In this document: positions 1-64,000 of the stretch, one piece after another
Layout of the letters: every line of letters starts with the position of its first letter
Position numbering within the stretch: the stretch's first letter is position 1
Source of the DNA: Alistipes sp.
GTDB taxonomy: Bacteria > Bacteroidota > Bacteroidia > Bacteroidales > Rikenellaceae
Assembly (NCBI GenBank): GCA_017631275.1
Contig: JAGBTQ010000022.1
Coordinates: forward strand, 1 to 64,000
Length of the DNA: 64,000 bases
Direction of reading: 5' to 3'
The notes under the pieces: generated by a model
Database searches by the model: none
Told to the model about the DNA's origin: nothing
What the model saw: the letters and a program-made list of their open reading frames with translations, nothing else
Made by a program: the position numbers and the translations under genes

Positions 1-35
1 CACCTTTCACCTTTCACCTTTCACCTTTCACTTTA
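1..35. repeat. Heptamer minisatellite CACCTTT
   Basis: Four perfect tandem copies of CACCTTT plus a degenerate fifth lie directly before rnhA. The reverse complement AAAGGTG recurs as tandem or near-tandem copies at 35105-35150 and 41161-41245, so this belongs to a dispersed intergenic repeat family. The array may begin upstream of the window. Confidence 0.85.
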
Positions 36-42
36 AAAAGTT

Positions 43-495
43 ATGCCAGACATTACAATATACACCGACGGCTCGGCACTGGGCAACCCAGGGCCTGGAG
101 GCTATGGCGTGGTGCTCCTCTCGGGACACCACCGCAAGGAGCTTAGCCAGGGCTTCCGCCTAACGACAAACAACCGCATGGAGCTTATGGCTGTCTGCGT
201 GGCGTTGGAGGCACTGCGCTTTCGTGGTAGCAACGTGACGCTATACTCCGACTCGAAATATGTTGTCGAGGCAGTAAACCAGCGCTGGATATTTGGCTGG
301 GAGCGCACAGGCTTCAAGGGCAAGAAAAACCCCGACCTATGGATGCGTTTCTTAAACATCTACCGCCAGCATAACGTGCAGTTTGTGTGGGTCAAGGGCC
401 ACGCCTCAACGGTGGAGAACAACCGCTGCGACGAGCTCGCCGTGGCTGCCGCAAACAGCGCCAACCTCCTCGAAGACACGGGCTACGAGGGATAA
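43..495 (+). CDS. rnhA: Ribonuclease HI
   Basis: This protein cleaves the RNA strand of RNA-DNA hybrids in the cytoplasm. At 150 residues it has normal RNase HI length. The catalytic carboxylates are visible: D9 in the opening TDGS motif with its GNPGPGG loop, E47 in NRMELMA, D70 in YSDSKYV and D130 in NRCDELA, with the conserved His H120 in VKGHAS. The basic handle segment around residues 82-96 (WIFGWERTGFKGKKN) is also present. The ATG at 43 follows the CACCTTT repeats, so any promoter lies outside the window. A flavin reductase gene follows 12 bases downstream, probably in the same transcript. Confidence 0.95.
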   Translation: MPDITIYTDGSALGNPGPGGYGVVLLSGHHRKELSQGFRLTTNNRMELMAVCVALEALRFRGSNVTLYSDSKYVVEAVNQRWIFGWERTGFKGKKNPDLWMRFLNIYRQHNVQFVWVKGHASTVENNRCDELAVAAANSANLLEDTGYEG

Positions 496-507
496 ACCTT
501 ACGAATT

Positions 508-1101
508 ATGGCAGAGTTTAAGAAGCAAGAGTGGAAGCCGGGCACGCTCATCTACCCGCTACCCGCGGTATTGGTGTCGTGCGGCGCAACACCCGACGAG
601 TACAACCTCCTGACGGTGGCATGGACGGGCACGGTGTGCACCAACCCGCCTATGTGCTACATCTCGGTGCGCAAGGAGCGCCACTCCTACGACATCATAC
701 GTCGCACAGGCGAGTTTGTCATCAACCTCACCACCGAGGAGCTTGCACGTGCCACCGACTGGTGTGGCGTGCGCTCGGGCAAGGATAACAACAAATGGGA
801 GGCTATGCACCTCACGCCCATGGCAAATAAGCACGTTAGCGCACCCTTAGTTGGCGAGTCGCCACTCTCTATCTGCTGCCGTGTGCGCCAGGTAATAGAG
901 CTCGGCTCGCACGATATGTTCATCGCCGATGTTGTTGGCATCGAGGCAGATGAGCGATTTATCGACCCCGACACGGGCAAGTTCTCGCTGGAGAAGGCAA
1001 AGCCTATTGTCTACTCGCATGGCGAATACTTCTCGCTGGGCAAGATGCTCGGCCACTTCGGCTGGTCGGTAAAGAAGAAGACAACAAAAAAACGTAAATA
1101 A
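508..1101 (+). CDS. Flavin reductase family protein (flavoredoxin-like)
   Basis: This 197-residue cytoplasmic protein matches the FMN-binding split-barrel flavin reductase/flavoredoxin family. Recognisable segments are PLPAVLVSCG at residues 17-26, an N-terminal core with TVAWTGTVCTNPP and YISVRKERHSYDII, and a distal VVGIEADERFID. Members bind FMN and transfer electrons to partner proteins or flavin; the partner here cannot be told from sequence. It lies between rnhA and an unknown gene with gaps of 12 and 2 bases, so the three are likely co-transcribed. The basic C-terminus ends in lysines. Confidence 0.85.
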   Translation: MAEFKKQEWKPGTLIYPLPAVLVSCGATPDEYNLLTVAWTGTVCTNPPMCYISVRKERHSYDIIRRTGEFVINLTTEELARATDWCGVRSGKDNNKWEAMHLTPMANKHVSAPLVGESPLSICCRVRQVIELGSHDMFIADVVGIEADERFIDPDTGKFSLEKAKPIVYSHGEYFSLGKMLGHFGWSVKKKTTKKRK

Positions 1102-1103
1102 CA

Positions 1104-1679
1104 ATGACAGAACAGCAACACGATATACTAAACCGCTACGAGGAGGCACTACGCACAACTCTTGTTAAGCGCCTCACAGATGCTAAGTGGCTCGAGGGAC
1201 AGCTTCTCGAGGTTGAGGAGCTTGGCGAGAAGTGGCGCTCGTCAGCCCCATCATACATGGCAGATGCCGTGCCCGAGATTGCTAAGTATCCGCTTGTGGC
1301 TATCGCCTGGGCGATGTATCTTGGCATGGGCGCAGCTACGCTGTGGGATAAGGAGTGGAACCGTTATAAGGATATCGAGGACTTCCACAAGCTCATGACC
1401 GAGCCCCGTGGCTTCGACTGCATGGACGAGTACATCACCGAGATATTGCTATGCCTACCTTTGGGTAGTGCCGAGGCCGAGAGGCTCGAGGATATGGTGC
1501 GCTCAACAGCCGAGGCAGCACAGCTGCTCATTCGCAAGGAGGGCATCGAGGCGCAGAGCGTCATGGCGTTCCACATCTTCGCCCGCACCACCAAGGTTAT
1601 GTTCGAGTGCGGCGTTGCCGTGCAGCTCAAACGCCTCGGCTACAGCTACGTGAAGGTGAATGCCAACGTGGTGAGCTAA
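1104..1679 (+). CDS. Conserved hypothetical protein
   Basis: I do not recognise this 191-residue protein. It has no signal peptide; the composition is acidic and helical, with a hydrophobic segment near residues 65-80 (LVAIAWAMYLGMGAATLW) that is too polar at its ends to be a confident membrane span. It starts two bases after the flavin reductase stop codon, which argues for translation from the same mRNA. Codon use matches its neighbours, so it looks native. No catalytic motif could be identified. Confidence 0.8.
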   Translation: MTEQQHDILNRYEEALRTTLVKRLTDAKWLEGQLLEVEELGEKWRSSAPSYMADAVPEIAKYPLVAIAWAMYLGMGAATLWDKEWNRYKDIEDFHKLMTEPRGFDCMDEYITEILLCLPLGSAEAERLEDMVRSTAEAAQLLIRKEGIEAQSVMAFHIFARTTKVMFECGVAVQLKRLGYSYVKVNANVVS

Positions 1680-1990
1680 GAGGGCAGAGATAGTGAATTT
1701 AGAGAGGTTAGGGAGTTTAGTGAGGCGCTATCAACGCTTTACTGAACGCTTAACCTCTTTTGTTATTATAGGGTTGATAGGGGCGCTAACGCTCGATGGG
1801 GTTTTGTGGGGTCGATGGGGGCGCTACGCTTGATGGGGTTTTGTAGGGTTGATGGGGGCGCTACGCTTGATGGGGTTGATAGGGTCGATGAGGCGAGGGT
1901 ATCGTAGTCCTATTTTCCCTATTCTCCCTATCGTCCCTATCGTCCCTATCGTCCCTATTCTCCCTATCGTCCCCCCTCAATCAGCGCACT
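1680..1990. repeat. Composite intergenic repeat C1 (37-bp tandem plus 9-bp minisatellite)
   Basis: No gene is visible here. From about 1771 three tandem copies of a 37-38 bp unit (starts near 1771, 1808 and 1846) carry the core GGGGCGCTACGCTTGATGGG. They are followed by the shared core GATGAGGCGAGGGTATC at 1887-1903, then by 9-bp repeats of the type TCCCTATCG to about 1972. G-rich left and C-rich right arms can pair into a long imperfect hairpin. Similar modules sit at 4816-5000, 31741-31897, 35105-35276, 43030-43277 and 57097-57358. Confidence 0.8.
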
Positions 1991-2119
1991 AATTTGTTGT
2001 CAGAAGGGTGCCGAGTGCTACACTCGGCAAAAATGCCACCGATGGGTAGTACTAGATGTACGTCCCATTGGTGGCATTTTTTCTAGGGGACGCAATCGAC
2101 CCCTTATCACAACAAATTA
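1991..2119 (-). repeat. Stop-codon-abutting structured element, copy 1
   Basis: The 129-bp element has imperfect inverted ends: AATTTGTTGTCAGAAGGG on one side, and on the other a sequence whose complement begins AATTTGTTGTGATAAGGGG. Inside are an 8-bp hairpin (GCCGAGTG and CACTCGGC), a long central hairpin with ATGCCACC and GGTGGCAT arms, and a third hairpin with AGGGG and CCCCT. Its right end coincides with the TAA stop of thiL. It is identical to the copy at 31898-32026. The central stem followed by T residues could also terminate thiL transcription. Confidence 0.85.
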
Positions 2120-3145
2120 CCTGTCGAAGGCTTGCGCTTTAAGGGCAATACCCTCGCCGTCGGGGGTGACAAGAATAACTCCCGCCTCCTCGCGTGTGAT
2201 ATGACCAATGACATCTACAAGGCCAAGGCGCATCACTGCCTCCTGCTTGTCGAGAGGCACGGTGAAGAGCAGCTCGTGGTCCTCGCCACCATTCAGCGCC
2301 GCAATGACGGGGTCGATGTGCATCTCCTCGGCAAGCTCCGAGGTCTGGCGAGCGATAGGTATGCGCTCGAGGTAGATGCGGGCACCACACTGCGACGACT
2401 TGCATATCTGGCGTAGGTCGCTCGCAAGGCCGTCCGAGAGGTCAATCATAGAGGTTGGACGTATGCCCTCCTCTCTGAGTGCGTCGAGCACACCCTTGCG
2501 GGCACGGGGCTTCAGGTAGCGCTCCAACAAGTACTCATAGCCTGCGAACTTAGGCTCTGGGTTGGCAACATCCTTGAGCACACGCTTCTCGCGCTCGAGC
2601 AGATGTAGGCCCATATACGCCGCACCGAGGTTCGAGGTGATACATATTAAATCGTGCTCGCGCGCGCCCGTGCGATAGACGATATCCTCCTTCTTGGCAC
2701 GACCTATGGCTGTGATGGTTATGGTAAGTCCTGTGAGTGAGGCTGTTGTGTCGCCACCCACGATATCCACGCCCAGCTCGTCACAGGCGGTGCGCATGCC
2801 CTCGTACAACTCGTCGAGAGCCTCCACCATAATCTTTGCCGAGATGCCCAAAGCCACCACAATCTGCTGAGGTGTTCCGTTCATGGCAAGGATGTCGTTT
2901 ACGCCACGCACAACGGCCTTATAGCCGAGGTGCTTAAGAGGGAAGTAGCTCAGGTCGAAGTCGATACCCTCGGTAAGCATATCTGTTGTTAGGAGCAGAG
3001 CCTCATCGCCGAGGTCAATAACGGCAGCATCATCACCAGCTGCGGTGAGTGACGAGGCGTTGTGCTTAGGGAGTGTTCGCGTAAGTCGCTCGATAAGTCC
3101 AAACTCGCCCAACTCAGAAATCTGCGTACCCTTAGTCTTGTTCAT
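2117..3145 (-). CDS. thiL: Thiamine-monophosphate kinase
   Basis: ThiL phosphorylates thiamine monophosphate with ATP to give the cofactor thiamine diphosphate. The 342-residue length is typical. Family motifs are present: AGDDAAVI at residues 36-43, TTDMLTEGIDF at about 53-63 for Mg and phosphate binding, VGGDTTAS in the middle, a DLSDGLASDL segment, and GGEDHELLF near the C-terminus. The gene is divergent from adk and shares a compact promoter region with it at 3171-3218. Its TAA stop lies inside the boundary of the structured element at 1991-2119. No other thiamine gene is nearby. Confidence 0.93.
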   Translation of the reverse strand: MNKTKGTQISELGEFGLIERLTRTLPKHNASSLTAAGDDAAVIDLGDEALLLTTDMLTEGIDFDLSYFPLKHLGYKAVVRGVNDILAMNGTPQQIVVALGISAKIMVEALDELYEGMRTACDELGVDIVGGDTTASLTGLTITITAIGRAKKEDIVYRTGAREHDLICITSNLGAAYMGLHLLEREKRVLKDVANPEPKFAGYEYLLERYLKPRARKGVLDALREEGIRPTSMIDLSDGLASDLRQICKSSQCGARIYLERIPIARQTSELAEEMHIDPVIAALNGGEDHELLFTVPLDKQEAVMRLGLVDVIGHITREEAGVILVTPDGEGIALKAQAFDR

Positions 3146-3170
3146 AATTACGTAATTAATAATTTTTTTG

Positions 3171-3201
3171 CAAAATTACTTTTAAGATTGGAAAGTTGCA
3201 A
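3171..3201 (-). promoter_or_regulatory. thiL promoter
   Basis: On the minus strand TAATTTTG (3178-3171) matches the Bacteroidota -7 box TAnnTTTG, and TTGC (3201-3198) lies 19 bases upstream as a -33 element. The start site would be near 3163, leaving a short leader before the ATG at 3145. Confidence 0.6.
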
Positions 3202-3218
3202 AAAAAAATATACCTTTG
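3188..3218 (+). promoter_or_regulatory. adk promoter
   Basis: TTGG at 3188-3191 and TACCTTTG at 3211-3218 are separated by 19 bases, the expected -33/-7 spacing in Bacteroidota. The -33 regions of this promoter and of the divergent thiL promoter lie within 14 bases of each other. Confidence 0.7.
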
Positions 3219-3264
3219 TCTCAAATTTTTTGTAAACCAAACAAAACATAAACATTTATAAGCT

Positions 3265-3837
3265 ATGCTTAACATAATACTTTTTGGCGCTCCAGGTTGC
3301 GGTAAGGGTACTCAGGCTCAGCGTCTTGCTGCGCACTACGACCTCTACCACATCTCTACTGGCGAGGTAATCCGTGGCGAGATTAAGGCGGGCACGGAGC
3401 TTGGCCGTAGCATGGAGGCATACATCTCACGTGGCGAGCTTGCCCCCGATAGCATCGTCGTAGAGATGGTTCGCAACTACATGGCATCACACTCTGACAA
3501 GGGCTGCATCTTCGACGGCTTCCCACGCACCACAGCGCAGGCGGAGATCTTCGACGAGATGCTCAAGGAGGTTAATTCGGAGGTTACAACAATGGTGTTC
3601 ATGGACGTTCCTGAGGAGGAGCTCGTGCGTCGCATCCTTCTTCGTGGCAAGGACTCAGGCCGTGCCGACGACTCGTCGGAGGAGGTTATTCGCAACCGCA
3701 TAGAGGTATATCGCCAGCAGACAGAGATTGTTGCCGAGCACTACACCCGTCAAGAGAAGTATGCCGAGGTGAATGGCTTAGGCACCATGGACGAGGTTTT
3801 CGAGCGTCTTTGCGCGGTTATCGACAGCAAGCGATAA
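3265..3837 (+). CDS. adk: Adenylate kinase
   Basis: Adk interconverts ATP plus AMP with two ADP. The P-loop GAPGCGKGT is at residues 8-16, the AMP-binding region with STGEVIRGEI at 31-40, and the DGFPRT signature at 84-89. At 190 residues it is the short form without the zinc-finger LID insertion, which is usual in Bacteroidota. The ATG at 3265 lies about 40 bases after the predicted start site of a clear TAnnTTTG promoter. A strong hairpin terminator at 3858-3894 separates it from the TPM gene, so it is probably monocistronic. Confidence 0.96.
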   Translation: MLNIILFGAPGCGKGTQAQRLAAHYDLYHISTGEVIRGEIKAGTELGRSMEAYISRGELAPDSIVVEMVRNYMASHSDKGCIFDGFPRTTAQAEIFDEMLKEVNSEVTTMVFMDVPEEELVRRILLRGKDSGRADDSSEEVIRNRIEVYRQQTEIVAEHYTRQEKYAEVNGLGTMDEVFERLCAVIDSKR

Positions 3838-3857
3838 AACACCCCACAAAATGTAAT

Positions 3858-3894
3858 AAAAGCGAGTCCAGATGCAATATTTAGGGCTCGCTTT
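3858..3894 (+). terminator. adk terminator
   Basis: Arms AAAGCGAG and CTCGCTTT flank a loop of about 18 bases with further pairing. The hairpin ends 12 bases before the next start codon, so it separates adk from the TPM gene. Confidence 0.6.
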
Positions 3895-3906
3895 CGCTAT
3901 ATAGTT

Positions 3907-4815
3907 ATGAAGAAGATTATTGCAATACTCTGCGCCATAATCATGGTTGCACCTATGGCTGAGGCTAAGGGCTACCGCACGTCGGATATCGAGAATGTGC
4001 AACGAAGCCACCGTGAGCGTTTTACAACAAATCCCGATGGCATACTCAGCCCCGCGGCTGTCGCCACACTCGACTCGATAGCCCTCTCACTGCGTGAGCG
4101 TGGCATTGCCGAGCTAGCTATTGTTGCTGTGCGAAGCATCGAGCCCCAAGACCCATTCTCGTTTGCTATCGAGCTATTCGACGACTGGGGCGTGGGCAAC
4201 AAGCAGTTAGACAACGGCTTAGGAGTGTTGCTGGTGGAGGATATGCACGAGATACGCTTCGTGACGGGATATGGCATCGAGAGCGTCTTGAGCGATGCTC
4301 GCTGTGTGCAACTTCAGCGCGAGTATATGCTCCCTCACTTCCGCCTTGGCGACTACGATAGCGGTATGATTGAGGGTCTTAGGGCTGTCGACACACTGCT
4401 ATCGAGTGGCGAGCTAGAGCGTGTCACAAACACCTTCGAGGATAGCCGTGACGCTAAGATTGTAGCCCTCATCTTCGCCTTCTTACTAATATTTATGCCC
4501 CTCGTGATACTTGTCATCTACGAGCGCAGGAGGAGTAAGTGCCCCAACTGTGGCAAGCATGGTATGAAGGTTGTCGAGCGCTTCACCTCGCCCGTGGCAG
4601 AAAACCCCTCGCAGGAGCTTGTGGTGGAGATTATGGAGTGCCGATATTGCCACTCGCGCTCGCGTAAGTCGTTCACACGCAGCCGCTATAGCGGTGGCAG
4701 CGGTGGCCCTATCATCTTTGGTGGCATGGGCGGTGGCAGAGGCTTCGGTGGAGGCTTCGGTGGAGGCTTTGGTGGCGGCTCGTTTGGTGGCGGCGGCGGT
4801 GGCTCGCGATGGTAA
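3907..4815 (+). CDS. TPM domain membrane protein (YgcG-like) with zinc ribbon
   Basis: This 302-residue protein has a signal peptide at residues 1-21, an extracytoplasmic TPM domain (about 30-150, with LDNGLGVLLVEDMHEIRFVT), a transmembrane helix near 184-206, then a cytoplasmic zinc ribbon with CPNC at 212-215 and CRYC at 245-248. It ends in a Gly-Ser tail from about residue 260. TPM proteins are commonly paired with LemA, and lemA is the next gene, 227 bases downstream. The exact function is unsettled; a role in envelope or photosystem-type repair is known only for distant relatives. The glycine tail is repetitive at DNA level and may vary in length between strains. Confidence 0.88.
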   Translation: MKKIIAILCAIIMVAPMAEAKGYRTSDIENVQRSHRERFTTNPDGILSPAAVATLDSIALSLRERGIAELAIVAVRSIEPQDPFSFAIELFDDWGVGNKQLDNGLGVLLVEDMHEIRFVTGYGIESVLSDARCVQLQREYMLPHFRLGDYDSGMIEGLRAVDTLLSSGELERVTNTFEDSRDAKIVALIFAFLLIFMPLVILVIYERRRSKCPNCGKHGMKVVERFTSPVAENPSQELVVEIMECRYCHSRSRKSFTRSRYSGGSGGPIIFGGMGGGRGFGGGFGGGFGGGSFGGGGGGSRW

Positions 4816-5000
4816 AAGTGAAGGGGTGAGGTGTGCTTCGCACGAAATTTAATAGGGAAAATAGGGAAGATAGGGAAGATAGGGAGAATAGGACTATGAT
4901 ACCCTCGCCTCATCAACCCTATCAACCCTATCAAGCGAAGCGCCCCTATCAACCCTATAAAACCAGCAACACCTCTATTAGCGTGTTACTATTTTATAAT
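4816..5000. repeat. Composite intergenic repeat C2
   Basis: The segment holds a small hairpin around GTGTGCTTCGCAC (4831-4843), then four or five 9-bp units of the type ATAGGGAAG (about 4852-4893), the shared core in reverse orientation (GATACCCTCGCCTCATC, 4901-4917), and 9-bp units of the type CAACCCTAT. It separates the TPM gene from lemA. This copy has no adjoining 130-bp structured element. Confidence 0.75.
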
Positions 5001-5042
5001 CCGTTCCTAATTTGACAATAACAAACTAAAAATAAACAAGAT

Positions 5043-5624
5043 ATGAAAAAGAGTACAATGATTATTTTGGCAGTGGTTGCCGTGGTTGTGGTTTGGGCAG
5101 TATCGGGCTACAACGGTTTAGTGTCGAAGGAGGAGGGCGTAAACCAGGCTTGGGCAAACGTGGAGAGCGCCTATCAGCGTCGTTCGGACCTTATCCCCAA
5201 CCTCGTGAACACCGTGAAGGGATATGCCGAGCATGAGCAGGAGACCCTCCAGCAGGTGACCGACGCACGCACACGTGCAACATCTATCAACATCGACCCC
5301 TCGACAGCTACGCCAGAGCAGCTTGCAGCATGGAACGAGGCACAGCAGGGCGTAGGCTCGGCACTCGGCCGCCTTATTGCCGTGGCTGAGGACTACCCTA
5401 ACCTCAAGGCCAACGAGAACTTCCGCGACCTTCAGGCACAGCTTGAGGGCACCGAGAACCGCATCAAGGTGGAGCGTGACCGCTACAACGAGGCAGTCAA
5501 GACGTTCAACGTGAAGATTCGTCGCTTCCCAACCAACATCCTCGCATCGTTGTTTGGCTTCGAGAAGCGCACTATGTTTGAGGCCCAGGAGGGCGCAGAG
5601 CTCGCCCCCGAGGTTAAGTTCTAG
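5043..5624 (+). CDS. lemA: LemA family protein
   Basis: The 193-residue protein has an N-terminal membrane anchor (residues about 6-22) followed by the coiled-coil LemA core, with the hallmark QAWANVESAYQRRSDLIPNL just after the anchor and VKGYAEHEQETL next. The bulk is predicted helical and outside the cytoplasmic membrane. LemA proteins are widespread with poorly defined roles; pairing with a TPM protein, as here, is common. The repeats in the 227-base gap suggest lemA may also have its own transcription start, although no clear TAnnTTTG box was found. A hairpin terminator follows at 5651-5682. Confidence 0.92.
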   Translation: MKKSTMIILAVVAVVVVWAVSGYNGLVSKEEGVNQAWANVESAYQRRSDLIPNLVNTVKGYAEHEQETLQQVTDARTRATSINIDPSTATPEQLAAWNEAQQGVGSALGRLIAVAEDYPNLKANENFRDLQAQLEGTENRIKVERDRYNEAVKTFNVKIRRFPTNILASLFGFEKRTMFEAQEGAELAPEVKF

Positions 5625-5650
5625 GCTTAGCAGGCATCACCCAAAAATAG

Positions 5651-5682
5651 AGGTGAGGACTTTAGTCCTCGCCTTTTTTTAT
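5651..5682 (+). terminator. lemA terminator
   Basis: The stem AGG-GAGGAC with GTCCTC-CCT around a TTTA loop is followed by a run of seven T residues. Confidence 0.75.
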
Positions 5683-5689
5683 TTGCCTA

Positions 5690-5720
5690 TTGCTTTTTAC
5701 CGCAAAATTGCGTATCTTTG
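5690..5720 (+). promoter_or_regulatory. Promoter of the glucosaminidase gene
   Basis: TTGC at 5690-5693 and TATCTTTG at 5713-5720 are spaced by 19 bases. Transcription should start near 5727, exactly where the palindrome at 5728-5747 begins. Confidence 0.75.
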
Positions 5721-5727
5721 CATAGGT

Positions 5728-5747
5728 GTATACTTAGGTAAGTATAC
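5728..5747. promoter_or_regulatory. Perfect palindrome at the transcription start (candidate operator)
   Basis: Eight-base arms GTATACTT and AAGTATAC flank an AGGT centre. It lies at or just after the predicted start site of the glucosaminidase gene, a position suited to a dimeric repressor or to a 5'-end mRNA hairpin. No cognate regulator can be named. Confidence 0.55.
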
Positions 5748-5780
5748 AACGCCAAAACACACTGATACAAAACAACTTAT

Positions 5781-6806
5781 ATGAAAACTCGCATACATCA
5801 AATAGCCGCCGTTATAGTCATGACGCTCTGCGTTGCAACATCTGCATCGGCACAAACTAAGTACACACGCCAGGAGTATATCGCAAAGTGGGCAGATGTG
5901 GCCATCGAGCACATGGAGATTTATGGCATCCCTGCAAGCATAACCATGGCGCAGGCAATCCTCGAGTCGGGAAATGGCAACGGCACGCTGGCACGCACCG
6001 CCAACAACCACTTCGGCATCAAGTGTGGCAGCCAGTGGACAGGCGACAAAGTATATCACGACGACGACGCTAAGGGTGAGTGCTTCCGCGCCTACCCCTC
6101 TGCCGACGAGTCGTTTAAGGACCACGCCGAGTTCTTGCACAACCGCTCTCGCTACCAGTTCTTGTTCGACTACGACGCCGACGACTACACCAACTGGGCT
6201 AAGGGCCTCAAACAAGCTGGATATGCCACAGCACCAACATATGCCGAGAGCCTGATACGCATCATCGAGACCGAGAAGCTCTATCTCCTCGACAGGAAGA
6301 ATGGCCGCAAGCTCTATGACGACTACCTTGCCGAGCGCTTTGCACCCAAAGAGGAGCCAAAGAAGGAGGAGCCCAAAAAGGAGGTGGCAGCCCCCGACGC
6401 CACACAGGCATATGCCGACCAGGGTATCGACCCCAACAACTTCCGCGTGACGATAAACTCGCACATGGGCTACAACGTCTATCGCACAAACTCGTCGTTC
6501 TACATCATTGCGCACGAGGGCGACACCTACGCCTCGATTGCCAAGCTCTTCGAGCTCTCGCCACGCACCTTAAGCAAGTTCAACGATGCAAAGAAGGAGG
6601 ATAAGCTCAAGGCGGGCGACATCGTATATATCGAGCGTAAGTCGTCACGCTGGTATGGCAATAACCTACTACACCGCTCAACACGCAACGAGAGCCTACA
6701 CCTCATCTCGCAGATATATGGCATACGCCTCAAAAACCTTGCAAAGATGAACGACCTTGATCTAAATGCCGAGCTTAAGGCGGGCAGCACAATACGACTA
6801 CGATAA
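5781..6806 (+). CDS. Secreted GH73 glucosaminidase with two LysM domains
   Basis: This 341-residue exported protein has a signal peptide (residues 1-24). Next comes a mannosyl-glycoprotein endo-beta-N-acetylglucosaminidase (GH73) domain at about 30-175, with MAQAILESGNGNGTLA containing the likely catalytic Glu E62 and NNHFGIKC. A Lys/Glu/Pro linker (about 190-205) leads to two LysM modules near 236-284 and 295-341. It should cleave glycan strands of peptidoglycan in the periplasm while LysM binds the wall. The gene has its own promoter with a palindrome at the start site, and a gene of unknown function follows 17 bases downstream. Confidence 0.93.
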   Translation: MKTRIHQIAAVIVMTLCVATSASAQTKYTRQEYIAKWADVAIEHMEIYGIPASITMAQAILESGNGNGTLARTANNHFGIKCGSQWTGDKVYHDDDAKGECFRAYPSADESFKDHAEFLHNRSRYQFLFDYDADDYTNWAKGLKQAGYATAPTYAESLIRIIETEKLYLLDRKNGRKLYDDYLAERFAPKEEPKKEEPKKEVAAPDATQAYADQGIDPNNFRVTINSHMGYNVYRTNSSFYIIAHEGDTYASIAKLFELSPRTLSKFNDAKKEDKLKAGDIVYIERKSSRWYGNNLLHRSTRNESLHLISQIYGIRLKNLAKMNDLDLNAELKAGSTIRLR

Positions 6807-6823
6807 CATTTAACACTAACAAT

Positions 6824-7504
6824 ATGAACACCTTACGCGAAAAGATACTTGAGACCATCGTTCGCAAATCGACCCTCAAGCAGCAGATTTTCGACAACAC
6901 CTTTTCAACGTTCAACGACCTGAAGGAGACACTCTTCGAGATGGCCTCAGAGATTGATGACGAGCTCGATGGCAAGCTCGACCGCCGTGTGCGCATCGAG
7001 TATCGCGACCGTGGCAAGTTCGAGGCGCAGTTGCAGGTGGCAAGCGACATCCTACTCTTCCAGATGCATACCGACATCTTCGAGTTCGACTCGAACCACA
7101 TAATCTGGCAGAATAGCTACCTACAGCAGGATAGAGCAAACTCCTACACCGGCGTTATCAACATCTACAACTTCTTGTCGGACTCGCTAAAGTACAACCG
7201 TAATGCCGACGAGGGATACCTCATTGGCCGCATATTCATCAACCGCGAGAAGTGCTTCTGGGTGGAGGGCAAGCGCCAGACATTGGTGCGCCCAATGGCC
7301 TTTGGCAGCCGCAAGATAGACCACGAGGCACTGGTGGCAATCATCGAGACAGCCATCAACTACTCGCTCAACTTCGACCTACTGATGCCTCCCTACGAGG
7401 AGAACATACGTGTTACGGTGGATCAGTTCAACTCGAAGCTCGACAACTCGAAGTTCACAACGGGCAAGCGCCTAAGCTACGACTTCTCGATTGACGACAT
7501 CTAA
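6824..7504 (+). CDS. Conserved hypothetical protein
   Basis: I do not recognise this 226-residue protein. It has no signal peptide or membrane span, an N-terminal helical half (LREKILETIVRK, EMASEIDDELDGKLDRR) and a mixed C-terminal half with GRIFINREKCFWVEGKR. It appears soluble and cytoplasmic. The short distance from the glucosaminidase gene (17 bases) and to the DPP IV gene (27 bases) suggests one transcript for all three. Codon use matches the neighbours. Confidence 0.85.
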   Translation: MNTLREKILETIVRKSTLKQQIFDNTFSTFNDLKETLFEMASEIDDELDGKLDRRVRIEYRDRGKFEAQLQVASDILLFQMHTDIFEFDSNHIIWQNSYLQQDRANSYTGVINIYNFLSDSLKYNRNADEGYLIGRIFINREKCFWVEGKRQTLVRPMAFGSRKIDHEALVAIIETAINYSLNFDLLMPPYEENIRVTVDQFNSKLDNSKFTTGKRLSYDFSIDDI

Positions 7505-7531
7505 ACGAAGATAACTAAAACGAAGATAACC

Positions 7532-9658
7532 ATGCGAAGACTATTTCTAACTATTGCGCTTGCGGCACTTACGTTGAGTGCTCATGCCCAGGTGAGCTAC
7601 CTCGAGATGCTTAAGGCACGCTCGGAGGGCGCTCCTGCCTACATCGCCCCAGCGTCGCTAACCCCTGCTGCGGGCACCAACAAGTATATGAAGCTTGTTG
7701 ACAACACCGTGGTGCTCTACGACTACGCCAAGGAGTCGAAGGGCGAGGTGGTATTTACCGCCAAGCACAACATCCTATCGTACAGCAAGTCGCCCGATGG
7801 CACCATGGCACTCTACGAGATGGTTGAGGGCGAGTGGCCACGTCAGGAGATATATCGCCACTCCTACACCTCTGACTACTACGTTGCCTGTGCCGATGGC
7901 TCGACAATCAAGATTGACGACGTGCGCGACATATCGTTCTCGCCCGACAACAGCCATCTTGCCATGGCTTTCAACAACGACATCTTCCTCTACAACCTCG
8001 CCACAAACGAGATATACAACATCACCGACGACGGCAAGTGGAACCACATCATAAATGGTACCACCGACTGGGTTTACGAGGAGGAGTACGGTTTTACTAA
8101 GGCATACGCCTTCTCGCCCGACGGCAAGGAGATTGCCTACCTCAAGTTCGACGAGAGCGAGGTGCCCGAGTTCGAGATGATGCGCTTCGACAACACCCTC
8201 TACAACAAGGCTTACCGCTTTAAGTATCCTAAGGCTGGCGACAAGAACTCGGTAGTTACGCTCCATGTCTATAACATCGAGAACAAGACCACACGCCAGA
8301 TTAACACCGGCGACGAGACCGACCAGTATATCCCACGCATCGACTACACCCCTGCGGGCAACCTCTTCTTCTACCGCGTAAACCGCCTTCAGAATAAGTT
8401 CGAGGTTATCATGGTGGAGAATGGCGTGCAGAAGGTCATCTACTCGGAGAGCGACGATAGATATGTTGAGCGTCCTAACGTTGCCACCATCACCTTCATC
8501 GACGCAGAGCGCTTCATCGTGCGCGAGGAGACCACAGCGGGCTGGTTCCACCTCTACCTACACTCAGTAGATAACGGTCGCCTTCACGCCATCACCCAGG
8601 GCGAGTGGGAGGTAACCGAGATTGTTGGTATCGCACCAAACAAGAAGACCATCTACTATATGTCCACCGAGGTTGCTCCCGAGGAGCGCAACCTCTACTC
8701 TATCGACATCAACGGCAAGAATAAAAAGTGCTTGCTCGCCGACAAGGGCTACTGGCGAGTATATCCATCTGCCGACATGAGCTACTTTGCTGCCGAGCAC
8801 TCAGCAACAAACTGCTACCCTTCAGCAGCGGTATATAACAACAAGGGCAAGCAGCTACGCTCACTCATGCTCGAGCCTAAGGCTACCACCGAGCCCGACT
8901 ACCAGCGCAACTACTACACCTTCACCACCGAGCGTGGCGACGAGCTTACGTACTACTTCATCTACCCTGCAGACTATGACCCTGCAAAGCGCTACCCTGT
9001 GCTCATGACCCAGTATTCGGGCCCTGGCTCTCAGGAGATTGACAACCGCTGGGGTGGCGACTGGGAGGAGACCTTGGCACGCAACGGCTACATCGTAGCA
9101 TCGTGCGACGCCCGAGGTACAGGCTACCGTGGTGAGGAGTTCAAGAAGGTGACATACGCCAACCTTGGCCACTGCGAGGTTGAGGACCAGATATCGTTTG
9201 CTAAGCACCTCGCTAAGCAGGAGTTTATCGACGCAGAGCGCATCGGCATCTACGGCTGGTCGTTTGGTGGCTTCATGGCACTAAACTGCGCACTCAAGGG
9301 CGACGGTATCTTCAAGATGGCTATTGCCGTAGCTCCAGTGACATCATGGCGCTACTACGACACCATCTACACTGAGATTTACAACGGCATACCTGAGCAA
9401 AACCCTGAGGGCTACGACAACAACTCGCCTATCAACTATGCCGAGCGTCTTAGCGACAACACCCGTCTTTTGATTATCCACGGCACTGCCGACGACAACG
9501 TACACTTCCAGAATGCCATGGAGATGTGCCGCGCCTTGAACCGCGCTGGCAAGCAGTACGACATGATGGTCTATCCCGACCAGAACCACTCTATGCGTCC
9601 TCACGACACTGTGAACGTACGCCAGAAGATGGTTGACTACTGCTTGGAGAATCTATAA
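7532..9658 (+). CDS. Dipeptidyl peptidase IV (S9B serine peptidase)
   Basis: This exported peptidase removes X-Pro (or X-Ala) dipeptides from peptide N-termini, probably in the periplasm. A signal peptide at residues 1-20 is followed by the beta-propeller (about 40-480) with the substrate-amine motif DWVYEEEYG, and the alpha/beta-hydrolase domain. The triad is visible as S577 in GWSFGGF, D654 in HGTADDNVHF and H686 in DQNHSMRP. The 708-residue length is normal for Bacteroidota DPP IV. It fits a lifestyle of scavenging dietary or host proline-rich peptides. Confidence 0.95.
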   Translation: MRRLFLTIALAALTLSAHAQVSYLEMLKARSEGAPAYIAPASLTPAAGTNKYMKLVDNTVVLYDYAKESKGEVVFTAKHNILSYSKSPDGTMALYEMVEGEWPRQEIYRHSYTSDYYVACADGSTIKIDDVRDISFSPDNSHLAMAFNNDIFLYNLATNEIYNITDDGKWNHIINGTTDWVYEEEYGFTKAYAFSPDGKEIAYLKFDESEVPEFEMMRFDNTLYNKAYRFKYPKAGDKNSVVTLHVYNIENKTTRQINTGDETDQYIPRIDYTPAGNLFFYRVNRLQNKFEVIMVENGVQKVIYSESDDRYVERPNVATITFIDAERFIVREETTAGWFHLYLHSVDNGRLHAITQGEWEVTEIVGIAPNKKTIYYMSTEVAPEERNLYSIDINGKNKKCLLADKGYWRVYPSADMSYFAAEHSATNCYPSAAVYNNKGKQLRSLMLEPKATTEPDYQRNYYTFTTERGDELTYYFIYPADYDPAKRYPVLMTQYSGPGSQEIDNRWGGDWEETLARNGYIVASCDARGTGYRGEEFKKVTYANLGHCEVEDQISFAKHLAKQEFIDAERIGIYGWSFGGFMALNCALKGDGIFKMAIAVAPVTSWRYYDTIYTEIYNGIPEQNPEGYDNNSPINYAERLSDNTRLLIIHGTADDNVHFQNAMEMCRALNRAGKQYDMMVYPDQNHSMRPHDTVNVRQKMVDYCLENL

Positions 9659-9685
9659 GATTGATTAGCACTAAATTGTCTAAAT

Positions 9686-9718
9686 AGAGGGCTGTCTTCG
9701 GGGCAGTCCTCTGTTTTT
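9686..9718 (+). terminator. DPP IV gene terminator
   Basis: Stem AGAGG-GCTG with CAGT-CCTCT around TTCG is followed by a T run. Confidence 0.7.
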
Positions 9719-9724
9719 AGAAGT

Positions 9725-9850
9725 CGCATAACAAGAGCTAATTTTAGGCTTGCGCAGGCTGAAAAACCGCAGTTTACTGAGCGTAAATGAGGATTTTTCG
9801 GACAAGCGTAACGACAAAGTAGCCTTGTTAGGCGGCTTCTCTTGTTTTTT
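9725..9850. repeat. Structured intergenic element upstream of pheT
   Basis: Outer arms AACAAGAG (9730-9737) and CTCTTGTT (9839-9846) enclose a central hairpin formed by GAAAAACC-GCAGTTTAC and GTAAATGA-GGATTTTTC. It lies upstream of, or just touching, the pheT promoter, so it is not part of the pheT leader. It may be another dispersed palindromic element; no second clear copy was seen in this window. Confidence 0.5.
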
Positions 9851-9872
9851 AGAGAGTTTTTCGCTATCTTTG
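9842..9872 (+). promoter_or_regulatory. pheT promoter
   Basis: TTGT at 9842-9845 and TATCTTTG at 9865-9872, with 19 bases between. The -33 end overlaps the last arm of the structured element before it. Confidence 0.75.
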
Positions 9873-9909
9873 CACGATTAGGACAATAAAATATAAAAAC
9901 AGATATACT

Positions 9910-12375
9910 ATGAACGTATCATTCAACTGGTTAAAGCGCTACCTCAAAACCGACTTGGAGGCTGAGCGTATTGCCGAAATACTCACCGAGCTTGGCTTGG
10001 AGGTCGAGGAGTTCGAGAAGATTGAGACCATCAAGGGTGGCCTTAAGGGCGTTGTCGTGGGCGAGGTGCTCACCTGCGAGGATCACCCCGACTCTGACCA
10101 CCTACACATCACAACCGTAGATGTTGGCGCTGAGGCTCCACTCCAGATTGTCTGTGGTGCTGCCAACTGCCGCAAGGGCCTTAAGGTTATGTGTGCCACT
10201 GTGGGCGCTGTGCTCTACCCTATCGACTCGGAGGAGGAGTTCAAGATTAAGCGTAGCAAGATTCGTGGCGTTGAGTCGCTCGGCATGCTCTGCGCCGAGG
10301 ATGAGCTTGGCATCGGCCGCAACCACGAGGGCATCATGGAGCTCCCAGCAGAGGCCAAGGTGGGCACACCAGCTAAGGAGTATCTCAACATCGCTGATGA
10401 CTACCTCATCGGCATCGGCCTTACGCCTAACCGCGTAGATGCAGCGTCACACATCGGCGTTGCTCGCGACCTTGCAGCATACCTCAAGAGCCGTGGCGAG
10501 AAGGTGGAGTTCACTTTGCCATCAGTTGACGAGTTCAAGGTTGACGACACCTCACGCACCATCGAGGTGGAGGTTGTAAACACGGAGGCAGCACCACGCT
10601 ACGCCGGTATCACCGTTAGCGATTGTAAGATTGCCCCATCACCCGAGTGGATGCAGAACGAGCTACGTGCTGCGGGCATCAACCCTAAGAACAACCTCGT
10701 GGATATCACAAACTACGTTTTGTTCGAATTGGGTCAGCCTCTTCACGCCTTCGATGCCGATAAGATTGAGGGAGGTAAAGTTGTTGTTCGCTCAGCTGAG
10801 GAGGGCGAGAAGTTTGTTACGCTCGATGGCGTGGAGCGCACACTAACCTCTAACGACCTTATGATTTGCTCCAAGGAGCGCCCTATGTGCATCGCAGGCG
10901 TATATGGCGGTCAGGACTCAGGCATCTCAGACCAGACCGTTAACGTATTTATCGAGAGCGCCTACTTCCACCCTGTGTGGGTGCGTAAGACCGCTAAGCG
11001 CTTCGGCCTAAATACCGACGCTTCATTCCGCTTCGAGCGAGGCATCGACCCAAATATCCAGGTATACGCCCTTAAGCGTGCCGCACTGCTCATGAAGGAG
11101 TTGGCAGGTGGCCGCATCACTTCGGAGATTGTGGATATCAACCCTACACCAGCCGAGCACTTCGAGTTCGAGTTCTCGTTGGAGCGTGCCCGCAAGCTCA
11201 TCGGCAAGGATATCCCTGAGCAGACCTTCATGACAATCCTCGAGGCGTTGGACGTTGAGGTACGTGGTCGTGAGGGCGAGGTATTGAAGGTTGCTGTGCC
11301 ACCATACCGCGTAGATGTTCAGCGCGAGGCCGACCTTATCGAGGATGTATTGCGAGTATATGGCTACAACAACATCGAGGTTTCAGACCATGTAAACTCT
11401 ACACTATCATACGCTCCAAAGCCAGATAAGGCACGCCTTCAGAATGTTGCCTCTGACTTCCTCACAGCGAATGGCTATACCGAGATTATGTCTAACTCGC
11501 TTACTAAGGCATCATACTACGAGGAGTCTAAGGCATACCCTGTGGAGCGCTGCGTGAAGATTATGAACCCACTCTCGCAGGACCTCAACGTTATGCGCCA
11601 GACCTTGATGTTCAACGCCTTGGAGGCTGTGGAGCTCAACGTAAACCGTCGTAACGGCAACCTCAAGATGTATGAGGTGGGTAACTGCTACGCTTTTGCT
11701 GAGGAGAAGGCATCGGAGGAGAACACCCTCGCGAAGTATGAGGAGAGCTACCGCATAGCTATCACCGTTACTGGCCTTCAGTCGCAGCTGTCGTGGAACA
11801 CTAAGGCCGAGAGCTCATCATTCTTTACCCTTCGTGGCATGGTTGAGCGCCTCTTGAAGCGCTTCGGCATCGACCTCTACGGTTTGCAGTGCGAGTCGCT
11901 TGATTGCGACCTCTATGCCGACGCAATCGTCTTTAAGCAGGGTCCTAAGGAGGTGTTGCGCATGGGCGTTGTGTCGCCTATCGTGCGCAAGAAGTTCGAC
12001 ATCAAGCAGGAGGTATACTTCGCCGAGATCGACTTCGACCAGCTCATTAAGATGACTAAGAAGTCGAAGGTGCAGTTCAAGGAGCTCTCTAAGTTCCCAG
12101 AGGTTAAGCGCGACCTCGCCCTGTTGGTTGATAAGGGCGTGTCGTTCTCACAGCTACGCTCTATTGCGTTTGCTACCGAGAAGAAGTTGCTTAAGTCGGT
12201 ATCCTTGTTCGATGTATATGAGGGCGACAAGCTCCCTGAGGGCAAGAAGTCATACGCCCTAAGCTTCATTCTCGAGGATAAGGCCCAGACCTTGACCGAC
12301 AAGCAGATCGAGCGTACGATGTCTAACATCCAGACCCAGCTCGAGCAGAAGACCGGCGCCGAGGTGCGCAAGTAA
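9910..12375 (+). CDS. pheT: Phenylalanine--tRNA ligase beta subunit
   Basis: This is the beta chain of the (alpha-beta)2 enzyme that charges tRNA-Phe. At 821 residues it has the full bacterial architecture: an N-terminal EMAP-type tRNA-binding domain (about 40-150, with HPDSDHLHITTVD), the B3/B4 editing region (about 210-400), the B5 domain, the catalytic-like core, and a C-terminal ferredoxin-fold anticodon-binding domain (last 95 residues, with SKFPEVKRDLALLVD). As in many Bacteroidota it is not next to pheS. A hairpin terminator follows the stop. Confidence 0.96.
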   Translation: MNVSFNWLKRYLKTDLEAERIAEILTELGLEVEEFEKIETIKGGLKGVVVGEVLTCEDHPDSDHLHITTVDVGAEAPLQIVCGAANCRKGLKVMCATVGAVLYPIDSEEEFKIKRSKIRGVESLGMLCAEDELGIGRNHEGIMELPAEAKVGTPAKEYLNIADDYLIGIGLTPNRVDAASHIGVARDLAAYLKSRGEKVEFTLPSVDEFKVDDTSRTIEVEVVNTEAAPRYAGITVSDCKIAPSPEWMQNELRAAGINPKNNLVDITNYVLFELGQPLHAFDADKIEGGKVVVRSAEEGEKFVTLDGVERTLTSNDLMICSKERPMCIAGVYGGQDSGISDQTVNVFIESAYFHPVWVRKTAKRFGLNTDASFRFERGIDPNIQVYALKRAALLMKELAGGRITSEIVDINPTPAEHFEFEFSLERARKLIGKDIPEQTFMTILEALDVEVRGREGEVLKVAVPPYRVDVQREADLIEDVLRVYGYNNIEVSDHVNSTLSYAPKPDKARLQNVASDFLTANGYTEIMSNSLTKASYYEESKAYPVERCVKIMNPLSQDLNVMRQTLMFNALEAVELNVNRRNGNLKMYEVGNCYAFAEEKASEENTLAKYEESYRIAITVTGLQSQLSWNTKAESSSFFTLRGMVERLLKRFGIDLYGLQCESLDCDLYADAIVFKQGPKEVLRMGVVSPIVRKKFDIKQEVYFAEIDFDQLIKMTKKSKVQFKELSKFPEVKRDLALLVDKGVSFSQLRSIAFATEKKLLKSVSLFDVYEGDKLPEGKKSYALSFILEDKAQTLTDKQIERTMSNIQTQLEQKTGAEVRK

Positions 12376-12412
12376 GCTGACGAGGTAGAACTAATACCCA
12401 CTGGTTATATAT

Positions 12413-12441
12413 AGAGGTTGTCCGATTGGGCAACCTCTTTT
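12413..12441 (+). terminator. pheT terminator
   Basis: Arms AGAGGTTG and CAACCTCT around a 10-base loop, followed by TTTTATT. Confidence 0.8.
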
Positions 12442-12513
12442 ATTATATATTCTGTCATCTCGTCTGCCAAAATCCGCAGGTAAGCGCAAGGCTCAGGCTA
12501 CATAACAACTAAA

Positions 12514-12550
12514 ACTCCGCATGGATTGGCGTCCATACGGAGTTTTTTTT
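12514..12550 (+). terminator. Orphan terminator-like hairpin
   Basis: Arms ACTCCG-ATGGA and TCCAT-CGGAGT around TTGGCG, then eight T residues. pheT already has a terminator about 100 bases earlier, so this may end a small RNA or be left from a lost gene. Confidence 0.7.
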
Positions 12551-12600
12551 CATACCTTCGGAGCCTCCCCCACCATCAGCAAAGCTCCACCTCTGCCACA

Positions 12601-12982
12601 CGGGTATTAAAAATAATACCCGCACTACATAGGACATTCGCCCTTTCGTCGTAGCACTCCCCGCCATCACACGGGTATTAAAAATAATACCCACGCTATT
12701 GCTGATGCTCCTTTCAACCTCAGCAAGACAAGCCCACGCATCACGGGTATTAAAAATAATACCCGCATTATTGGGGGGGGTACACATAAATGAGGACGAC
12801 ATCCCTCAGACACACAGGTATTAAAAATAATACCCGCGCTACTTGGGGCACTACCTTTATCATTGTAGCACTCTCTTTTGCCACACGGGTATTAAAAATA
12901 ATACCCGCACATTTTTTGGGGGAGCACATCTATCCTCAGTAAGACTCCACCTCAGCCACACGGGTATTAAAAATAATACCCG
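12601..12982. repeat. Palindrome array A, six copies at 71-75 bp spacing
   Basis: Six copies of a 22-bp palindrome, with arms CGGGTATTA and TAATACCCG around AAAA, start at 12601, 12672, 12744, 12815, 12886 and 12961. Copies 2 and 4 carry single-base changes in an arm. The roughly 49-bp spacers are related to one another but diverged. A run of eight G residues lies at 12773-12780. No continuous gene fits the array. Confidence 0.92.
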
Positions 12983-13091
12983 CATTGATTCGAGAATACT
13001 CTCTATTTTTTGACTACACTATTTCAAGTAAATGTCAGTGGCGTATGAAGAGTCTATATAGTTCCATACACATGCCACTACGTAATAAAAT
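12983..13091. other. Junction between array A and the AT-rich cassette
   Basis: This AT-rich stretch contains an interrupted inverted repeat, AGTGGC near 13038 and GCCACT near 13074, which could act as a terminator for the minus-strand cassette. No gene is seen. Confidence 0.4.
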
Positions 13092-13418
13092 TTAACTTCT
13101 ATCTACTCTAATCAACACCTCTTTATACCATAGATATATCAAGAACACTGCGACAAGGAAATCAACGATATTCCACAATATTCTACCCAAAGCAAATGGA
13201 AAGAATGGCTGAAAAAGAAGGACAAATACAGCCATCGTTATCATTAGTGAATTATCCCCACTATTGTGATAGTTATAAGCATTAATACCAAACACAACCA
13301 TAGCCACAAAACGCACTAACTGATAGTAACCGTATGGCATATCAAGCAGGCAAATTAGGAGCATAATAGCCATTATAAGCCATTGATGCTTTATCACGAA
13401 TTTAAATAAAATGCTCAT
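13092..13418 (-). CDS. Small membrane protein, DUF6804-like
   Basis: This 108-residue protein has three or four hydrophobic spans and the segment MPYGYYQLVRF followed by FQPFFPFALGRILWNIVD. That pattern resembles the DUF6804 family of small Bacteroidota membrane proteins; the assignment is from memory and moderate. It is the last gene of a tight four-gene minus-strand cassette (gaps of 6, 7 and 8 bases). The whole cassette is clearly richer in A and T, with codon use unlike the flanking housekeeping genes, which suggests horizontal acquisition. Function unknown. Confidence 0.75.
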   Translation of the reverse strand: MSILFKFVIKHQWLIMAIMLLICLLDMPYGYYQLVRFVAMVVFGINAYNYHNSGDNSLMITMAVFVLLFQPFFPFALGRILWNIVDFLVAVFLIYLWYKEVLIRVDRS

Positions 13419-13424
13419 TCACTA

Positions 13425-13757
13425 TTAGAATTTTTCAAGCTCCTCAAAACCTATTTCCATTCCGCAATATTTATTCATCGCCCTAATAAGTTCCTCTTTA
13501 AGTATGTTAATGGGATCAAAGCCTTCTTGTAATATACAAAAGGAGCGAAGCAATTGCATATCTTCATTATCCTTAAGTGATTTATAAGTATTCACTATTG
13601 CACTATATACAAGTAGCCCACCAATCATTGCATCGCCATTTAGAGACGAACGCACATACCTTGACTTAATACAGCCATCAAAAGCATCACGAAATTTTAA
13701 GCGGATTTGATCTTTATGACTTAATCTCTTCCGGAACAATCTTTTTAGAAAATTCAT
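13425..13757 (-). CDS. Hypothetical protein of the AT-rich cassette
   Basis: I do not recognise this 110-residue protein. It has no membrane span and a strongly basic N-terminus (FLKRLFRKRLSHKDQIRLK), then a helical, mildly acidic body ending in GFEELEKF. It is the only apparently soluble product of the cassette and could associate with the membrane through its basic start. It starts 7 bases after the stop of the upstream gene in the operon. Confidence 0.75.
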   Translation of the reverse strand: MNFLKRLFRKRLSHKDQIRLKFRDAFDGCIKSRYVRSSLNGDAMIGGLLVYSAIVNTYKSLKDNEDMQLLRSFCILQEGFDPINILKEELIRAMNKYCGMEIGFEELEKF

Positions 13758-13764
13758 ATAGTTA

Positions 13765-14118
13765 TTATTTTAATAAGATTCCTATTATTAGCGCTACTAA
13801 AGCTATCATCATTGAAATGATAACATCAAAACCAGCTCCCTTTCCACTTGTAATTCGGCGCATAACAATACTAGTAAACAATGGACCGATAATATAAACA
13901 ACAGGAATATTGATAAGAAATAGCCACCACCAACGAATATCAAAAAGAAATGACTCAGGGATAACTGCCAAGACAAAGCCACTTATCCAAGGGATTGCAC
14001 TCATCCATGGAATTGCCATGTATGGACACCAACCATCAACTCTATTGGAGCATTGAATATGAACTCCAAAGGCTGAAATAAAACACATCACCGAGATAAT
14101 CAAACAAAAAGTACTCAT
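13765..14118 (-). CDS. Small multispanning membrane protein of the AT-rich cassette
   Basis: This 117-residue protein has about four hydrophobic segments (near residues 3-18, 38-52, 62-85 and 98-116), with a Trp-rich stretch between the second and third. No family is recognised. It lies between another membrane protein gene and the soluble gene, 8 bases after the former. The single Cys-rich feature, HIQCSNRVDGWCPY, could face the periplasm, but this is a guess from hydropathy alone. Confidence 0.75.
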   Translation of the reverse strand: MSTFCLIISVMCFISAFGVHIQCSNRVDGWCPYMAIPWMSAIPWISGFVLAVIPESFLFDIRWWWLFLINIPVVYIIGPLFTSIVMRRITSGKGAGFDVIISMMIALVALIIGILLK

Positions 14119-14126
14119 AGCATTAT

Positions 14127-14537
14127 TTATTTTTCATTTGTAAATGCGGCTATAAATAGTGTAAAAATGTCTCCAGCCATTACCAATGTTATAGCAATAG
14201 CCTTAAACGTATCGCTATCAGAAAGATCAAACTGAGACAAATATCCCCAAAATTCAATTGTCGTTACAAGCAACCAAATTGAAACTATTATACAGAATAC
14301 TACCGAGGCAACTCTGTTATTAAAGAGGCGAGATAAAAATATAGTTCCCCCCACTGGCACCAATGTTATTGTAGGGAGTAAGACAGAACTACCTATTAGC
14401 AAAAACAAAAATAGTCCAAAGTCCATAAACCATGCAAATGCTAATAAAAGTAAAAACTCGAAGATTAAACCCAACAGACACGCAGATGCAATAGACCCAA
14501 TGCATTTTCCAATTGTTTTAATTGCAGAATCATTCAT
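14127..14537 (-). CDS. Small multispanning membrane protein, first gene of the AT-rich cassette
   Basis: This 136-residue protein shows four hydrophobic spans (about 15-35, 40-68, 78-95 and 110-130) and no recognised family. As the first gene of the cassette it probably carries the promoter; the minus-strand sequence TAGCTTTA at 14557-14550 is only a weak match to the Bacteroidota -7 box. Upstream lie a small hairpin (14557-14585) and a long inverted repeat (14593-14804). AT-rich composition separates it from pheT and htpG. Confidence 0.75.
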   Translation of the reverse strand: MNDSAIKTIGKCIGSIASACLLGLIFEFLLLLAFAWFMDFGLFLFLLIGSSVLLPTITLVPVGGTIFLSRLFNNRVASVVFCIIVSIWLLVTTIEFWGYLSQFDLSDSDTFKAIAITLVMAGDIFTLFIAAFTNEK

Positions 14538-14947
14538 AATGACACTTTGTAAAGCTATTACCGTAGCATCTCCTATGCGGTAATTAAAAAAAGAAAGTGT
14601 GGAGATGATTTACGCTTATTTAATCGAAGGTTGTGGAAAGACCTGAACTGAAATAAACGAATACAATGCCCCACACTTGGATAGTATGGGTACATGCACA
14701 GATTGTGCATAGTCACATAGCTATACAAGAAATGAGTGCTGTTCGATTATCCTTCAGTTCTGAAAACTTCCACATTTTCGATTAAGGACTGCGAAAACAC
14801 TTTCAATATGTCTGCTACTCTATCTGAATAGCACTACAAATTTAGAAAATATTTCCGTAACAAACAACACTCCCTGGGACATTGTTCTCACTGAATATAA
14901 AAAATGCTTTTAGATTCTCTTTATCGTTACGTCACTCTTCTGTCACA
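14538..14947. other. Non-coding upstream region of the cassette
   Basis: No gene is seen in this 410-base stretch. It contains a small hairpin with ATTACC and GGTAAT arms (14557-14585), the long imperfect inverted repeat at 14593-14804, and AT-rich sequence up to the first palindrome of array B. Confidence 0.6.
14593..14804. repeat. Long imperfect inverted repeat (candidate structured RNA or small mobile element)
   Basis: Arms of about 33 bases at 14620-14652 and 14753-14785 are roughly three-quarters complementary (shared ends TTAATCGAA and AACTGAA). Outer ends GAAAGTGT (14593) and ACACTTTC (14797-14804) also pair. The roughly 100-base loop holds a perfect 7-bp hairpin, ATGCACA-GAT-TGTGCAT (14694-14710). 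Confidence 0.6.
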
Positions 14948-15469
14948 CGGGTATTAAAAATAATACCCACATCACATGGAGTGGTGCGTACCCTTTTGTT
15001 GTGGCACCCTCTTCGCCACACGGGTATTAAAAATAATACCCATGTCACTTGGGGCACTCACCCTTTCGTTGTAATGTCCTCTTTTGCCACATGGGTATTA
15101 AAAATAATACCCGCACTACATAGGGGCATCTTGTATTTATAATGCTCGATTTGCCACATAGGGTGTTCACTATATCGTTGTAACACTCCTCTTCTGACAC
15201 ACGGGTATTAAAATTAATACCCACATCACTTAGGACATTCGCCCTTTCGTCGTAGCACTCCCCGCCATCACACGGGTATTAAAAATAATACCCGCACTAC
15301 ATAGGGGCACCTTGTATTTGTAACGCTCGCTTTGCCGCCTAGGGGTGTTTACTTTATCGTTGTAACACTCCCCTCTGACACACGGGTATTAAAAATAATA
15401 CCCGCATCACTTAGAAGTACTACCCTGGTTGGACAACACTCACTTCACGGGTATTAAAAATAATACCTG
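14948..15469. repeat. Palindrome array B, seven copies
   Basis: Copies of the same 22-bp palindrome start at 14948, 15021, 15092, 15202, 15273, 15383 and 15448. Intervals are 73, 71, 110, 71, 110 and 65 bases. Each 110-base interval equals two units minus one palindrome and its short flank, indicating that a palindrome was lost. The segment 15231-15293 is identical over 63 bases to 12630-12692 in array A. Confidence 0.92.
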
Positions 15470-15541
15470 CGCTACTTAGGGCGACCTCGTTACTATTGTT
15501 GGATTTTGGGGTGCGGCAAGCTACAAAAAAACGTCAAATAG

Positions 15542-15572
15542 TTGGCGCAAAACAATATTATAACTACCTTTG
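15542..15572 (+). promoter_or_regulatory. Promoter of the small HTH gene
   Basis: TTGG at 15542-15545 and TACCTTTG at 15565-15572 have 19 bases between them; the ATG follows 18 bases after the -7 box. Confidence 0.75.
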
Positions 15573-15589
15573 TATAAACCAAAAAAAAT

Positions 15590-15820
15590 ATGGAGAAACA
15601 CGCGACGAAATTCACACTGGAGAAGAATCGCATTGGCGAGCTATTCAACACCTTCCCTGAGCTAAACGTAAGGCAGGTGGCTCGTGCCATGGGCATCAAC
15701 GAAACGCTAATGCAACAATATGTGAATGGCGCAAAGAAGCCAACGTATGAACGCAGAATGGAGATAGAGAGGTACGTTCACGAGCTTGGGCGTAGGCTCG
15801 CGCAGATATCACTTGAATAG
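15590..15820 (+). CDS. Small helix-turn-helix DNA-binding protein
   Basis: The 76-residue protein has a clear HTH pattern at about residues 26-50: VRQVARAMGINETLMQQYVNG, where the second helix resembles XRE-type recognition helices. A basic stretch and an amphipathic helix (ERRMEIERYVHELGRRLAQ) follow. It is short for a regulator but complete, with a good promoter and its own terminator at 15831-15870. Its codon use is like the core genome, not the AT-rich cassette. It sits 120 bases from the last palindrome of array B, so binding to that palindrome is conceivable but untested. Confidence 0.85.
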   Translation: MEKHATKFTLEKNRIGELFNTFPELNVRQVARAMGINETLMQQYVNGAKKPTYERRMEIERYVHELGRRLAQISLE

Positions 15821-15830
15821 ATAATATTAA

Positions 15831-15870
15831 AATAGGTGTCGCAACTCTTGCAGTTGGGCACCTATTTTAT
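15831..15870 (+). terminator. Terminator of the small HTH gene
   Basis: Arms AATAGGTG and CACCTATT enclose a 20-base loop that has its own GCAACT and AGTTG pairing; TTATTTT follows. Confidence 0.75.
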
Positions 15871-15890
15871 TTTGCAGAGTGTCACCTCAT

Positions 15891-15931
15891 CTGCCAAAAT
15901 GTCAGTCGGCGGCACTTGGCACAACATTTGA
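15891..15931 (+). promoter_or_regulatory. Candidate sigma-54-type promoter and upstream palindrome of htpG
   Basis: TTGGCACAACATTTGA at 15916-15931 resembles the -24/-12 consensus TGGCAC-N5-TTGC, with the final C replaced by A. Just upstream CTGCCAAAATGTCAG (15891-15905) is a near-perfect inverted repeat that could bind an activator. No TAnnTTTG box was found before htpG. The assignment is an inference. Confidence 0.4.
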
Positions 15932-15977
15932 CTAATAAACGGCAGAATTAGTAATAACTTAAAACGCACATAGATAT

Positions 15978-18035
15978 ATGACAAACGGCAAAATTGGGGT
16001 AACAACAGAGAACATATTCCCCGTAATCAAGAAGTTTCTATACTCCGACCACGAAATATTTTTGCGAGAGTTGGTCTCTAATGCGGTAGATGCTACGCAG
16101 AAGCTAAAGACACTATCATCGAAGGGCGAGGCTGAGGGCGAGCTTGGCGACCTAACGATACGTGTGGATGTGAATAGCGAGTCTAAGACCCTGACAATCA
16201 CCGACCGCGGTGTTGGCATGTCGATGGCGGAAGTTGACAAGTACATCAACCAGATTGCATTCTCGGGTGCCGAGGAGTTTATGGCCAAGTACAAGGATCA
16301 GGCAATCATCGGTCACTTTGGCCTTGGCTTCTACTCGTCGTTCATGGTAGCGGACAAGGTGGAGATATTCTCGCAGTCGTACCGCGCAGAGGAGAAGAGC
16401 GTACACTGGTCGTGCAACGGCTCGCCAGAGTTCGAGATGGAGGAGCTCGAAGAAAAGCTTGAGCGTGGCACACGCATCGTGTTGCACCTCTCGGAGGAGT
16501 GCGTGGAGTATGCTCAGCGCGCAGAGATTGAGGCACTCCTTAGGAAGTATTGCCGCTTCCTGCCTGTGGCTATCGTCTGTGGCAAGAAGCAGGAGTGGCG
16601 CGATGGCAAGTATCACGACACGGAGGCTGACAACATCATCAACGACACCACACCACTCTGGACACGCAAGCCTACGGAGATTAGTGAGGAGGAGTACAAG
16701 CAGTTCTACGCCAACCTCTACCCCACGTCGGAGGAGCCCTTGTTCTACATTCATCTCAACATCGACTATCCCTTCAACCTCACGGGCATTCTCTACTTCC
16801 CGAAGCTACGCAACAACTTCGAGATTCAGAAGAACCGCATACAGCTATACTCAAACCAGGTATTCGTAACCGACGAGGTGCGAGGCATTGTGCCCGAGTA
16901 TTTGACGTTGTTGCATGGCGTTATCGACTCACCAGATATTCCGCTCAACGTGTCGCGAAGCTACCTACAGAGCGACTCTAACGTGAAGAAGATATCGGGA
17001 TACATCACCCGTAAGGTGGCAGACCGCCTTCAGGAGCTCTTCAACACCATGCGCCCCGACTTCGAGAGTAAGTGGGACGACCTCAAGATATTTATCCAGT
17101 ATGGCATGCTCACCGACGAGAAGTTTTCGGAGAAGGCCACCAACTTCATGCTCTGGAAGTCTATCGAGGAGAAGTACTACACCCCTGCGGAGTATATCGA
17201 GAAGATTAAGGAGACGCAGACCGACAAGGAGGGCTTCACAATCGTGCTCTATGTAGACGACCCTGTTGGCAAGGACTCCTTTGTGGAGGCTGCTAAGGGC
17301 CGTGGCTACGACATCCTCGAGCTCAATGGTCAGCTCGACAGCCACTATATACAGTACTACGAGTCGAAGAACGAGAAGGTGCGCTTCGTGCGTGTCGACT
17401 CCGACGTTGTGGACAACCTTATCCGCAAGGCCGAGAAGCAGGCTATGTCGCTAAGCTCGGAGCAACAGGATATAATGCGCCCCGTCTTTGAGAGTCAGAT
17501 GCCTCAGGACGAGAAGATTCACTACCACGTATCGTTCGAGGCTATGTCGAAGGATGCAGCACCCGTTGTCATCACACAGAACGAGTTTATGCGCCGCATG
17601 AAGGAGATGGCACAGACCTCCGCAGATAGCATGAGCCGCTTCTATGCCGAGATGCCCGACAGCTTTACTATCACCGTCAATGGCAACCACCCTATCGTCC
17701 TCGACATCTTTGGCGAGGTGGAGAGTGAGTATGGCGACAAGCTACGCACCATAGGCAAGAAGATTACGGCTGCCGAGCAGGAGGAGAGCCGCTTCGAGGA
17801 GACAGTCAAAAATAAGAAGGAGGAGGAGCTTACACAGGAGGAGCGCGACATGCGCACATCGCTCTCGCAGCGTGTTGTGGAGCTTCGCGAGGAGCGCTCT
17901 ACTCGTCTCGAGGAGATTGGCCGTAACAACCGCAAGGTGCGTCAGATTATCGACCTTGCACTGCTCTCGAACGGTCTTCTCAAGGGCAAGAACCTCACCG
18001 ACTTTATCCAGCGCAGCATCTCGCTTATTGAGTAG
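15978..18035 (+). CDS. htpG: Chaperone protein HtpG (Hsp90)
   Basis: HtpG is the bacterial Hsp90, an ATP-dependent cytoplasmic chaperone dimer. The 685-residue protein has the GHKL ATPase domain (about 1-230, with RELVSNAVDA at the start, DRGVGM, and the GHFGLGFYSSFMV lid motif), the middle domain (with the catalytic Arg region NVSRSYLQSD) and the C-terminal dimerisation domain. A charged Lys/Glu segment near residues 610-640 is typical of Bacteroidota forms. The ATG at 15978 lies about 45 bases after the candidate promoter. A bidirectional terminator separates it from the convergent CapA-like gene. Confidence 0.95.
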   Translation: MTNGKIGVTTENIFPVIKKFLYSDHEIFLRELVSNAVDATQKLKTLSSKGEAEGELGDLTIRVDVNSESKTLTITDRGVGMSMAEVDKYINQIAFSGAEEFMAKYKDQAIIGHFGLGFYSSFMVADKVEIFSQSYRAEEKSVHWSCNGSPEFEMEELEEKLERGTRIVLHLSEECVEYAQRAEIEALLRKYCRFLPVAIVCGKKQEWRDGKYHDTEADNIINDTTPLWTRKPTEISEEEYKQFYANLYPTSEEPLFYIHLNIDYPFNLTGILYFPKLRNNFEIQKNRIQLYSNQVFVTDEVRGIVPEYLTLLHGVIDSPDIPLNVSRSYLQSDSNVKKISGYITRKVADRLQELFNTMRPDFESKWDDLKIFIQYGMLTDEKFSEKATNFMLWKSIEEKYYTPAEYIEKIKETQTDKEGFTIVLYVDDPVGKDSFVEAAKGRGYDILELNGQLDSHYIQYYESKNEKVRFVRVDSDVVDNLIRKAEKQAMSLSSEQQDIMRPVFESQMPQDEKIHYHVSFEAMSKDAAPVVITQNEFMRRMKEMAQTSADSMSRFYAEMPDSFTITVNGNHPIVLDIFGEVESEYGDKLRTIGKKITAAEQEESRFEETVKNKKEEELTQEERDMRTSLSQRVVELREERSTRLEEIGRNNRKVRQIIDLALLSNGLLKGKNLTDFIQRSISLIE

Positions 18036-18053
18036 GCATACCTTATATAATAA

Positions 18054-18088
18054 ATATAGCCTGACCGTATGGGTCAGGCTATATTTTT
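18054..18088. terminator. Bidirectional terminator between htpG and the CapA-like gene
   Basis: Arms AATATAGCCTGACC and GGGTCAGGCTATATT around GTAT, with T or A runs on both sides; it overlaps the stop codon of the minus-strand gene. Confidence 0.85.
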
Positions 18089-19295
18089 ATTGTTTGAGGC
18101 TTAGCTCGCCGTTGTTTGATATTACGAGCTTCGACTCGGGGAAGTCCATTCGGCTGAGGGTTTGCAGCTCACGTATTACTGTGCCCGTAGTATCTATCCT
18201 GGGCCCAGCGCCATAGGGCTGTATGGCGGGAATGATACGTCCGCCACGAAACTCACCCTCGGTCGTAAGCTCTACAACAAGCACAGGAGCATAGCCGCAT
18301 CTACCATTTAGCTTCATGCCAACAGGGGTGCAGAAGTTACCCAAAGAGTAGGCAATAAGCTTGCCCTTGTATAGCTCCATGCCTCGCACCACGTGGGGCC
18401 CGTGGCCATAGACAAGGTCGGCACCAGCATCGATGCACCTATGTGCAAAGGCATAGACATTGCCACGGCTATAGCCTATAAACGTCTCGTTTTTGCGGGT
18501 CACGCGATATGCCGTAGCACCCTCGGCGCCACCATGTATCGAGACTATCACAATGTCGCACTTAAGCTCGTTACGCAACTTCTTAACCAGCCTCTCGCCC
18601 AGAGCTAAGTCGTGGAGGTTGCACATCAGCTTATTTGGAGCAAAGGCGCAGATGCCATAGCGAATGCCATCACGCTCAACGATGGCATAGTCGCACATAT
18701 TCTGCACGCCAGCATAGGCGATGCCCGCACTTTTTAGCGTCTGCATAGTCGAGCGTATAGCCTGAGCACCGAAGTCGAGGGAGTGGTTATTTGCCATCGA
18801 CAGAAAGTCGAAGCCCGCATCCACGAACCTCTGAGCATAGCGCTGAGGCATGCGGAACATATGCGCATTCTCCGAATCAGGGCCATAGCGTGGCACACCG
18901 CCCTTATCGAGCAGCACGCCCTCGAGATTACCTAAGGCAAGGTCGGCACCTACGAGATACTCTCTTACATCGTCGAAGAGGTTGCGACCATCGTTCTTCG
19001 TGAGCCTTGGCGAAGGATAATTCACACCAAGCATCATGTCGCCTACACATGCCAAGCGAAGCACCCTCTCAGGGGGCACTTGTGCCAATGCTTCCAATGA
19101 GTCGATAATAGCCTTGCGACGCTCAACCTCTTGTCGCTGCTCCTTGCTAAACTCAACAAGACGAGCAAACATATCATCAGAAACGACAATACTATCTTGC
19201 GCATTATCACCACTATAAGCAACCACATCGGCAGCCACAAGTGGCGACACAGAGGCAAGCAACAGCATGCCAATAAACAATACTACTCTTCGCAT
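18087..19295 (-). CDS. CapA family protein (metallophosphatase-like)
   Basis: The 402-residue protein has a signal peptide (residues 1-22) and a PGA_cap/CapA calcineurin-like domain from about residue 82 (LACVGDMMLGVNYPSP). Later motifs are NLEGVLL, SMANNHSLDFG, SIHGGAEG and YGHGPHVVRGMELY, which carry the presumed metal ligands. CapA relatives take part in polyglutamate capsule synthesis or act as periplasmic phosphoesterases; here no capsule genes are nearby, so the substrate is unknown. A 50-base gap separates it from the upstream thioesterase gene. Confidence 0.88.
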   Translation of the reverse strand: MRRVVLFIGMLLLASVSPLVAADVVAYSGDNAQDSIVVSDDMFARLVEFSKEQRQEVERRKAIIDSLEALAQVPPERVLRLACVGDMMLGVNYPSPRLTKNDGRNLFDDVREYLVGADLALGNLEGVLLDKGGVPRYGPDSENAHMFRMPQRYAQRFVDAGFDFLSMANNHSLDFGAQAIRSTMQTLKSAGIAYAGVQNMCDYAIVERDGIRYGICAFAPNKLMCNLHDLALGERLVKKLRNELKCDIVIVSIHGGAEGATAYRVTRKNETFIGYSRGNVYAFAHRCIDAGADLVYGHGPHVVRGMELYKGKLIAYSLGNFCTPVGMKLNGRCGYAPVLVVELTTEGEFRGGRIIPAIQPYGAGPRIDTTGTVIRELQTLSRMDFPESKLVISNNGELSLKQ

Positions 19296-19345
19296 GGGTT
19301 AGTTTTTTTGGGGGTGGGTGTGGTGGCGATGCTACATAGCCTCGA

Positions 19346-19747
19346 TTACATTCGCTCGAGCACCTCCATAAGCCACTGAGGAACACGCTGTGGGCGGCGT
19401 GTCACACTATCGATAAAGCCGAGCGTAGTCATGCCCGAGGCAACATCTCTGCCGTCCTCGCCACGCACCTCATAGTAGAAGGTCATACGCGCCATAGGCA
19501 ACTCACGAACAGAGGTTGTAATAGAGAGCATCTCGTCGTAGTAGGCGGGCTGGCGATACTTAATCTGCACATCGACAATGGGCATCATCACGCCACGACG
19601 CTCCATCTCGGCATAGGTCAAGCCTGCCGCACGTAGCCACTCGGTGCGTGCTGCCTCAAAAAATTTGATATAGTTGGAGTGGTGCACGATACCCATCTGG
19701 TCGGTATGGTGATACTCCACACGTAGTTTATGTTCGAAACTTAGCAT
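19346..19747 (-). CDS. Acyl-CoA thioesterase (YbgC/4HBT hot-dog fold)
   Basis: This 133-residue hot-dog protein has the family signature YHHTDQMGIVHHSNYIKFFE (residues 11-30), with the catalytic Asp in the TDQMG position, followed by LRAAGLTYAEMERRGVMMP. It should hydrolyse short or medium acyl-CoA thioesters in the cytoplasm. The start is 2 bases downstream of the RibF-like gene, within a block of four close minus-strand genes (LysM protein, rex, ribF, thioesterase). Confidence 0.92.
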   Translation of the reverse strand: MLSFEHKLRVEYHHTDQMGIVHHSNYIKFFEAARTEWLRAAGLTYAEMERRGVMMPIVDVQIKYRQPAYYDEMLSITTSVRELPMARMTFYYEVRGEDGRDVASGMTTLGFIDSVTRRPQRVPQWLMEVLERM

Positions 19748-19749
19748 AG

Positions 19750-20490
19750 CTAAAACTCTAATATTATCTTACCACTTAAGTGCTTATCCACAAGAATTTT
19801 ACCGTTGACAACGCTTACTACCCTCTCGCCATGGTCCAAAATGTTCACGCTGTACTCTCCATCAGCAGGGATAAGTTTGTACTCATCTTTAACATCTAGC
19901 TCACCCTCGATAGCCTCGCCCATGACCACATAGCGATGACCCAAAATCTCGCACGCACGCTCCACATCGCCCTCGTCAAAGAGATTGCGAACAACCGTCG
20001 AGCTTATTTTGCAGCCCGAGGCGGTAAACTGCTCTACTCGCTCCACCCTAAATCCAAGCTCAGCGCCCAGTGGCACAAGACTATCGTAGCTACCCTCATT
20101 ACCGCGTCCTAGGCGGTGGTTATATCCCACAACCATGCCACGCATACCGAGCTTCTGCACAAGGCTACCGCGCACAAACTCCTCGAAGCTCTGCTCGCGG
20201 AACCTCTCATCGAAGTGCGCCACGACAAAGACATCGATACCCTCGCGCTCAAGCAACAAGGCACGCTCCTCGACCGAGGTAAGCAGACGCATGCCCTCGG
20301 CACGTCCCATGGCAATACGTGGGTGGGGCTCAAAGCTAACGACCACGCTCAGCGCATCTAACTCGCGCGCCACGCCTCGCACACGCTCCAGAAGCTCGCG
20401 ATGACCCCTATGCACACCATCAAACGACCCAACGCTAACTACGGTGGGTCGTTCGAGAGTGATATTATCAAAGCCGTAAAAAATATGCAT
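19750..20490 (-). CDS. ribF: RibF-like FMN adenylyltransferase lacking a recognisable riboflavin kinase domain
   Basis: The N-terminal 185 residues are a normal FMN adenylyltransferase: SVGSFDGVHRGH at 20-31, SFEPHPR, VVGYNHRLGRG and ISSTVVRNLFDEGDVERA. Bifunctional RibF proteins are about 305-320 residues and carry a riboflavin kinase barrel with GRxxGFPTAN and NIGxRPT motifs. Here only about 60 residues follow LGHRY, with neither motif; remnants such as DGEYSVNIL suggest a degenerate barrel. The reading frame is intact up to the TAA, so this is shortening, not a visible frameshift. FAD synthesis would need a separate flavokinase. The gene follows rex by 1 base. Confidence 0.85.
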   Translation of the reverse strand: MHIFYGFDNITLERPTVVSVGSFDGVHRGHRELLERVRGVARELDALSVVVSFEPHPRIAMGRAEGMRLLTSVEERALLLEREGIDVFVVAHFDERFREQSFEEFVRGSLVQKLGMRGMVVGYNHRLGRGNEGSYDSLVPLGAELGFRVERVEQFTASGCKISSTVVRNLFDEGDVERACEILGHRYVVMGEAIEGELDVKDEYKLIPADGEYSVNILDHGERVVSVVNGKILVDKHLSGKIILEF

Positions 20491-20491
20491 A

Positions 20492-21133
20492 CTAGTTATC
20501 GGCGACCTTTACGAAGTAGGCCACCTTCTCAAGAAGAGTGGTGATATCGTAGTTCTCCACAACAATGCCCTGCGGGAAGTTGAGCGGTGCCGAGGTAAAG
20601 TTAAGCACACCCTTGATGCCCGCATTGATTATCGGGAGCACGAGCGACGAGGCTACGGAGGTGGGCAACGACACGATAACGATGCTAATGTCGAGCTCCT
20701 CCACACGCTGCTCAAACTCGTTTATATGGTAGCAAGGGACATTGTCTATGAGTTGTCCTATCTTCCTCTCGTCGATGTCGAAGGCGGCAGTGATACGCAG
20801 CTTAAGGCCCTTGCCGTTGAAGTATCGCGTGACAGCCTGACCAAGGTGTCCCATGCCAATCACGGCGACACTCATAGGCTGCTCCGAGTAGAGTATTCCG
20901 TCGATAAAGTCGATAAGCACCTTCACGTCGTAGCCCTTCTTCGTGTCGCTCGAAAAGCCTATGAGCATAAGGTCGCGACGCACCTGCACAGCCGTGATGC
21001 CGTGCATGCCTGCCAACACATGCGAGAAGATATGTGTAATACCCCCCGCATGACACTTTAGCAGCGTGCGGCGATACTCGCTAAGACGCTCAATGGTCTT
21101 CTCGGGAATGGGTGACGATAGGTTGTTTGCCAT
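20492..21133 (-). CDS. rex: Redox-sensing transcriptional repressor Rex
   Basis: Rex binds DNA when NADH is low and releases it when NADH is high, controlling fermentation and respiration genes. The 213-residue protein shows a winged-helix N-terminus (ERLSEYRRTLL, HGITAVQVRRDLMLIGF) and a Rossmann fold with GMGHLGQA near residue 97, then TSVASSLVLPIINAGIKGVLNF, matching the family. It lies 1 base after the LysM gene and 1 base before ribF, so these are probably translated from one mRNA. Its targets cannot be listed from this window. Confidence 0.95.
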   Translation of the reverse strand: MANNLSSPIPEKTIERLSEYRRTLLKCHAGGITHIFSHVLAGMHGITAVQVRRDLMLIGFSSDTKKGYDVKVLIDFIDGILYSEQPMSVAVIGMGHLGQAVTRYFNGKGLKLRITAAFDIDERKIGQLIDNVPCYHINEFEQRVEELDISIVIVSLPTSVASSLVLPIINAGIKGVLNFTSAPLNFPQGIVVENYDITTLLEKVAYFVKVADN

Positions 21134-21134
21134 G

Positions 21135-23147
21135 CTACTCGTATCTAACAGTGAAGAAACGGTCGTACTGGATATTCACCCACTCAGAGTTTACGAACAT
21201 GCCGTCCTCCCACTTAAACTGGTAAGGTGTGGCAAGTGGCGTGATACGCTCCAAGAGGATATACTTATCCAAGCCTGTGTGCATCTTTGTGCAGAACATC
21301 ATCACAGCGTCGTAGCCACGACAAGCATATGGCGTAGGAAGTATTCCGTAGGTCTGCAAGAACTCCGACTCGAAGATCTTGATTGGAATGTTGTCGGTAC
21401 GCTTCGAGTTGTAAGGCGTAATCAACGATACACCCGACGTGAAGAAGCCCTCACGCTCCACGTATGTAAGGTTGTCGATCTTACGGCTGGCAATCACAAA
21501 GCAGTCGTTAGCGCCACCAGGAATCATGCTCTCGGTAAGCTCGCCGATATTTTTCAAGATCATGCCGATGTCGTAGTCGCGGTTTGCCACCACGAAGATC
21601 GCCTTCTTGCCTGGGCCACGCACCAACGACGACTTAGATACTGCAGCACCATTTGTGCCATCGTCGTTGCGCAAGCAGAACGACACCTCACGACCCACCT
21701 TAGCATTGAGCAGGCGGCGTGGTAGGCCCTCGGTGAGTGCAAGCACCTCGTTGAGGTAGTCCATGTCGTTTGTTGGGCCAAGAACGATGTTTATCTGATA
21801 GTTGCCATCGAGTATATGGGCATACTTCTCGTACTGATACTTCTTGTCGGCCTGCATCTGGAAGAGCACAGGGCTTGATACCACAGCAGGGTCGATATCT
21901 GTCAGAGGGTTTATCACAGGGATATTCTTCTCCTGGGCAAAAGGAAGCACCATTGCCACCTCCTCGGCATAGATAGGGCCGATGAGCATGTCGGCATTCT
22001 GGAATGCCTCACTCTCCATAATCTCGCTTAGGCGAATTGCAGTGCGCTCGGTATCGAACACGGTCACATTGATTGAGTATCCCTCGTTACGCAACTGCTT
22101 AAATGCAAGCAACATACCACGATAGTGATCAACAAAGGCCTTAACAATCTTACCGTCGCGGTGCATAGGCAAAAGCACCACTACATTGAGCTTCTCGCCA
22201 CGCGCAAAGCGCTTGAACGAAGGTATGCGCACCTTCTGCTCAGCCTCCATGCTGTCAATCTCCTGCTTCTTCTGCGCCTCGAGTTCGTGGTTATAGCCGT
22301 TATTCTCGACATAGCTAATCAACGAGTCGGCATTGAACGAGAACTCATATACAGGCACAACGCCCTCAGGCTGCTGCTGAGCCTCCTCCTGGGCTACCTC
22401 CTCAGTTGCCTTCTCCTCGGGCTGCTCTATAACCTCTTTGCTATCAGCGGCACCACGCACAATAATCTTCATGCCTGAGAGCAACTGGTCAGATGATGTG
22501 AAGCCATTGAGCGCCATTAGCTCCTGCTCTGTGGTCTTATATCTGCGTGCCAACGAGTATAGTGTGTCGCCATAGGCCACAGTGTGATACTTCGCCTTCT
22601 CCTCCTTCTGCTGCTCCTCAGCCTCCTTCTCGTGGCGCTTAATCTCCTTGTCGATATCCTTAATTGAGGCATATCCCACCATCGCCGTGCGCACAAGAAG
22701 TGTGCTGCCTATAGCCAAGTTATGTACCTCGGCCTCAGGGTTGTCCGCAAGAAGCTGGTCGAGAGATATCTTGTAGTGCTTAGCAATAGAGTACAGCGTG
22801 TCGTTCTCCACCACGGTGTGAATGATAAAGTCGCCATCGAGGCTCTTTGGAGCATCCTCCGCCACAGCTGAACGCTCCTTAGTGGTACGCTTCTCAGCCT
22901 TCTCGTTGTAAGGGATATAGATCTTAGCGCCCAAAGCCAACTTCTCGGCCTGCTCCTCGCCATTAAGCTGAGTAATCTGCTTTAGAGGCACATCGTAGCG
23001 CTGTGCCAATGAGTAGAATGTGTCATTCTCGGCAATGGTGTGCACAATACACTTTTTGCCATTCACCACCACTACCTGCTCCTGTGCTGTGACTCCCACA
23101 ACGATGGTGAGCATGAGCAGTGGCAAAACAAATCTAATAAGTTTCAT
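21135..23147 (-). CDS. LysM-domain protein with periplasmic binding (PBP1-type) domain
   Basis: The 670-residue protein has a signal peptide (1-21) and three LysM modules (about 28-78, 107-155 and 188-235). A Glu/Gln-rich linker (about 240-270) leads to a C-terminal type 1 periplasmic-binding fold from about 316 (LNVVVLLPMHRDGKIVKAFVDHYRG, LIGPIYAEEVAMVLPFA). The architecture suggests an envelope protein that binds peptidoglycan and may sense or regulate wall synthesis, as in LpoA-like regulators; that is an inference. It is the first gene of the block leading to rex, ribF and the thioesterase. Confidence 0.88.
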   Translation of the reverse strand: MKLIRFVLPLLMLTIVVGVTAQEQVVVVNGKKCIVHTIAENDTFYSLAQRYDVPLKQITQLNGEEQAEKLALGAKIYIPYNEKAEKRTTKERSAVAEDAPKSLDGDFIIHTVVENDTLYSIAKHYKISLDQLLADNPEAEVHNLAIGSTLLVRTAMVGYASIKDIDKEIKRHEKEAEEQQKEEKAKYHTVAYGDTLYSLARRYKTTEQELMALNGFTSSDQLLSGMKIIVRGAADSKEVIEQPEEKATEEVAQEEAQQQPEGVVPVYEFSFNADSLISYVENNGYNHELEAQKKQEIDSMEAEQKVRIPSFKRFARGEKLNVVVLLPMHRDGKIVKAFVDHYRGMLLAFKQLRNEGYSINVTVFDTERTAIRLSEIMESEAFQNADMLIGPIYAEEVAMVLPFAQEKNIPVINPLTDIDPAVVSSPVLFQMQADKKYQYEKYAHILDGNYQINIVLGPTNDMDYLNEVLALTEGLPRRLLNAKVGREVSFCLRNDDGTNGAAVSKSSLVRGPGKKAIFVVANRDYDIGMILKNIGELTESMIPGGANDCFVIASRKIDNLTYVEREGFFTSGVSLITPYNSKRTDNIPIKIFESEFLQTYGILPTPYACRGYDAVMMFCTKMHTGLDKYILLERITPLATPYQFKWEDGMFVNSEWVNIQYDRFFTVRYE

Positions 23148-23177
23148 CGTTATCTAGTTTTTTATATCTCTTTGAAG

Positions 23178-23948
23178 TTAGTTTCGCTGCTTGATGCGAA
23201 CATATATCTCGGTGAATATCTTCTTGGTATATCGTGGGAAGTCGCCATTCTGCAACCACGTGTAGTAGCTTGGCTCCTTCTCGAAAATCTCGGCTACGCT
23301 ACGTCCCTTATACTTGCCGAAGGTGAAGACCTCCACGCCCTTATCATCGAGGGCTATACGTCCTGCAAAGTCCACCGTCTGGCCATGTGTCGAGAATGCT
23401 GCTAGCTCCTCTACGGTGTTACCTATGTCGCCATAGCGCTCTATCTGCGCCTCCAGCACCTCGTATGTTGCCATTGTGTCAGCCTCTGCCGAGTGGGCAT
23501 TCTCAAGGTCTTTGTCGCAGTAGAACTTATACGCCGCCACCAACGTGCGCTGCTCCTTCTTGTGGAAGATGTTCTGCACATCGACATAGTTGCGACGCTT
23601 GAAGTCGACATCTACCTCTGCACGCATAAACTCCTCGACAAGCACCGGCAGGTCGAAGCGGTTGGAGTTGAAGCCTCCGAAGTCGCAACCCTCAATAAAC
23701 TGTGCCAACGACTTTGCTATCTGCTTAAATGTTGGCTCGTCCTTAACATCCTCATCTGTTATGCCATGCACGGCTGTCGCCTCCGCAGGTATCGGCATCT
23801 CGGGGTTTATGCGGCGTGTCTTTATCTGCTTGCTTCCGTCAACGCCCACCTTTATCATAGATATCTCCACTATGCGGTCGCGCGAGGTGTCAACACCCGT
23901 TGTCTCAAGGTCGAAGAATATTATAGGTCGTTTTAGTTGTAGGTTCAT
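23178..23948 (-). CDS. DnaQ-like 3'-5' exonuclease with C-terminal DUF3820-like domain
   Basis: The 256-residue protein has the DEDD exonuclease motifs: FFDLETTG with D13 and E15, then VHGITDEDV, GFNSNRFDLPVL with the ExoII Asp, and HSAEADTMAT with the ExoIII His and Asp. After about residue 205 a short module follows, FGKYKGRSVAEIF and YTWLQNGDFPRYTK, which resembles DUF3820. This is not the polymerase III epsilon proofreading subunit by size and context, though a related role in repair is plausible. The lipoprotein gene upstream ends 23 bases before it. Confidence 0.88.
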   Translation of the reverse strand: MNLQLKRPIIFFDLETTGVDTSRDRIVEISMIKVGVDGSKQIKTRRINPEMPIPAEATAVHGITDEDVKDEPTFKQIAKSLAQFIEGCDFGGFNSNRFDLPVLVEEFMRAEVDVDFKRRNYVDVQNIFHKKEQRTLVAAYKFYCDKDLENAHSAEADTMATYEVLEAQIERYGDIGNTVEELAAFSTHGQTVDFAGRIALDDKGVEVFTFGKYKGRSVAEIFEKEPSYYTWLQNGDFPRYTKKIFTEIYVRIKQRN

Positions 23949-23971
23949 AATCCTCCGTCATGTTTAAAGTA

Positions 23972-24805
23972 CTACTCTTGGGGAAATACAAGGGGACCTC
24001 GGTAGCGGAATGTCACCTTGGCATACTCATCAGCGATATAACCCTCCAATCCCTTCTCATTGATGACCACCTTGCCCTCAATTGGTAGCACCCATACTAC
24101 GGGCACCTGGTTGGCATCCATTCCTAGGAAGCGAGTGTAACCCGCACCTATTGTTCCTGGCTCACCACTATCGTTTAGGTCGAGCAGATACTCGCCATGA
24201 GGCACTGCGCCACCCTCACCCTCTGTTGCTGCCCATAGGTCGAGCTCGAGGTACGAGGCATTTGCTGCATATGTCGCGAAGTTATCAACGTCCGAGAGCA
24301 CAAAGTAGAAGTTGTGGTTGTCGGGTGTTAGCTCCCAATATCCTGGCATGTAGTGTGTTCCCTGCGCATAGCTAAGCTCATAACCATCAAACGGCTTGGC
24401 CTCCTGCTTTATTGCTACCGTGAATGACTCTCTGATGTAGCGCACCACGAGTGATGTCTCACGCTCCTCACCCTCGTTAGCCTCAACCACCAATGAGAGC
24501 TTGCCATCAGCAGCAAACACCTTGTACTCAACCCAGTCGGCACTACACTCCACCACAATCTCGACACCCTCAATGGCATTTTCAAGGGTGTATGTTACAT
24601 CGGCATTACCACCCTCCACCTCAAACTCTATGACCGAGTCGGATGTTAGCGTCAACACGGGCTGCTCTACAGGCTCGGGTTCAGGCTCTGGCTGTGGCTC
24701 AGGCTTCTCCTCAGGCAGTGGGTCAGGTTGTGGTTCAACGCTATTTGGCTCGCACGCTACAAACATGAGCGGTAATGCAAGCAAAAGATATAGTAGCTTT
24801 TTCAT
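23972..24805 (-). CDS. Lipoprotein with BACON-like domain
   Basis: Starting from the ATG at 24805, the 277-residue protein has a lipoprotein signal peptide ending in MFVACEP with the acylated Cys. A Pro/Glu-rich spacer (PEEKPEPQPEPEPEPVEQP) precedes a BACON-like beta-sandwich (about 50-140, with CSADWVEYKV and ERETSLVVRYIRESFTVAIKQEA). The C-terminal 135 residues are unassigned. A TTG codon 12 bases upstream would add four residues but lies outside the signal peptide pattern. It is likely surface-exposed or periplasmic, with an unknown ligand. Confidence 0.85.
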   Translation of the reverse strand: MKKLLYLLLALPLMFVACEPNSVEPQPDPLPEEKPEPQPEPEPEPVEQPVLTLTSDSVIEFEVEGGNADVTYTLENAIEGVEIVVECSADWVEYKVFAADGKLSLVVEANEGEERETSLVVRYIRESFTVAIKQEAKPFDGYELSYAQGTHYMPGYWELTPDNHNFYFVLSDVDNFATYAANASYLELDLWAATEGEGGAVPHGEYLLDLNDSGEPGTIGAGYTRFLGMDANQVPVVWVLPIEGKVVINEKGLEGYIADEYAKVTFRYRGPLVFPQE

Positions 24806-25015
24806 TTGTCTATACAATTAGAGGGTGTCACACCTTAATTATGGCTGATGGTTTAGCGGAGTGTCAAGTTTAGAAATTAGTAATTAGTAATTAGTAATGA
24901 GTAACGAGTAATATTTTACGCCTAATTACCCATTCTCCCTATCTTCCCATCTATCCTATCTCATCTATCTCATTTATCCCATTTATCCACACACTCACGC
25001 CTCCCTAAGCACACG
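24806..25015. repeat. Intergenic 7-bp and 9-bp minisatellites
   Basis: No gene is seen. AATTAGT-type heptamers run from about 24874 to 24911 in five copies with drift. From 24930 onward C-rich 9- to 10-bp repeats of the CCCATCTAT type form the flank of the structured element at 25016-25146. Confidence 0.65.
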
Positions 25016-25146
25016 AATTTGTTGTTAGAAGTGGTTAGATTTGGTGCCAAGTCGAAATTGCAACGGAAGGGGGTATACTATGCGTATATCCCCTTTCGAG
25101 GCAATGAGCTTGGTGCCGAAGATGACCCCTTATAACATCAAATTTA
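25016..25146 (-). repeat. Stop-codon-abutting structured element, copy 2
   Basis: This is the most diverged copy. Ends are AATTTGTTGTTAGAAG and the complement of CCCCTTATAACATCAAATTTA. The small hairpin (GATTTGG and CCAAGTC) and the central stem (ATTGC, AAGGGG and CCCCTT, GCAAT) keep the fold with different bases. Its right end coincides with the dnaN stop. Confidence 0.75.
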
Positions 25147-26271
25147 GGCGTTGATCATCATCGGCATCAACAACATAAGCACCTCCGACGCACGCTTGTC
25201 GTCGTACACAGGCTTGAACACACCTGCACGTGTTGAGTCAGCAAGCTCGATAACAACGGTTGGAGTGTCGATGTTTGAGAGAATCTCAACAAGGAATGTT
25301 GACTTGAAGCCGATAGTTACTGGGTTGCCCTCGTAGCTGCATGAGATAGTCTCGTTAGCCGATACTGAGAAGTCGATATCCTGTGCTGCAAGGCTAATCT
25401 TGTTACCACCGATATCCATACGGATAAGGTTTGTTGTTGGGTTAGAACATACCGCCACACGCTTGATGCCGTTTACAAGCTCTACGCGATCTACAAGCAC
25501 CTTGTTAGGGTTAGCTGTAGGGATTACAGCGTTGTAGTTAGGATAGTTACCCTCGATAAGGCGGCATACGAGCTTGTGGTTCGATAGCTGGAAGATAACA
25601 TTCTTTGCGTCGAACATGATGCGCACTGGAGCGCTCTCCTTCACGAGCATACCCTTGAGCAAGTTAGCTGGCTTCTTAGGCAAGATGAACGAGGCGTTGA
25701 AGTCAACATCTACACACTCAGCCATTGAGCGCACGAGCTTATGAGCGTCGGTAGCCACGAAGGTCACCTTGCCCTCCTCGAAGTTGAAGTATACACCATT
25801 CATCACTGGGCGGAGCTCGTCGTCGGCAGTGGCGAAGATAGTCTTGTTGATGCCTGAGATGAGCATATCTACGTCCATGAGTATCTCCTTGTGCTCGGCA
25901 CCTACGCCCTGCACTGCGGGGTAGCTAACAGCGCTAGCACCTGGGATTGACAATGAGCCGCTTGCCCACTTCACCTTGATCTCCCATGTTGTGTCGTTCA
26001 CGTCGAACTCAAGAGGCATCTCTGGGAACTCCTTGAGTGAGTCTAGCATAAGCTTTGCTGGCGCTGCGATGACACCCTCACGCTCCACGTTATCCACCTG
26101 AAGGTGACCCACGAGTGTTGTCTCAAGGTCAGAGGTAGTTACTGTAAGGTCGCCGTCCTTAAGCTCAAGGAGGAAGTAGTCGAGGATAGGAAGGGTATTC
26201 TTGTTGCTGATAGCCTTACCTGTTGTTGCAAGTAGCGATAGAAGCGCTGAGCTTGATACTGTAAATTTCAT
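25144..26271 (-). CDS. dnaN: DNA polymerase III subunit beta (sliding clamp)
   Basis: The 375-residue beta clamp encircles DNA and tethers polymerase III. Three repeated clamp domains are present; recognisable segments include KAISNKNTLPILDYFLLEL at about 18-36, PVMNGVYFNF in the middle, RLIEGNYPNYNAVIP, and the C-terminal LMLLMPMMI that forms part of the hydrophobic cleft bound by partner proteins. It is not next to dnaA or recF here. The TAA stop coincides with the border of a structured element. A 52-base gap separates it from the upstream nucleoside phosphorylase gene. Confidence 0.96.
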   Translation of the reverse strand: MKFTVSSSALLSLLATTGKAISNKNTLPILDYFLLELKDGDLTVTTSDLETTLVGHLQVDNVEREGVIAAPAKLMLDSLKEFPEMPLEFDVNDTTWEIKVKWASGSLSIPGASAVSYPAVQGVGAEHKEILMDVDMLISGINKTIFATADDELRPVMNGVYFNFEEGKVTFVATDAHKLVRSMAECVDVDFNASFILPKKPANLLKGMLVKESAPVRIMFDAKNVIFQLSNHKLVCRLIEGNYPNYNAVIPTANPNKVLVDRVELVNGIKRVAVCSNPTTNLIRMDIGGNKISLAAQDIDFSVSANETISCSYEGNPVTIGFKSTFLVEILSNIDTPTVVIELADSTRAGVFKPVYDDKRASEVLMLLMPMMINA

Positions 26272-26323
26272 AGTTGTTATTAGTTTTTATTTTTGTTATT
26301 ATTTTGTTTCTTAATGTGTTGCA

Positions 26324-27199
26324 TTACAATTCTGCCAACTTATCCAATGCCATTTCAATCATACGGCGCACAAATGGTTTGTAGTCGGTGCAGGCGTTCT
26401 TAGCCACACGCTGTGCGATGATTGTGCAGATTGTTGCGGCGCGGTGACCCATGAGCGCAGCAAGACCAGCAAGGGCTGAGCCCTCCATCTCGAAGTTGGT
26501 GATGCGACGACCCTCAAACTCGAACGACTCGATCTTCTCGTTTAGCTTAAGGTCGTGTGGCGCAACGCGCACGTAGCGGCCCTGTGGAGCATAGAAGCCT
26601 GGGGCAGCAATGGTGATACCCTCACGCACCGAATCTTTGAAGTGGTCGAACAGCTCCTTCGATGCATCAACAAAGTATGGTGCAGGGAGCTTCGAGTACC
26701 ATGCGGTATGCTCCTCGAATGCCTTCTCAAGCGCAAGGTCGCACACCTCGTCACGACCAGCGTAGTAGGACAACAAGCCATCGAAGCCGAGCGATGTGCG
26801 GGCAAAGACAACCTCACCCACCTCGATATCGCGCTGAATAGCTCCCGACGTACCGAGGCGCACAAGTGTAAGCTGGCGGAACTCAGGCTTAACTTGACGC
26901 GTCGCAAAGTCGATATTTGCCAAGGCGTCGAGCTCGGTTACGCAGATGTCAATATTTCCGATACCGATACCTGTTGACATCACCGTCATGCGCTTGCCCT
27001 TATATGTTCCTGTCACGGTCAAGAACTCGCGATTAGCCACCTCGCACTCCTTTGTGTCGAAATACTCGGCAATCATAGCCACACGGCCAGGGTCGCCCAC
27101 CAAGATAACCACATCAGCAAGTTGCTCAGGCCTTAGATGAAGGTGGAAAATAGAGCCATCTGCATTGATAATCAGCTCAGAAGAGGGTATCGTTCTCAT
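26324..27199 (-). CDS. Nucleoside phosphorylase (uridine phosphorylase-like)
   Basis: The 291-residue protein belongs to the PNP/UDP phosphorylase family. VILVGDPGRVAMIAEYFD (about 31-48) is the phosphate-binding start, STGIGIGNIDICVTELDA carries a second loop, LVRLGTSGAIQRDIEVGEVV the third, and NFEMEGSALAGLAALMGH holds the ribose-binding Glu-Met-Glu. It cleaves a nucleoside with phosphate to base and ribose-1-phosphate; uridine is the best guess for the substrate. The gene is divergent from the phosphoglucosamine mutase gene, with a 119-base shared upstream region. Confidence 0.88.
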   Translation of the reverse strand: MRTIPSSELIINADGSIFHLHLRPEQLADVVILVGDPGRVAMIAEYFDTKECEVANREFLTVTGTYKGKRMTVMSTGIGIGNIDICVTELDALANIDFATRQVKPEFRQLTLVRLGTSGAIQRDIEVGEVVFARTSLGFDGLLSYYAGRDEVCDLALEKAFEEHTAWYSKLPAPYFVDASKELFDHFKDSVREGITIAAPGFYAPQGRYVRVAPHDLKLNEKIESFEFEGRRITNFEMEGSALAGLAALMGHRAATICTIIAQRVAKNACTDYKPFVRRMIEMALDKLAEL

Positions 27200-27250
27200 A
27201 TCAAGAAATAATTTGTCTTCAATTTATTTTTAATATTCGCGTAAAATTAA

Positions 27251-27258
27251 TATTTTTG
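27251..27258 (+). promoter_or_regulatory. -7 box of the phosphoglucosamine mutase gene
   Basis: TATTTTTG matches TAnnTTTG; no good -33 is visible. An in-frame alternative start at 27256 would fall inside this box, supporting translation from the ATG at 27319. Confidence 0.5.
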
Positions 27259-27318
27259 TCAGAAATAACAAAACTTTTACGACGATTTTTACTAACAAAC
27301 GAGATATTTACAACAATT

Positions 27319-28710
27319 ATGACACTCATTAAGTCGATTTCGGGTATCCGTGGCACTATTGGTGGTCACGCTACCGAGAATCTAACCCCCATCGATGTTG
27401 TCAAGTTTACAACTGCTTACGCACGTCTTATCAAAGAGAAGAACCCTGGCAAGCGCATCACCGTTGTGGTGGGTCGCGACGCACGTATTTCTGGCTCGAT
27501 GGTCGACTCACTTGTCGAGGGAACACTCCTCGGCACAGGCGTTGATGTTATCAACGTAGGCCTCTGCACCACCCCTGGTACAGAGATGGCAGTTATCACA
27601 CACAAGGCTGATGGCGGTATCATCATCACAGCATCGCACAACCCACGCCAGTGGAACGCCCTTAAGCTCCTAAACGAGCGTGGCGAGTTCCTCGACGATG
27701 CTGAGGGCAAGCAGGTGTTGGCAATGGCCGAGGATAACGACTATGCCTACCCTACTATTGACCACATCGGCAAGGTTATTCTTCGCGAGGATTTCAATCG
27801 CAAGCATATCGAGCAGGTATTGGCGCTCAAGCTCGTAGACGTAGAGGCTGTGCGCAAGCGTAAGTTCAAGGTGGTTGTCGATGCCGTAAACTCTGTTGGT
27901 GGCGTTGTTATCCCTGACCTTTTGCGCGAGCTTGGCTGCGAGGTTGTCGAGCTTAATTGCGAGCCTACTGGCGAGTTTGCCCACAACCCTGAGCCACTCC
28001 CCGAGAACCTCACCGAGATCTCGGAGGTTATCCGCCGCGAGGGTGCCGACCTCGGCGTTGTTGTCGACCCCGATGTTGACCGCCTTGCATTTGTCATGGA
28101 GAATGGCGAGATGTTTGTCGAGGAGTACACGTTGGTGGCTGTTGCCGACTACGTATTGCGCCACACCAAGGGTAACACCGTATCTAACCTATCGTCGTCA
28201 CGAGCTCTTCGCGACATCACCCACCGCTACGAGGGTTGCGACTACGCAGCTGCCGCTGTGGGCGAGGTAAACGTGGTTAAGAAGATGAAGGACACGGGCG
28301 CAGTTATCGGCGGCGAGGGCAATGGTGGTGTTATCTATCCTGAGCTTCACTATGGCCGTGATGCGTTGGTGGGCGTTGCTCTCTTTTTGACCTATTTTGC
28401 AGGCATGGATTTAACCATGTCAGAGCTTCGCAAGACTTACCCCGCTTACTTCGCTTCGAAGAACAAGATTGAGCTTACGCCAGAGATTGACGTAGATAAG
28501 ATTTTGGCAGCTGTAAAGAGCAAGTACTCAGGCGAAAAGGTCAACGATATTGACGGCGTAAAGATCGACTTTGCCGAGAGCTGGGTACACCTCCGCAAGT
28601 CGAACACCGAGCCTATCATTCGCATCTACACTGAGGCTCACACCATGGCTGAGGCAGATGAGTTGGCAAAGCGCTTCATTTCCGAAATAGAACAAATATC
28701 TAAGCAGTAA
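27319..28710 (+). CDS. glmM: Phosphoglucosamine mutase (alpha-D-phosphohexomutase)
   Basis: From the ATG at 27319 the 463-residue enzyme starts MTLIKSISGIRGT, the normal family N-terminus. The phosphoserine loop is TASHNPRQWNAL, the metal loop DPDVDRLAF, the sugar loop GEGNGGV with ELHYGRDAL, and the phosphate-binding loop RKSNTEPIIRIYTEA. GlmM converts glucosamine-6-phosphate to glucosamine-1-phosphate for peptidoglycan and lipopolysaccharide. A phosphomannomutase or phosphoglucomutase role cannot be excluded from motifs alone. It ends before a bidirectional terminator shared with the convergent permease gene. Confidence 0.88.
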   Translation: MTLIKSISGIRGTIGGHATENLTPIDVVKFTTAYARLIKEKNPGKRITVVVGRDARISGSMVDSLVEGTLLGTGVDVINVGLCTTPGTEMAVITHKADGGIIITASHNPRQWNALKLLNERGEFLDDAEGKQVLAMAEDNDYAYPTIDHIGKVILREDFNRKHIEQVLALKLVDVEAVRKRKFKVVVDAVNSVGGVVIPDLLRELGCEVVELNCEPTGEFAHNPEPLPENLTEISEVIRREGADLGVVVDPDVDRLAFVMENGEMFVEEYTLVAVADYVLRHTKGNTVSNLSSSRALRDITHRYEGCDYAAAAVGEVNVVKKMKDTGAVIGGEGNGGVIYPELHYGRDALVGVALFLTYFAGMDLTMSELRKTYPAYFASKNKIELTPEIDVDKILAAVKSKYSGEKVNDIDGVKIDFAESWVHLRKSNTEPIIRIYTEAHTMAEADELAKRFISEIEQISKQ

Positions 28711-28732
28711 TTCTGCCCACGATAGATAGCTT

Positions 28733-28768
28733 AAAGGCGACCCTCAATCATTTGAAGGTCGCCTTTAT
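28733..28768. terminator. Bidirectional terminator between glmM and the permease gene
   Basis: Arms AAAGGCGACC and GGTCGCCTTT around a 14-base loop; it serves both convergent genes. Confidence 0.8.
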
Positions 28769-28787
28769 AGTTATGGTTGCTATGTGC

Positions 28788-30080
28788 TTAGATGAAGATA
28801 TACTTTAAAACAAACAACAGGGCAAGGATATACATCGTAGTGGAGATCTTCTTATATCTACCACTCATTACATTTATCACCACGTAGGCTATCATACCAA
28901 GCAATATACCATTAGATATAGAGTAGGTAAACGGCATCATGATAACGCATATAAAGGCTGGAATGGCCTCGGTAAAGTCGTGCCACTGAATCTTGGCAAT
29001 AGGCTCAAGCATCAACAATCCCACGATAATAAGCGCTGGGGCAGTGGCGGCAGCGGGGATAGAGAGGAAGAGTGGCGAGAAGAAGAGGGCTATGGCAAAG
29101 CATACCGCCACAGAGAAGGCAGTAAGGCCTGAGCGACCACCCTGTGCAACACCTGCGGCACTCTCGATATATGTAGTGGTGGTAGATGTTCCGAGCACAG
29201 CACCAGCAGTTGTTGCTATGGCATCTGCCATGAAGGCCTGCTTGATGCGGTAGATCTTTCCATCTCTATCAATCATATTTGCCTTGGTACACACGCCCAC
29301 AAGAGTACCCACCGTGTCGAACATATCAATAAATAGGAATGTTAGCACCACAACAAGCATGTCGAGTGTGAATACATTCTCGAACTCGAACTTACAGAAG
29401 ATGGGGGCTATAGACTCGGGGTGCGACACAATGCCCTTGAACTCGGTAACACCCATAAACATGCCTATAATCATCGTGACAAGAATGCCTATGAGGATAG
29501 AGCCTGGAACATTACGCATATAGAGCAAGCTAGTGATAATCAAGCCTATAAGAGCTAATAGCGCAGAGCCAGAGGTGATGTCGCCGAGCGCTACCAACGT
29601 GGCATCGTCATGCACTACCACGCCCGCACTACTAAGGCCAATAAAGGCTATAAATAGACCTATACCCGCACCAATAGCATTGCGGAGGCTCTGAGGTATG
29701 GCATTTACTATGGCCTCACGAATGTTACCAAGCGTAAGGAGTATGAAGATTATACCCTCGATAAATACTGCCGTGAGGGCAAACTGCCACGAATAACCCA
29801 TACCAAGACATACGCTATATACAAAGAAGGCATTAAGACCCATGCCTGGTGCAAGACCAAAGGGGAGCTTACCCAGAAATGCCATGGCAAGACATCCGAT
29901 GATTGCAGCCAACGTTGTCGAGGTGAATACTGCACCACTGGGCATTCCATCTAAGAGTCCAAACATCGTAGGGTTCACGGCGAGGATATAGGACATGGTG
30001 AGGAAGGTTGTAATTCCCGCCACAATCTCTCGGCGAATGGTGGTCTTTGTGTGGTCAAAACCAAAGAGTCTCTTCAACAT
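28788..30080 (-). CDS. NCS2 family purine permease (AzgA-like)
   Basis: The 430-residue inner-membrane protein has about 12-14 hydrophobic spans. Its start, FGFDHTKTTIRREIVAGITTF, is diagnostic of the AzgA/GhxP branch that imports adenine, guanine or hypoxanthine with protons. Other motifs are GLAPGMGLNAFF, NAIPQSLRNAIGAGIGLF, FIDMFDTVGTLVGV and GTSTTTTYIESAAGVAQGGRSGLTA. It pairs in function with the nucleoside phosphorylase nearby, since both serve base salvage. The leader between the predicted start site and ATG is about 85 bases; no known purine riboswitch was recognised in it. Confidence 0.93.
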   Translation of the reverse strand: MLKRLFGFDHTKTTIRREIVAGITTFLTMSYILAVNPTMFGLLDGMPSGAVFTSTTLAAIIGCLAMAFLGKLPFGLAPGMGLNAFFVYSVCLGMGYSWQFALTAVFIEGIIFILLTLGNIREAIVNAIPQSLRNAIGAGIGLFIAFIGLSSAGVVVHDDATLVALGDITSGSALLALIGLIITSLLYMRNVPGSILIGILVTMIIGMFMGVTEFKGIVSHPESIAPIFCKFEFENVFTLDMLVVVLTFLFIDMFDTVGTLVGVCTKANMIDRDGKIYRIKQAFMADAIATTAGAVLGTSTTTTYIESAAGVAQGGRSGLTAFSVAVCFAIALFFSPLFLSIPAAATAPALIIVGLLMLEPIAKIQWHDFTEAIPAFICVIMMPFTYSISNGILLGMIAYVVINVMSGRYKKISTTMYILALLFVLKYIFI

Positions 30081-30171
30081 ACTTTATTTAATTTATAGGC
30101 TTTCGTTAAATCTATCTTACAAAGGGCGTGTGGGTGGCACCGCTTTTGACCTTCTGATAGCATATTAGTAA

Positions 30172-30179
30172 CAAAGATA
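30172..30179 (-). promoter_or_regulatory. -7 box of the purine permease gene
   Basis: The minus strand reads TATCTTTG at 30179-30172. Transcription from about 30165 gives a leader of about 85 bases rich in G and C near its middle. Confidence 0.6.
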
Positions 30180-30218
30180 ACTATAATTATTTATATTTTT
30201 GAGATAGTCGATAAAATC

Positions 30219-30249
30219 TTGCAAATACAACCATTTTTTTATAACTTTG
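30219..30249 (+). promoter_or_regulatory. Promoter of the M20 dipeptidase gene
   Basis: TTGC at 30219-30222 and TAACTTTG at 30242-30249 with 19 bases between. Confidence 0.75.
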
Positions 30250-30301
30250 CAAAACGAGCACTTGTGGCTTAACATTAAAAAACCTTAAAACAATAGATAC
30301 T

Positions 30302-31669
30302 ATGAAACAAGCAACAGAGTACATCAAGCAGAACCGAGAGCGTTTCCTCGAGGAGCTTTTCGACCTTCTTCGCATACCATCAATCAGCGCACAGCCATCG
30401 CTCCACAAGCAGGACATGGTGCGTTGTGCCGAGTGGTTGGCACAGTCGTTGGTTAAGGCTGGCGCTGATAGCGCCGAGGTGCTTCCTACCGAGGGCAACC
30501 CAGTAGTTTATGCCGAGAAGATTATCGACCCTAAGGCAAAGACCGTGTTGGTTTATGGCCACTACGACGTTATGCCTGAGGACCCTATCGACGAGTGGAA
30601 GACCAACCCATTTGAGCCAGAGATCAAGGATGGCAGAATTTGGTGCCGCGGTGCCGACGACGACAAGGGTCAGCTCTTCATGCACGCCAAGGCTTTCGAG
30701 GCGATGGTAGCTACCGACACCCTCCCATGCAACGTTAAGTTTATGCTCGAGGGCGAGGAGGAGATTGGCTCACCAAGCTTGTATAAGTTCTGCGCCGAGA
30801 ATAAGAAGAAGCTCAATGCAGATATCATTCTCGTTTCAGATACCTCTATGATTGGTCTTGATTGTCCTACCATCACTGCTGGTTTGCGTGGTTTGACATA
30901 TATGCAGGTCGAGGTGACAGGTCCAGATAAGGATCTTCACTCAGGCCTCTTCGGTGGCGCTGTAGCCAACCCTGCCAATGTTCTTGCTAAACTTATTGCT
31001 GAGCTTACCGACGAGTTTGGTCGTGTTACTATCCCTGGCTTCTACGACGATGTACGCATCCTTAGCGACGCTGAGCGTAAGGCACTTAACAAGGCTCCAT
31101 TCTCATTAGACGAGTACAAGAAGGCACTCTCGCTTGGCGACGTAGCGGGCGAGGTTGACTACACCACTATGGAGCGCACAGGTATCCGCCCATCGCTCGA
31201 CGTCAATGGCATCTGGAGCGGCTACACCGGCGAGGGCACAAAGACCGTTATCCCATCAAAGGCTTATGCTAAGATCTCTATGCGCTTGGTGCCTAACCAG
31301 GACTTTAAGAAGATTGCAAAGCTCTTCGAGAAGCACTTCCGCCGCATCGCTCCTAAGAGCGTGAAGGTTGATGTTAAGTTCTTGCATGGTGGTGCTCCTT
31401 ACGTATCGCCAACCGACCTTCCAGCATACAAGGCTGCCGAGAAGGCTGTTGAGACAACATTTGGTGTTAAGCCATTGCCATTCTACTCTGGTGGCTCTAT
31501 TCCAATCATCTCGGGCTTCGAGAATATCCTCGGCATCAAGTCTATCTTGCTCGGCTTCGGTCTTTCAAAGGACGCTATCCACTCTCCTAATGAGAGCTAC
31601 GGCCTCGACCAGTTCGACAAGGGTCTTGAGACCTTGCCATACTTCTACAAGTATTTCGCTGAGAACTAA
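30302..31669 (+). CDS. M20 family metallodipeptidase
   Basis: The 455-residue cytosolic peptidase of the M20A/CNDP-like group shows VYGHYDVMPEDP with the first metal His and Asp (about 82-86), IWCRGADDDKGQ with the bridging Asp, LEGEEEIGSPSL with the catalytic Glu pair, and a dimerisation insertion in the middle (TGPDKDLHSGLFGGAV). IHSPNESYG near the C-terminus has the last metal His. It should cleave dipeptides or short peptides using two zinc ions. The gene has a good promoter and a strong terminator, so it is probably monocistronic. Confidence 0.93.
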   Translation: MKQATEYIKQNRERFLEELFDLLRIPSISAQPSLHKQDMVRCAEWLAQSLVKAGADSAEVLPTEGNPVVYAEKIIDPKAKTVLVYGHYDVMPEDPIDEWKTNPFEPEIKDGRIWCRGADDDKGQLFMHAKAFEAMVATDTLPCNVKFMLEGEEEIGSPSLYKFCAENKKKLNADIILVSDTSMIGLDCPTITAGLRGLTYMQVEVTGPDKDLHSGLFGGAVANPANVLAKLIAELTDEFGRVTIPGFYDDVRILSDAERKALNKAPFSLDEYKKALSLGDVAGEVDYTTMERTGIRPSLDVNGIWSGYTGEGTKTVIPSKAYAKISMRLVPNQDFKKIAKLFEKHFRRIAPKSVKVDVKFLHGGAPYVSPTDLPAYKAAEKAVETTFGVKPLPFYSGGSIPIISGFENILGIKSILLGFGLSKDAIHSPNESYGLDQFDKGLETLPYFYKYFAEN

Positions 31670-31690
31670 TCGCAAAAATATTCTTAGAAA

Positions 31691-31724
31691 AGAAGCACCC
31701 TGCGGTGGGTGCTTCTTTTTTTTT
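31691..31724 (+). terminator. Terminator of the M20 dipeptidase gene
   Basis: Arms GAAGCACCC and GGGTGCTTC around TGCGGT are followed by a long T run. Confidence 0.9.
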
Positions 31725-31740
31725 GTGTGTGGAGTGTGTA

Positions 31741-31897
31741 GCGTGCTTCACACGAGATTAATTAGGAGTGAGAATAGGGAGTTTAGGGAGTTTAGGGAAA
31801 ATAGGGGAAACAGGGATGATGAGGCGAGGGTATCACTTCCCCATTATTCCCTATCTTCCCTATCTTCCCTATAAATTCCACCTCAATTAGCGAGATA
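31741..31897. repeat. Composite intergenic repeat C3
   Basis: This module has a small hairpin (GCGTGCTTCACACG), then GTTTAGGGA-type 9-bp repeats, the shared core GATGAGGCGAGGGTATCAC (31818-31836), ATCTTCCCT-type repeats, and CCACCTCAATTAGCG leading into the structured element. No gene is seen. Confidence 0.8.
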
Positions 31898-32026
31898 AAT
31901 TTGTTGTCAGAAGGGTGCCGAGTGCTACACTCGGCAAAAATGCCACCGATGGGTAGTACTAGATGTACGTCCCATTGGTGGCATTTTTTCTAGGGGACGC
32001 AATCGACCCCTTATCACAACAAATTA
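31898..32026 (-). repeat. Stop-codon-abutting structured element, copy 3
   Basis: All 129 bases are identical to the copy at 1991-2119, although flanking genes differ. The right end contains the TAA stop of the outer-membrane receptor gene. Confidence 0.88.
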
Positions 32027-34966
32027 TCGGTGCATAGGCGGACGACCACCTGGGAACGGTGGCATACCACCCTTCTGACCCATGCCGTCGTAGTCGTCAA
32101 TGTTCTTTGAGCCCTTCTTGCCGAAGTAGCGAAGGTTGTAGTTGAACTGCACGGTAAAGTAACGACCGATGACGCTGTTCCATGCATTCTGCGTGTAACC
32201 GCTACCCACAGTGCGGGCAAATGCCTTGTTCTGGTTCAAGAGGTCGTTTACACCTACCAACACCTCGCCCTGCTGGTTCTTGAAGAGCTTCTTGCCGAGG
32301 TATAGGTTGCAGATGAGGAAGTCCTCGTTATAGTCGTTCGTGAAGCCGATATACTGGTTGTAGTTCACAGCGCCTGTGAGCGTAAAGCCCTTCCAGAATA
32401 CCCACTTTAGCTGACCAGATGCCGTGTGGCTGAAGTACTGGTTGTGAGCATTACGCATATTGCCCTTAACCAACGACTGGCGCGCATCGTTGAACGTTCC
32501 GCTCCACTCGATTGTAAAGTCGATATTCTCTGAGATGTTGCTACCCAACGACATACGAGCATCGTAGCCCATGTTGCTTGTGTAGTTCATCTGGCCGTCG
32601 ATCATAGATGGCGTGTGCGAGTAGTTAACGCCTGCCGAGAGGTTTAGGTTACACTTAATAGGCGACACTGGGAAGCCGTAGCTTACGTGTGTACGTAGGT
32701 TGTAGTAGCCGTCCATATTCTCGTATGTCGAGTACTGCAATGGGTTGTAGATATCGCCATCGATGTCGATGTTACCAGGGTTGTAGCTAATGCTCTGACC
32801 TATGTAGTCCTGTGTGAGCTGTGCCGAGAACATCCACATGAAGGTGCGACCCTTCTCGATGTTCGAGCGCACGTAGTGGAGGTTCATGCGGTGGTTATAC
32901 GATGAGCGTAGCTCAGGGTTACCCTTCGAGAGGTACTGTGCATTCGACACGTCGTATATATCCTGCAGGTTGCGAACATCAGGGTTCTGCGTATATGAGC
33001 TGATGAATACTCGAATGGTGTTCTGAGGATTGAACGCAAAGTTGGTCATAAGGAAGTAGGTCACGTGGTCGTAGTCGCGCTTGATGTTCTCGCCCTTGAC
33101 CACACCGTCGAGGATAGAGTGCTGGTAATATACGTTTGCCACCACGGTGTTCTTGCCCTTAGCATAGCGATAGCCAGGACCTACACGGTGCTCCATGCTC
33201 AGACTATTAGTGAGCGACGATAGCGATGCATCGGGCTGTAGGCCCGCAATGTTGTAGTCCTCGCCAGTGATATATGCAGTCTTCTCAATCTGCTGATCCT
33301 CAAGGTCGAAGCGATACTGAAGGCTTAGCTGCGAGTTCTTTGTCAGTGGCTCAGTGTATGTCACGTTAGCACGAATGTCGGTCTCGCCCTGTGGCGCCAA
33401 TGACGACACATAGCGAAGTATTGGCGTTTCAGCAAGATAGTCGGTAGCGAGCGTCGAGAAGCTGTTGGTGTTCGACTTGATGGTGTTGCGCAAAGCGTAG
33501 CGACCATCTACGGTGATTGTACGACCCACCTTGCCCAAGTTCACGCGATACTGCAAGAACTCTGAGAAGCGCACCGCCTGTGACGAGCCCTTAGAGCCGT
33601 TGTACAAAATCTCATACTTATCATCGCCTGGAGTCTCGCCCACAAGCTCGCCATACTGCTGGCTATAAGGGCTGTTGCCCTGGAAGCTGAGGTTTGTACG
33701 CGACATAAGCGACATATTCTTGTTGATGCGCCAGTCGAAACGTAGGTTAAGACGGTGGTTCATATTGTGCGTCTTAGACTCGCCCTCCTGCTCAAGATAG
33801 TCGTCGGGCGATGGCGACTCATACCACTTCTGCAACAAGCTCTTGTTGCGAGTGTTGGTGTTGTTGAAGAAGTACGAACCATTAAGCTTGATGGCATCGT
33901 TCTCGCCCCATGTGCCTGTATATTGCACACCTATAGAGCCGACATTTGCCACACCGCTCTGTGGGCGTACCATATACTGACCCACGCCACGACCACGATG
34001 ACCGCCCATGCCGCCACCGCCACCACCAGATACGCCGAGGATATCCTCAAACGAGAAGTTCTGCTGGTTTACGTTGTTGAGCAAGCCGATAACCGACAAG
34101 CGATGATTCTTCTGGAAGAGGTTTACGTTACCACCCACATTATACTTATGGTGCGATGTCACTTCACCCACCTCAGGCTTATAAATATCGGTATTCTGGA
34201 AGCTGAGCTCTGCGGGCGAGCCGTCGATGTCGGGCTGATAGCCATAGCCAGCATACATCTTACCAAAGACTCCCTGACGCATATTCGAGCGTGTCACGAT
34301 GTTGATAGCCTTATATCCCTCGCCATCGTCCATTCCCGAGAACTCGGCATTGTCCGAGAGCTTGTTAAAGACCTCGATGCGATCTACCGCCTGTGCTGGT
34401 AGCGAGTTAAGGGCTGTTGATACGTCCTCGCCAAAGAACTCCTTGCCATCAACAAAGACCTTCTTAACCTGCTCGCCTTGTGCCTCCACCTGACCATTTG
34501 TCACGGTGATACCCGGCATCTTCTTAATAAGACCCTCAACGTCGGCATCTGAAGCAACCTTGAAGGCAGCAGCATTGTAGGCTACCGTGTCGCCATTCTG
34601 CGATGTGCGCAACGCCTGCACCTCCTTGACAACAGCCTCGATAGCCACACCTGGTGTGAGCTCCACTACGCCAAGGTTTGTTGTTCCAGCAATCTTAACG
34701 TCAGCAGTGTAGGGGGTATAACCGATAAAGGCAATGGTCATCGTATAGTCGCCAGCGGCAAGACCCACGATTGTCACATTACCGCCCGCACCCGTTGTGT
34801 TGTGCTTGCGTAGGTTGGGATTTTTCTTCGACTGTAGCTCGACGATAGCACCAATCACACCGTCCTTGGTCTCCATATCCAAGACCTTTGCCGTCAATCT
34901 ACCCGACTGCGCCATGGCTGGGAGCGCCATGCAAAGCATCATAAAAAGAATAAGTAGTCGCTTCAT
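32024..34966 (-). CDS. TonB-dependent receptor-like outer-membrane beta-barrel protein
   Basis: The 980-residue protein has a signal peptide (1-19), a carboxypeptidase-regulatory-like beta-sandwich (about 23-108), a plug domain with KKMPGITVTNGQVEAQGEQ and FVDGKEFFGEDV, and a large beta-barrel to the C-terminus. A Gly-rich segment GVSGGGGGGMGGHRG lies in a loop near residue 320. It belongs to the barrel family without a SusD partner, and none is adjacent. The C-terminal tail (GMGQKGGMPPFPGGRPPMHR) is Gly/Pro-rich. The substrate is unknown. Confidence 0.9.
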   Translation of the reverse strand: MKRLLILFMMLCMALPAMAQSGRLTAKVLDMETKDGVIGAIVELQSKKNPNLRKHNTTGAGGNVTIVGLAAGDYTMTIAFIGYTPYTADVKIAGTTNLGVVELTPGVAIEAVVKEVQALRTSQNGDTVAYNAAAFKVASDADVEGLIKKMPGITVTNGQVEAQGEQVKKVFVDGKEFFGEDVSTALNSLPAQAVDRIEVFNKLSDNAEFSGMDDGEGYKAINIVTRSNMRQGVFGKMYAGYGYQPDIDGSPAELSFQNTDIYKPEVGEVTSHHKYNVGGNVNLFQKNHRLSVIGLLNNVNQQNFSFEDILGVSGGGGGGMGGHRGRGVGQYMVRPQSGVANVGSIGVQYTGTWGENDAIKLNGSYFFNNTNTRNKSLLQKWYESPSPDDYLEQEGESKTHNMNHRLNLRFDWRINKNMSLMSRTNLSFQGNSPYSQQYGELVGETPGDDKYEILYNGSKGSSQAVRFSEFLQYRVNLGKVGRTITVDGRYALRNTIKSNTNSFSTLATDYLAETPILRYVSSLAPQGETDIRANVTYTEPLTKNSQLSLQYRFDLEDQQIEKTAYITGEDYNIAGLQPDASLSSLTNSLSMEHRVGPGYRYAKGKNTVVANVYYQHSILDGVVKGENIKRDYDHVTYFLMTNFAFNPQNTIRVFISSYTQNPDVRNLQDIYDVSNAQYLSKGNPELRSSYNHRMNLHYVRSNIEKGRTFMWMFSAQLTQDYIGQSISYNPGNIDIDGDIYNPLQYSTYENMDGYYNLRTHVSYGFPVSPIKCNLNLSAGVNYSHTPSMIDGQMNYTSNMGYDARMSLGSNISENIDFTIEWSGTFNDARQSLVKGNMRNAHNQYFSHTASGQLKWVFWKGFTLTGAVNYNQYIGFTNDYNEDFLICNLYLGKKLFKNQQGEVLVGVNDLLNQNKAFARTVGSGYTQNAWNSVIGRYFTVQFNYNLRYFGKKGSKNIDDYDGMGQKGGMPPFPGGRPPMHR

Positions 34967-35276
34967 ATTGTTTAATTATCTTATTTTCTGTTTTATAGCA
35001 GCAAGTCTTTCGCTCTGCGAAAGTAATCTTTTTTTTTGAATAATCAACCCTCCGAGGGGTGAATCGCCAAAATTGGCGGGTCAAGCGACCAAAATGAGGA
35101 AAAGGGGGAAAGCAGAAAGGTGAAAAGTGAAAGGTGAAAGGTGAAAGGTAAGGTGTGCTTCGCACGGAGGTTAATTAGTAGAGAGGAATAAGAATAGGGA
35201 GAGTAGGGTTAATAGGGTCGATAAGCTATAGTATCACAGTCCTATCTTCCCTATCTTCCCTATCTCCCCTAAAAAA
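34967..35276. other. Intergenic region with hairpins and composite repeat C4
   Basis: No gene is seen. Near the receptor gene a hairpin CTTTCGC-TCT-GCGAAAG lies at 35006-35022. At 35065-35078 CGCCAA-AA-TTGGCG is another hairpin. From about 35105 to 35150 AAAGGTG heptamers are followed by GGTGTGCTTCGCACGG. From 35195 the 9-bp AGGG and TCCCT repeats flank the core AGTATCACAGTCC. Confidence 0.7.
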
Positions 35277-35308
35277 AAGATGCCGAACTTATCGGCATCT
35301 TTTCAATA
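35277..35308. terminator. Terminator of the His-rich protein gene
   Basis: Arms AAAGATGCCGA and TCGGCATCTTT around ACTTA, with A and T runs on both sides, so it can act in either direction. Confidence 0.85.
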
Positions 35309-35312
35309 CAAA

Positions 35313-35666
35313 CTATCTGCGAGGTCCTGGCTTGCCGTGGTTATAACCTGGTCTGTTGTGGTTGTAGCCTGGCTTGCCGTGGTTGCCATGAGGCTTTGCT
35401 GGAGCACACTTGTGGTTGTGGTGTGGTGCTGGACGATGTGGCTTGCATGCGCTGTTGTGACCACGTCCTGGAGGACATGCCCTGCACTCCACCTTGTGGC
35501 TATGCACAGGTCGTGCGTGGTGGTGGTGATGGTTGCATGGTGGAACATTTATCACAACATTAACCTTGCGAGGGCCACGCGCCTCAACGCTATTAACATC
35601 GTTTGCCATTGCACTGCCGATTGCCATTACTGAGAGCACGAGGCTCAAAACCAACATCTTTTTCAT
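35313..35666 (-). CDS. Secreted His/Gly/Pro-rich protein (possible metal binder)
   Basis: This 117-residue exported protein has a signal peptide (1-21) and a mature part dominated by His, Pro, Gly, Asn and Lys: five His in a row after PPCN, then CRACPPGRGHN, and repeats of the type HGKPGYNHNRPGYNH. The composition suggests binding of metal such as zinc, copper or nickel, or of anionic surfaces; this is inferred. No family is recognised. It has its own promoter inside a 14-bp inverted repeat and its own terminator, and it is upstream of no metal transporter. Confidence 0.8.
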   Translation of the reverse strand: MKKMLVLSLVLSVMAIGSAMANDVNSVEARGPRKVNVVINVPPCNHHHHHARPVHSHKVECRACPPGRGHNSACKPHRPAPHHNHKCAPAKPHGNHGKPGYNHNRPGYNHGKPGPRR

Positions 35667-35685
35667 AGTAGTAAAAATTTTTAAA

Positions 35686-35727
35686 GGGTTGTACTTTGTT
35701 ACTTCTCTTGGTACAAAGGTACAACCC
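35686..35727 (-). promoter_or_regulatory. Promoter and inverted repeat of the His-rich protein gene
   Basis: The minus-strand -7 box TACCTTTG (35721-35714) lies within the right arm of an inverted repeat: GGGTTGTACTTTGT at 35686-35699 and ACAAAGGTACAACCC at 35713-35727. A protein bound there would cover the start site. Confidence 0.6.
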
Positions 35728-35788
35728 TAAACTACGATTTGGAGTCGGTATGTCGGTCAAACGGCGAAACCGCAAAGCGAAGTGACTA

Positions 35789-36562
35789 TTAGGCTGGGTG
35801 AACCGACTGCAGCCACTGCTTGAAATCCGATACTCTGGCCTTCGATATTATTATTCGCTCGGGGGTATCGACCACCAAGTTGAGCGCAAGGCGGCTACCA
35901 AACCACACAGCAATATCCTTCACCGCACGACGCGAGATGATAAATTGGCGGTTGGCACGATAGAACTCCTCGCCCGCGAGCTGCTGGGATAGTGCCTCAA
36001 GAGTCTTATCCACAGGATAGCGGCGCTCATCGAGTGTGGTGAGCGTAACTTGATCCTCCGAGGTATAGAAGAAGGCTATCTCCTCGCGCTTGATAGGGAT
36101 AATCTTATCCTTATATCTCACAAGCAAGGTCTGCACACTATCACCACTGACCGACTGCACCATCTCGTTGCGCTGCTCCTTAGCCATAGCTCTCTCGCTC
36201 TGCGTCAGGCGCTGCAGCTTCTCAAGGGCACGACGCAGGTCATCCTCCTTGAATGGTTTGAGCAGGTAATCGACACTATTTACCTTGAATGCCTCGAGGG
36301 CATACTCGTCGTAGGCGGTGGTGAAAATTATAGGTAGGTTGATATCTACGCTCTGGAATATGCGGAACGAGTCGCCATCGGCAAGGTGGATATCCATAAA
36401 CACCACGTCGGCATCTACCTCTTTAGAGAAGTAGTCTATGCTCTCCTCCACCGACTCCAACACCTCAACAACCTCGACACCGGGGATGAGCGATGTGAGC
36501 ATGCTACGCAGGTTTACCTGTGCAGCGGTCTCGTCCTCAACGATTATTACTCTCTTTATCAT
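35789..36562 (-). CDS. LytTR-type response regulator
   Basis: The 257-residue protein has a receiver domain (1-120) with phospho-acceptor D57 in FMDIHLADGD, acidic residues ED at 9-10 and the conserved Lys in SVDYLLKPF. A linker leads to a C-terminal LytTR DNA-binding domain (about 150-255, with FYRANRQFIISRRAV). It is the partner of the histidine kinase whose gene ends 3 bases upstream. LytTR regulators bind pairs of short direct repeats; the inverted repeat at 35686-35727 nearby could be a target, but this is only a suggestion. Confidence 0.94.
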   Translation of the reverse strand: MIKRVIIVEDETAAQVNLRSMLTSLIPGVEVVEVLESVEESIDYFSKEVDADVVFMDIHLADGDSFRIFQSVDINLPIIFTTAYDEYALEAFKVNSVDYLLKPFKEDDLRRALEKLQRLTQSERAMAKEQRNEMVQSVSGDSVQTLLVRYKDKIIPIKREEIAFFYTSEDQVTLTTLDERRYPVDKTLEALSQQLAGEEFYRANRQFIISRRAVKDIAVWFGSRLALNLVVDTPERIIISKARVSDFKQWLQSVHPA

Positions 36563-36565
36563 CTT

Positions 36566-37894
36566 TTAGGCTTTATTTTGTGTTAGTGGCAGACGCACAA
36601 GGAAGCGACTCTCGTCCTCAACAATCTCGATATGTTGATGCACAACTATCTCCCAGCGGCTACGCAAGTTATCAAGGCCAATGCCTGTTGATGGCTCCAC
36701 ATCGAGCTTCGGCTGCTTAGGGTTCTCAATCTCGAGCACCCCATCAATGGTGCGTATCGATACTCTAAGTGGCTTTTTTGTTGTTATGCTATTGTGCTTC
36801 ACTGCATTGCCTATTAGTGGCTGCAGCGACAAGGCGGGCAGCTGCCACGACTCATACTTAGGGTCTATCTCTATGTCGAAGAATAGCTTGTCGGCATAGC
36901 GTATCTTGAAGAGATAGATGTAGGCACGAGCAAACTCTATCTCGTCGCGCAGGGTTGTCAGCTCGCTCTGTCCATTCTGAATAATGTAGCGGAATGTGTA
37001 TGAGAGCTGGTCGATATACTCCAAGGCACGCTCCTCGTCTTTCTCGCGCACAAGCATTGCGAGCGAGTTTAGCGAGTTGAAGAAGAAGTGGGGGTTTATC
37101 TGTCCCACGAGCATGTTGTAGCGTGTCGAGAGGTTCTCGGTTTTTAGTCGCTCGTTCTCCACAACAATCTTCTGGCGCTCGTGCATAAGAGTATATATAT
37201 AGGAGTAGAGCGCCGTAACCACCAACATAAACGACGCCTTGGTGAGCACCACAAGGTAGATGTTGTCACGTGGTGGCACGTCGAAGAAGAATGTCAGGCG
37301 CATAACGCCCTCTTTGAATGCAACAACGGGGGCAAAGTATATCGCCACGGCAGTGAGGGCTAGAGCCAGCACAACAGCGTAGAGCAGATACAACGCCACA
37401 GAGCGTGAGCGGTCACGCATAAAGACGAAGATGCATATAAGCAAGAACGAGAGTATGGCGTAGTAGGTTATCTGCCAGACAAACTCCACCGTGCGACTTG
37501 GGCGGTCGTAAATCATGTCGAGGTCAAACTTCTCGCCATTGCGCTCAACCACCCTATCGAGGCGCGGATGTGCACCCTTAACCTCATCGGGCAGGTTTTG
37601 TGGTGGTCGCACTGTGAATACAAGCTTATCGCCCTGCTGAAGCTTCATTGTGCGCACCTGCCATGCTGTCACATAGGTACTATCACGCAGTTCGCAGTCG
37701 CAGATGATATATCCATGCATATCGTTCGATAGGCGCAACACACCCTCGCTATGCTCCGCCTCCTCGATGTCCACACCTTGGTTATCGACCCCTTGGTCGG
37801 TGATGATGGGGACAAGCAGATAGGAGAAGTTTATCACGAGGCTCAGCGCCAACGCAATAACTATGTGCGGAAGAATGCTACTTCGAAACTTCAT
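36566..37894 (-). CDS. LytS/YehU-type sensor histidine kinase
   Basis: The 442-residue membrane protein has an N-terminal span (about 9-32), an extracytoplasmic domain of roughly 115 residues, three further spans between about 150 and 250, a short coiled coil (ERQKIVVENERLKTEN), and a His_kinase domain with QINPHFFFNSLNSL (phospho-His near residue 268). The ATP-binding part follows, with LQPLIGNAVKHN and STGIGLDNLRSR. It probably phosphorylates the adjacent LytTR regulator; the signal is unknown. A minus-strand -7 box lies at 37924-37917. Confidence 0.93.
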   Translation of the reverse strand: MKFRSSILPHIVIALALSLVINFSYLLVPIITDQGVDNQGVDIEEAEHSEGVLRLSNDMHGYIICDCELRDSTYVTAWQVRTMKLQQGDKLVFTVRPPQNLPDEVKGAHPRLDRVVERNGEKFDLDMIYDRPSRTVEFVWQITYYAILSFLLICIFVFMRDRSRSVALYLLYAVVLALALTAVAIYFAPVVAFKEGVMRLTFFFDVPPRDNIYLVVLTKASFMLVVTALYSYIYTLMHERQKIVVENERLKTENLSTRYNMLVGQINPHFFFNSLNSLAMLVREKDEERALEYIDQLSYTFRYIIQNGQSELTTLRDEIEFARAYIYLFKIRYADKLFFDIEIDPKYESWQLPALSLQPLIGNAVKHNSITTKKPLRVSIRTIDGVLEIENPKQPKLDVEPSTGIGLDNLRSRWEIVVHQHIEIVEDESRFLVRLPLTQNKA

Positions 37895-37916
37895 AAGTTT
37901 GAAACATTAGTAGTTA

Positions 37917-37924
37917 CAAAATTA
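37917..37924 (-). promoter_or_regulatory. -7 box of the two-component operon
   Basis: The minus strand reads TAATTTTG; a -33 element is not clear. Confidence 0.45.
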
Positions 37925-37976
37925 TAATTAGCATGGCTATTTAACCACAAAAAACCATACTTTTTCCCCACGACCC

Positions 37977-38106
37977 AATTTCTTGTTAGAAGGGGTGAGA
38001 TACAACGCTCGGCAAATTTTGGAGCGATGGGCTGTACTTTGATGTACTGCTCATTGCTACAACAATTTGTTAGCGGCAGTAGATGACCTCTTATCACAAG
38101 AAATTA
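37977..38106 (-). repeat. Stop-codon-abutting structured element, copy 4
   Basis: Ends are AATTTCTTGTTAGAAGGGG and the complement of CCTCTTATCACAAGAAATTA. The central stem is weaker (AGCGATGGGC and GCTCATTGCT), but the apex GTACTTTGATGTAC keeps the family pattern. The right end contains the stop of the gamma carbonic anhydrase gene. Confidence 0.78.
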
Positions 38107-38628
38107 CTTGTACCAAGAGGCGTAAGTACAGTAATCTCGGGCAGTGCGCTTGATAATCTCCTCGCGCTGCTCAGGCGTTACGTCCTTAACCTTCTTGGCT
38201 GGAACACCTGCATATACCGAGTATGGCTCGAGCTTCTGGTTTGAGAGCACAAGGGCATTAGCTGCCACAATGCAACCAGTGCCAACAACAGCATTATCGA
38301 GGATTGTTGCGCCCATGCCAATGAGGCAGTCATTCTCGATGATTGCGCCATGGATAACGGCATTGTGACCCACCGACACGTAGTCGCCGATGTGTGTCTG
38401 CGAAGGGTTCTTCGAGCCGTCGTAGAGGGTGTGGATAACCACGCCATCCTGAATATTTGTGTTGTTACCGATGCGAATGGCATTCACATCGCCACGCAAC
38501 ACGGCGTTATACCAAATAGAGCAGTTCTCGCCAATCTTCACATTACCGATGATTGTTGCATTCTCTGCCAACCAAGTATCATTTCCAATCTCGGGCTCGT
38601 GGCCACGTACAGGTCTAATAAGTGCCAT
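38104..38628 (-). CDS. Gamma carbonic anhydrase family protein
   Basis: The 174-residue protein is a left-handed beta-helix trimer of hexapeptide repeats (about 10-140). The zinc-site histidines lie in VVIHTLYD, SVGHNAVIHGAI, and the family signature IGMGATILDNAVVG follows. Many such proteins are of the YrdA/PaaY type and may bind zinc with or without carbonic anhydrase activity. It shares a short gap (15 bases) with the mazG gene upstream. The TAA stop is part of the structured element border. Confidence 0.93.
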   Translation of the reverse strand: MALIRPVRGHEPEIGNDTWLAENATIIGNVKIGENCSIWYNAVLRGDVNAIRIGNNTNIQDGVVIHTLYDGSKNPSQTHIGDYVSVGHNAVIHGAIIENDCLIGMGATILDNAVVGTGCIVAANALVLSNQKLEPYSVYAGVPAKKVKDVTPEQREEIIKRTARDYCTYASWYK

Positions 38629-38643
38629 AATCTCTCTGTTATA

Positions 38644-39426
38644 TTACTGTTTTTCAATCTCTTTTGCTTCGTTCCAATATGAGTCCATCTCCTCAAGTGT
38701 CATGTCGTGGAGGCTCTTGCCCTGCTCCTCGGCACGGTGCTCAAGGTGCTCGAAACGGCGGATAAACTTCTTGTTGGTACGCTCCAGCGCACCCTCAGGG
38801 TCGATGCCATAGAGGCGGCAGGCGTTGATAAGCGCAAAGAACATATCGCCCATCTCGTCGGTGAGCTTCTCCTTATCCTTTGCCTCGAGCTCGGCATCTA
38901 CCTCCATAAGCTCCTCCTTGACCTTTGCCCATACATCCTCCTTATGTTCCCAGTCGAAGCCAGTTGCTGCAGCCTTCTCGCCAATGCGGAATGCCTTGAC
39001 CATGGCTGGTAGCGACACAGGAACACCGCCCAGTGTGCCACTCTTGCGCTTCTTCTTGCGTAGCTTGAGTGCCTCCCAATTCTGCTTCACCTGCTCGGGG
39101 GTGTCGGCATGAATATCGCCATAGACATGGGGGTGGCGATATATCAGCTTGTCGCACACGGCATTAGCCACATCGGTGTAGTTGAACGCCTCCTGCTCCT
39201 CGCCAAGCTTCGAGTAGAACACCACGTGCAACAGAAGGTCGCCAAGCTCCTCCTTTATGCCCTCCATATTCTTGTCGGTGATGGCATCGGCAAGCTCATA
39301 GGTCTCCTCAATAGTGTTGTTGCGCAGGCTGTCGAAGGTCTGCTCACGATCCCATGGGCACTCCGCGCGGAGCTTGTCCATGACATCTAAAAGTCGGGTT
39401 GTTGCCATTTCGGCATCTCTTCTCAT
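38644..39426 (-). CDS. mazG: Nucleoside triphosphate pyrophosphohydrolase MazG
   Basis: The 260-residue enzyme removes pyrophosphate from (d)NTPs and helps clean the nucleotide pool. Tandem MazG domains are visible: the first with CPWDREQTFDSLRNNTIEE and LGDLLLHVVFYS, the second with KVKEELMEVDAE and EMGDMFFALINACRL. The Glu-rich motifs coordinate Mg. A downstream Met at residue 7 is an alternative start. The gene for a GT2 enzyme ends 7 bases upstream. Confidence 0.94.
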   Translation of the reverse strand: MRRDAEMATTRLLDVMDKLRAECPWDREQTFDSLRNNTIEETYELADAITDKNMEGIKEELGDLLLHVVFYSKLGEEQEAFNYTDVANAVCDKLIYRHPHVYGDIHADTPEQVKQNWEALKLRKKKRKSGTLGGVPVSLPAMVKAFRIGEKAAATGFDWEHKEDVWAKVKEELMEVDAELEAKDKEKLTDEMGDMFFALINACRLYGIDPEGALERTNKKFIRRFEHLEHRAEEQGKSLHDMTLEEMDSYWNEAKEIEKQ

Positions 39427-39433
39427 ACTATCT

Positions 39434-40156
39434 TTATCTATTTTTTCTACGTCTAATTCGTCTAAAGGGCAACTTCAGCACGCCAAAGAATGCCTCACCA
39501 AATATTCCGCTCGACATCTTTGATGTTCCCTCTGTGCGGTCGATAAAGATTATCGACACCTCGCCAATCTGGTAGCGTAGTCGCCATGCCGAGTACTTCA
39601 TCTCGATCTGGAAGCCGTAGCCATTCATCTGCACACGATCGAAGTCGATGCTCTCGAGCACCTCACGGCGATAGCCCACAAAGCCCGCCGTAGCATCATA
39701 TACAGGCATGCGTGTTACGAAGCGCACATACTTCGATGCAAAGTAGGACATGAGCAGACGACCCATAGGCCAGTTCACCACATTCACACCCTTCGAATAG
39801 CGCGAGCCTATGGCAACATCCTTCTCTTCGAGCATCGAGTCGAGGCGTGCCAGGTCGTCGGGGTTGTGCGAGAAGTCGCAGTCCATCTCGAAGATGCGGG
39901 CATAGTCGCGCTCCAACGCCCACTTAAAGCCGTAGATATATGCTGTGCCAAGGCCAAGCTTGCCGGCACGCTCAACGATATGTAGGCGACCCTCGAACTC
40001 AGGCTGTAGCTCGCGCACGAGCTGGGCTGTGCCATCGGGCGACGAGTCATCGACAATAAGCAGGTCGAAGCCGAGGCTTAGCGCCATAACACGGCGCACC
40101 ATCTTCACGATATTCTCCTTCTCGTTGTATGTAGGGATTATGATTAATCGACGCAT
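39434..40156 (-). CDS. Polyprenol monophosphomannose synthase-like GT2 glycosyltransferase
   Basis: From the ATG at 40156 the 240-residue protein reads MRRLIIIPTYNEKENI, the GT2 start. DLLIVDDSSPDGT is the nucleotide-sugar site, EMDCDFSHNPDD the metal-binding DxD region, and a final LPFRRIRRRKNR is basic. It resembles Dpm1/Ppm1, which transfers mannose from GDP-mannose to polyprenyl phosphate on the cytoplasmic face. Its ATG overlaps the TGA stop of the upstream glycosyltransferase by one base; a GTG codon one triplet earlier is less likely to be the start. Confidence 0.88.
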   Translation of the reverse strand: MRRLIIIPTYNEKENIVKMVRRVMALSLGFDLLIVDDSSPDGTAQLVRELQPEFEGRLHIVERAGKLGLGTAYIYGFKWALERDYARIFEMDCDFSHNPDDLARLDSMLEEKDVAIGSRYSKGVNVVNWPMGRLLMSYFASKYVRFVTRMPVYDATAGFVGYRREVLESIDFDRVQMNGYGFQIEMKYSAWRLRYQIGEVSIIFIDRTEGTSKMSSGIFGEAFFGVLKLPFRRIRRRKNR

Positions 40157-41154
40157 CACATCATATTTTTAAATTTTCGACATCCAAACAGATAACGTAC
40201 CACTATCGACTTTCGATATATGTTATCAGACTCTTTGAGGCGTTTTACCGCCTTGCGCTTGTGGCTAAGCATCTTGTGCCATGCAATGAACGTGCCCCAT
40301 GCCCTAACAACGGCCCATGCCCTATGTGGGTGCAGAGTTACAAGGTGTGCCAACGCCTCGAGCATATCGCTAAAGGGGCGAACCACAGCCACCACCACGC
40401 GCTGCATGGGCGACGAGCACTTATACAACATCGCTAGATTGTTACGATGGTTAAGGTATATCTTGCGTGACGAGGCTGGGAGTGTGCCACCGCCAAGGTG
40501 ATAGACCACCGAGCGAGGCTCAACCATAATCCTCCAGCCTGCAAGCTGCATACGCCACTGAAGGTCTATCTCCTCCATGTGGGCAAAGAAATCCTCGTCG
40601 AAGCCTCCAAGCTTCACAAACACCTCGCGACGGCAACATAGCGCCGCACCACTTGCCCAAAATATCTCGCGACGATCGTCATACTGACCCTCATCGCGCT
40701 CTACGGTCGATAGTATGCGACCACGACAGAACGGATAGCCCAAATAGTCGATAAAGCCTCCCGCAGCACCAGCATACTCAAACTCGTCACGGCGCTCCAC
40801 GGAGCGTAGCTTGGGAGCCACCGCAGCGACACCCTTATCGCTATCCAACACCTCGACAAGTGGCTGCCACCACCCCTCTGTAACCTCAACATCGGAGTTA
40901 AGCAGCAAAACATACTCGCTGTCGAGCTGTTGTAGTGCTCGGTTATATCCCCCGGCAAAGCCATAGTTTCGGTCGAGCACAATGACACGCACCTCGGGGT
41001 ATTTCACACGTAGCCACACCAACGAGTCGTCCGAGGAGCCGTTGTCTGCAACAACAACCTCGGCATCGCCCGACGTATGCTCCACCACGCTTGGCAAGAA
41101 GCGCTCGAGGTGCTTACGTCCGTTCCAGTTAAGTATGACTACACTAAGCTTCAT
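40156..41154 (-). CDS. GT2 family glycosyltransferase (rhamnosyltransferase-like)
   Basis: The 332-residue protein starts MKLSVVILNWNGRKHL, with VVVADNGSSDDS (nucleotide binding), LLLNSDVEVTEGWWQ (DxD-type), and FDEDFFAHMEEIDLQWRMQLAGW (acceptor and catalytic Asp region). It has no strong membrane span. The likely role is adding a sugar to a surface polysaccharide or glycolipid; donor and acceptor are unknown. It is the first of a translationally coupled pair with the polyprenol mannose synthase-like gene. Confidence 0.9.
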   Translation of the reverse strand: MKLSVVILNWNGRKHLERFLPSVVEHTSGDAEVVVADNGSSDDSLVWLRVKYPEVRVIVLDRNYGFAGGYNRALQQLDSEYVLLLNSDVEVTEGWWQPLVEVLDSDKGVAAVAPKLRSVERRDEFEYAGAAGGFIDYLGYPFCRGRILSTVERDEGQYDDRREIFWASGAALCCRREVFVKLGGFDEDFFAHMEEIDLQWRMQLAGWRIMVEPRSVVYHLGGGTLPASSRKIYLNHRNNLAMLYKCSSPMQRVVVAVVRPFSDMLEALAHLVTLHPHRAWAVVRAWGTFIAWHKMLSHKRKAVKRLKESDNIYRKSIVVRYLFGCRKFKNMM

Positions 41155-41159
41155 TTTAA

Positions 41160-41262
41160 GGTGAACGGTGAAAAGTGAAAGGTAAGGAATTTATTAATTA
41201 CTAATTAAACTTGTGCGAAGCACACCGCACTTTTGACCTTTCACCTCTGACTTTTTACTTTT
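41160..41262. repeat. Inverted AAAGGTG-type repeat between the GT2 and rsmI genes
   Basis: GTGAAAAGTGAAAGGT on the left and ACTTTTGACCTTTCACC on the right are roughly complementary and flank ATTAATTACTAATTAA and GTGCGAAGCACAC. The module reuses the heptamer and TGTGCTTCGCAC parts of other intergenic composites. Confidence 0.65.
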
Positions 41263-41264
41263 TA

Positions 41265-41981
41265 TTACTCCTCTTCGTTATCCTCGTCGCGCTCTTTGCG
41301 CTTAGGTTTTGTGTTGTAGCCCTCGACAACAATCACAAACTCACCCTTAGGCTCATGCTCCTTGAAGTGGGCAATAACCTCGTCGAGAGTACCACGCACG
41401 GTCTGCTCAAACTTTTTGGTAATCTCCCTCACCACGGCCACACGACGCTCCATGCCCATAACCTCGGCAAACTGCTCGAGGCACTTAACAACGCGGTATG
41501 GCGACTCGTAGAACACCAACGTGCGCTCCTCCAAGGCAAGCTCCTGAATGCGCTTCATGCGACCCTTCTTCTGCGGAAGGAAGCCCTCGAAGGCGAACTT
41601 ATCGCAGGGAAAGCCACTCTGCACCACGGCAGGAATAAGGGCTGTAGCTCCTGGCAGGGTCTCAACATCTATGCCCTCCTCGACGCACTTGCGCACAAGC
41701 AAGAAGCCAGGGTCAGAGATACCTGGGGTGCCGGCATCCGACACCAACGCCACGTTGCGACCCGAGGCGATGCTCTCAGCAACACGTGCCACAGTGGCAT
41801 GCTCGTTAAACTTATGGTGCGAGTGCATAGGCTTCTCAATGCCCAAGTGGCGCAATAGGTGCGACGTTGTGCGGGTATCCTCGGCAAGGATAAAGTCTAC
41901 CTCCTTGAGCACGTTGATAGCACGCAGGGTAATATCCTCAAGGTTGCCAATAGGCGTGGGTACTACATATAGTTTTGCCAT
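41265..41981 (-). CDS. rsmI: 16S rRNA (cytidine(1402)-2'-O)-methyltransferase
   Basis: RsmI methylates the 2'-OH of C1402 in the decoding centre of 16S rRNA with SAM. The 238-residue protein shows the tetrapyrrole-methylase fold motifs: VPTPIGNLEDITLRAI at about 6-21, EDTRTTSHLLRHLGI, LVSDAGTPGISDPGFLLV, and LPGATALIPAVVQSG. The acidic C-terminus (KRKERDEDNEEE) is a lineage extension. The upstream unknown gene ends 2 bases before its ATG. Confidence 0.95.
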   Translation of the reverse strand: MAKLYVVPTPIGNLEDITLRAINVLKEVDFILAEDTRTTSHLLRHLGIEKPMHSHHKFNEHATVARVAESIASGRNVALVSDAGTPGISDPGFLLVRKCVEEGIDVETLPGATALIPAVVQSGFPCDKFAFEGFLPQKKGRMKRIQELALEERTLVFYESPYRVVKCLEQFAEVMGMERRVAVVREITKKFEQTVRGTLDEVIAHFKEHEPKGEFVIVVEGYNTKPKRKERDEDNEEE

Positions 41982-41983
41982 TG

Positions 41984-42958
41984 TTACGATAATTTACGTT
42001 CGATTAGCGACACGATTAGCTTTGCACCCTCTGAGTCGGGGTTCCATGCGAAGTTCTCGACGATGTATATCATGCACTCGTCGAGGCTTGTAAAGCTGTT
42101 GAGCGCATCTATTGTTGTGTTATACTGCGCCTCGTTACCTGCAAATAGGTCGCGAAGCATGATAAACTTGTCATTGATGCCTATTGCCTTACGCAAGTCT
42201 ACAATCTTCGACATTGGTGGCGTGGGCACAATATCGTTTTGCGACACATCGCCCAACACCTTGCGACCACTACCCAACACATCGGCTACGCGCTGAGGCT
42301 CTCCGCTCTGTGGTTGTGGCTGAGGTGCGGGCGCAGGAGCTACGGGCTGCTGGGGCACTACGGGCGTAGGTGCGGGTGCTGGCTCTGCCTTAGGCTCGGG
42401 TGTTGCGGGTGCAACGGTTGTTGTAGGCGTTGTAGGCGTTGTAGGGGTGTTGTATAGCGAAATCATCTTACGGCCCGACTTCTGACGCACAGGGATATCC
42501 TCGATGTCGAACAAGCCACCACCTCGCGCCACCTTAGGCTGAGGCTCGGGCGTTGGAGCAACCACCTCCTCAACAACGGGAGTGGACTCTGGCGTGGGCT
42601 CAGCCTCAACAACGGGCTGAGGCTTCTCCTCCTCGGTAAGACCTAGCAGAGCATCGATGTCGAGAGCATCATCGAAGTCGGCAATGGGGTCGTGCACGGG
42701 CTCTCGCTCCACCTTTGGCTCGACGGGCGCCACCACCACTACGGGTTGCTCAGGCTCGTTGGGTTGCTCAGTTTCTGCCTCCGAAGCCTCCACCTCTACG
42801 CCCTGCTCAGCGTCGATGTCGAGCAGTGCATCGTAGAGTCTACGGAGCTCGTCGAGTGCTAAGTCGCGCTCGATGCGTGGCACACTACCCTGCTTAGTCC
42901 AACCATTTACCAACGTCGCCAAACGAGCGACTCTCTCTTCAATATTTTTCACTCTCAT
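41984..42958 (-). CDS. Hypothetical protein with Pro/Glu-rich linker and conserved C-terminal domain
   Basis: The 324-residue protein has a helical N-terminus (1-50), a long disordered Pro/Glu/Ala/Thr-rich centre (about 55-225), and a conserved-looking C-terminal domain (about 255-324, with GINDKFIMLRDLFAGN and SLIERKLS). No signal peptide or membrane span. I do not recognise a function. Such proteins next to rsmI occur in Bacteroidales as far as I recall. The PTTPTTPTTT and PAPAP tracts are repetitive and may vary between strains. Confidence 0.82.
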   Translation of the reverse strand: MRVKNIEERVARLATLVNGWTKQGSVPRIERDLALDELRRLYDALLDIDAEQGVEVEASEAETEQPNEPEQPVVVVAPVEPKVEREPVHDPIADFDDALDIDALLGLTEEEKPQPVVEAEPTPESTPVVEEVVAPTPEPQPKVARGGGLFDIEDIPVRQKSGRKMISLYNTPTTPTTPTTTVAPATPEPKAEPAPAPTPVVPQQPVAPAPAPQPQPQSGEPQRVADVLGSGRKVLGDVSQNDIVPTPPMSKIVDLRKAIGINDKFIMLRDLFAGNEAQYNTTIDALNSFTSLDECMIYIVENFAWNPDSEGAKLIVSLIERKLS

Positions 42959-43277
42959 TGTGTAGATGATTATACGTGTATATACAACGTATCAAAGGTA
43001 ATAAAAAAATGTGAAAGGTGCAAAAATATTTTTTTTATTAATGAGTAATGAGATTAGGGAGGATAAGGAAGTTAGGGAGATTAGGACGATTGGGACGATA
43101 AGGACGATAGAGAGTTTAGGGAATATAGGGAGGCGCTATCAACGAAAGATTAATAGGGTTGATGGGGTCAATAGGGACGCTAAAGCTTGATGAGGTCGAT
43201 GAGGCGAGGGTATCACTTCCCCATCTTCCCTATTATTCCCTATCTTCCCTATAAATTCCACCCCAATTAGCGAGATA
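42959..43277. repeat. Composite intergenic repeat C5
   Basis: No gene is seen. A- and T-rich promoter-like sequence up to about 43040 is followed by AGGA/AGGGA-type 9-bp repeats, GAGGCGCTATCAACG (also present at 1721-1735), a TTGATGGGGTCAATAGGG stretch, the shared core GATGAGGCGAGGGTATCAC (near 43199-43217), and ATCTTCCCT repeats leading to the structured element. Confidence 0.78.
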
Positions 43278-43409
43278 AATTTCTTGTCAGAAGGGGTTAG
43301 ATGTGGTGCATCTTAAAAGTAATCACCCTGGGATAGTACTAAAACGTACAGCCCAGGGTGATTAACTTTTTACGATGTGACGCAGATGACCCCTTATCAC
43401 AAGAAATTA
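43278..43409 (-). repeat. Stop-codon-abutting structured element, copy 5
   Basis: The long central stem has TCACCCTGGG and CCCAGGGTGA arms with apex GTACTAAAACGTAC; a small hairpin has AGATG and CATCT. Stem bases differ from copy 1 but the pairing is preserved. The last sense codons Asn-Phe-Leu and the TGA stop of the DUF4465 lipoprotein gene lie within the element end. Confidence 0.85.
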
Positions 43410-44095
43410 TACTCTAATGAGTCGAGACAGATGTATAACGGCGTATTCGCGCCATACTCGCCTACGTCCGAAGTCTCGATAGTGACACGCACATTGCCAT
43501 ACGCCACAAAGCCAAGTGGGAAGGTCTGCCAATCATCAGCAACAAAGCGCTTGCCGTCGCGATAATCAACAACGTAGCACTCAACACCCTCGCCCGCTGG
43601 TGACTCAGAGCTGTCGAGAGGCGTGAAAACAACCTTAAGATAGTCGCCCTCTTCGAACTTACGAGCAAAGGTGTTGATATCCTCGTCGGTGATTGAGGCA
43701 TAGGTATATGTCGTGAGGTTGAGCTTCACGGAGTTAAGCATCACGCTCTTCTTAAAAATTAGGTCGCAAGGCTCCGAGTAGCTATCGTAGTAGTAGAGCA
43801 AGAACCACGCGCCATCGGCAGCCTTAGTGTTGAATGCCGAATATTGGTTCTCGAAAACACCCTTAGCAGCGTCGGTCTCGAAGCACTTCGACACGGCAAA
43901 GCCACCCCAATACTGATACTCCTCGTTGTAGAAATATTCACACTCGACAACGTCGCTTGCATATCCATAGAGATACTCTACTGCATACAACGACTCGAAG
44001 CTCTCGATTGAGCTCTTAGGATTTACATCGGGGGTATCGGTATTTTCGCATGCCACAAACGAGAGCATGACTAACGCAAAAAGTAGTTTTTTCAT
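43397..44095 (-). CDS. DUF4465-type lipoprotein
   Basis: The 232-residue protein has a lipoprotein signal (LSFVACEN) and a beta-rich body that resembles DUF4465: YWGGFAVSKC, NQYSAFNTK, LTTYTYASI, FARKFEEGDYLKVVFTP, VECYVVDYRDGK and, at the end, GEYGANTPLYICLDSL. DUF4465 proteins are cell-surface or secreted proteins of unknown function in Bacteroidota. The final three residues and the stop codon are encoded by the edge of the structured element, so the C-terminus may have been altered by its insertion. The lolA-like gene ends 19 bases upstream. Confidence 0.82.
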   Translation of the reverse strand: MKKLLFALVMLSFVACENTDTPDVNPKSSIESFESLYAVEYLYGYASDVVECEYFYNEEYQYWGGFAVSKCFETDAAKGVFENQYSAFNTKAADGAWFLLYYYDSYSEPCDLIFKKSVMLNSVKLNLTTYTYASITDEDINTFARKFEEGDYLKVVFTPLDSSESPAGEGVECYVVDYRDGKRFVADDWQTFPLGFVAYGNVRVTIETSDVGEYGANTPLYICLDSLEYNFL

Positions 44096-44114
44096 CTTAT
44101 GTAAGGTTAGTTAT

Positions 44115-44726
44115 TTACAAGAATGATACGATGTCGTAGGCCGCATAAGAGGCTTTGTTCCAACGTGGCAGCTTCCACGATGTGGCATCTATGAGTTGCA
44201 TGGTTATTGTCACCACGTCGCCATCGTAGTAGTACGACACAGCCTCGGGCATAACCCTCGCACCACTACGCTTTAGGGCAAGAGTAATCGTTGTAATGCC
44301 GATATCCTCGCGTGGCGTAAGGTCGATATACTTGGTGTTTGCGTCGTGTGTCGAGCGCATATCCATCTTAAACTCTGAGTCGAGGAACGAGAAGGCGCGC
44401 GTAGGATTTGTCAGCAGGTCGTGCGACTTTAGATCTACCCTATCTTCGCTTACCTCCTTGCGCTCGTTGTTTATCTCGTAGCGCAGCTTGCCGTCGCTAT
44501 ATACCTCCATTGTGCCGAGCATAAGGTAGTAGGCATCGCCCTCAACCTTGATTGCGCCATGCAGCGTCGCAGTATCGTCGCCTGTGCCCACAACAACAGT
44601 AATGCCAAAGGCGTAGCGCTCACCCAACGTGGTGTTGAGTGCCGAAATCCACTCCTGGGGCGTTGTCTGCGCCGAGAGCGACATAACGCCAAACAGGGCA
44701 AGCAGTGTTATAACAAATCTTCTCAT
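44115..44726 (-). CDS. LolA-like outer membrane lipoprotein carrier
   Basis: The 203-residue periplasmic protein has a signal peptide (1-19) and a LolA/LppX-type open beta-barrel (about 25-180; LHGAIKVEGDAYYLMLGTMEVYSDG, FSFLDSEFKM, KYIDLTPRE). LolA carries lipoproteins from the LolCDE complex to the outer membrane. Its position 51 bases downstream of ftsK matches the frequent ftsK-lolA order in bacteria, which supports the call. Confidence 0.9.
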   Translation of the reverse strand: MRRFVITLLALFGVMSLSAQTTPQEWISALNTTLGERYAFGITVVVGTGDDTATLHGAIKVEGDAYYLMLGTMEVYSDGKLRYEINNERKEVSEDRVDLKSHDLLTNPTRAFSFLDSEFKMDMRSTHDANTKYIDLTPREDIGITTITLALKRSGARVMPEAVSYYYDGDVVTITMQLIDATSWKLPRWNKASYAAYDIVSFL

Positions 44727-44777
44727 ACCTTCAATAGTTTACTATTATAACGCCGTAGCGTGGCGCATTATTGCCAC

Positions 44778-47561
44778 CTAAAATATACCCAAGTCCTGGA
44801 GGCGTGCCTCGAGGCTTGGCAGATCGTAGAACTTTATCTCGCGGGGCTTAGAGCCTATCTGTGGTCCCACGATGCCGGCACGCTCCAACTGAAGCATGAT
44901 GCGTCCTGCACGGTTGAAGCCCACCTCGAAGTTACGCTGAATCATAGATGTGGAGATCATGCCACTCGTCACCGCCTCGCGGGCTATCTCACCAAACTTA
45001 GGGTCATACTTCTGTGGTGCCGAGCTCTCCTCCGAGCCAAACGATGGTGCCATGTCGCCACCACCCTGCTCAGGTGTATAGTCGGGCAGTGCATATGCCG
45101 ATGGGTAGCCCTGCTGACGACCGATATGCTCGACGATATTCTCCACCTCAGGCGTATCGACAAAGGCACACTGGATACGTGTTAGCTCTCCACCATTCGA
45201 GAGTAGCATATCGCCACGACCAATAAGCTGGTTAGCACCCGGCTGGTCGATAATGGTTCGTGAGTCGGTCATCTGCATAACGCGGAAGGCGATACGCGCA
45301 GGGAAGTTAGCCTTGATACCACCCGTGATGACACGCACATCGGGGCGCTGCGTAGCCACAATAAGGTGAATACCCACGGCACGGGCCTTCTGCGCAAGAC
45401 GCATAACAGGGGCCTCAACCTCCTTAGCAGTCATGATAAGGTCGGCAAACTCGTCGATAATAACGACGATATATGGCATGAACTTATGGCCATTCTCGGG
45501 GTTGAGCGAGCGCTTCAAGAACTTCTCGTTGTACTCAACAATATTCTTGGCATGCGCCTGCTTGCACAACTCAAGACGGTTAGCCATCTCGGTGCAGAGG
45601 GCATTGAGCGTATATACAGCCTTCTTAGGGTCGGTAACGATAGCCTCATCCTCCGACTCCATCTTCGCCAAGAAGTGCTTCTCCAGCTTGTTATATAGCG
45701 AGAACTCCACCATCTTTGGATCGACCAACACAAACTTAAGCTCGGCAGGGTGCTTGCGATACAGGAGCGAGGTGATAATGGCGTTCAGACCTACCGACTT
45801 ACCCTGACCCGTAGCACCTGCCACCAACAAGTGAGGCATCTTAGCAAGGTCGAAGGTGTAGTTCTCGTTCTGAATGGTGCGACCGATAACCACGGGCAGC
45901 TGCGCCTTCGACTCCTGGAACTCCTTAGAGCATATTGCCGAGTACATCGACACGGTCTGCTTAGTGAGGTTTGGCACCTCGATACCAATAGTACCACGAC
46001 CAGGTATAGGGGCAATAATACGGATACCCAACGCCTTGAGGCTCTGAGCAATATCATTCTCAAGACCCTGAATCTTAGATATCTTAACGCCCTGCTCCTG
46101 AACAATCTCGTAGAGTGTTACAGTAGGGCCTACCGTAGCGTGCATGCTGCGGATAGGAATACCAAAGTTGAGCAACGTCTCGCGGATTCGCTCCTTATTC
46201 TGGAATATCTCCTCGTCCGAGGTTACGGCATTCGACTTATGATCTACAAGGAGCGTAGGCATAGGTGGCGTGTAGCTATGTAGGTCGCGCATAGGGTCAT
46301 AGACCTCCATATCGACATCGTCGGCATCTACCATCTGCGCCTTAGGCTTTTCAACGGTGATTACCATGCCCTCAGCCTCCTCGTCGTCAGCTACCTCAGC
46401 CTGCGTTGGCGTTTCAACATCCGCACGGCTCATAGTGCTAAAGACACCATTCTCGGCTGTCATCTGCGATAGGTCGACAACCACGGGCTTTGCCTCGCAC
46501 TGAGGTATCTCAACAAAGTCCTCGAGAGGTGCGCTTGGATCCTTAAATGGATAATCATCAACAACTTGCGGTGCTACGCTCGCAGGTTCGTCGTCTATAA
46601 TATTTCCGTTGGCATCGACCTCTACATCGCGGCTAACGGTGGTAAATGGCGACTGCTGGTTTGCCATTGCAACCACTGCCGCAGCAGGCGATAGTGGCAC
46701 GCTTGGCGTTGCAGGCTTCTCCTGCTCTACGGGGGTTACACTCTGAGCCTCATCGCGCGACACGGTACTAAAGACCGGCTCGGCAACAGGCGCTGAAGCA
46801 AGGGTCTGAGCCACAGGCTCAACCGCAGCAACCTCCTCGGTAGCCTCCTCCTCACTCTCTACTATAAGTTCCTCAGCATCAGCCTTTGGTGCGCGTTGTA
46901 GCTTGGTCCATAGCCACGATGCAGCGCCCGACACGCCCTCAGCAACTTGACCACCAGCATTATCCACAACACGCAAGAAGTTGCGATTGATAAACAAGCC
47001 TGTGAGCAACCAACCAGCAACGATAACAAGCAGAGTACCAATGCCTCCAAGCACGCTCTCAAGGCTATTAGTTAGAGCCAAGCCGTACTCGCCACCAAGA
47101 CCCGAACCAAAGGGCTCCCACTTAGTGCCAAAGACATAGCCAAGGCTTAGCGAACCAAGTATAAGAACGAGCAGAAAGAGCGTTGTGATAAAGCCCACAC
47201 GCAACTCCTTGCTACGGAACATGCGCCAGCCGAGGATAAGCGTATAGAGCGGTATTGCCAAGGCGAAGATACCGAAGCCACGACCCACAAGGGCACGCGA
47301 CACAACGGCACCATACTTGCCACAGACATTGTTGTATATAGGGTTAGCAATAGGGTTTGCCGCCTCCACAAGTGCGCTCATATCCTCGCGCCAATAGAAG
47401 AAGTAGGATACAATAGAGCACAACACAAAGATACCTACCGACAACAGTATAAAGCCTGTCATCCAGCGAATATTCTCACTGCGTGTTGCGGGCTGTGGTG
47501 CCGCACTCTCCGAGGCGCTCTCCACCCTCTTTTTATTTGTACTCTCTTTACTCTTAGCCAT
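44778..47561 (-). CDS. ftsK: DNA translocase FtsK
   Basis: FtsK pumps DNA at the division septum and coordinates chromosome dimer resolution. From the ATG at 47561 the 927-residue protein has four N-terminal membrane spans (about 30-190), a Pro/Glu/Val-rich linker (about 240-430) with repeated STVSRD and FSTMSRAD segments, the alpha-beta motor with Walker A GATGQGKSVG (about 580) and Walker B VVIIDEFADL, and a C-terminal gamma winged helix (NRAGRIMLQLERAGIVG) that reads polar DNA motifs. A TTG codon three triplets upstream is an unlikely start. It precedes lolA, as in many genomes. Confidence 0.95.
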   Translation of the reverse strand: MAKSKESTNKKRVESASESAAPQPATRSENIRWMTGFILLSVGIFVLCSIVSYFFYWREDMSALVEAANPIANPIYNNVCGKYGAVVSRALVGRGFGIFALAIPLYTLILGWRMFRSKELRVGFITTLFLLVLILGSLSLGYVFGTKWEPFGSGLGGEYGLALTNSLESVLGGIGTLLVIVAGWLLTGLFINRNFLRVVDNAGGQVAEGVSGAASWLWTKLQRAPKADAEELIVESEEEATEEVAAVEPVAQTLASAPVAEPVFSTVSRDEAQSVTPVEQEKPATPSVPLSPAAAVVAMANQQSPFTTVSRDVEVDANGNIIDDEPASVAPQVVDDYPFKDPSAPLEDFVEIPQCEAKPVVVDLSQMTAENGVFSTMSRADVETPTQAEVADDEEAEGMVITVEKPKAQMVDADDVDMEVYDPMRDLHSYTPPMPTLLVDHKSNAVTSDEEIFQNKERIRETLLNFGIPIRSMHATVGPTVTLYEIVQEQGVKISKIQGLENDIAQSLKALGIRIIAPIPGRGTIGIEVPNLTKQTVSMYSAICSKEFQESKAQLPVVIGRTIQNENYTFDLAKMPHLLVAGATGQGKSVGLNAIITSLLYRKHPAELKFVLVDPKMVEFSLYNKLEKHFLAKMESEDEAIVTDPKKAVYTLNALCTEMANRLELCKQAHAKNIVEYNEKFLKRSLNPENGHKFMPYIVVIIDEFADLIMTAKEVEAPVMRLAQKARAVGIHLIVATQRPDVRVITGGIKANFPARIAFRVMQMTDSRTIIDQPGANQLIGRGDMLLSNGGELTRIQCAFVDTPEVENIVEHIGRQQGYPSAYALPDYTPEQGGGDMAPSFGSEESSAPQKYDPKFGEIAREAVTSGMISTSMIQRNFEVGFNRAGRIMLQLERAGIVGPQIGSKPREIKFYDLPSLEARLQDLGIF

Positions 47562-47583
47562 AATCCTCAATATTTTTAGATGA

Positions 47584-48372
47584 CTATTTTGCTATATTCT
47601 CTTCAATATGTTGCGCCTTACGCATCAGTCGTAGGCGATACTCCTCATCAGCAAATGTGATAAACTTAAACTCAGGGGTTGCACTGCTTGGCGCCTTTAT
47701 GTCGTAGCGCTCCAAGAGCCACTCTACACGGCGTGCCACAGCCTCGCCCGAGTCGATAATCTCGATACCCTCGCCCTCGAGCACCTCAGCAATAGCGTCG
47801 CGCAAGAATGGATAGTGCGTACAGCCGAGCACCACCCTATCGACACCCGTACCTCTAAGTGGCTCAACTACTTGGCGCACCGTAGCACGTGCCTCGGGCG
47901 TATGCTCCAAGTCCTGCTCCACAATCTCGACAAAGCCACTACCTGGCACCTTAACAACCTCGACATCTGAGGCATAGCGCTCGGCAGTGTGCAAAAACAT
48001 ATCGCTTTGCAGGCTATGCTCCGTTGCCAACACCGCAATGCGACGGCTCTTGGTTGTAAGGCATGCTGGCTTCACGGCGGGCTCAAGACCCACTATCGGC
48101 AAGTCGGGCCAAGAGCTGCGTAGGTGGTCGATGGCTGCAGTTGTGGCAGTGTTACACCCCACAACAACCATCTTGACACCCTCCCGAACGAGCCTCTCGA
48201 CAGCCTCCGTGGCAAACTGCGTGATCTGCTCGCGCGAGCGTCCGCCATAGGGACAGTTTTTGCCATCGCCAAGGTATATCAACGACTCGTTGGGTAGCGC
48301 TCGGCGTAGCTCGCGCCACACCGACAAACCACCAAAGCCCGAATCATAAACACCTATAGCAGCCTTATTCAT
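47584..48372 (-). CDS. murI: Glutamate racemase
   Basis: MurI supplies D-glutamate for peptidoglycan. The 262-residue enzyme shows GVYDSGFGGLSV (about 7-18), VVGCNTATTAAI with the first catalytic Cys, and VVLGCTHYPFLRDAI with the second. The ATG directly follows the aroK TAG, so translation is coupled. It lies 22 bases before ftsK, in a minus-strand run from plsC through lolA. Confidence 0.95.
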   Translation of the reverse strand: MNKAAIGVYDSGFGGLSVWRELRRALPNESLIYLGDGKNCPYGGRSREQITQFATEAVERLVREGVKMVVVGCNTATTAAIDHLRSSWPDLPIVGLEPAVKPACLTTKSRRIAVLATEHSLQSDMFLHTAERYASDVEVVKVPGSGFVEIVEQDLEHTPEARATVRQVVEPLRGTGVDRVVLGCTHYPFLRDAIAEVLEGEGIEIIDSGEAVARRVEWLLERYDIKAPSSATPEFKFITFADEEYRLRLMRKAQHIEENIAK

Positions 48373-48894
48373 CTATCTATTATTTAGTGCGTTAACAATC
48401 TTATCGACTACATCGTCGTCGCTTAGCGCAGTGCACTCAACGGTGATATCTGCCTGGGCATAGTACTTCTCGCGCTCGGCCATCTGCTCACGCATAAACA
48501 CGATGAGCTCCTCGTCGCTCTTGCCACGAAACATTGGGCGCTTCTCGCGGCCATAGTCCGAGAGGCGCGACAGTATCTGCTCGGCGCTACGACGTAGGTA
48601 TACCACCACGCCATGCTCGCGCATCCACGCCATATTATCACCCCAGGTGGGTAGTCCACCACCCGTAGCAACAATCACGTCGCCCTCGCTCTCAACACTC
48701 TCAAGTGCTCGACGCTCGGCCTCGCGGAAATACTCCTCGCCTTGGTAGTAGAATATATCGGCAATAGTGGCACCCTCAAGCCTTTCGACACGCTTATCAG
48801 TGTCGATGGCCTTAAGCTGCAGCCTTCGCGAGAGGCGCTTTGCCAGGGTGCTCTTACCCGAGCCGGCATATCCCACCAAGAAGAGTATCATCAT
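48373..48894 (-). CDS. aroK: Shikimate kinase
   Basis: AroK phosphorylates shikimate in aromatic amino acid synthesis. The 173-residue protein has the P-loop GYAGSGKST at 8-16, the shikimate-binding DTDKRVE, VATGGGLPTW, and the adenine/LID region ERPMFRGKSDEE near REKR. Two Met codons open the gene (MMILF). It lies 9 bases after the topoisomerase subunit gene. Confidence 0.94.
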   Translation of the reverse strand: MMILFLVGYAGSGKSTLAKRLSRRLQLKAIDTDKRVERLEGATIADIFYYQGEEYFREAERRALESVESEGDVIVATGGGLPTWGDNMAWMREHGVVVYLRRSAEQILSRLSDYGREKRPMFRGKSDEELIVFMREQMAEREKYYAQADITVECTALSDDDVVDKIVNALNNR

Positions 48895-48903
48895 CTATAT
48901 GTT

Positions 48904-51654
48904 TTAGAACAAATCCAACTGTGCGGCAGTGAAGCCCTCGTCGCTCTCGCCCTTTTGGCTATAGTTTACCGTAGGGTCGGCCTTAATCTCGCCACCCATG
49001 ATATCGTCAGCATCAATCTCGTTGTCGAGCTCGGCACCGAGGTCTACATCCTCAGCACCCTCGTCTATATCCTCAGCTTCCTCAACTTCTGGCTCCTCAG
49101 GCACAATAAAGCGGAGTGTTGCCACCTCGTATGTTGTGATACGCTTACCCTTAGCTCTGTGGCTCTTGATGCCGATAAACTCATCGACATCGACCATCTC
49201 CGTTGGGCGACTCTCGTTCTGACCACCAAAGACCACCTCAAGGGTAGCTCCACTGCGATCGGTCATAGCCACAAAGCGCATTGGCGCACCCTCCTCCAAG
49301 AAGAACTGCGTCTTGTCGCTAAGCTCGAGCTGGAAGCGCTTCATATAGTAGTAGTTCTGCTCGCCATCGTAGTAGCATACCGAGTAGACTCTATTCTCGC
49401 GATAGCGCTCCACGCGAATGGTATCATCGGGGAAGTGCTGCTGGATGTCGTAGCCAGTGATGTAGTACTGATTCTTGGCTGTCCACACAACAATCTTATC
49501 GTCGCCCTTGAACTCGCCAAGGAGCATACCACGACCATCACTATTTAGGCGACGCACATCCTCGTCGTACCAGATATTCTGACCACCGAGCGTCGATGCA
49601 CCACGCTCCTTGAAGACAATCTTGTTAATCGAGTAGCGCGTAACGAGGTTACCCACACTCTGACGACCCTTGATGGCGAGTGTCGAGAGGTCGAGGTCGA
49701 TGATGCACTTCTTGAGGCGTGCACGTGGGCGCAAGTATATCTTGAGCACCTCAGCCTCGCCATTAGGATTTACCGACAAGTACAACAACTCGCTCTTTGG
49801 CGTGCCCTTCGTTAGGTCGTACTCCTTGTCGCGTGTCACAGACTTAATAGCACAACGCTTCATCATGATTGCGCCACCACGGCCATCACGATAGAGCATA
49901 TTGTAGATCGTGCGCTCGTCGTTACGCTTGTAGATGCCGATATAGTATATTCCCTTGTCGAAGAATGCCTTCTCCGAGATCTTTGTAATCTTGTAGCGAC
50001 CGTCCTTCAAGATGACAATCACATCGTCGAGGTTCGAGCAGTCGCAGACAAACTCCGAATCCTTCATGCTCTTGCCAAAGCCGAAGAAGCCCTCCTCACG
50101 ATCAACATAGAGCTTAGCATTCGACGATGCCACCTTCCATGCCTCGATGGTGTCGAACTCACGAATCTCGGTGCGGCGCTCCTTGCCCTCGCCATACTTA
50201 GCCTTGATGCGCTCGAAGTAGGCAATGGCATAGTCGGTGAGGTGGTCGATATCATACTTGGTCTGCTTTATATCCTTCTCAATCTGCTTAATCTCGTTAT
50301 CCGCCTTCTCGGAGTCGTAGCGCGAGATACGAATGAACTTAAGCTCGGTTAGGCGCTGCACATCCTCCAACGTAACCTCACGGCGTAGCTGCTTCTTGAA
50401 TGGCTCAAGACCCTTATCTACAGCCTCGTATGCCGCCTCACGTGTGCGACAGCCCTCGATAAGCTGGTAGAGCTTGTTCTCGATGAAGATGCGCTCGAGC
50501 GATGCAGCATGCCATGCCTCGTTAAGCTCGTCAAGCTTAATTTGTAGCTCCTTGCCAAGCAGCGCCTTGGTGTTATCTGTCGAGTGGCGCAAGATGTCGC
50601 TAACGCCCATAAACACAGGCTTGTTATCGACAATAACACACGAGTTTGGCGAGATAGATACCTCGCAGTCGGTGAAGGCGTACAACGCATCGATAGTCTT
50701 ATCCGACGACTCGTCAGCTGCCACCTGAATGATAATCTCAACCTTCTCGGCGGTGTTGTCATCAACCTTCTTAATCTTTATCTTACCCTTGTCGTTGGCC
50801 TTGATAATAGAGTCCTTGATAGACTCTGAGGTTGTTGTGTATGGTATTTCGGTGATTGCCAACGTGCGCTTGTCGATCTTCGAGATGCGAGCACGAACAC
50901 GCACTGAGCCACCACGCAAACCATCGTTATAGTTGCTTGCGTCCATGATACCTCCCGTCTGGAAGTCGGGCACAAGCTGAAACTCCTCGCCACGAAGATA
51001 GGCGATAGAGGCATTGATAAGCTCAACAAAGTTGTGAGGCAAAATCTTTGATGCAAGACCTACGGCAATACCATCAGCACCCTGCGCCAAGAGCAATGGG
51101 AACTTAACTGGCAAGGTCACGGGCTCCTCCTTACGACCGTCGTAAGCCAACATCCACTCGGTGGTCTTCTTGTTATAGACCACGTCGAGCGCAAACTTCG
51201 ACAAGCGAGCCTCGATATATCGGGCTGCCGCAGCCTCGTCACCCGTGAGGATGTTACCCCAGTTACCCTGCATGTCGATAAGCAAGCCCTTCTGACCGAG
51301 CTGCACCAAGGCATCTTTGATTGATGCATCACCATGAGGGTGGTACTGCATAGCCTGACCAACGACGTTAGCCACCTTGTTAAAGCGGCCGTCCTCAACG
51401 CACTTCATAGCATGGAGGATACGACGCTGCACGGGCTTAAGACCGTCAGCCAAGTGAGGCACAGCACGCTCAAGAATAACATACGAGGCGTAGTCCAAGA
51501 ACCAGTTCTTGTACATACCCGTAAGGCGACGCGAGTCATCCTCTATAGAGGTCAAAGCGCCATACTTGCCCTTAGGAGCATCATCGACAAGGTCAGCCTC
51601 CTGAGCCTCAACATCACGCTCCTCGTTCTCAATAATATCCTTATTCTCCTCCAT
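48904..51654 (-). CDS. parC: DNA topoisomerase IV subunit A (GyrA/ParC type)
   Basis: The 916-residue type IIA topoisomerase subunit has the breakage-reunion domain with HPHGDASIKDALV (about 110-122) and the active-site Tyr in AAARYIEARL. An exit-gate coiled coil (DNEIKQIEKDIKQTKYDID) and a C-terminal beta-pinwheel domain follow. A roughly 80-residue acidic tail rich in Glu and Asp ends the protein. Its ATG overlaps the parE TAA by one base, so the pair forms a coupled operon. Topoisomerase IV decatenates chromosomes; the ParC/ParE call rests on pairing and architecture, since gyrase subunits look similar. Confidence 0.92.
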   Translation of the reverse strand: MEENKDIIENEERDVEAQEADLVDDAPKGKYGALTSIEDDSRRLTGMYKNWFLDYASYVILERAVPHLADGLKPVQRRILHAMKCVEDGRFNKVANVVGQAMQYHPHGDASIKDALVQLGQKGLLIDMQGNWGNILTGDEAAAARYIEARLSKFALDVVYNKKTTEWMLAYDGRKEEPVTLPVKFPLLLAQGADGIAVGLASKILPHNFVELINASIAYLRGEEFQLVPDFQTGGIMDASNYNDGLRGGSVRVRARISKIDKRTLAITEIPYTTTSESIKDSIIKANDKGKIKIKKVDDNTAEKVEIIIQVAADESSDKTIDALYAFTDCEVSISPNSCVIVDNKPVFMGVSDILRHSTDNTKALLGKELQIKLDELNEAWHAASLERIFIENKLYQLIEGCRTREAAYEAVDKGLEPFKKQLRREVTLEDVQRLTELKFIRISRYDSEKADNEIKQIEKDIKQTKYDIDHLTDYAIAYFERIKAKYGEGKERRTEIREFDTIEAWKVASSNAKLYVDREEGFFGFGKSMKDSEFVCDCSNLDDVIVILKDGRYKITKISEKAFFDKGIYYIGIYKRNDERTIYNMLYRDGRGGAIMMKRCAIKSVTRDKEYDLTKGTPKSELLYLSVNPNGEAEVLKIYLRPRARLKKCIIDLDLSTLAIKGRQSVGNLVTRYSINKIVFKERGASTLGGQNIWYDEDVRRLNSDGRGMLLGEFKGDDKIVVWTAKNQYYITGYDIQQHFPDDTIRVERYRENRVYSVCYYDGEQNYYYMKRFQLELSDKTQFFLEEGAPMRFVAMTDRSGATLEVVFGGQNESRPTEMVDVDEFIGIKSHRAKGKRITTYEVATLRFIVPEEPEVEEAEDIDEGAEDVDLGAELDNEIDADDIMGGEIKADPTVNYSQKGESDEGFTAAQLDLF

Positions 51655-53528
51655 TAGTTAAACATTTTCAAGTTTTCGACAATATCCTCCTCGACACGTA
51701 GGTTGCCTACGATAAAGTCCTTTCTGTCGGGCGTATTCTTACCCATGTAGAAGTCCAACATATCTTGAATTGGGTCATCTTTGGTTAGGCGCACCTTGTC
51801 AAGACGCATGCCCTCGCCGATAAACTCCTTGAACTCCTGCGCCGAGATCTCACCAAGACCCTTGAAGCGGGTAATCTCAGCCTGAGCGCCACACTTCTTA
51901 ACTGCCACCTGACGCTCCTCGTCGGTATAGCAGTAGTGAGTCTCCTTCTTGTTACGCACACGGAACAGCGGAGTCTGCAAAATAAAGAGGTGGCCCAAGC
52001 GAATAACATCGGGGAAGAACTGCAAAAAGAACGAGGTCAATAGCAGACGGATATGCATTCCATCGACATCGGCATCGGTGGCGATAATAACCTTGTTGTA
52101 GCGCAAGTTATCCATATCCTCCTCGATGTTGAGCGCCGCCTGAAGCAGGTTGAACTCCTCATTCTCGTAGACCACACGTTTGGTTAGTCCGTGGCAGTTG
52201 AGTGGCTTACCACGTAGCGAGAATACCGCCTGGGTACGTGGGTCACGGCTCGATGTGATTGAGCCCGACGCTGAGTTACCCTCCGTGATAAATATCATCG
52301 TCTTGTCGGCCAAGTCCGACTTGTCGGTATAGTGAATCTTGCAGTCACGCAGCTTCTTGTTGTTGAGCGACACCTTCTTAGCTGCCTCGCGCGCCTTCTT
52401 CTGCACGCCCGAGATAGCCTTACGCTCCTTCTCGTTCTCAACAATCTTCTTCTGCAACATCTGAGCTGTCTCAGGGTGCTTATGCAGATAATTGTCGAGG
52501 TTGGTAGAGAGGAAGTCGCCAACAAACTGACGCATGGTCAAGCCCTCCTCCTTATCCTTCGAGCCGAGCTTAGTCTTTGTCTGCGACTCGAATATAGGGT
52601 CATCTACACGCACCGAGATAGCCGCAATAATCGAGGTGCGGATATCTGCGGGCTCGTAGTCCTTGCGATAGAACTCCTTGATAGTCTTAGCAATAGCCTC
52701 ACGGAATGCTGCCTGATGGGTACCACCCTGAGGCGTATATTGACCATTTACGAACGAGTAGTAAGCCTCGCCATAGCCATTGCCGTGGGTGATGACAATC
52801 TCGATATCCTCGCCCGAGATGTGCATAGGGGCATACAAAGGCTCGCTCGACAGGTTGTCGTTAACCAAATCGAGAAGACCATTTTTTGAGGTGTACGACT
52901 GGCCATTGAGCACTACGGTGAGTCCGAGGTTTAGGTAGGTGTAGTTCTTAACCATCTGCTCGACATACTCCATGTTGTAGGCATAGTCGCCAAAGACCTC
53001 ACGATCAACGACAAACTCAACATAGGTACCATTCTGCTCCGCAACACCACTTTCGGAGCGGTCGGTGAGCTCCAAGCCCTGCGAGAAGGTCACGGTGCGT
53101 GCCTCGCCCTGACGCACGGAGCGTGCGAGGAAGTGGCTCGAAAGCATGTTTACTGCCTTCACGCCGACACCATTCAGACCCACGGTCTTCTTAAATGCAT
53201 CGCCACCATACTTACCACCGGTGTTCATCTTGCTCACAGCATCTGACAATGCCTCCAAGGGAATACCACGACCGTAGTCGCGCACAGATACTTTGTCGCC
53301 CTCGATCTTAATCTCGATGCGCTTACCTGCGCCCATGATAAACTCGTCGATAGAGTTATCGACAACCTCCTTTAGAAGCACATATATACCATCATCAGCC
53401 TGAGTACCATCGCCAAGCTTGCCGATATACATACCGGGGCGTAGGCGGATATGCTCACGTGGCGAGAGTGTCACGATAGCATCTTTGCCATACTCTGCTG
53501 TTGGGTTAGTTAAATTGAGTTCTGCCAT
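51654..53528 (-). CDS. parE: DNA topoisomerase IV subunit B (ParE type)
   Basis: The 624-residue ATPase subunit has the GHKL domain with [28 protein letters not shown] and [11 protein letters not shown], the transducer domain, and the TOPRIM domain with TEGNSASGS and [14 protein letters not shown]. The C-terminus holds [16 protein letters not shown]. It is the shorter type IIA B subunit, without the large insertion of some gyrases. It is cotranscribed with parC and follows plsC by 50 bases. Confidence 0.94.
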
Positions 53529-53578
53529 AAACCGTTATAGATTGAAATCTAATCGTCTAAGTTGTCTAAAAGTCATCA

Positions 53579-54307
53579 TTAGTTCTGCTTGCGAATCTCT
53601 GCCAAAGCATTTACCATGCTGTCGTGCACCTCTGCCATAACCTCCTTAATAGGGCGCTCAACAACATCCTCTTTCGAGATTGGAGGCAAAATCTTGATTG
53701 TGATGCGATTGCTCCAGTTCATAAAGAAGCCCTTGCGGAAGACTCTGTCGGTGCCGTCCAAGACGATTGGAAGAATAGGCACCTCGGCATCCTTAGCAAG
53801 GATAAAGGCACCAGCCTTGAAGTTGTGAATCTCGCCATCCTTCGAGCGTGTGCCCTCAGGGAAGATAGCCACAGATGCCTCCTTTGCCAACCACTCCTTA
53901 CCGCGTGTGTGCACCAACTGCATAGCCTCCTTGGTGCTGGCGCGGTTGATAACGATGTCGCCATGCGCCAACAACAAACGGCCCACGATAGGCATGCGAT
54001 ATACCTCCTTCTTCGACACCCACTTAAACACGAGTGGAAGGTTGTAGATGCTCAAGATATCGACCATTGAGTTGTGGTTGAGCACCATTACATACGTGCC
54101 CTTAGGATCGAGGTTCTCGATACCCTCTACCTTGCGCTTCATCACAAGACCAAAGCCGAAGAATGAGTCGGTGAGCCACTTCGAGAGCTTATGCACCACA
54201 AAGCGCTTCTTGTCAAATGGATAGCACAATGGGAGAGCTATAAATGTCACGACATAAATCATCGAAGACCATGCAAATACAAAAATGTAAAATAGAAAAC
54301 TTAACAT
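53579..54307 (-). CDS. plsC: 1-acyl-glycerol-3-phosphate acyltransferase (PlsC family)
   Basis: The 242-residue enzyme has an N-terminal membrane helix (about 3-30), the catalytic HX4D motif at H78-D83 (NHNSMVD), and FPEGTRSKDG in the middle. It should add an acyl chain to lysophosphatidate in phospholipid synthesis, at the cytoplasmic face of the inner membrane. A related role on lyso-ornithine lipid cannot be excluded. A minus-strand TATCTTTG box lies at 54353-54346 upstream. Confidence 0.92.
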   Translation of the reverse strand: MLSFLFYIFVFAWSSMIYVVTFIALPLCYPFDKKRFVVHKLSKWLTDSFFGFGLVMKRKVEGIENLDPKGTYVMVLNHNSMVDILSIYNLPLVFKWVSKKEVYRMPIVGRLLLAHGDIVINRASTKEAMQLVHTRGKEWLAKEASVAIFPEGTRSKDGEIHNFKAGAFILAKDAEVPILPIVLDGTDRVFRKGFFMNWSNRITIKILPPISKEDVVERPIKEVMAEVHDSMVNALAEIRKQN

Positions 54308-54520
54308 AATAAACTTCGTTTAAATCGACTATATATTCAATTTTGCAAAGATACAAAAAAATTGGAAAAATATAAATAAAATTTCGACAAATTCCTCGAT
54401 TTTTTTCTACATCTACCCCACTGCCAAAAGCCCTATTTCGAAGCGCAAAACAACAACTCTCACTCAGCGCGCGTTATATACGTAGGTATCGAAAATTTTT
54501 CAAAAAAAGTTTGCTCAAAA

Positions 54521-54552
54521 TTTGGAATTACGGAATTATGCCTATATATTTG
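54521..54552 (+). promoter_or_regulatory. Upstream plus-strand promoter
   Basis: TTTG at 54521-54524 and TATATTTG at 54545-54552 with 20 bases between. It lies about 150 bases before the receptor gene. Confidence 0.6.
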
Positions 54553-54615
54553 CAGTGTATTAGTTATGTAGTACACTATAAAGCACATAATAAATCTCTC
54601 TTTTCCGCCGAAAAA

Positions 54616-54669
54616 TTTGGAAAATTCGAGGGGGGGGTAAATTTGTAGCGGGAAAAATTTATATCTTTG
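54616..54669 (+). promoter_or_regulatory. Receptor promoter with G8 tract in the spacer
   Basis: TTTG at 54616-54619 and TAAATTTG at 54638-54645 are 18 bases apart, and eight G residues (54630-54637) fill the end of that spacer. A second -7 box, TATCTTTG, is at 54662-54669, about 30 bases before the ATG. Confidence 0.6.
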
Positions 54670-54699
54670 TATTGGGGTGAACATAAAAAATTTTGCAAT

Positions 54700-57090
54700 A
54701 TGAGACGAGCAATCAACATTTTGGTTTTGGTAGTAGCGCTTCTAGGCGCAGTGGCATTCGAGGCGCAGGCACAAGTGAAGCTCAGCCTTAGCGGTCGTGT
54801 AGTATCAGATAGTGGCGAGGCAATTGCCTATGCCACAGTGGTGCTCACCACCGAGGGAAAGCAGGTGGCAGGAGGTGCAACAAACGCTAACGGCGAGTTC
54901 ACGCTCGCAGCACCCTCGGGCAGCTACCTCTTCTCGGCACGCTACATCGGCTACAATAGTATCGAGCGCGAGATTACGCTCGACAAAAATACCAACCTTG
55001 GCGACATAACTCTTACAACCGAGAGCACAAAGATTGACGAGGTGGTAGTTACTGCACAGCTCATACGTCGCGAGGCAGATAGGTTTGTGGTAGATGTTGC
55101 CAACTCACCCATGTCGATTGGCAAAGATGGCGAGGAGCTACTAAAGTCGTCGCCAGGAGTATGGATTCAGGACGATGCAATATCTATCAACGGCAACGCG
55201 GGCTCGAAGGTTTATATCAACGAGCGCGAGGTGAAGATGGAGAAGCAGCAGCTTATAGCCTACCTTCGTTCGTTGCGTGCCGACGACATCCAGCGCATAG
55301 AGGTAATACCTCAGTCGGGTGCCGACTACGACGCCTCGTCGTCGGGTGGAATTATCAAGATTACCACCAAGCGCCACCTCAATATGGGACTTATGGGCTC
55401 GGCATCCCTCGTGACACAGGCAACAAAGGGTATGTACAACGTAATGCCCTCAGTATCACTCAACTACACGCAAGGCAAAGTCAATGCATATGGTCGTGCG
55501 TGGGTGGGTACAAATGGTCAGAATTACATCACTGCGGAGCATACCGACTACTCAAATAGCACCATCATAGATGCCGAGTCGGAGCTTATGAACAAGGCAT
55601 TTTGGGGCGGTGCAAATGTGGGTGTTGTCTATGATATCAACGCTAAACACTCAGTGGGTGGCGAGCTTCAGTTTAACCACCACGGGGGCACTGGTCTAAC
55701 CGATACATGGACCGAGCGCGAGAACCTCGGCGTGATGACACGTAGCGAGGGTAAGTATAGAAATGAGTACACCAGCAACATGCTCACCGCAACGCTCAAC
55801 TACATCTACAAGCTCGACGATAGTGGCTCGACCATTAAGCTTATTGGCGACTATACACGTTCGTTCTACCCCAACACCAACGACTATGTAGACAACATCA
55901 TGGGGCGTGACTCGACCTATCGTGATGCCTCACGTAGCCTCTATCAGCTTGCTACAGCAACGCTCGCATTGGAGAAGGTAATCTCGCCAAAGGTAAACAT
56001 CAAGGCGGGCTTGAAATATACCTATAACGATAATAGCAACATTGCCAATTATGAGTACCTCGTAGGCGAGGAGTGGCTGCCAAACACCGAGAAGAGCTAC
56101 AACATTGGCTATACCGAGAATATTGGCGCAGCATACGCCATCGCCACAGCACGTCTGGGTCGTGTCAGCCTGGTTGGTGGACTACGTGGCGAGTACACTT
56201 CGTTTCGCTCGGCAGATGGTCTTGTAAACCAGAATTATTTTGACCTCTTCCCAAATGCAAACGTTTCGTACTCAATAACTAAGGACGGTGCCTACTCGCT
56301 CGTGGCGCAGTACTCACGCACCATCAGTCGACCATCATTCTGGGCGCTATCGCCCAACGAGACAAAGATCTCGGAGTATATGATACAGCGAGGCAACCCC
56401 AACCTAAAACCCTCGTACGACAACTCGTTATCGGTTACGGGCGTGCTTAAATATAAGTACACTATAACCCTCGGTATGAGCATTAAGCAGAATGCAATAC
56501 AGCAGGCGACACTCAAGGATAGCACCAACTCCGAGGTGTTGATTCTGCAACATATAAACTACCCTACTGCCTACAACTTCTACGCATCGGCAAACCTACC
56601 GTTCCAGTTTACAAAGTGGTGGTCGGCAAACTTCAACCTAATGGGTATGTACGTCGGACAACGCATCTACATCGACGAGCCTGTACGCCGCAACTTTATG
56701 GGCTTTGCCAGTGCACAGATGTCGTTCACACTACCTAAAAACTTCTTTATTGAACTTAGCGGCAGATATATGCACGGCTTGGTGGCGGGCAATACCCACA
56801 TGAGCGACATGGGTAATATGGACCTAAGAGTGAAGAAACGTCTGCTCAATAATAAGCTCACACTAACAGTTGGCGTAAACAACATTATCCCTACAACGCA
56901 GGATATCATCATCGAGGAGCCTACATTCAAGCGTGTTATGACTGTCGATCAGCCATGGATGCGCCCTATGTTCAACTTCTCGGTGTCGTATAACTTCAAC
57001 GCTGGCAAGCAGTTTAGAGCCAAGTCTGTCGAGAGCGGCTCAGCCGAGGACCGTGGCCGTCTTGGTGGTGGCGGCGGTAGCCAACAGTAA
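54700..57090 (+). CDS. TonB-dependent receptor-like outer-membrane protein
   Basis: From the ATG at 54700 the 796-residue protein has a signal peptide (1-24), a carboxypeptidase-regulatory-like domain (about 26-110), a plug domain (LLKSSPGVWIQDDAISINGN, VYINEREVKM) and a beta-barrel. The upstream ATG-like start at 54667 would fall inside the -7 box, so it is rejected. It belongs to the same broad barrel family as the receptor at 32024-34966. The C-terminus is Gly-rich (RGRLGGGGGSQQ). No SusD partner is present. The promoter spacer carries a G8 tract. Confidence 0.9.
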   Translation: MRRAINILVLVVALLGAVAFEAQAQVKLSLSGRVVSDSGEAIAYATVVLTTEGKQVAGGATNANGEFTLAAPSGSYLFSARYIGYNSIEREITLDKNTNLGDITLTTESTKIDEVVVTAQLIRREADRFVVDVANSPMSIGKDGEELLKSSPGVWIQDDAISINGNAGSKVYINEREVKMEKQQLIAYLRSLRADDIQRIEVIPQSGADYDASSSGGIIKITTKRHLNMGLMGSASLVTQATKGMYNVMPSVSLNYTQGKVNAYGRAWVGTNGQNYITAEHTDYSNSTIIDAESELMNKAFWGGANVGVVYDINAKHSVGGELQFNHHGGTGLTDTWTERENLGVMTRSEGKYRNEYTSNMLTATLNYIYKLDDSGSTIKLIGDYTRSFYPNTNDYVDNIMGRDSTYRDASRSLYQLATATLALEKVISPKVNIKAGLKYTYNDNSNIANYEYLVGEEWLPNTEKSYNIGYTENIGAAYAIATARLGRVSLVGGLRGEYTSFRSADGLVNQNYFDLFPNANVSYSITKDGAYSLVAQYSRTISRPSFWALSPNETKISEYMIQRGNPNLKPSYDNSLSVTGVLKYKYTITLGMSIKQNAIQQATLKDSTNSEVLILQHINYPTAYNFYASANLPFQFTKWWSANFNLMGMYVGQRIYIDEPVRRNFMGFASAQMSFTLPKNFFIELSGRYMHGLVAGNTHMSDMGNMDLRVKKRLLNNKLTLTVGVNNIIPTTQDIIIEEPTFKRVMTVDQPWMRPMFNFSVSYNFNAGKQFRAKSVESGSAEDRGRLGGGGGSQQ

Positions 57091-57096
57091 GAGGGA

Positions 57097-57358
57097 AAAA
57101 GGTGAGGTGTGCTTCGCACCGGGTCTATTTCGCACCGGGTCTATATTAAGTGTGGGTATTAAAATTAATACCCACACTTTTTAAGTTTAAGCAGAGCGCT
57201 ACGCTTGATGAGGACGATAGGAACGATAGGGACGATGGGGAAGATGGGGAAGATAGGGACGATAGGGAAAATAGGGAATTTAGGGAAGAGTATCACTAAT
57301 ATCCTTAAGTTCCCTAATCTCACTAAATTCACTAGTCAACCACCTCAATCAGCGCATT
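57097..57358. repeat. Composite intergenic repeat C6
   Basis: GGTGTGCTTCGCACCGGG at 57106-57123 is followed by CGCACCGGGTCTAT, the terminator palindrome at 57148-57183, and GATAGGGA/GATGGGGAA-type 9-bp repeats. The core AGAGTATCACTAA and CCCTAATCTCACTAAATTC lead into CCACCTCAATCAGCGC before the structured element. No gene is seen. Confidence 0.75.
57148..57183 (+). terminator. Receptor gene terminator, related to the array palindrome
   Basis: Arms AAGTGTGGGTATTAA and TTAATACCCACACTT around AA, followed by five T residues. The inner part matches the 22-bp palindrome of arrays A and B, so that palindrome can act as a terminator stem. Confidence 0.85.
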
Positions 57359-57489
57359 AATTTCTCGTCAGAAGGGTGCCGAGTGCTACACTCGGCAAAA
57401 ATCCCGACGATGGGCTGTACTAAAGCGTACTGCTCATTGTCGGGATTTTTTGTTAGGGGACGCAATCGACCCCTTATCACGAGAAATTT
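57359..57489 (-). repeat. Stop-codon-type structured element, copy 6
   Basis: The left half matches copies 1 and 3, but the central stem uses ATCCCGAC and GTCGGGAT in place of ATGCCACC and GGTGGCAT. Apex GTACTAAAGCGTAC is retained. It abuts copy 7 and not a gene. Confidence 0.85.
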
Positions 57490-57618
57490 TTGGTCAGAAG
57501 GTAGTAGATGTGGTCTATCTCAAAAGAATATCCCCCGGGATAGTACATAAAGTACAGCCCGGGGGATATTACTTTTATAGATAGGCCGCAGATGCTGCCT
57601 TATCACACGAAATTATTA
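57485..57618 (-). repeat. Stop-codon-abutting structured element, copy 7
   Basis: It follows copy 6 head to tail and shares AATTT at the join. The central stem is TATCCCCCGGG and CCCGGGGGATA with apex GTACATAAAGTAC; the small hairpin is AGATGTGG and CTATCT. The right end reaches the tsf stop codon. Confidence 0.83.
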
Positions 57619-58446
57619 TGCCTCGAGAGCAAAACGCTTGTAAGCCACTACAGTAGCCTCAGCATCTACACCCTTAAGGAACTCGCGGATAGACTCCTTC
57701 TCGCCTACAACAGCCTGGTTAAGAAGTGTGTTCTCCTCGAAGAACTTACGCATCTTACCCTCAGCAATCTTCTCGAGGATTGCCTCTGGCTTGTTAGCGT
57801 TCTTAGGATCCTGCTTCATCATCTCCATCTGGATAGCCTTCTCCTTCTCAACTACCTCTGCTGGGCAGTCGTTCTCGTCGATTGAGAGTGGAGCCATAGC
57901 TGTTGCCTGCATAGCAACCTTGCGTGCTGCCTCCTCAGAGATCTCCTTGTTGAAGCCAAGGATAGTACCGAGCTTCTTGTTGAAGTGAACGTAAGCTACG
58001 CAGTAAGGAGCCTCAACGCGTGCATAGTATGCAAGCTCAACCTTCTCGCCAGTCTGACCTGACTTCTCAGTTACGATCTCCTCAACAGTGTTACCTGCTG
58101 CGTTCTTAGCTACCATAAGAGCGTCGCGGTCAGCTGCATCAGCTGCTACAGCGATCTCAAGGATAGCCTCAGCAGAAGCGCCGAACTCGACATTCTGAGC
58201 TACGAAGTCAGTCTCGCAAGCGAGGCAAAGGATATAACCCTTCTGACCTACGATCTTAGTTACTACAACACCCTCAGTAGCAGTACGGTCTGAACGCTTT
58301 GCTACAACGAGCTTACCCTTCTCGCGAATGATGTCCTTAGCGCGCTCGAAATCGCCCTCAGCCTCCTGAAGAGCCTTCTTGCAATCCATCATACCTGCGC
58401 CGGTCATCTTGCGGAGCTTCATTACATCAGCTGCTTTGATTTCCAT
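57616..58446 (-). CDS. tsf: Elongation factor Ts
   Basis: EF-Ts exchanges GDP for GTP on EF-Tu. The 276-residue protein has the N-terminal UBA-like domain (MKLRKMTGAGMMDCKKALQE, about 10-29), then GYILCLACETDFVAQN and the dimerisation core. It is downstream of rpsB as in nearly all bacteria, but a terminator-like hairpin lies in the 105-base gap. The stop TAA is doubled (TAATAA) and overlaps the edge of a structured element. Confidence 0.96.
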   Translation of the reverse strand: MEIKAADVMKLRKMTGAGMMDCKKALQEAEGDFERAKDIIREKGKLVVAKRSDRTATEGVVVTKIVGQKGYILCLACETDFVAQNVEFGASAEAILEIAVAADAADRDALMVAKNAAGNTVEEIVTEKSGQTGEKVELAYYARVEAPYCVAYVHFNKKLGTILGFNKEISEEAARKVAMQATAMAPLSIDENDCPAEVVEKEKAIQMEMMKQDPKNANKPEAILEKIAEGKMRKFFEENTLLNQAVVGEKESIREFLKGVDAEATVVAYKRFALEA

Positions 58447-58477
58447 ATCAGTAATTTTTTTAGTCGTTAATTTTTCG

Positions 58478-58521
58478 AAAAAAAGCCGAGGCGAGCGGGC
58501 CTTAGCCTACCCGCACTCGGC
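58478..58521 (-). terminator. Terminator or attenuator between rpsB and tsf
   Basis: On the minus strand GCCGAG-TGCGGGTAGG pairs with CCCGCTCGC-CTCGGC and is followed by seven T residues. It would let rpsB be made in excess of tsf. Confidence 0.75.
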
Positions 58522-58551
58522 ATAAATTTGTGCTTTCTAAAGCGATAAGGA

Positions 58552-59382
58552 TTAAGCCTCAGTTGAAGCAACTACCTCAGCAAGTGTAGCCTCCTCAGCA
58601 TCTACAGCAGCCTTAACTGCCTTCTTGATGCGTGGCTTTGCCTGCTTTGCGCCCTCCTGAGCCTCAGCCTCCTGAGCCTCCTTCTCCTTCTCGAGCTTGC
58701 GCTCCTCAGCACCCTCAGCAATAGCACCGCATACTACATCAAGGATAGTAGCGATTGACTTTGCTGCATCGTCATTTGCTGGAATAACGTAATCAATGTC
58801 GGTTGGATCACAACAAGTATCTACCATAGCAAATACGGGGATGCCCAAACGCTTAGCCTCCTTAACAGCGTTCTGCTCCTTCTGTACGTCGATAACGAAC
58901 AAAGCAGCTGGAAGACGGTTAAGGTCAGCGATAGAACCGAGGTTCTTCTCGAGCTTAGCACGCTGACGAGCGATCTGAAGCTTCTCACGCTTTGAGAAAT
59001 TGTCATAAGTACCGTCGTTGGTCATCTTGTCGATGGTAGCCATCTTCTTAACGGCCTTACGTATTGTAGGGAAGTTTGTAAGCATACCGCCTGCCCAACG
59101 CTCTGTAACGTAAGGCATACCTACTGCTGATACCTTCTCGGCAACGATCTCCTTAGCCTGCTTCTTTGTTGCTACGAACAATACACGACGACCGCTCTTT
59201 ACGATCTGCTTAAGTGCAGCAGCTGCCTCGTCGAGCTTAATTGCAGTCTTGTGAAGGTCGATGATGTGGATGCCGTTCTTCTCCATGAAGATATATGGAG
59301 CCATCTTAGGGCACCACTTGCGCTTCAAGTGACCGAAGTGTACGCCGGCCTCCAACAATGTATTAAAATCTGTGCGTGACAT
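58552..59382 (-). CDS. rpsB: Small ribosomal subunit protein uS2
   Basis: The 276-residue protein starts MSRTDFNTLLEAGVHFGHLK, and has KWCPKMAPYIFMEKNGIHII, TERWAGGMLTNFPTI and LVDTCCDPTDIDYVIPAND-type motifs of S2. A Lys/Glu/Ala-rich extension of about 45 residues at the C-terminus (KLEKEKEAQEAEAQEG) is typical of Bacteroidota. It lies in rplM-rpsI-rpsB-tsf order, with a structured 256-base gap after rpsI. Confidence 0.97.
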   Translation of the reverse strand: MSRTDFNTLLEAGVHFGHLKRKWCPKMAPYIFMEKNGIHIIDLHKTAIKLDEAAAALKQIVKSGRRVLFVATKKQAKEIVAEKVSAVGMPYVTERWAGGMLTNFPTIRKAVKKMATIDKMTNDGTYDNFSKREKLQIARQRAKLEKNLGSIADLNRLPAALFVIDVQKEQNAVKEAKRLGIPVFAMVDTCCDPTDIDYVIPANDDAAKSIATILDVVCGAIAEGAEERKLEKEKEAQEAEAQEGAKQAKPRIKKAVKAAVDAEEATLAEVVASTEA

Positions 59383-59638
59383 AATTGTCTTTTGTTTTTT
59401 GTTTTGTTTAATAACTCTTTAATCAACCCACGAGTAACACCCCATCGAAGGAGTTGTTCTTGAGGGTTTATTCGCAATCGGGCAACCAGCTTAGCAGCAC
59501 TCCCTGCGGCTACGGTGGTCATCTGCCACATCTTACGCCGCCACTGCCTTAGGCAACATATCCGAGGATATAGGCGTGGTCCAAGAGGTTTTGAAACCCT
59601 GATTGTGCTTTTGCCAAAAGTAGGTCTCTGCGGGCGGA
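59383..59638 (-). ncRNA. Structured leader between rpsI and rpsB
   Basis: This 256-base stretch has no gene. On the minus strand it carries hairpins GGTTT-CAAAACC, ATATCC-TC-GGATAT and a GC-rich branched portion around GCCTAAGGCAGTGGCGGCG and CCGCAGGGAGTGC. TACTTTTG (59622-59615) is a possible -7 box without a clear -33. It may be an autoregulatory rpsB leader; I cannot assign it to a known RNA family. Confidence 0.45.
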
Positions 59639-60025
59639 TTAACGCTTAGAGAACTGGAACTTACGGCGTGCGCCTGGCTGACCTGGCTTCTTACGCTCAA
59701 CCTCACGTGAATCACGCATGAGGAAGCCGTTCTTCTTCAATACAGGACGCATCTCTGCATCGATCTGGCAAAGTGCACGAGCGATACCCATACGTGCAGC
59801 CTCAGCCTGACCCTTGATACCACCACCTACGAGGTTGATAACTACATCGTAGTTCTCCAAAGTGTTAGTAACCATCAATGGCTGCTTAACCTCATACTGG
59901 AGAATGTGCAAGGGGAAGTAAACCTCAAGCTCCTTGTGGTTGATTGTAATCTTACCTGTACCTGGCTTCACGAATACGCGAGCAACAGCGGCCTTACGGC
60001 GACCTACGGTGTTTACAACTTCCAT
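59639..60025 (-). CDS. rpsI: Small ribosomal subunit protein uS9
   Basis: The 128-residue protein starts MEVVNTVGRRKAAVARVFV and ends in the invariant-type tail GARRKFQFSKR, which reaches the ribosomal P site. Internal motifs are GGGIKGQAEAARMGIARAL and LMRDSREVERKKPGQPGAR. It begins 5 bases after rplM. Confidence 0.97.
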   Translation of the reverse strand: MEVVNTVGRRKAAVARVFVKPGTGKITINHKELEVYFPLHILQYEVKQPLMVTNTLENYDVVINLVGGGIKGQAEAARMGIARALCQIDAEMRPVLKKNGFLMRDSREVERKKPGQPGARRKFQFSKR

Positions 60026-60030
60026 AATTC

Positions 60031-60492
60031 TTACTTAATCTCGTTTAACTTAATCTCCTTAGGGTTCTGTGCAGCGTGAGGATGCTCAGCACCTGCATAA
60101 ACCTTCAAATTCTTCATGATTGCCTCACCCAAACGTGTCTTAGGCAACATGCCACGTACTGCGTGCTCTACTACGAACTCAGGCTTCTTGTCAGTTGTCA
60201 AGAAATCAGCTGGAGTAGCGAAACGCTGACCACCTGGAAAACCAGTGTAACGTGTATAAACCTTATCGGTCATCTTTGCGCCTGTAAGCTTCACCTTGTC
60301 AGCATTGATTACGATAACGAAGTCACCGCAATTAGTGTGTGGGGTGTAGCTAGGCTTGTTCTTGCCGCGGAGGATCTTAGCAACCTGCGAAGCAAGACGT
60401 CCCAAAATCTCGTTTGTAGCGTCAATCACGAACCACTCCTTCTGAGCGTCCTCTGCCTTGACCGAGATTGTCTTGTAGCTTTTTGAATCCAC
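60031..60492 (-). CDS. rplM: Large ribosomal subunit protein uL13
   Basis: The 153-residue protein shows WFVIDATNEILGRLASQVAKIL, GDFVIVINADKV, YTRYTGFPGG and AVRGMLPKTRLG, all typical of L13. It starts with GTG at 60492; no in-frame ATG lies upstream, and the encoded MDSKSYKTIS aligns with the family start, so GTG is used. A hairpin leader and promoter lie just upstream. It is the first gene of the ribosomal cluster. Confidence 0.96.
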   Translation of the reverse strand: MDSKSYKTISVKAEDAQKEWFVIDATNEILGRLASQVAKILRGKNKPSYTPHTNCGDFVIVINADKVKLTGAKMTDKVYTRYTGFPGGQRFATPADFLTTDKKPEFVVEHAVRGMLPKTRLGEAIMKNLKVYAGAEHPHAAQNPKEIKLNEIK

Positions 60493-60535
60493 TTTGTTTA
60501 CGTTTAATTAATACTTAAAATATTGTAATCCAATT

Positions 60536-60588
60536 CCCGAAAGCGTTTTTCGGGCTTGCAAAGATACTTATTTTTATTTAGATACAAA
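60536..60588 (-). promoter_or_regulatory. rplM promoter and leader hairpin
   Basis: The minus strand has TTTG (60588-60585), 18 bases, then TATCTTTG (60566-60559). Just after it CCCGAAA-AACGC-TTTCGGG (60554-60536) forms a perfect 7-bp hairpin at the 5' end of the mRNA, a possible site for L13 feedback. Confidence 0.6.
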
Positions 60589-60675
60589 CTCTTGCACAAC
60601 TCTTTTTTTTAGCAAAAATATTAACGGACTCAAAATGAGCCCGTTAACATATTTTTAGCATCGAAAAAAGTTACT
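60589..60675. other. Gap between the lipoprotein gene and the rplM promoter
   Basis: The hairpin ACGGGCTC and GAGCCCGT type sequence at 60624-60645 (TAACGGACTC and GAGCCCGTTA) could terminate the minus-strand ribosomal or plus-strand transcripts; no gene is seen. Confidence 0.45.
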
Positions 60676-62145
60676 TTATAGAAATCGTTCAACGTCATAA
60701 ATAGCGCCTGCGCGTGTCGTTGTAAGATTTTCGGGAAGCGACGAACGAGTATATACCGAAATATCAGCAGAATCACTAACATCGACCCATGTCATGCTAC
60801 TCTCTGCAACTGTCACATAGTAGGATGTACCCCATGCTACACCGTCGGAGTATGTGCCCGAGATGATGCCATTCTCGATTGCAGCGCTGCTAAGGTAGCA
60901 CTCCCACTCTCTATGCTCAATCTTCTGCCATAGGGTCACCACACCATCCTCCGTAATGTCGATATATACCTCGAACGATGGCTCTGCACCACGCCACTGG
61001 GTAAGGTGCCAAGTGCCCGCTACTGAAGAGGTATCGCCACCCTCGACAGGAGGCGTTGGAGGCGTTGGAGGTGTTGGCACCTCCTCCTCGGGAACCTCTA
61101 TCTGGGCAACCTCTGATGAGCACGAGGTGCTGTTTGCACCCGCCGTGAGTGTAACCTTAACCTCATAGGTAGCACCCTTCTTAAGCATAGCATCTACAAT
61201 GGTGGTAGAGATAGCGCCATCGACGACATCTACATCGACCTTTGTCCACTCACTCGCACCCGCCTCTCGATAGTAGAAAGCATAGTTGGTTGCATGCTTG
61301 CTATTATAGACCTTGTCAGATACGCCGTCGTAGAAGATCTCGACACTATCAACCGAAGCATGAATGCCGCTTGCGTCGTAGCTAAGCACAGGTGTAGCAA
61401 TAGAGGCTGTGACCGTGGCATACGAGGTCTTAAACTCACAAGCATCAGCACTAAACGACTCCGCTACACCCTCAGCCGAGAGTGTTAGGCGCACTGTATA
61501 ATTGCTATTCTCAACGAGATACTCCTCGCCCTCGAAGGGAAGCGACACTCTTAGCGAGCCATCTGTAAGCAGGTTACCAGCAAACTCTTTAGCCACGCAT
61601 TTGTTGCCATTTTGTAGCTGATACTCCACCGTAACCGATCTAATATTCTGTGGCTGGTCCTCATAAATATATTGAAGGTTGGTAAAGCTTAGCTCAGCAA
61701 CGATACCCTTAGCCAGGGCCACTGCTTTGAAGTTTATTCCACTAAATGGGATATACTCCTCGCTGGTAGCAAAGGGCACACGGTCAGATGTGTGCTTGCC
61801 ATGCTCACCACCATCAACAACAACATACGCCACATAGCCCGTAGAGGGTGTAAGATGGTCGATAACAAAGCTCAGAGCGCCCTCCTCCTGGGTGTACTCC
61901 TTAACCGAGATTATCTCGCTCTGCTGGGCAAGGGTGTACTCCACCCATATCTTAGCATCGTCGTAGCGCTCGCCATCAACGGTTAGATATGTATCACGCA
62001 CCTTAACCACGGCACTTGTGTCTGATGCGTCAATGCTAATCTCGCCAAAGTGAACATTCACCTTTGGTTCGGGCACAATCTCGGCAGGCTCACACGCCAC
62101 AACAGCCAAAATTGCCACCAATAATATATATAGGTATCTCTTCAT
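60676..62145 (-). CDS. Lipoprotein with fibronectin-like domains
   Basis: The 489-residue protein has a lipoprotein signal (AILAVVACEP) and two or three beta-sandwich segments resembling Fn3 (about 30-135, 145-240 and 245-350). A Pro-Thr hinge (PTPPTPPTPPVEGG) precedes a C-terminal beta domain (about 370-489) beginning VAGTWHLTQW, similar to lipocalin-like domains of Bacteroidota lipoproteins. It is exported and probably surface-exposed; the ligand is unknown. It lies 18 bases after the subtilase gene and is likely co-transcribed with it. Confidence 0.85.
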   Translation of the reverse strand: MKRYLYILLVAILAVVACEPAEIVPEPKVNVHFGEISIDASDTSAVVKVRDTYLTVDGERYDDAKIWVEYTLAQQSEIISVKEYTQEEGALSFVIDHLTPSTGYVAYVVVDGGEHGKHTSDRVPFATSEEYIPFSGINFKAVALAKGIVAELSFTNLQYIYEDQPQNIRSVTVEYQLQNGNKCVAKEFAGNLLTDGSLRVSLPFEGEEYLVENSNYTVRLTLSAEGVAESFSADACEFKTSYATVTASIATPVLSYDASGIHASVDSVEIFYDGVSDKVYNSKHATNYAFYYREAGASEWTKVDVDVVDGAISTTIVDAMLKKGATYEVKVTLTAGANSTSCSSEVAQIEVPEEEVPTPPTPPTPPVEGGDTSSVAGTWHLTQWRGAEPSFEVYIDITEDGVVTLWQKIEHREWECYLSSAAIENGIISGTYSDGVAWGTSYYVTVAESSMTWVDVSDSADISVYTRSSLPENLTTTRAGAIYDVERFL

Positions 62146-62163
62146 AATATTATCTGTTTATAT

Positions 62164-64000
62164 TTACAGCCAGCCACCATTAGTGGCTACTGAGCCACGA
62201 GCGACAATCTCCATCTCACGCTCAACGAGCATACCGCCCATGTTGTTGCCACCACCAACAGTCGAGCCACCGACAATAGCCGTAACCTTGATACGTCCAA
62301 CGCCCGACTTAGTACACTTGATGTTAAGCACGCCGTTACTAATTGTTGGCGTTGTTGTGATGCCGAGTGATGTGCGAGCAGCGTCGCTAAGCTCAACACC
62401 CTGATATGTCAAATCCTTAGACTGCTCGCCAAAGAACTCGTCAAGCGAGAGCTGGGCGTTGCTACCAGTCTTAACATAGAGGCATGGAGTATCCTCAACC
62501 TGCATCATAAAACGGTGAGCGTCGATATAGCCCGAGCCGAGCTTGCCAACATATTGCGATAGGTCGATTGTTGCAACGGGATAGACAATGCTCTTTGTGC
62601 CCACCTGATACTGGTCGATATCCTGGACTGATGTTAGCAACAGCTCCTTGAACTCCTTAGCCGAGTAGCTCTTGCCCAACTTCAAGGCATACGACAGACC
62701 GAGTGCCGCACAACCCGAAACATGGGGCGTAGAGTGCGATGTACCCATAAGCGAGCCATATTCATCTGAGTTTGCAACGGTTGAGATTACACCATAATCG
62801 AAGCCAAAACCAGCAACATTATTCTCGCCACCAGGAGCACAGATATTAGCTCCTGCACCATAGTTGGTAAACGACGATGCTGTAAAGTTCGAGCAGAACG
62901 ACGTAACACATATATTATTATAGTATGCACCAGGATATGAAGGCACTCCGTAGCCATCATTGCCCGCAGCAAAGAGCGCAATACCGCCATTGATAACACC
63001 CTCAAGCTTAGCATTCTGCTCGAAGTAGTCGATAGCATTAATCAACGCGCTAAACTGGTTTTTGAACGATGAGTCAGTAGTATAGCTACCCTTGGCATAC
63101 GCCCATGAGTTGTTCATGATAACAGCGCCATTGTCGGCAGCATACTTAATAGCTGCAGCAATCTGGCTAACTGAGGCAGTGCCACTACCGTCGAATATCT
63201 GGCATGACATAATGCGACAACCATCACCGTTGCCCGTACCGCCAGCAATACCACAGCCTAAATAACCATTGTTGTTAACCGCAGCGATAGTTCCCGCCAC
63301 ATGAGTACCATGGTCATCAGGCTGAATATTAGCGTTATTTGCGCAGAAGTTATAGCCGTGAACATCGTCAACATAGCCATTGCCGTCGTTGTCGATGCCG
63401 TCACCTGCAACCTCACCCCCGTTGACCCACATGTTTGCAACCAAGTCCTTATGGTCGCACTTAACGCCACCGTCCAACACCGCAACAATAACACGGCTAT
63501 CGCCCGCAGTGTACCTCCATGCCGACAAAAGGTTGATGTCGGCACCTTCGATGTTTGTGCCGTCGTCCCAACCATAGTTTATGGTTTGACCATCATTGTA
63601 GTAGTGCCACTGCCACTCTAACAACGGATCATCAAAGGGATAATCTACCCCATTTGAGCGTGTTGTGGCACGCTTTGCTGCTGGCTGAGCCATTGCAACA
63701 TCATCGCCACCAATACTCTCGATAATGGTGTCATACTCGACAAACTCTACTCGCGAATCATTAGCAACAGCGCGTGCCACCATGTCGAGCTGCACACTAT
63801 CGTCGAACGAGAGTACCCACCAACGATACATATCGTTAGCGTGCAACTCATCGGCTGACGCCTTTGCTGCGGGGAACAACACACGAGCCTCGATTGCAAC
63901 ACCATCAACCTCAGGGGCGTAGCTATCGGCGTAGTTTGCCAACTTCACAATAAGCGAGCCCTGAGTGGCACATGATGTCGTGTTGATAATCTTTGATGAG
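62164..64000 (-). CDS. Subtilisin-like serine peptidase (S8), N-terminus outside the window
   Basis: At least 612 residues are encoded; the frame stays open through 64000 (the residues before LIVKLANY read SSKIINTTSCATQGS), so the start and signal peptide are missing. A short propeptide-like region precedes the catalytic domain, with Asp in AVLDGGVKCDH, His in DDHGTHVAGT (codon at 63301-63303) and Ser in MGTSHSTPHVSG (codon 62737-62739). GTSHSTPH replaces the usual GTSMATPH. A beta-rich tail follows. The GTG at 63948 is internal. It probably degrades extracellular protein and pairs with the following lipoprotein. Confidence 0.92.
   Translation of the reverse strand, partial: SSKIINTTSCATQGSLIVKLANYADSYAPEVDGVAIEARVLFPAAKASADELHANDMYRWWVLSFDDSVQLDMVARAVANDSRVEFVEYDTIIESIGGDDVAMAQPAAKRATTRSNGVDYPFDDPLLEWQWHYYNDGQTINYGWDDGTNIEGADINLLSAWRYTAGDSRVIVAVLDGGVKCDHKDLVANMWVNGGEVAGDGIDNDGNGYVDDVHGYNFCANNANIQPDDHGTHVAGTIAAVNNNGYLGCGIAGGTGNGDGCRIMSCQIFDGSGTASVSQIAAAIKYAADNGAVIMNNSWAYAKGSYTTDSSFKNQFSALINAIDYFEQNAKLEGVINGGIALFAAGNDGYGVPSYPGAYYNNICVTSFCSNFTASSFTNYGAGANICAPGGENNVAGFGFDYGVISTVANSDEYGSLMGTSHSTPHVSGCAALGLSYALKLGKSYSAKEFKELLLTSVQDIDQYQVGTKSIVYPVATIDLSQYVGKLGSGYIDAHRFMMQVEDTPCLYVKTGSNAQLSLDEFFGEQSKDLTYQGVELSDAARTSLGITTTPTISNGVLNIKCTKSGVGRIKVTAIVGGSTVGGGNNMGGMLVEREMEIVARGSVATNGGWL

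Follow-up and report, generated by a model that had tools for sequence, protein, structure and literature searches.

The stretch of DNA analysed here (the window: 64,000 nucleotides, positions 1–64,000 of the forward strand of contig JAGBTQ010000022.1, assembly GCA_017631275.1) comes from Alistipes sp., a member of the Rikenellaceae, and carries seven copies of a folded element behind genes on its minus strand. An earlier sequence-only reading had located these copies and named their host genes. All seven were confirmed where it placed them and align end to end, and Pfam assigns the hosts to the kinds that it proposed (AIRS, DNA_pol3_beta, outer-membrane beta-barrel, hexapeptide, DUF4465 and EF_TS). 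The features, all on the minus strand, are as follows.

1991–2119 (minus): element copy 1, after an AIRS-domain (ThiL-like) gene at 2117–3145 (minus); begins at base 1 of its TAA
25016–25146 (minus): element copy 2, after dnaN at 25144–26271 (minus); stop offset −1 by the model boundary
31898–32026 (minus): element copy 3, after an outer-membrane beta-barrel gene at 32024–34966 (minus); exactly on its TAA
37977–38106 (minus): element copy 4, after a hexapeptide-repeat gene at 38104–38628 (minus); exactly on its TAA
43278–43409 (minus): element copy 5, after a DUF4465 gene at 43397–44095 (minus); the stop is a TGA 10 nt inside the element
57359–57489 (minus): element copy 6, second in a tandem pair behind tsf
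57485–57618 (minus): element copy 7, adjoining the stop of tsf at 57616–58446 (minus); offset −3 by the model boundary, with a few-base overlap with copy 6
57619–57661 (minus): the final 43 nt of tsf, lying in the synonymous-signature zone, with CTC at −7, TTT at −13 and GTG at −28

The claim that six of these copies lie exactly on a stop codon holds in part: the elements behind the genes at 2117, 32024 and 38104 begin on base 1 of TAA, while by covariance-model boundaries those behind dnaN and tsf are off by 1 and 3 nt, respectively, and the gene for DUF4465 runs 10 nt into its element before ending at TGA. Copies 1 and 3 are identical across the element and have unrelated flanks. A search of the window against Rfam 15 gave no match above any family's gathering score, and a known Rfam RNA was rejected as the identity of the element, the matches below gathering (best E 0.0013) looking like chance hairpins.

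A covariance model built from the seven window copies (R1) gave 149 matches at E 0.001 in the genome of the window, or 131 copies once opposite-strand duplicates were removed, many of them in tandem and in the same orientation. These 131 copies, each of about 130 nt, are a lower bound for the 1.9-Mb Alistipes genome because only 150 of the 418 first-look candidates were scored. Across the family, R1 matches at E 1e-5 occurred in 37 of 150 sampled genomes and in 3 of 22 genera; below, element-rich denotes the 14 genomes with at least 22 matches each and element-free the 16 genomes with none. A pattern for the core 15-mer gave 66 matches and its reversed control 0. The named relatives among the matches listed were Alistipes and Rikenellaceae MAGs, many of them from ruminant hindgut. 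A literature search, conducted mostly outside subscription journals, found no description of such a family. In the assembly G000, five contigs start or finish within or near an element copy, and the assembly therefore probably underestimates copy number.

Anchoring and dispersal of the copies

Stop-codon anchoring is near-absolute in Alistipes. When 99 of the 131 copies were examined, in 77 loci, the upstream frame (the longest, of at least 80 codons) ended exactly on base 1 of the element in 54 loci and within 15 nt in 74, compared with 6 and 163 of 4,000 random positions, respectively; TAATTT sites outside elements, a second control, gave 3 of 92. The enrichment at stop codons on which the sequence-only reading had staked its proposal beforehand thus extends genome-wide. 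The other offsets were mainly −1, −3, −4, −9 and +10, the stop at +10 being a TGA inside the element, and in 7 of the 77 loci the end of an opposite-strand ORF also lies within 15 nt of the right end of the element. In relatives, the first copy stood exactly on the stop in 9 of 21, 10 of 26 and 45 of 97 loci, counts in which 2, 5 and 26 loci were without an 80-codon frame or close to a contig edge.

The 113 exact cases comprise 104 TAA, 6 TAG and 3 TGA stops, and in 109 of them the third base of the stop is Watson-Crick paired with the opposite element end, a count equalled in none of 300 shuffles; opposite the six TAG stops the partner is C in four and T in two. Upstream of stop base 2, pairing was at shuffle level, which led us to reject a palindrome extending into the gene, as fold-back copying of the target would produce.

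Within the genome, copies with precise ends lie in unrelated surroundings. We found 155 pairs of copies at least 93% identical, drawn from 55 of 97 copies, and the identity of their flanks was mostly near chance (left 0.19–0.42, right 0.23–0.59), which therefore indicates recent spread of copies; gene conversion between repeats could be an alternative source. Tandem arrays are polar, the copy beside the stop outscoring the next copy in 18 of 21. A target duplication was sought in 176 isolated copies with left cuts from −12 to +9, right cuts from −9 to +12 and k of 2, 3, 4, 5, 6 and 8, and none was consistent. A longer autonomous copy was rejected as the source, as 977,596 bases held no matching pair of orphan ends 300–4,500 nt apart. 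Neither a polymorphic copy nor an empty site came to light. Phages and plasmids were likewise rejected as carriers: an exact 19-mer had no match in viral contigs, and blastn with one copy each against plasmids and phages found none.

At tsf, which we followed through 30 relatives, a copy stands at the stop or directly behind the first hairpin in 12, with subtypes that differ by eye, and most of the others have a plain terminator behind the gene. In stretches around tsf, an element lies within 15 nt of its stop in 10 of 21 genomes.

Downstream modules recur in the right flanks of the elements. A second repeat family lies mostly beside elements (1684–1970, 4843–4930, 31764–31875, 35184–35275, 43045–43255 and 57208–57298) and consists of large hairpins in which a unit of 9 bp, TAGGGAAGA or a relative of it, is repeated, preceded by a box resembling GTGCGCTGATTGAGGTGG; by eye, several relatives have similar arrays after tsf. 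Two other arrays, at 12557–12984 and 14904–15511, are made of repeats that contain the palindrome GGGTATTAAAAATAATACCC, of which one further copy lies at 57154. The two GGGTATTAAAAATAATACCC arrays flank four small minus-strand ORFs (13092–14537), only the first of which has a Pfam match (DUF6804).

Strand and covariation of the fold

The folding that the sequence-only reading had described in the window copies lies far below that of shuffled sequence: in the six that were folded, z ranged from −5.6 to −11.0, and none of 200 dinucleotide shuffles of each was as low. The compensatory changes that it had noted in the stems were also borne out, being two-sided in 17 of 42 pairs among the seven copies and in 27 of 31 pairs among 36 diverse copies, four of them from other families, in which 93.0% of cells pair. 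The covariation score of these 36 copies was 0.556, whereas shuffling gave 0.183 and no slid register exceeded 0.101; the shuffles ignore relatedness, and the structure was taken from the same alignment. Covariation, which had likewise been put at stake beforehand, is therefore present on both sides of most pairs and above both controls. Stem mismatches keep a fixed distance from the element ends, and 185 of 223 copies have an apex closed by GTAC…GTAC.

The structure had been assigned to the minus, gene-sense strand of the window, an assignment that did not survive, as the opposite strand forms it better. By RNA folding the antisense strand was more stable in 193 of 223 copies, less stable in 28 and equal in 2, with a mean energy of −69.6 kcal/mol compared with −57.7 kcal/mol for the sense strand; at least 2 of these 223 rows, which also underlie the motif counts, are in the opposite orientation. 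DNA parameters gave the same direction (209 copies more stable in antisense and 11 less, of 220 untied), and the same 32 diverse copies yielded an antisense consensus of 37 pairs at −38.5 and a sense consensus of 31 pairs at −22.1. In addition, the gene-sense strand holds more A.C mismatches (212) than G.U pairs (147), the reverse of what is expected for a selected sense RNA, and on this ground an mRNA structure in the sense strand was rejected as the selected form. The asymmetry might in part reflect selection against a stable hairpin in mRNA, and a functional antisense RNA could equally account for antisense folding. As a separate observation, the outer-stem pair at base 7 is C.G or G.C among copies with nearly identical cores, out of step with other variable sites, an alternation that recombination may have produced.

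Silent codon choice at host-gene ends

Structural constraint, dispersal and stop anchoring were already part of the sequence-only reading, which did not include the strand specificity of the fold, the modular repeats downstream or, unexpectedly, a synonymous signature in the last ~45 nt of host genes. This signature emerged from a comparison of 119 element-bearing genes with 515 control genes, with z-values that treat positions and genes as independent. At third codon positions the G/T fraction was 0.77 with an element and 0.55 in controls from −43 to −26 (z 12.5), 0.67 and 0.52 from −25 to −14 (z 6.2), and 0.39 and 0.50 from −13 to −1 (z −4.8), where C is frequent at −4 (0.56 vs 0.19 in controls) and at −7 (0.63 vs 0.23). 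From −61 to −44 the fractions were 0.60 and 0.53 (z 3.8), and farther upstream z was 0.8, 0.1 and −2.9. At codon positions 1 and 2, |z| was at most 2.9 in every zone and at most 1.7 inside the last 61 nt; one individual site, −27, has p 0.004. Taken separately, the 54 genes of this genome and the 65 of other genomes both show the signature, which was absent in 159 control genes with a strong hairpin behind them.

A signal confined to synonymous sites fits change at fixed sites under protein constraint better than the choice of a DNA-motif target, and motif targeting was rejected as its cause, codon positions 1 and 2 being without a comparable signal. Pairing of the host-gene end with the element was also rejected, none of eight pairing measures over 54 loci reaching p <0.1; zone 3 alone was less structured in the antisense strand (p 6e-5). 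In 33 loci with an element for which a near-identical sister exists, the signature is already complete, which implies that the sites are older than the present copies or that the codons were there first, and no trend with copy age was found, the three older bins holding only 5, 5 and 11 loci.

Among the tsf relatives, relatedness uncorrected, GTG stands at −28 in 11 of 12 with an element and 0 of 18 without, and CTC at −7 in 8 of 12 and 0 of 18. A paired ortholog test agrees in direction, though it is weak (22 non-independent pairs from 8 genes): C in zone 2 was gained 26 times and lost 6 (background 108 vs 61), and G/T in zone 3 was gained 38 times and lost 26 (p 0.17; far-region background 99 vs 150).

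Possible origins and relatives

The explanation that we favour, and hold tentatively as somewhat short of probable, is a mobile element that acts as a folded single strand, following the logic of attC without being attC, and that its host has accommodated. According to this model, a small non-autonomous element of about 130 bp would work once its template (gene-antisense) strand has folded as a single strand, the predicted fold being a long hairpin with internal loops at fixed distances from the ends and a GUAC…GUAC apex. The element would be moved in trans by a DNA strand-transfer enzyme, for which the resident tyrosine-recombinase-like proteins are possible candidates; this enzyme would read the folded strand by its shape more than by its sequence, and would make the joint at the stop codon, so that stop bases 2 and 3 would become the outermost pairs. 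The inserted element would occupy the place of the intrinsic terminator of relatives, and the gene end would then evolve silently, becoming G/T-rich on the coding strand at third positions −16 to −43 and acquiring C-ending codons at −4 to −13, a recoding that may keep the folded strand or the ribosome undisturbed. A selfish element alone does not explain silent host adaptation. The broader proposition, that this is an undescribed Bacteroidales class of mobile element whose folded template strand inserts at stops, with the stop completing the terminal stem and the last 15 host codons silently recoded, we regard as rather doubtful; a DNA enzyme cannot read frame, and such targeting would therefore need coupling to transcription or translation.

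The search for a mover covered three families, Y1 transposases, RVT_1 and integron integrases. Y1 was found in 0 of 14 element-rich Alistipes genomes and in 1 of 16 element-free genomes, RVT_1 in 3 of 14 and 9 of 16, respectively, and no reverse transcriptase in this genome, which is 87.5% complete. No integron integrase exceeded the TIGR02249 cut-off in the 30 genomes, all of which have weaker tyrosine-recombinase matches. The sequence-only reading had looked to a mobility enzyme that co-occurs with the elements, and among these three kinds there was none. The element most resembles a strand-specific folded recombination site, and the defining features tested for attC, for REP/RAYT in Alistipes and for ERIC-type transposons were not found. 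attC sites follow the stop codons of cassettes, in arrays that grow at one end, and their simple sites have the consensus RYYYAAC/GTTRRRY. Of 223 copies, read in both orientations, none had the two simple sites of such a pair less than or equal to 22 nt from its ends. In integrons, attC shows little sequence conservation, its structure is recognised and only its bottom strand recombines (PMC2727003). The element shares with attC a folding gene-antisense strand and conservation of structure over sequence; unlike integron attC/VCR sites, it is dispersed behind core genes. With REPs and REPINs it has in common that these are high-copy, palindromic, non-autonomous and precise in their spread (PMC3116915), but the Alistipes hairpin is much longer than the 20–40 bp given for REPs (PMC3733652), and no Y1 accompanies it in the 14 element-rich genomes. 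Of the REP tags sought within 12 nt of the ends, GTAG occurred in 0 and CGTC in 18 of 223 copies. The doubt that the sequence-only reading expressed about both analogies accords with these tests in Alistipes, namely 0 of 223 for simple-site pairs, 0 of 223 for GTAG, 0 of 30 genomes for an integron integrase over cut-off and 0 of 14 element-rich genomes for Y1.

The main rival is an antisense RNA or boundary element, which we think possible, if improbable. RNA read towards the gene end would fold, and its termination or processing at that point would protect the gene from antisense or convergent transcription; copies would spread by gene conversion or an occasional mover. This possibility draws on the fold and the wobble pattern, which favour the antisense strand, on the recurrence of the structure in other families, and on the silent host adaptation, which implies a host benefit; it is also consistent with the finding that none of 11 other ORF groups common to the stretches around tsf has an element behind it. 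However, three of the six window loci lie between co-directional genes, where antisense transcription would need its own promoter, and precise ends in unrelated flanks resemble insertion.

A conventional miniature transposon of the ERIC or RUP kind (IS630-type, with a TA target), surviving where its TAATTT start supplies a stop, is unlikely. ERIC often overlaps stop codons, as De Gregorio reportedly described in 2005, and BOX of pneumococcus is modular, a trait that the Alistipes element shares. Like ERIC/MITE sequences, the element is a small, dispersed, non-coding palindrome, and TA stands, by eye, at many module joints. ERIC (IRU, RU-1) is a 127-bp long stem-loop present in many copies and cotranscribed with its neighbours, a likeness in size, fold, copy number and cotranscription with neighbouring genes (PMC2229807, PMC2759123). 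RUP has 107 bp, 108 copies, ends in common with IS630-Spn1 and insertion at TA (PMC2229807); it resembles our element in size and copy number, and differs in that no IS partner with the same ends was found for the latter. Against such a transposon, the TA duplications of ERIC insertion sites have no counterpart here (PMC2229807, PMC2759123), no target duplication of any kind being consistent. Sequence-conserved terminal repeats common with an autonomous IS are also wanting: the termini covary between genomes, and the 977,596 bases searched hold no orphan-end pair. Finally, the insertion phase is non-random (54 loci at offset 0 vs 7 at +10). Covarying termini, a strand-specific fold, near-absolute stop anchoring and the silent host signature set the element apart from ERIC.

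Quite unlikely is a conflict with the host and nothing more, in which a selfish DNA palindrome has spread and both strand bias and codon changes merely ease clashes between ribosome and mRNA hairpin, with slow, wobble-read codons upstream and C-ending codons where the ribosome meets the hairpin. That the signature is synonymous only and the sense hairpin the weaker one would fit such a conflict. Nevertheless, the stem pairing, internal loops and apex of the antisense fold are found again in other families, and in the +10 class (13 genes, by eye) the C-ending codons seem to follow the element and not the stop.

Ordinary dispersed intrinsic terminators are very improbable: behind tsf, elements do occupy the position of the simple terminator of several relatives, and at least four consecutive T come after the apex in 147 of 223 copies read in sense and in 125 read in antisense, but such terminators do not account for exact anchoring at stops, for the covariation of a 130-nt structure, for dispersed copies that are nearly identical or for the codon signature, and they are refuted as a full explanation. 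The central hairpin would probably act as a terminator.

In this family a dispersed element meets both the precise point where translation ends and the silent choice of codons in its host gene, an unusual combination. If movement of the folded element were confirmed, how it finds a stop codon would become an experimental question; should it instead be an RNA boundary element, the family would represent a large unrecognised class of 3′-end structures in gut Bacteroidales. The signature is also a caution for codon-usage studies.

Beyond the Rikenellaceae, a search of 295 genomes of the order, our own included, with R1 detected copies in three genomes, each from a different family. At four R1-found loci in other families the antisense strand folds better and the stop lies 1 to 10 nt from the element start. 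An antisense covariance model (R2) at E 1e-4 extended this to 19 of the 295 genomes (own included) and 14 families, and at E 1e-5 across 395 genomes drawn from the phylum matched only our own genome. R2 was built in a way that favours antisense, and the question of strand therefore rests on the loci found with R1. In 28 loci checked, one of them coming from the same family, the sense-side end was near the stop of an ORF of at least 80 codons in 16 and the other end in 2, and anchoring is looser in these distant loci than in Alistipes. Y1 transposases are present in 13 of the 18 distant genomes with R2 matches, and a RAYT-like origin is accordingly possible for the distant hairpins; a genome with 8 matches is among those that have none. 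Ten loci in other Bacteroidales families have hairpins of a related type, with TAGTG at or beside the start, often followed by an inverted copy of their own end. All seven genomes with hairpins of this type have Y1 transposase matches, and the type may therefore be a RAYT-type repeat.
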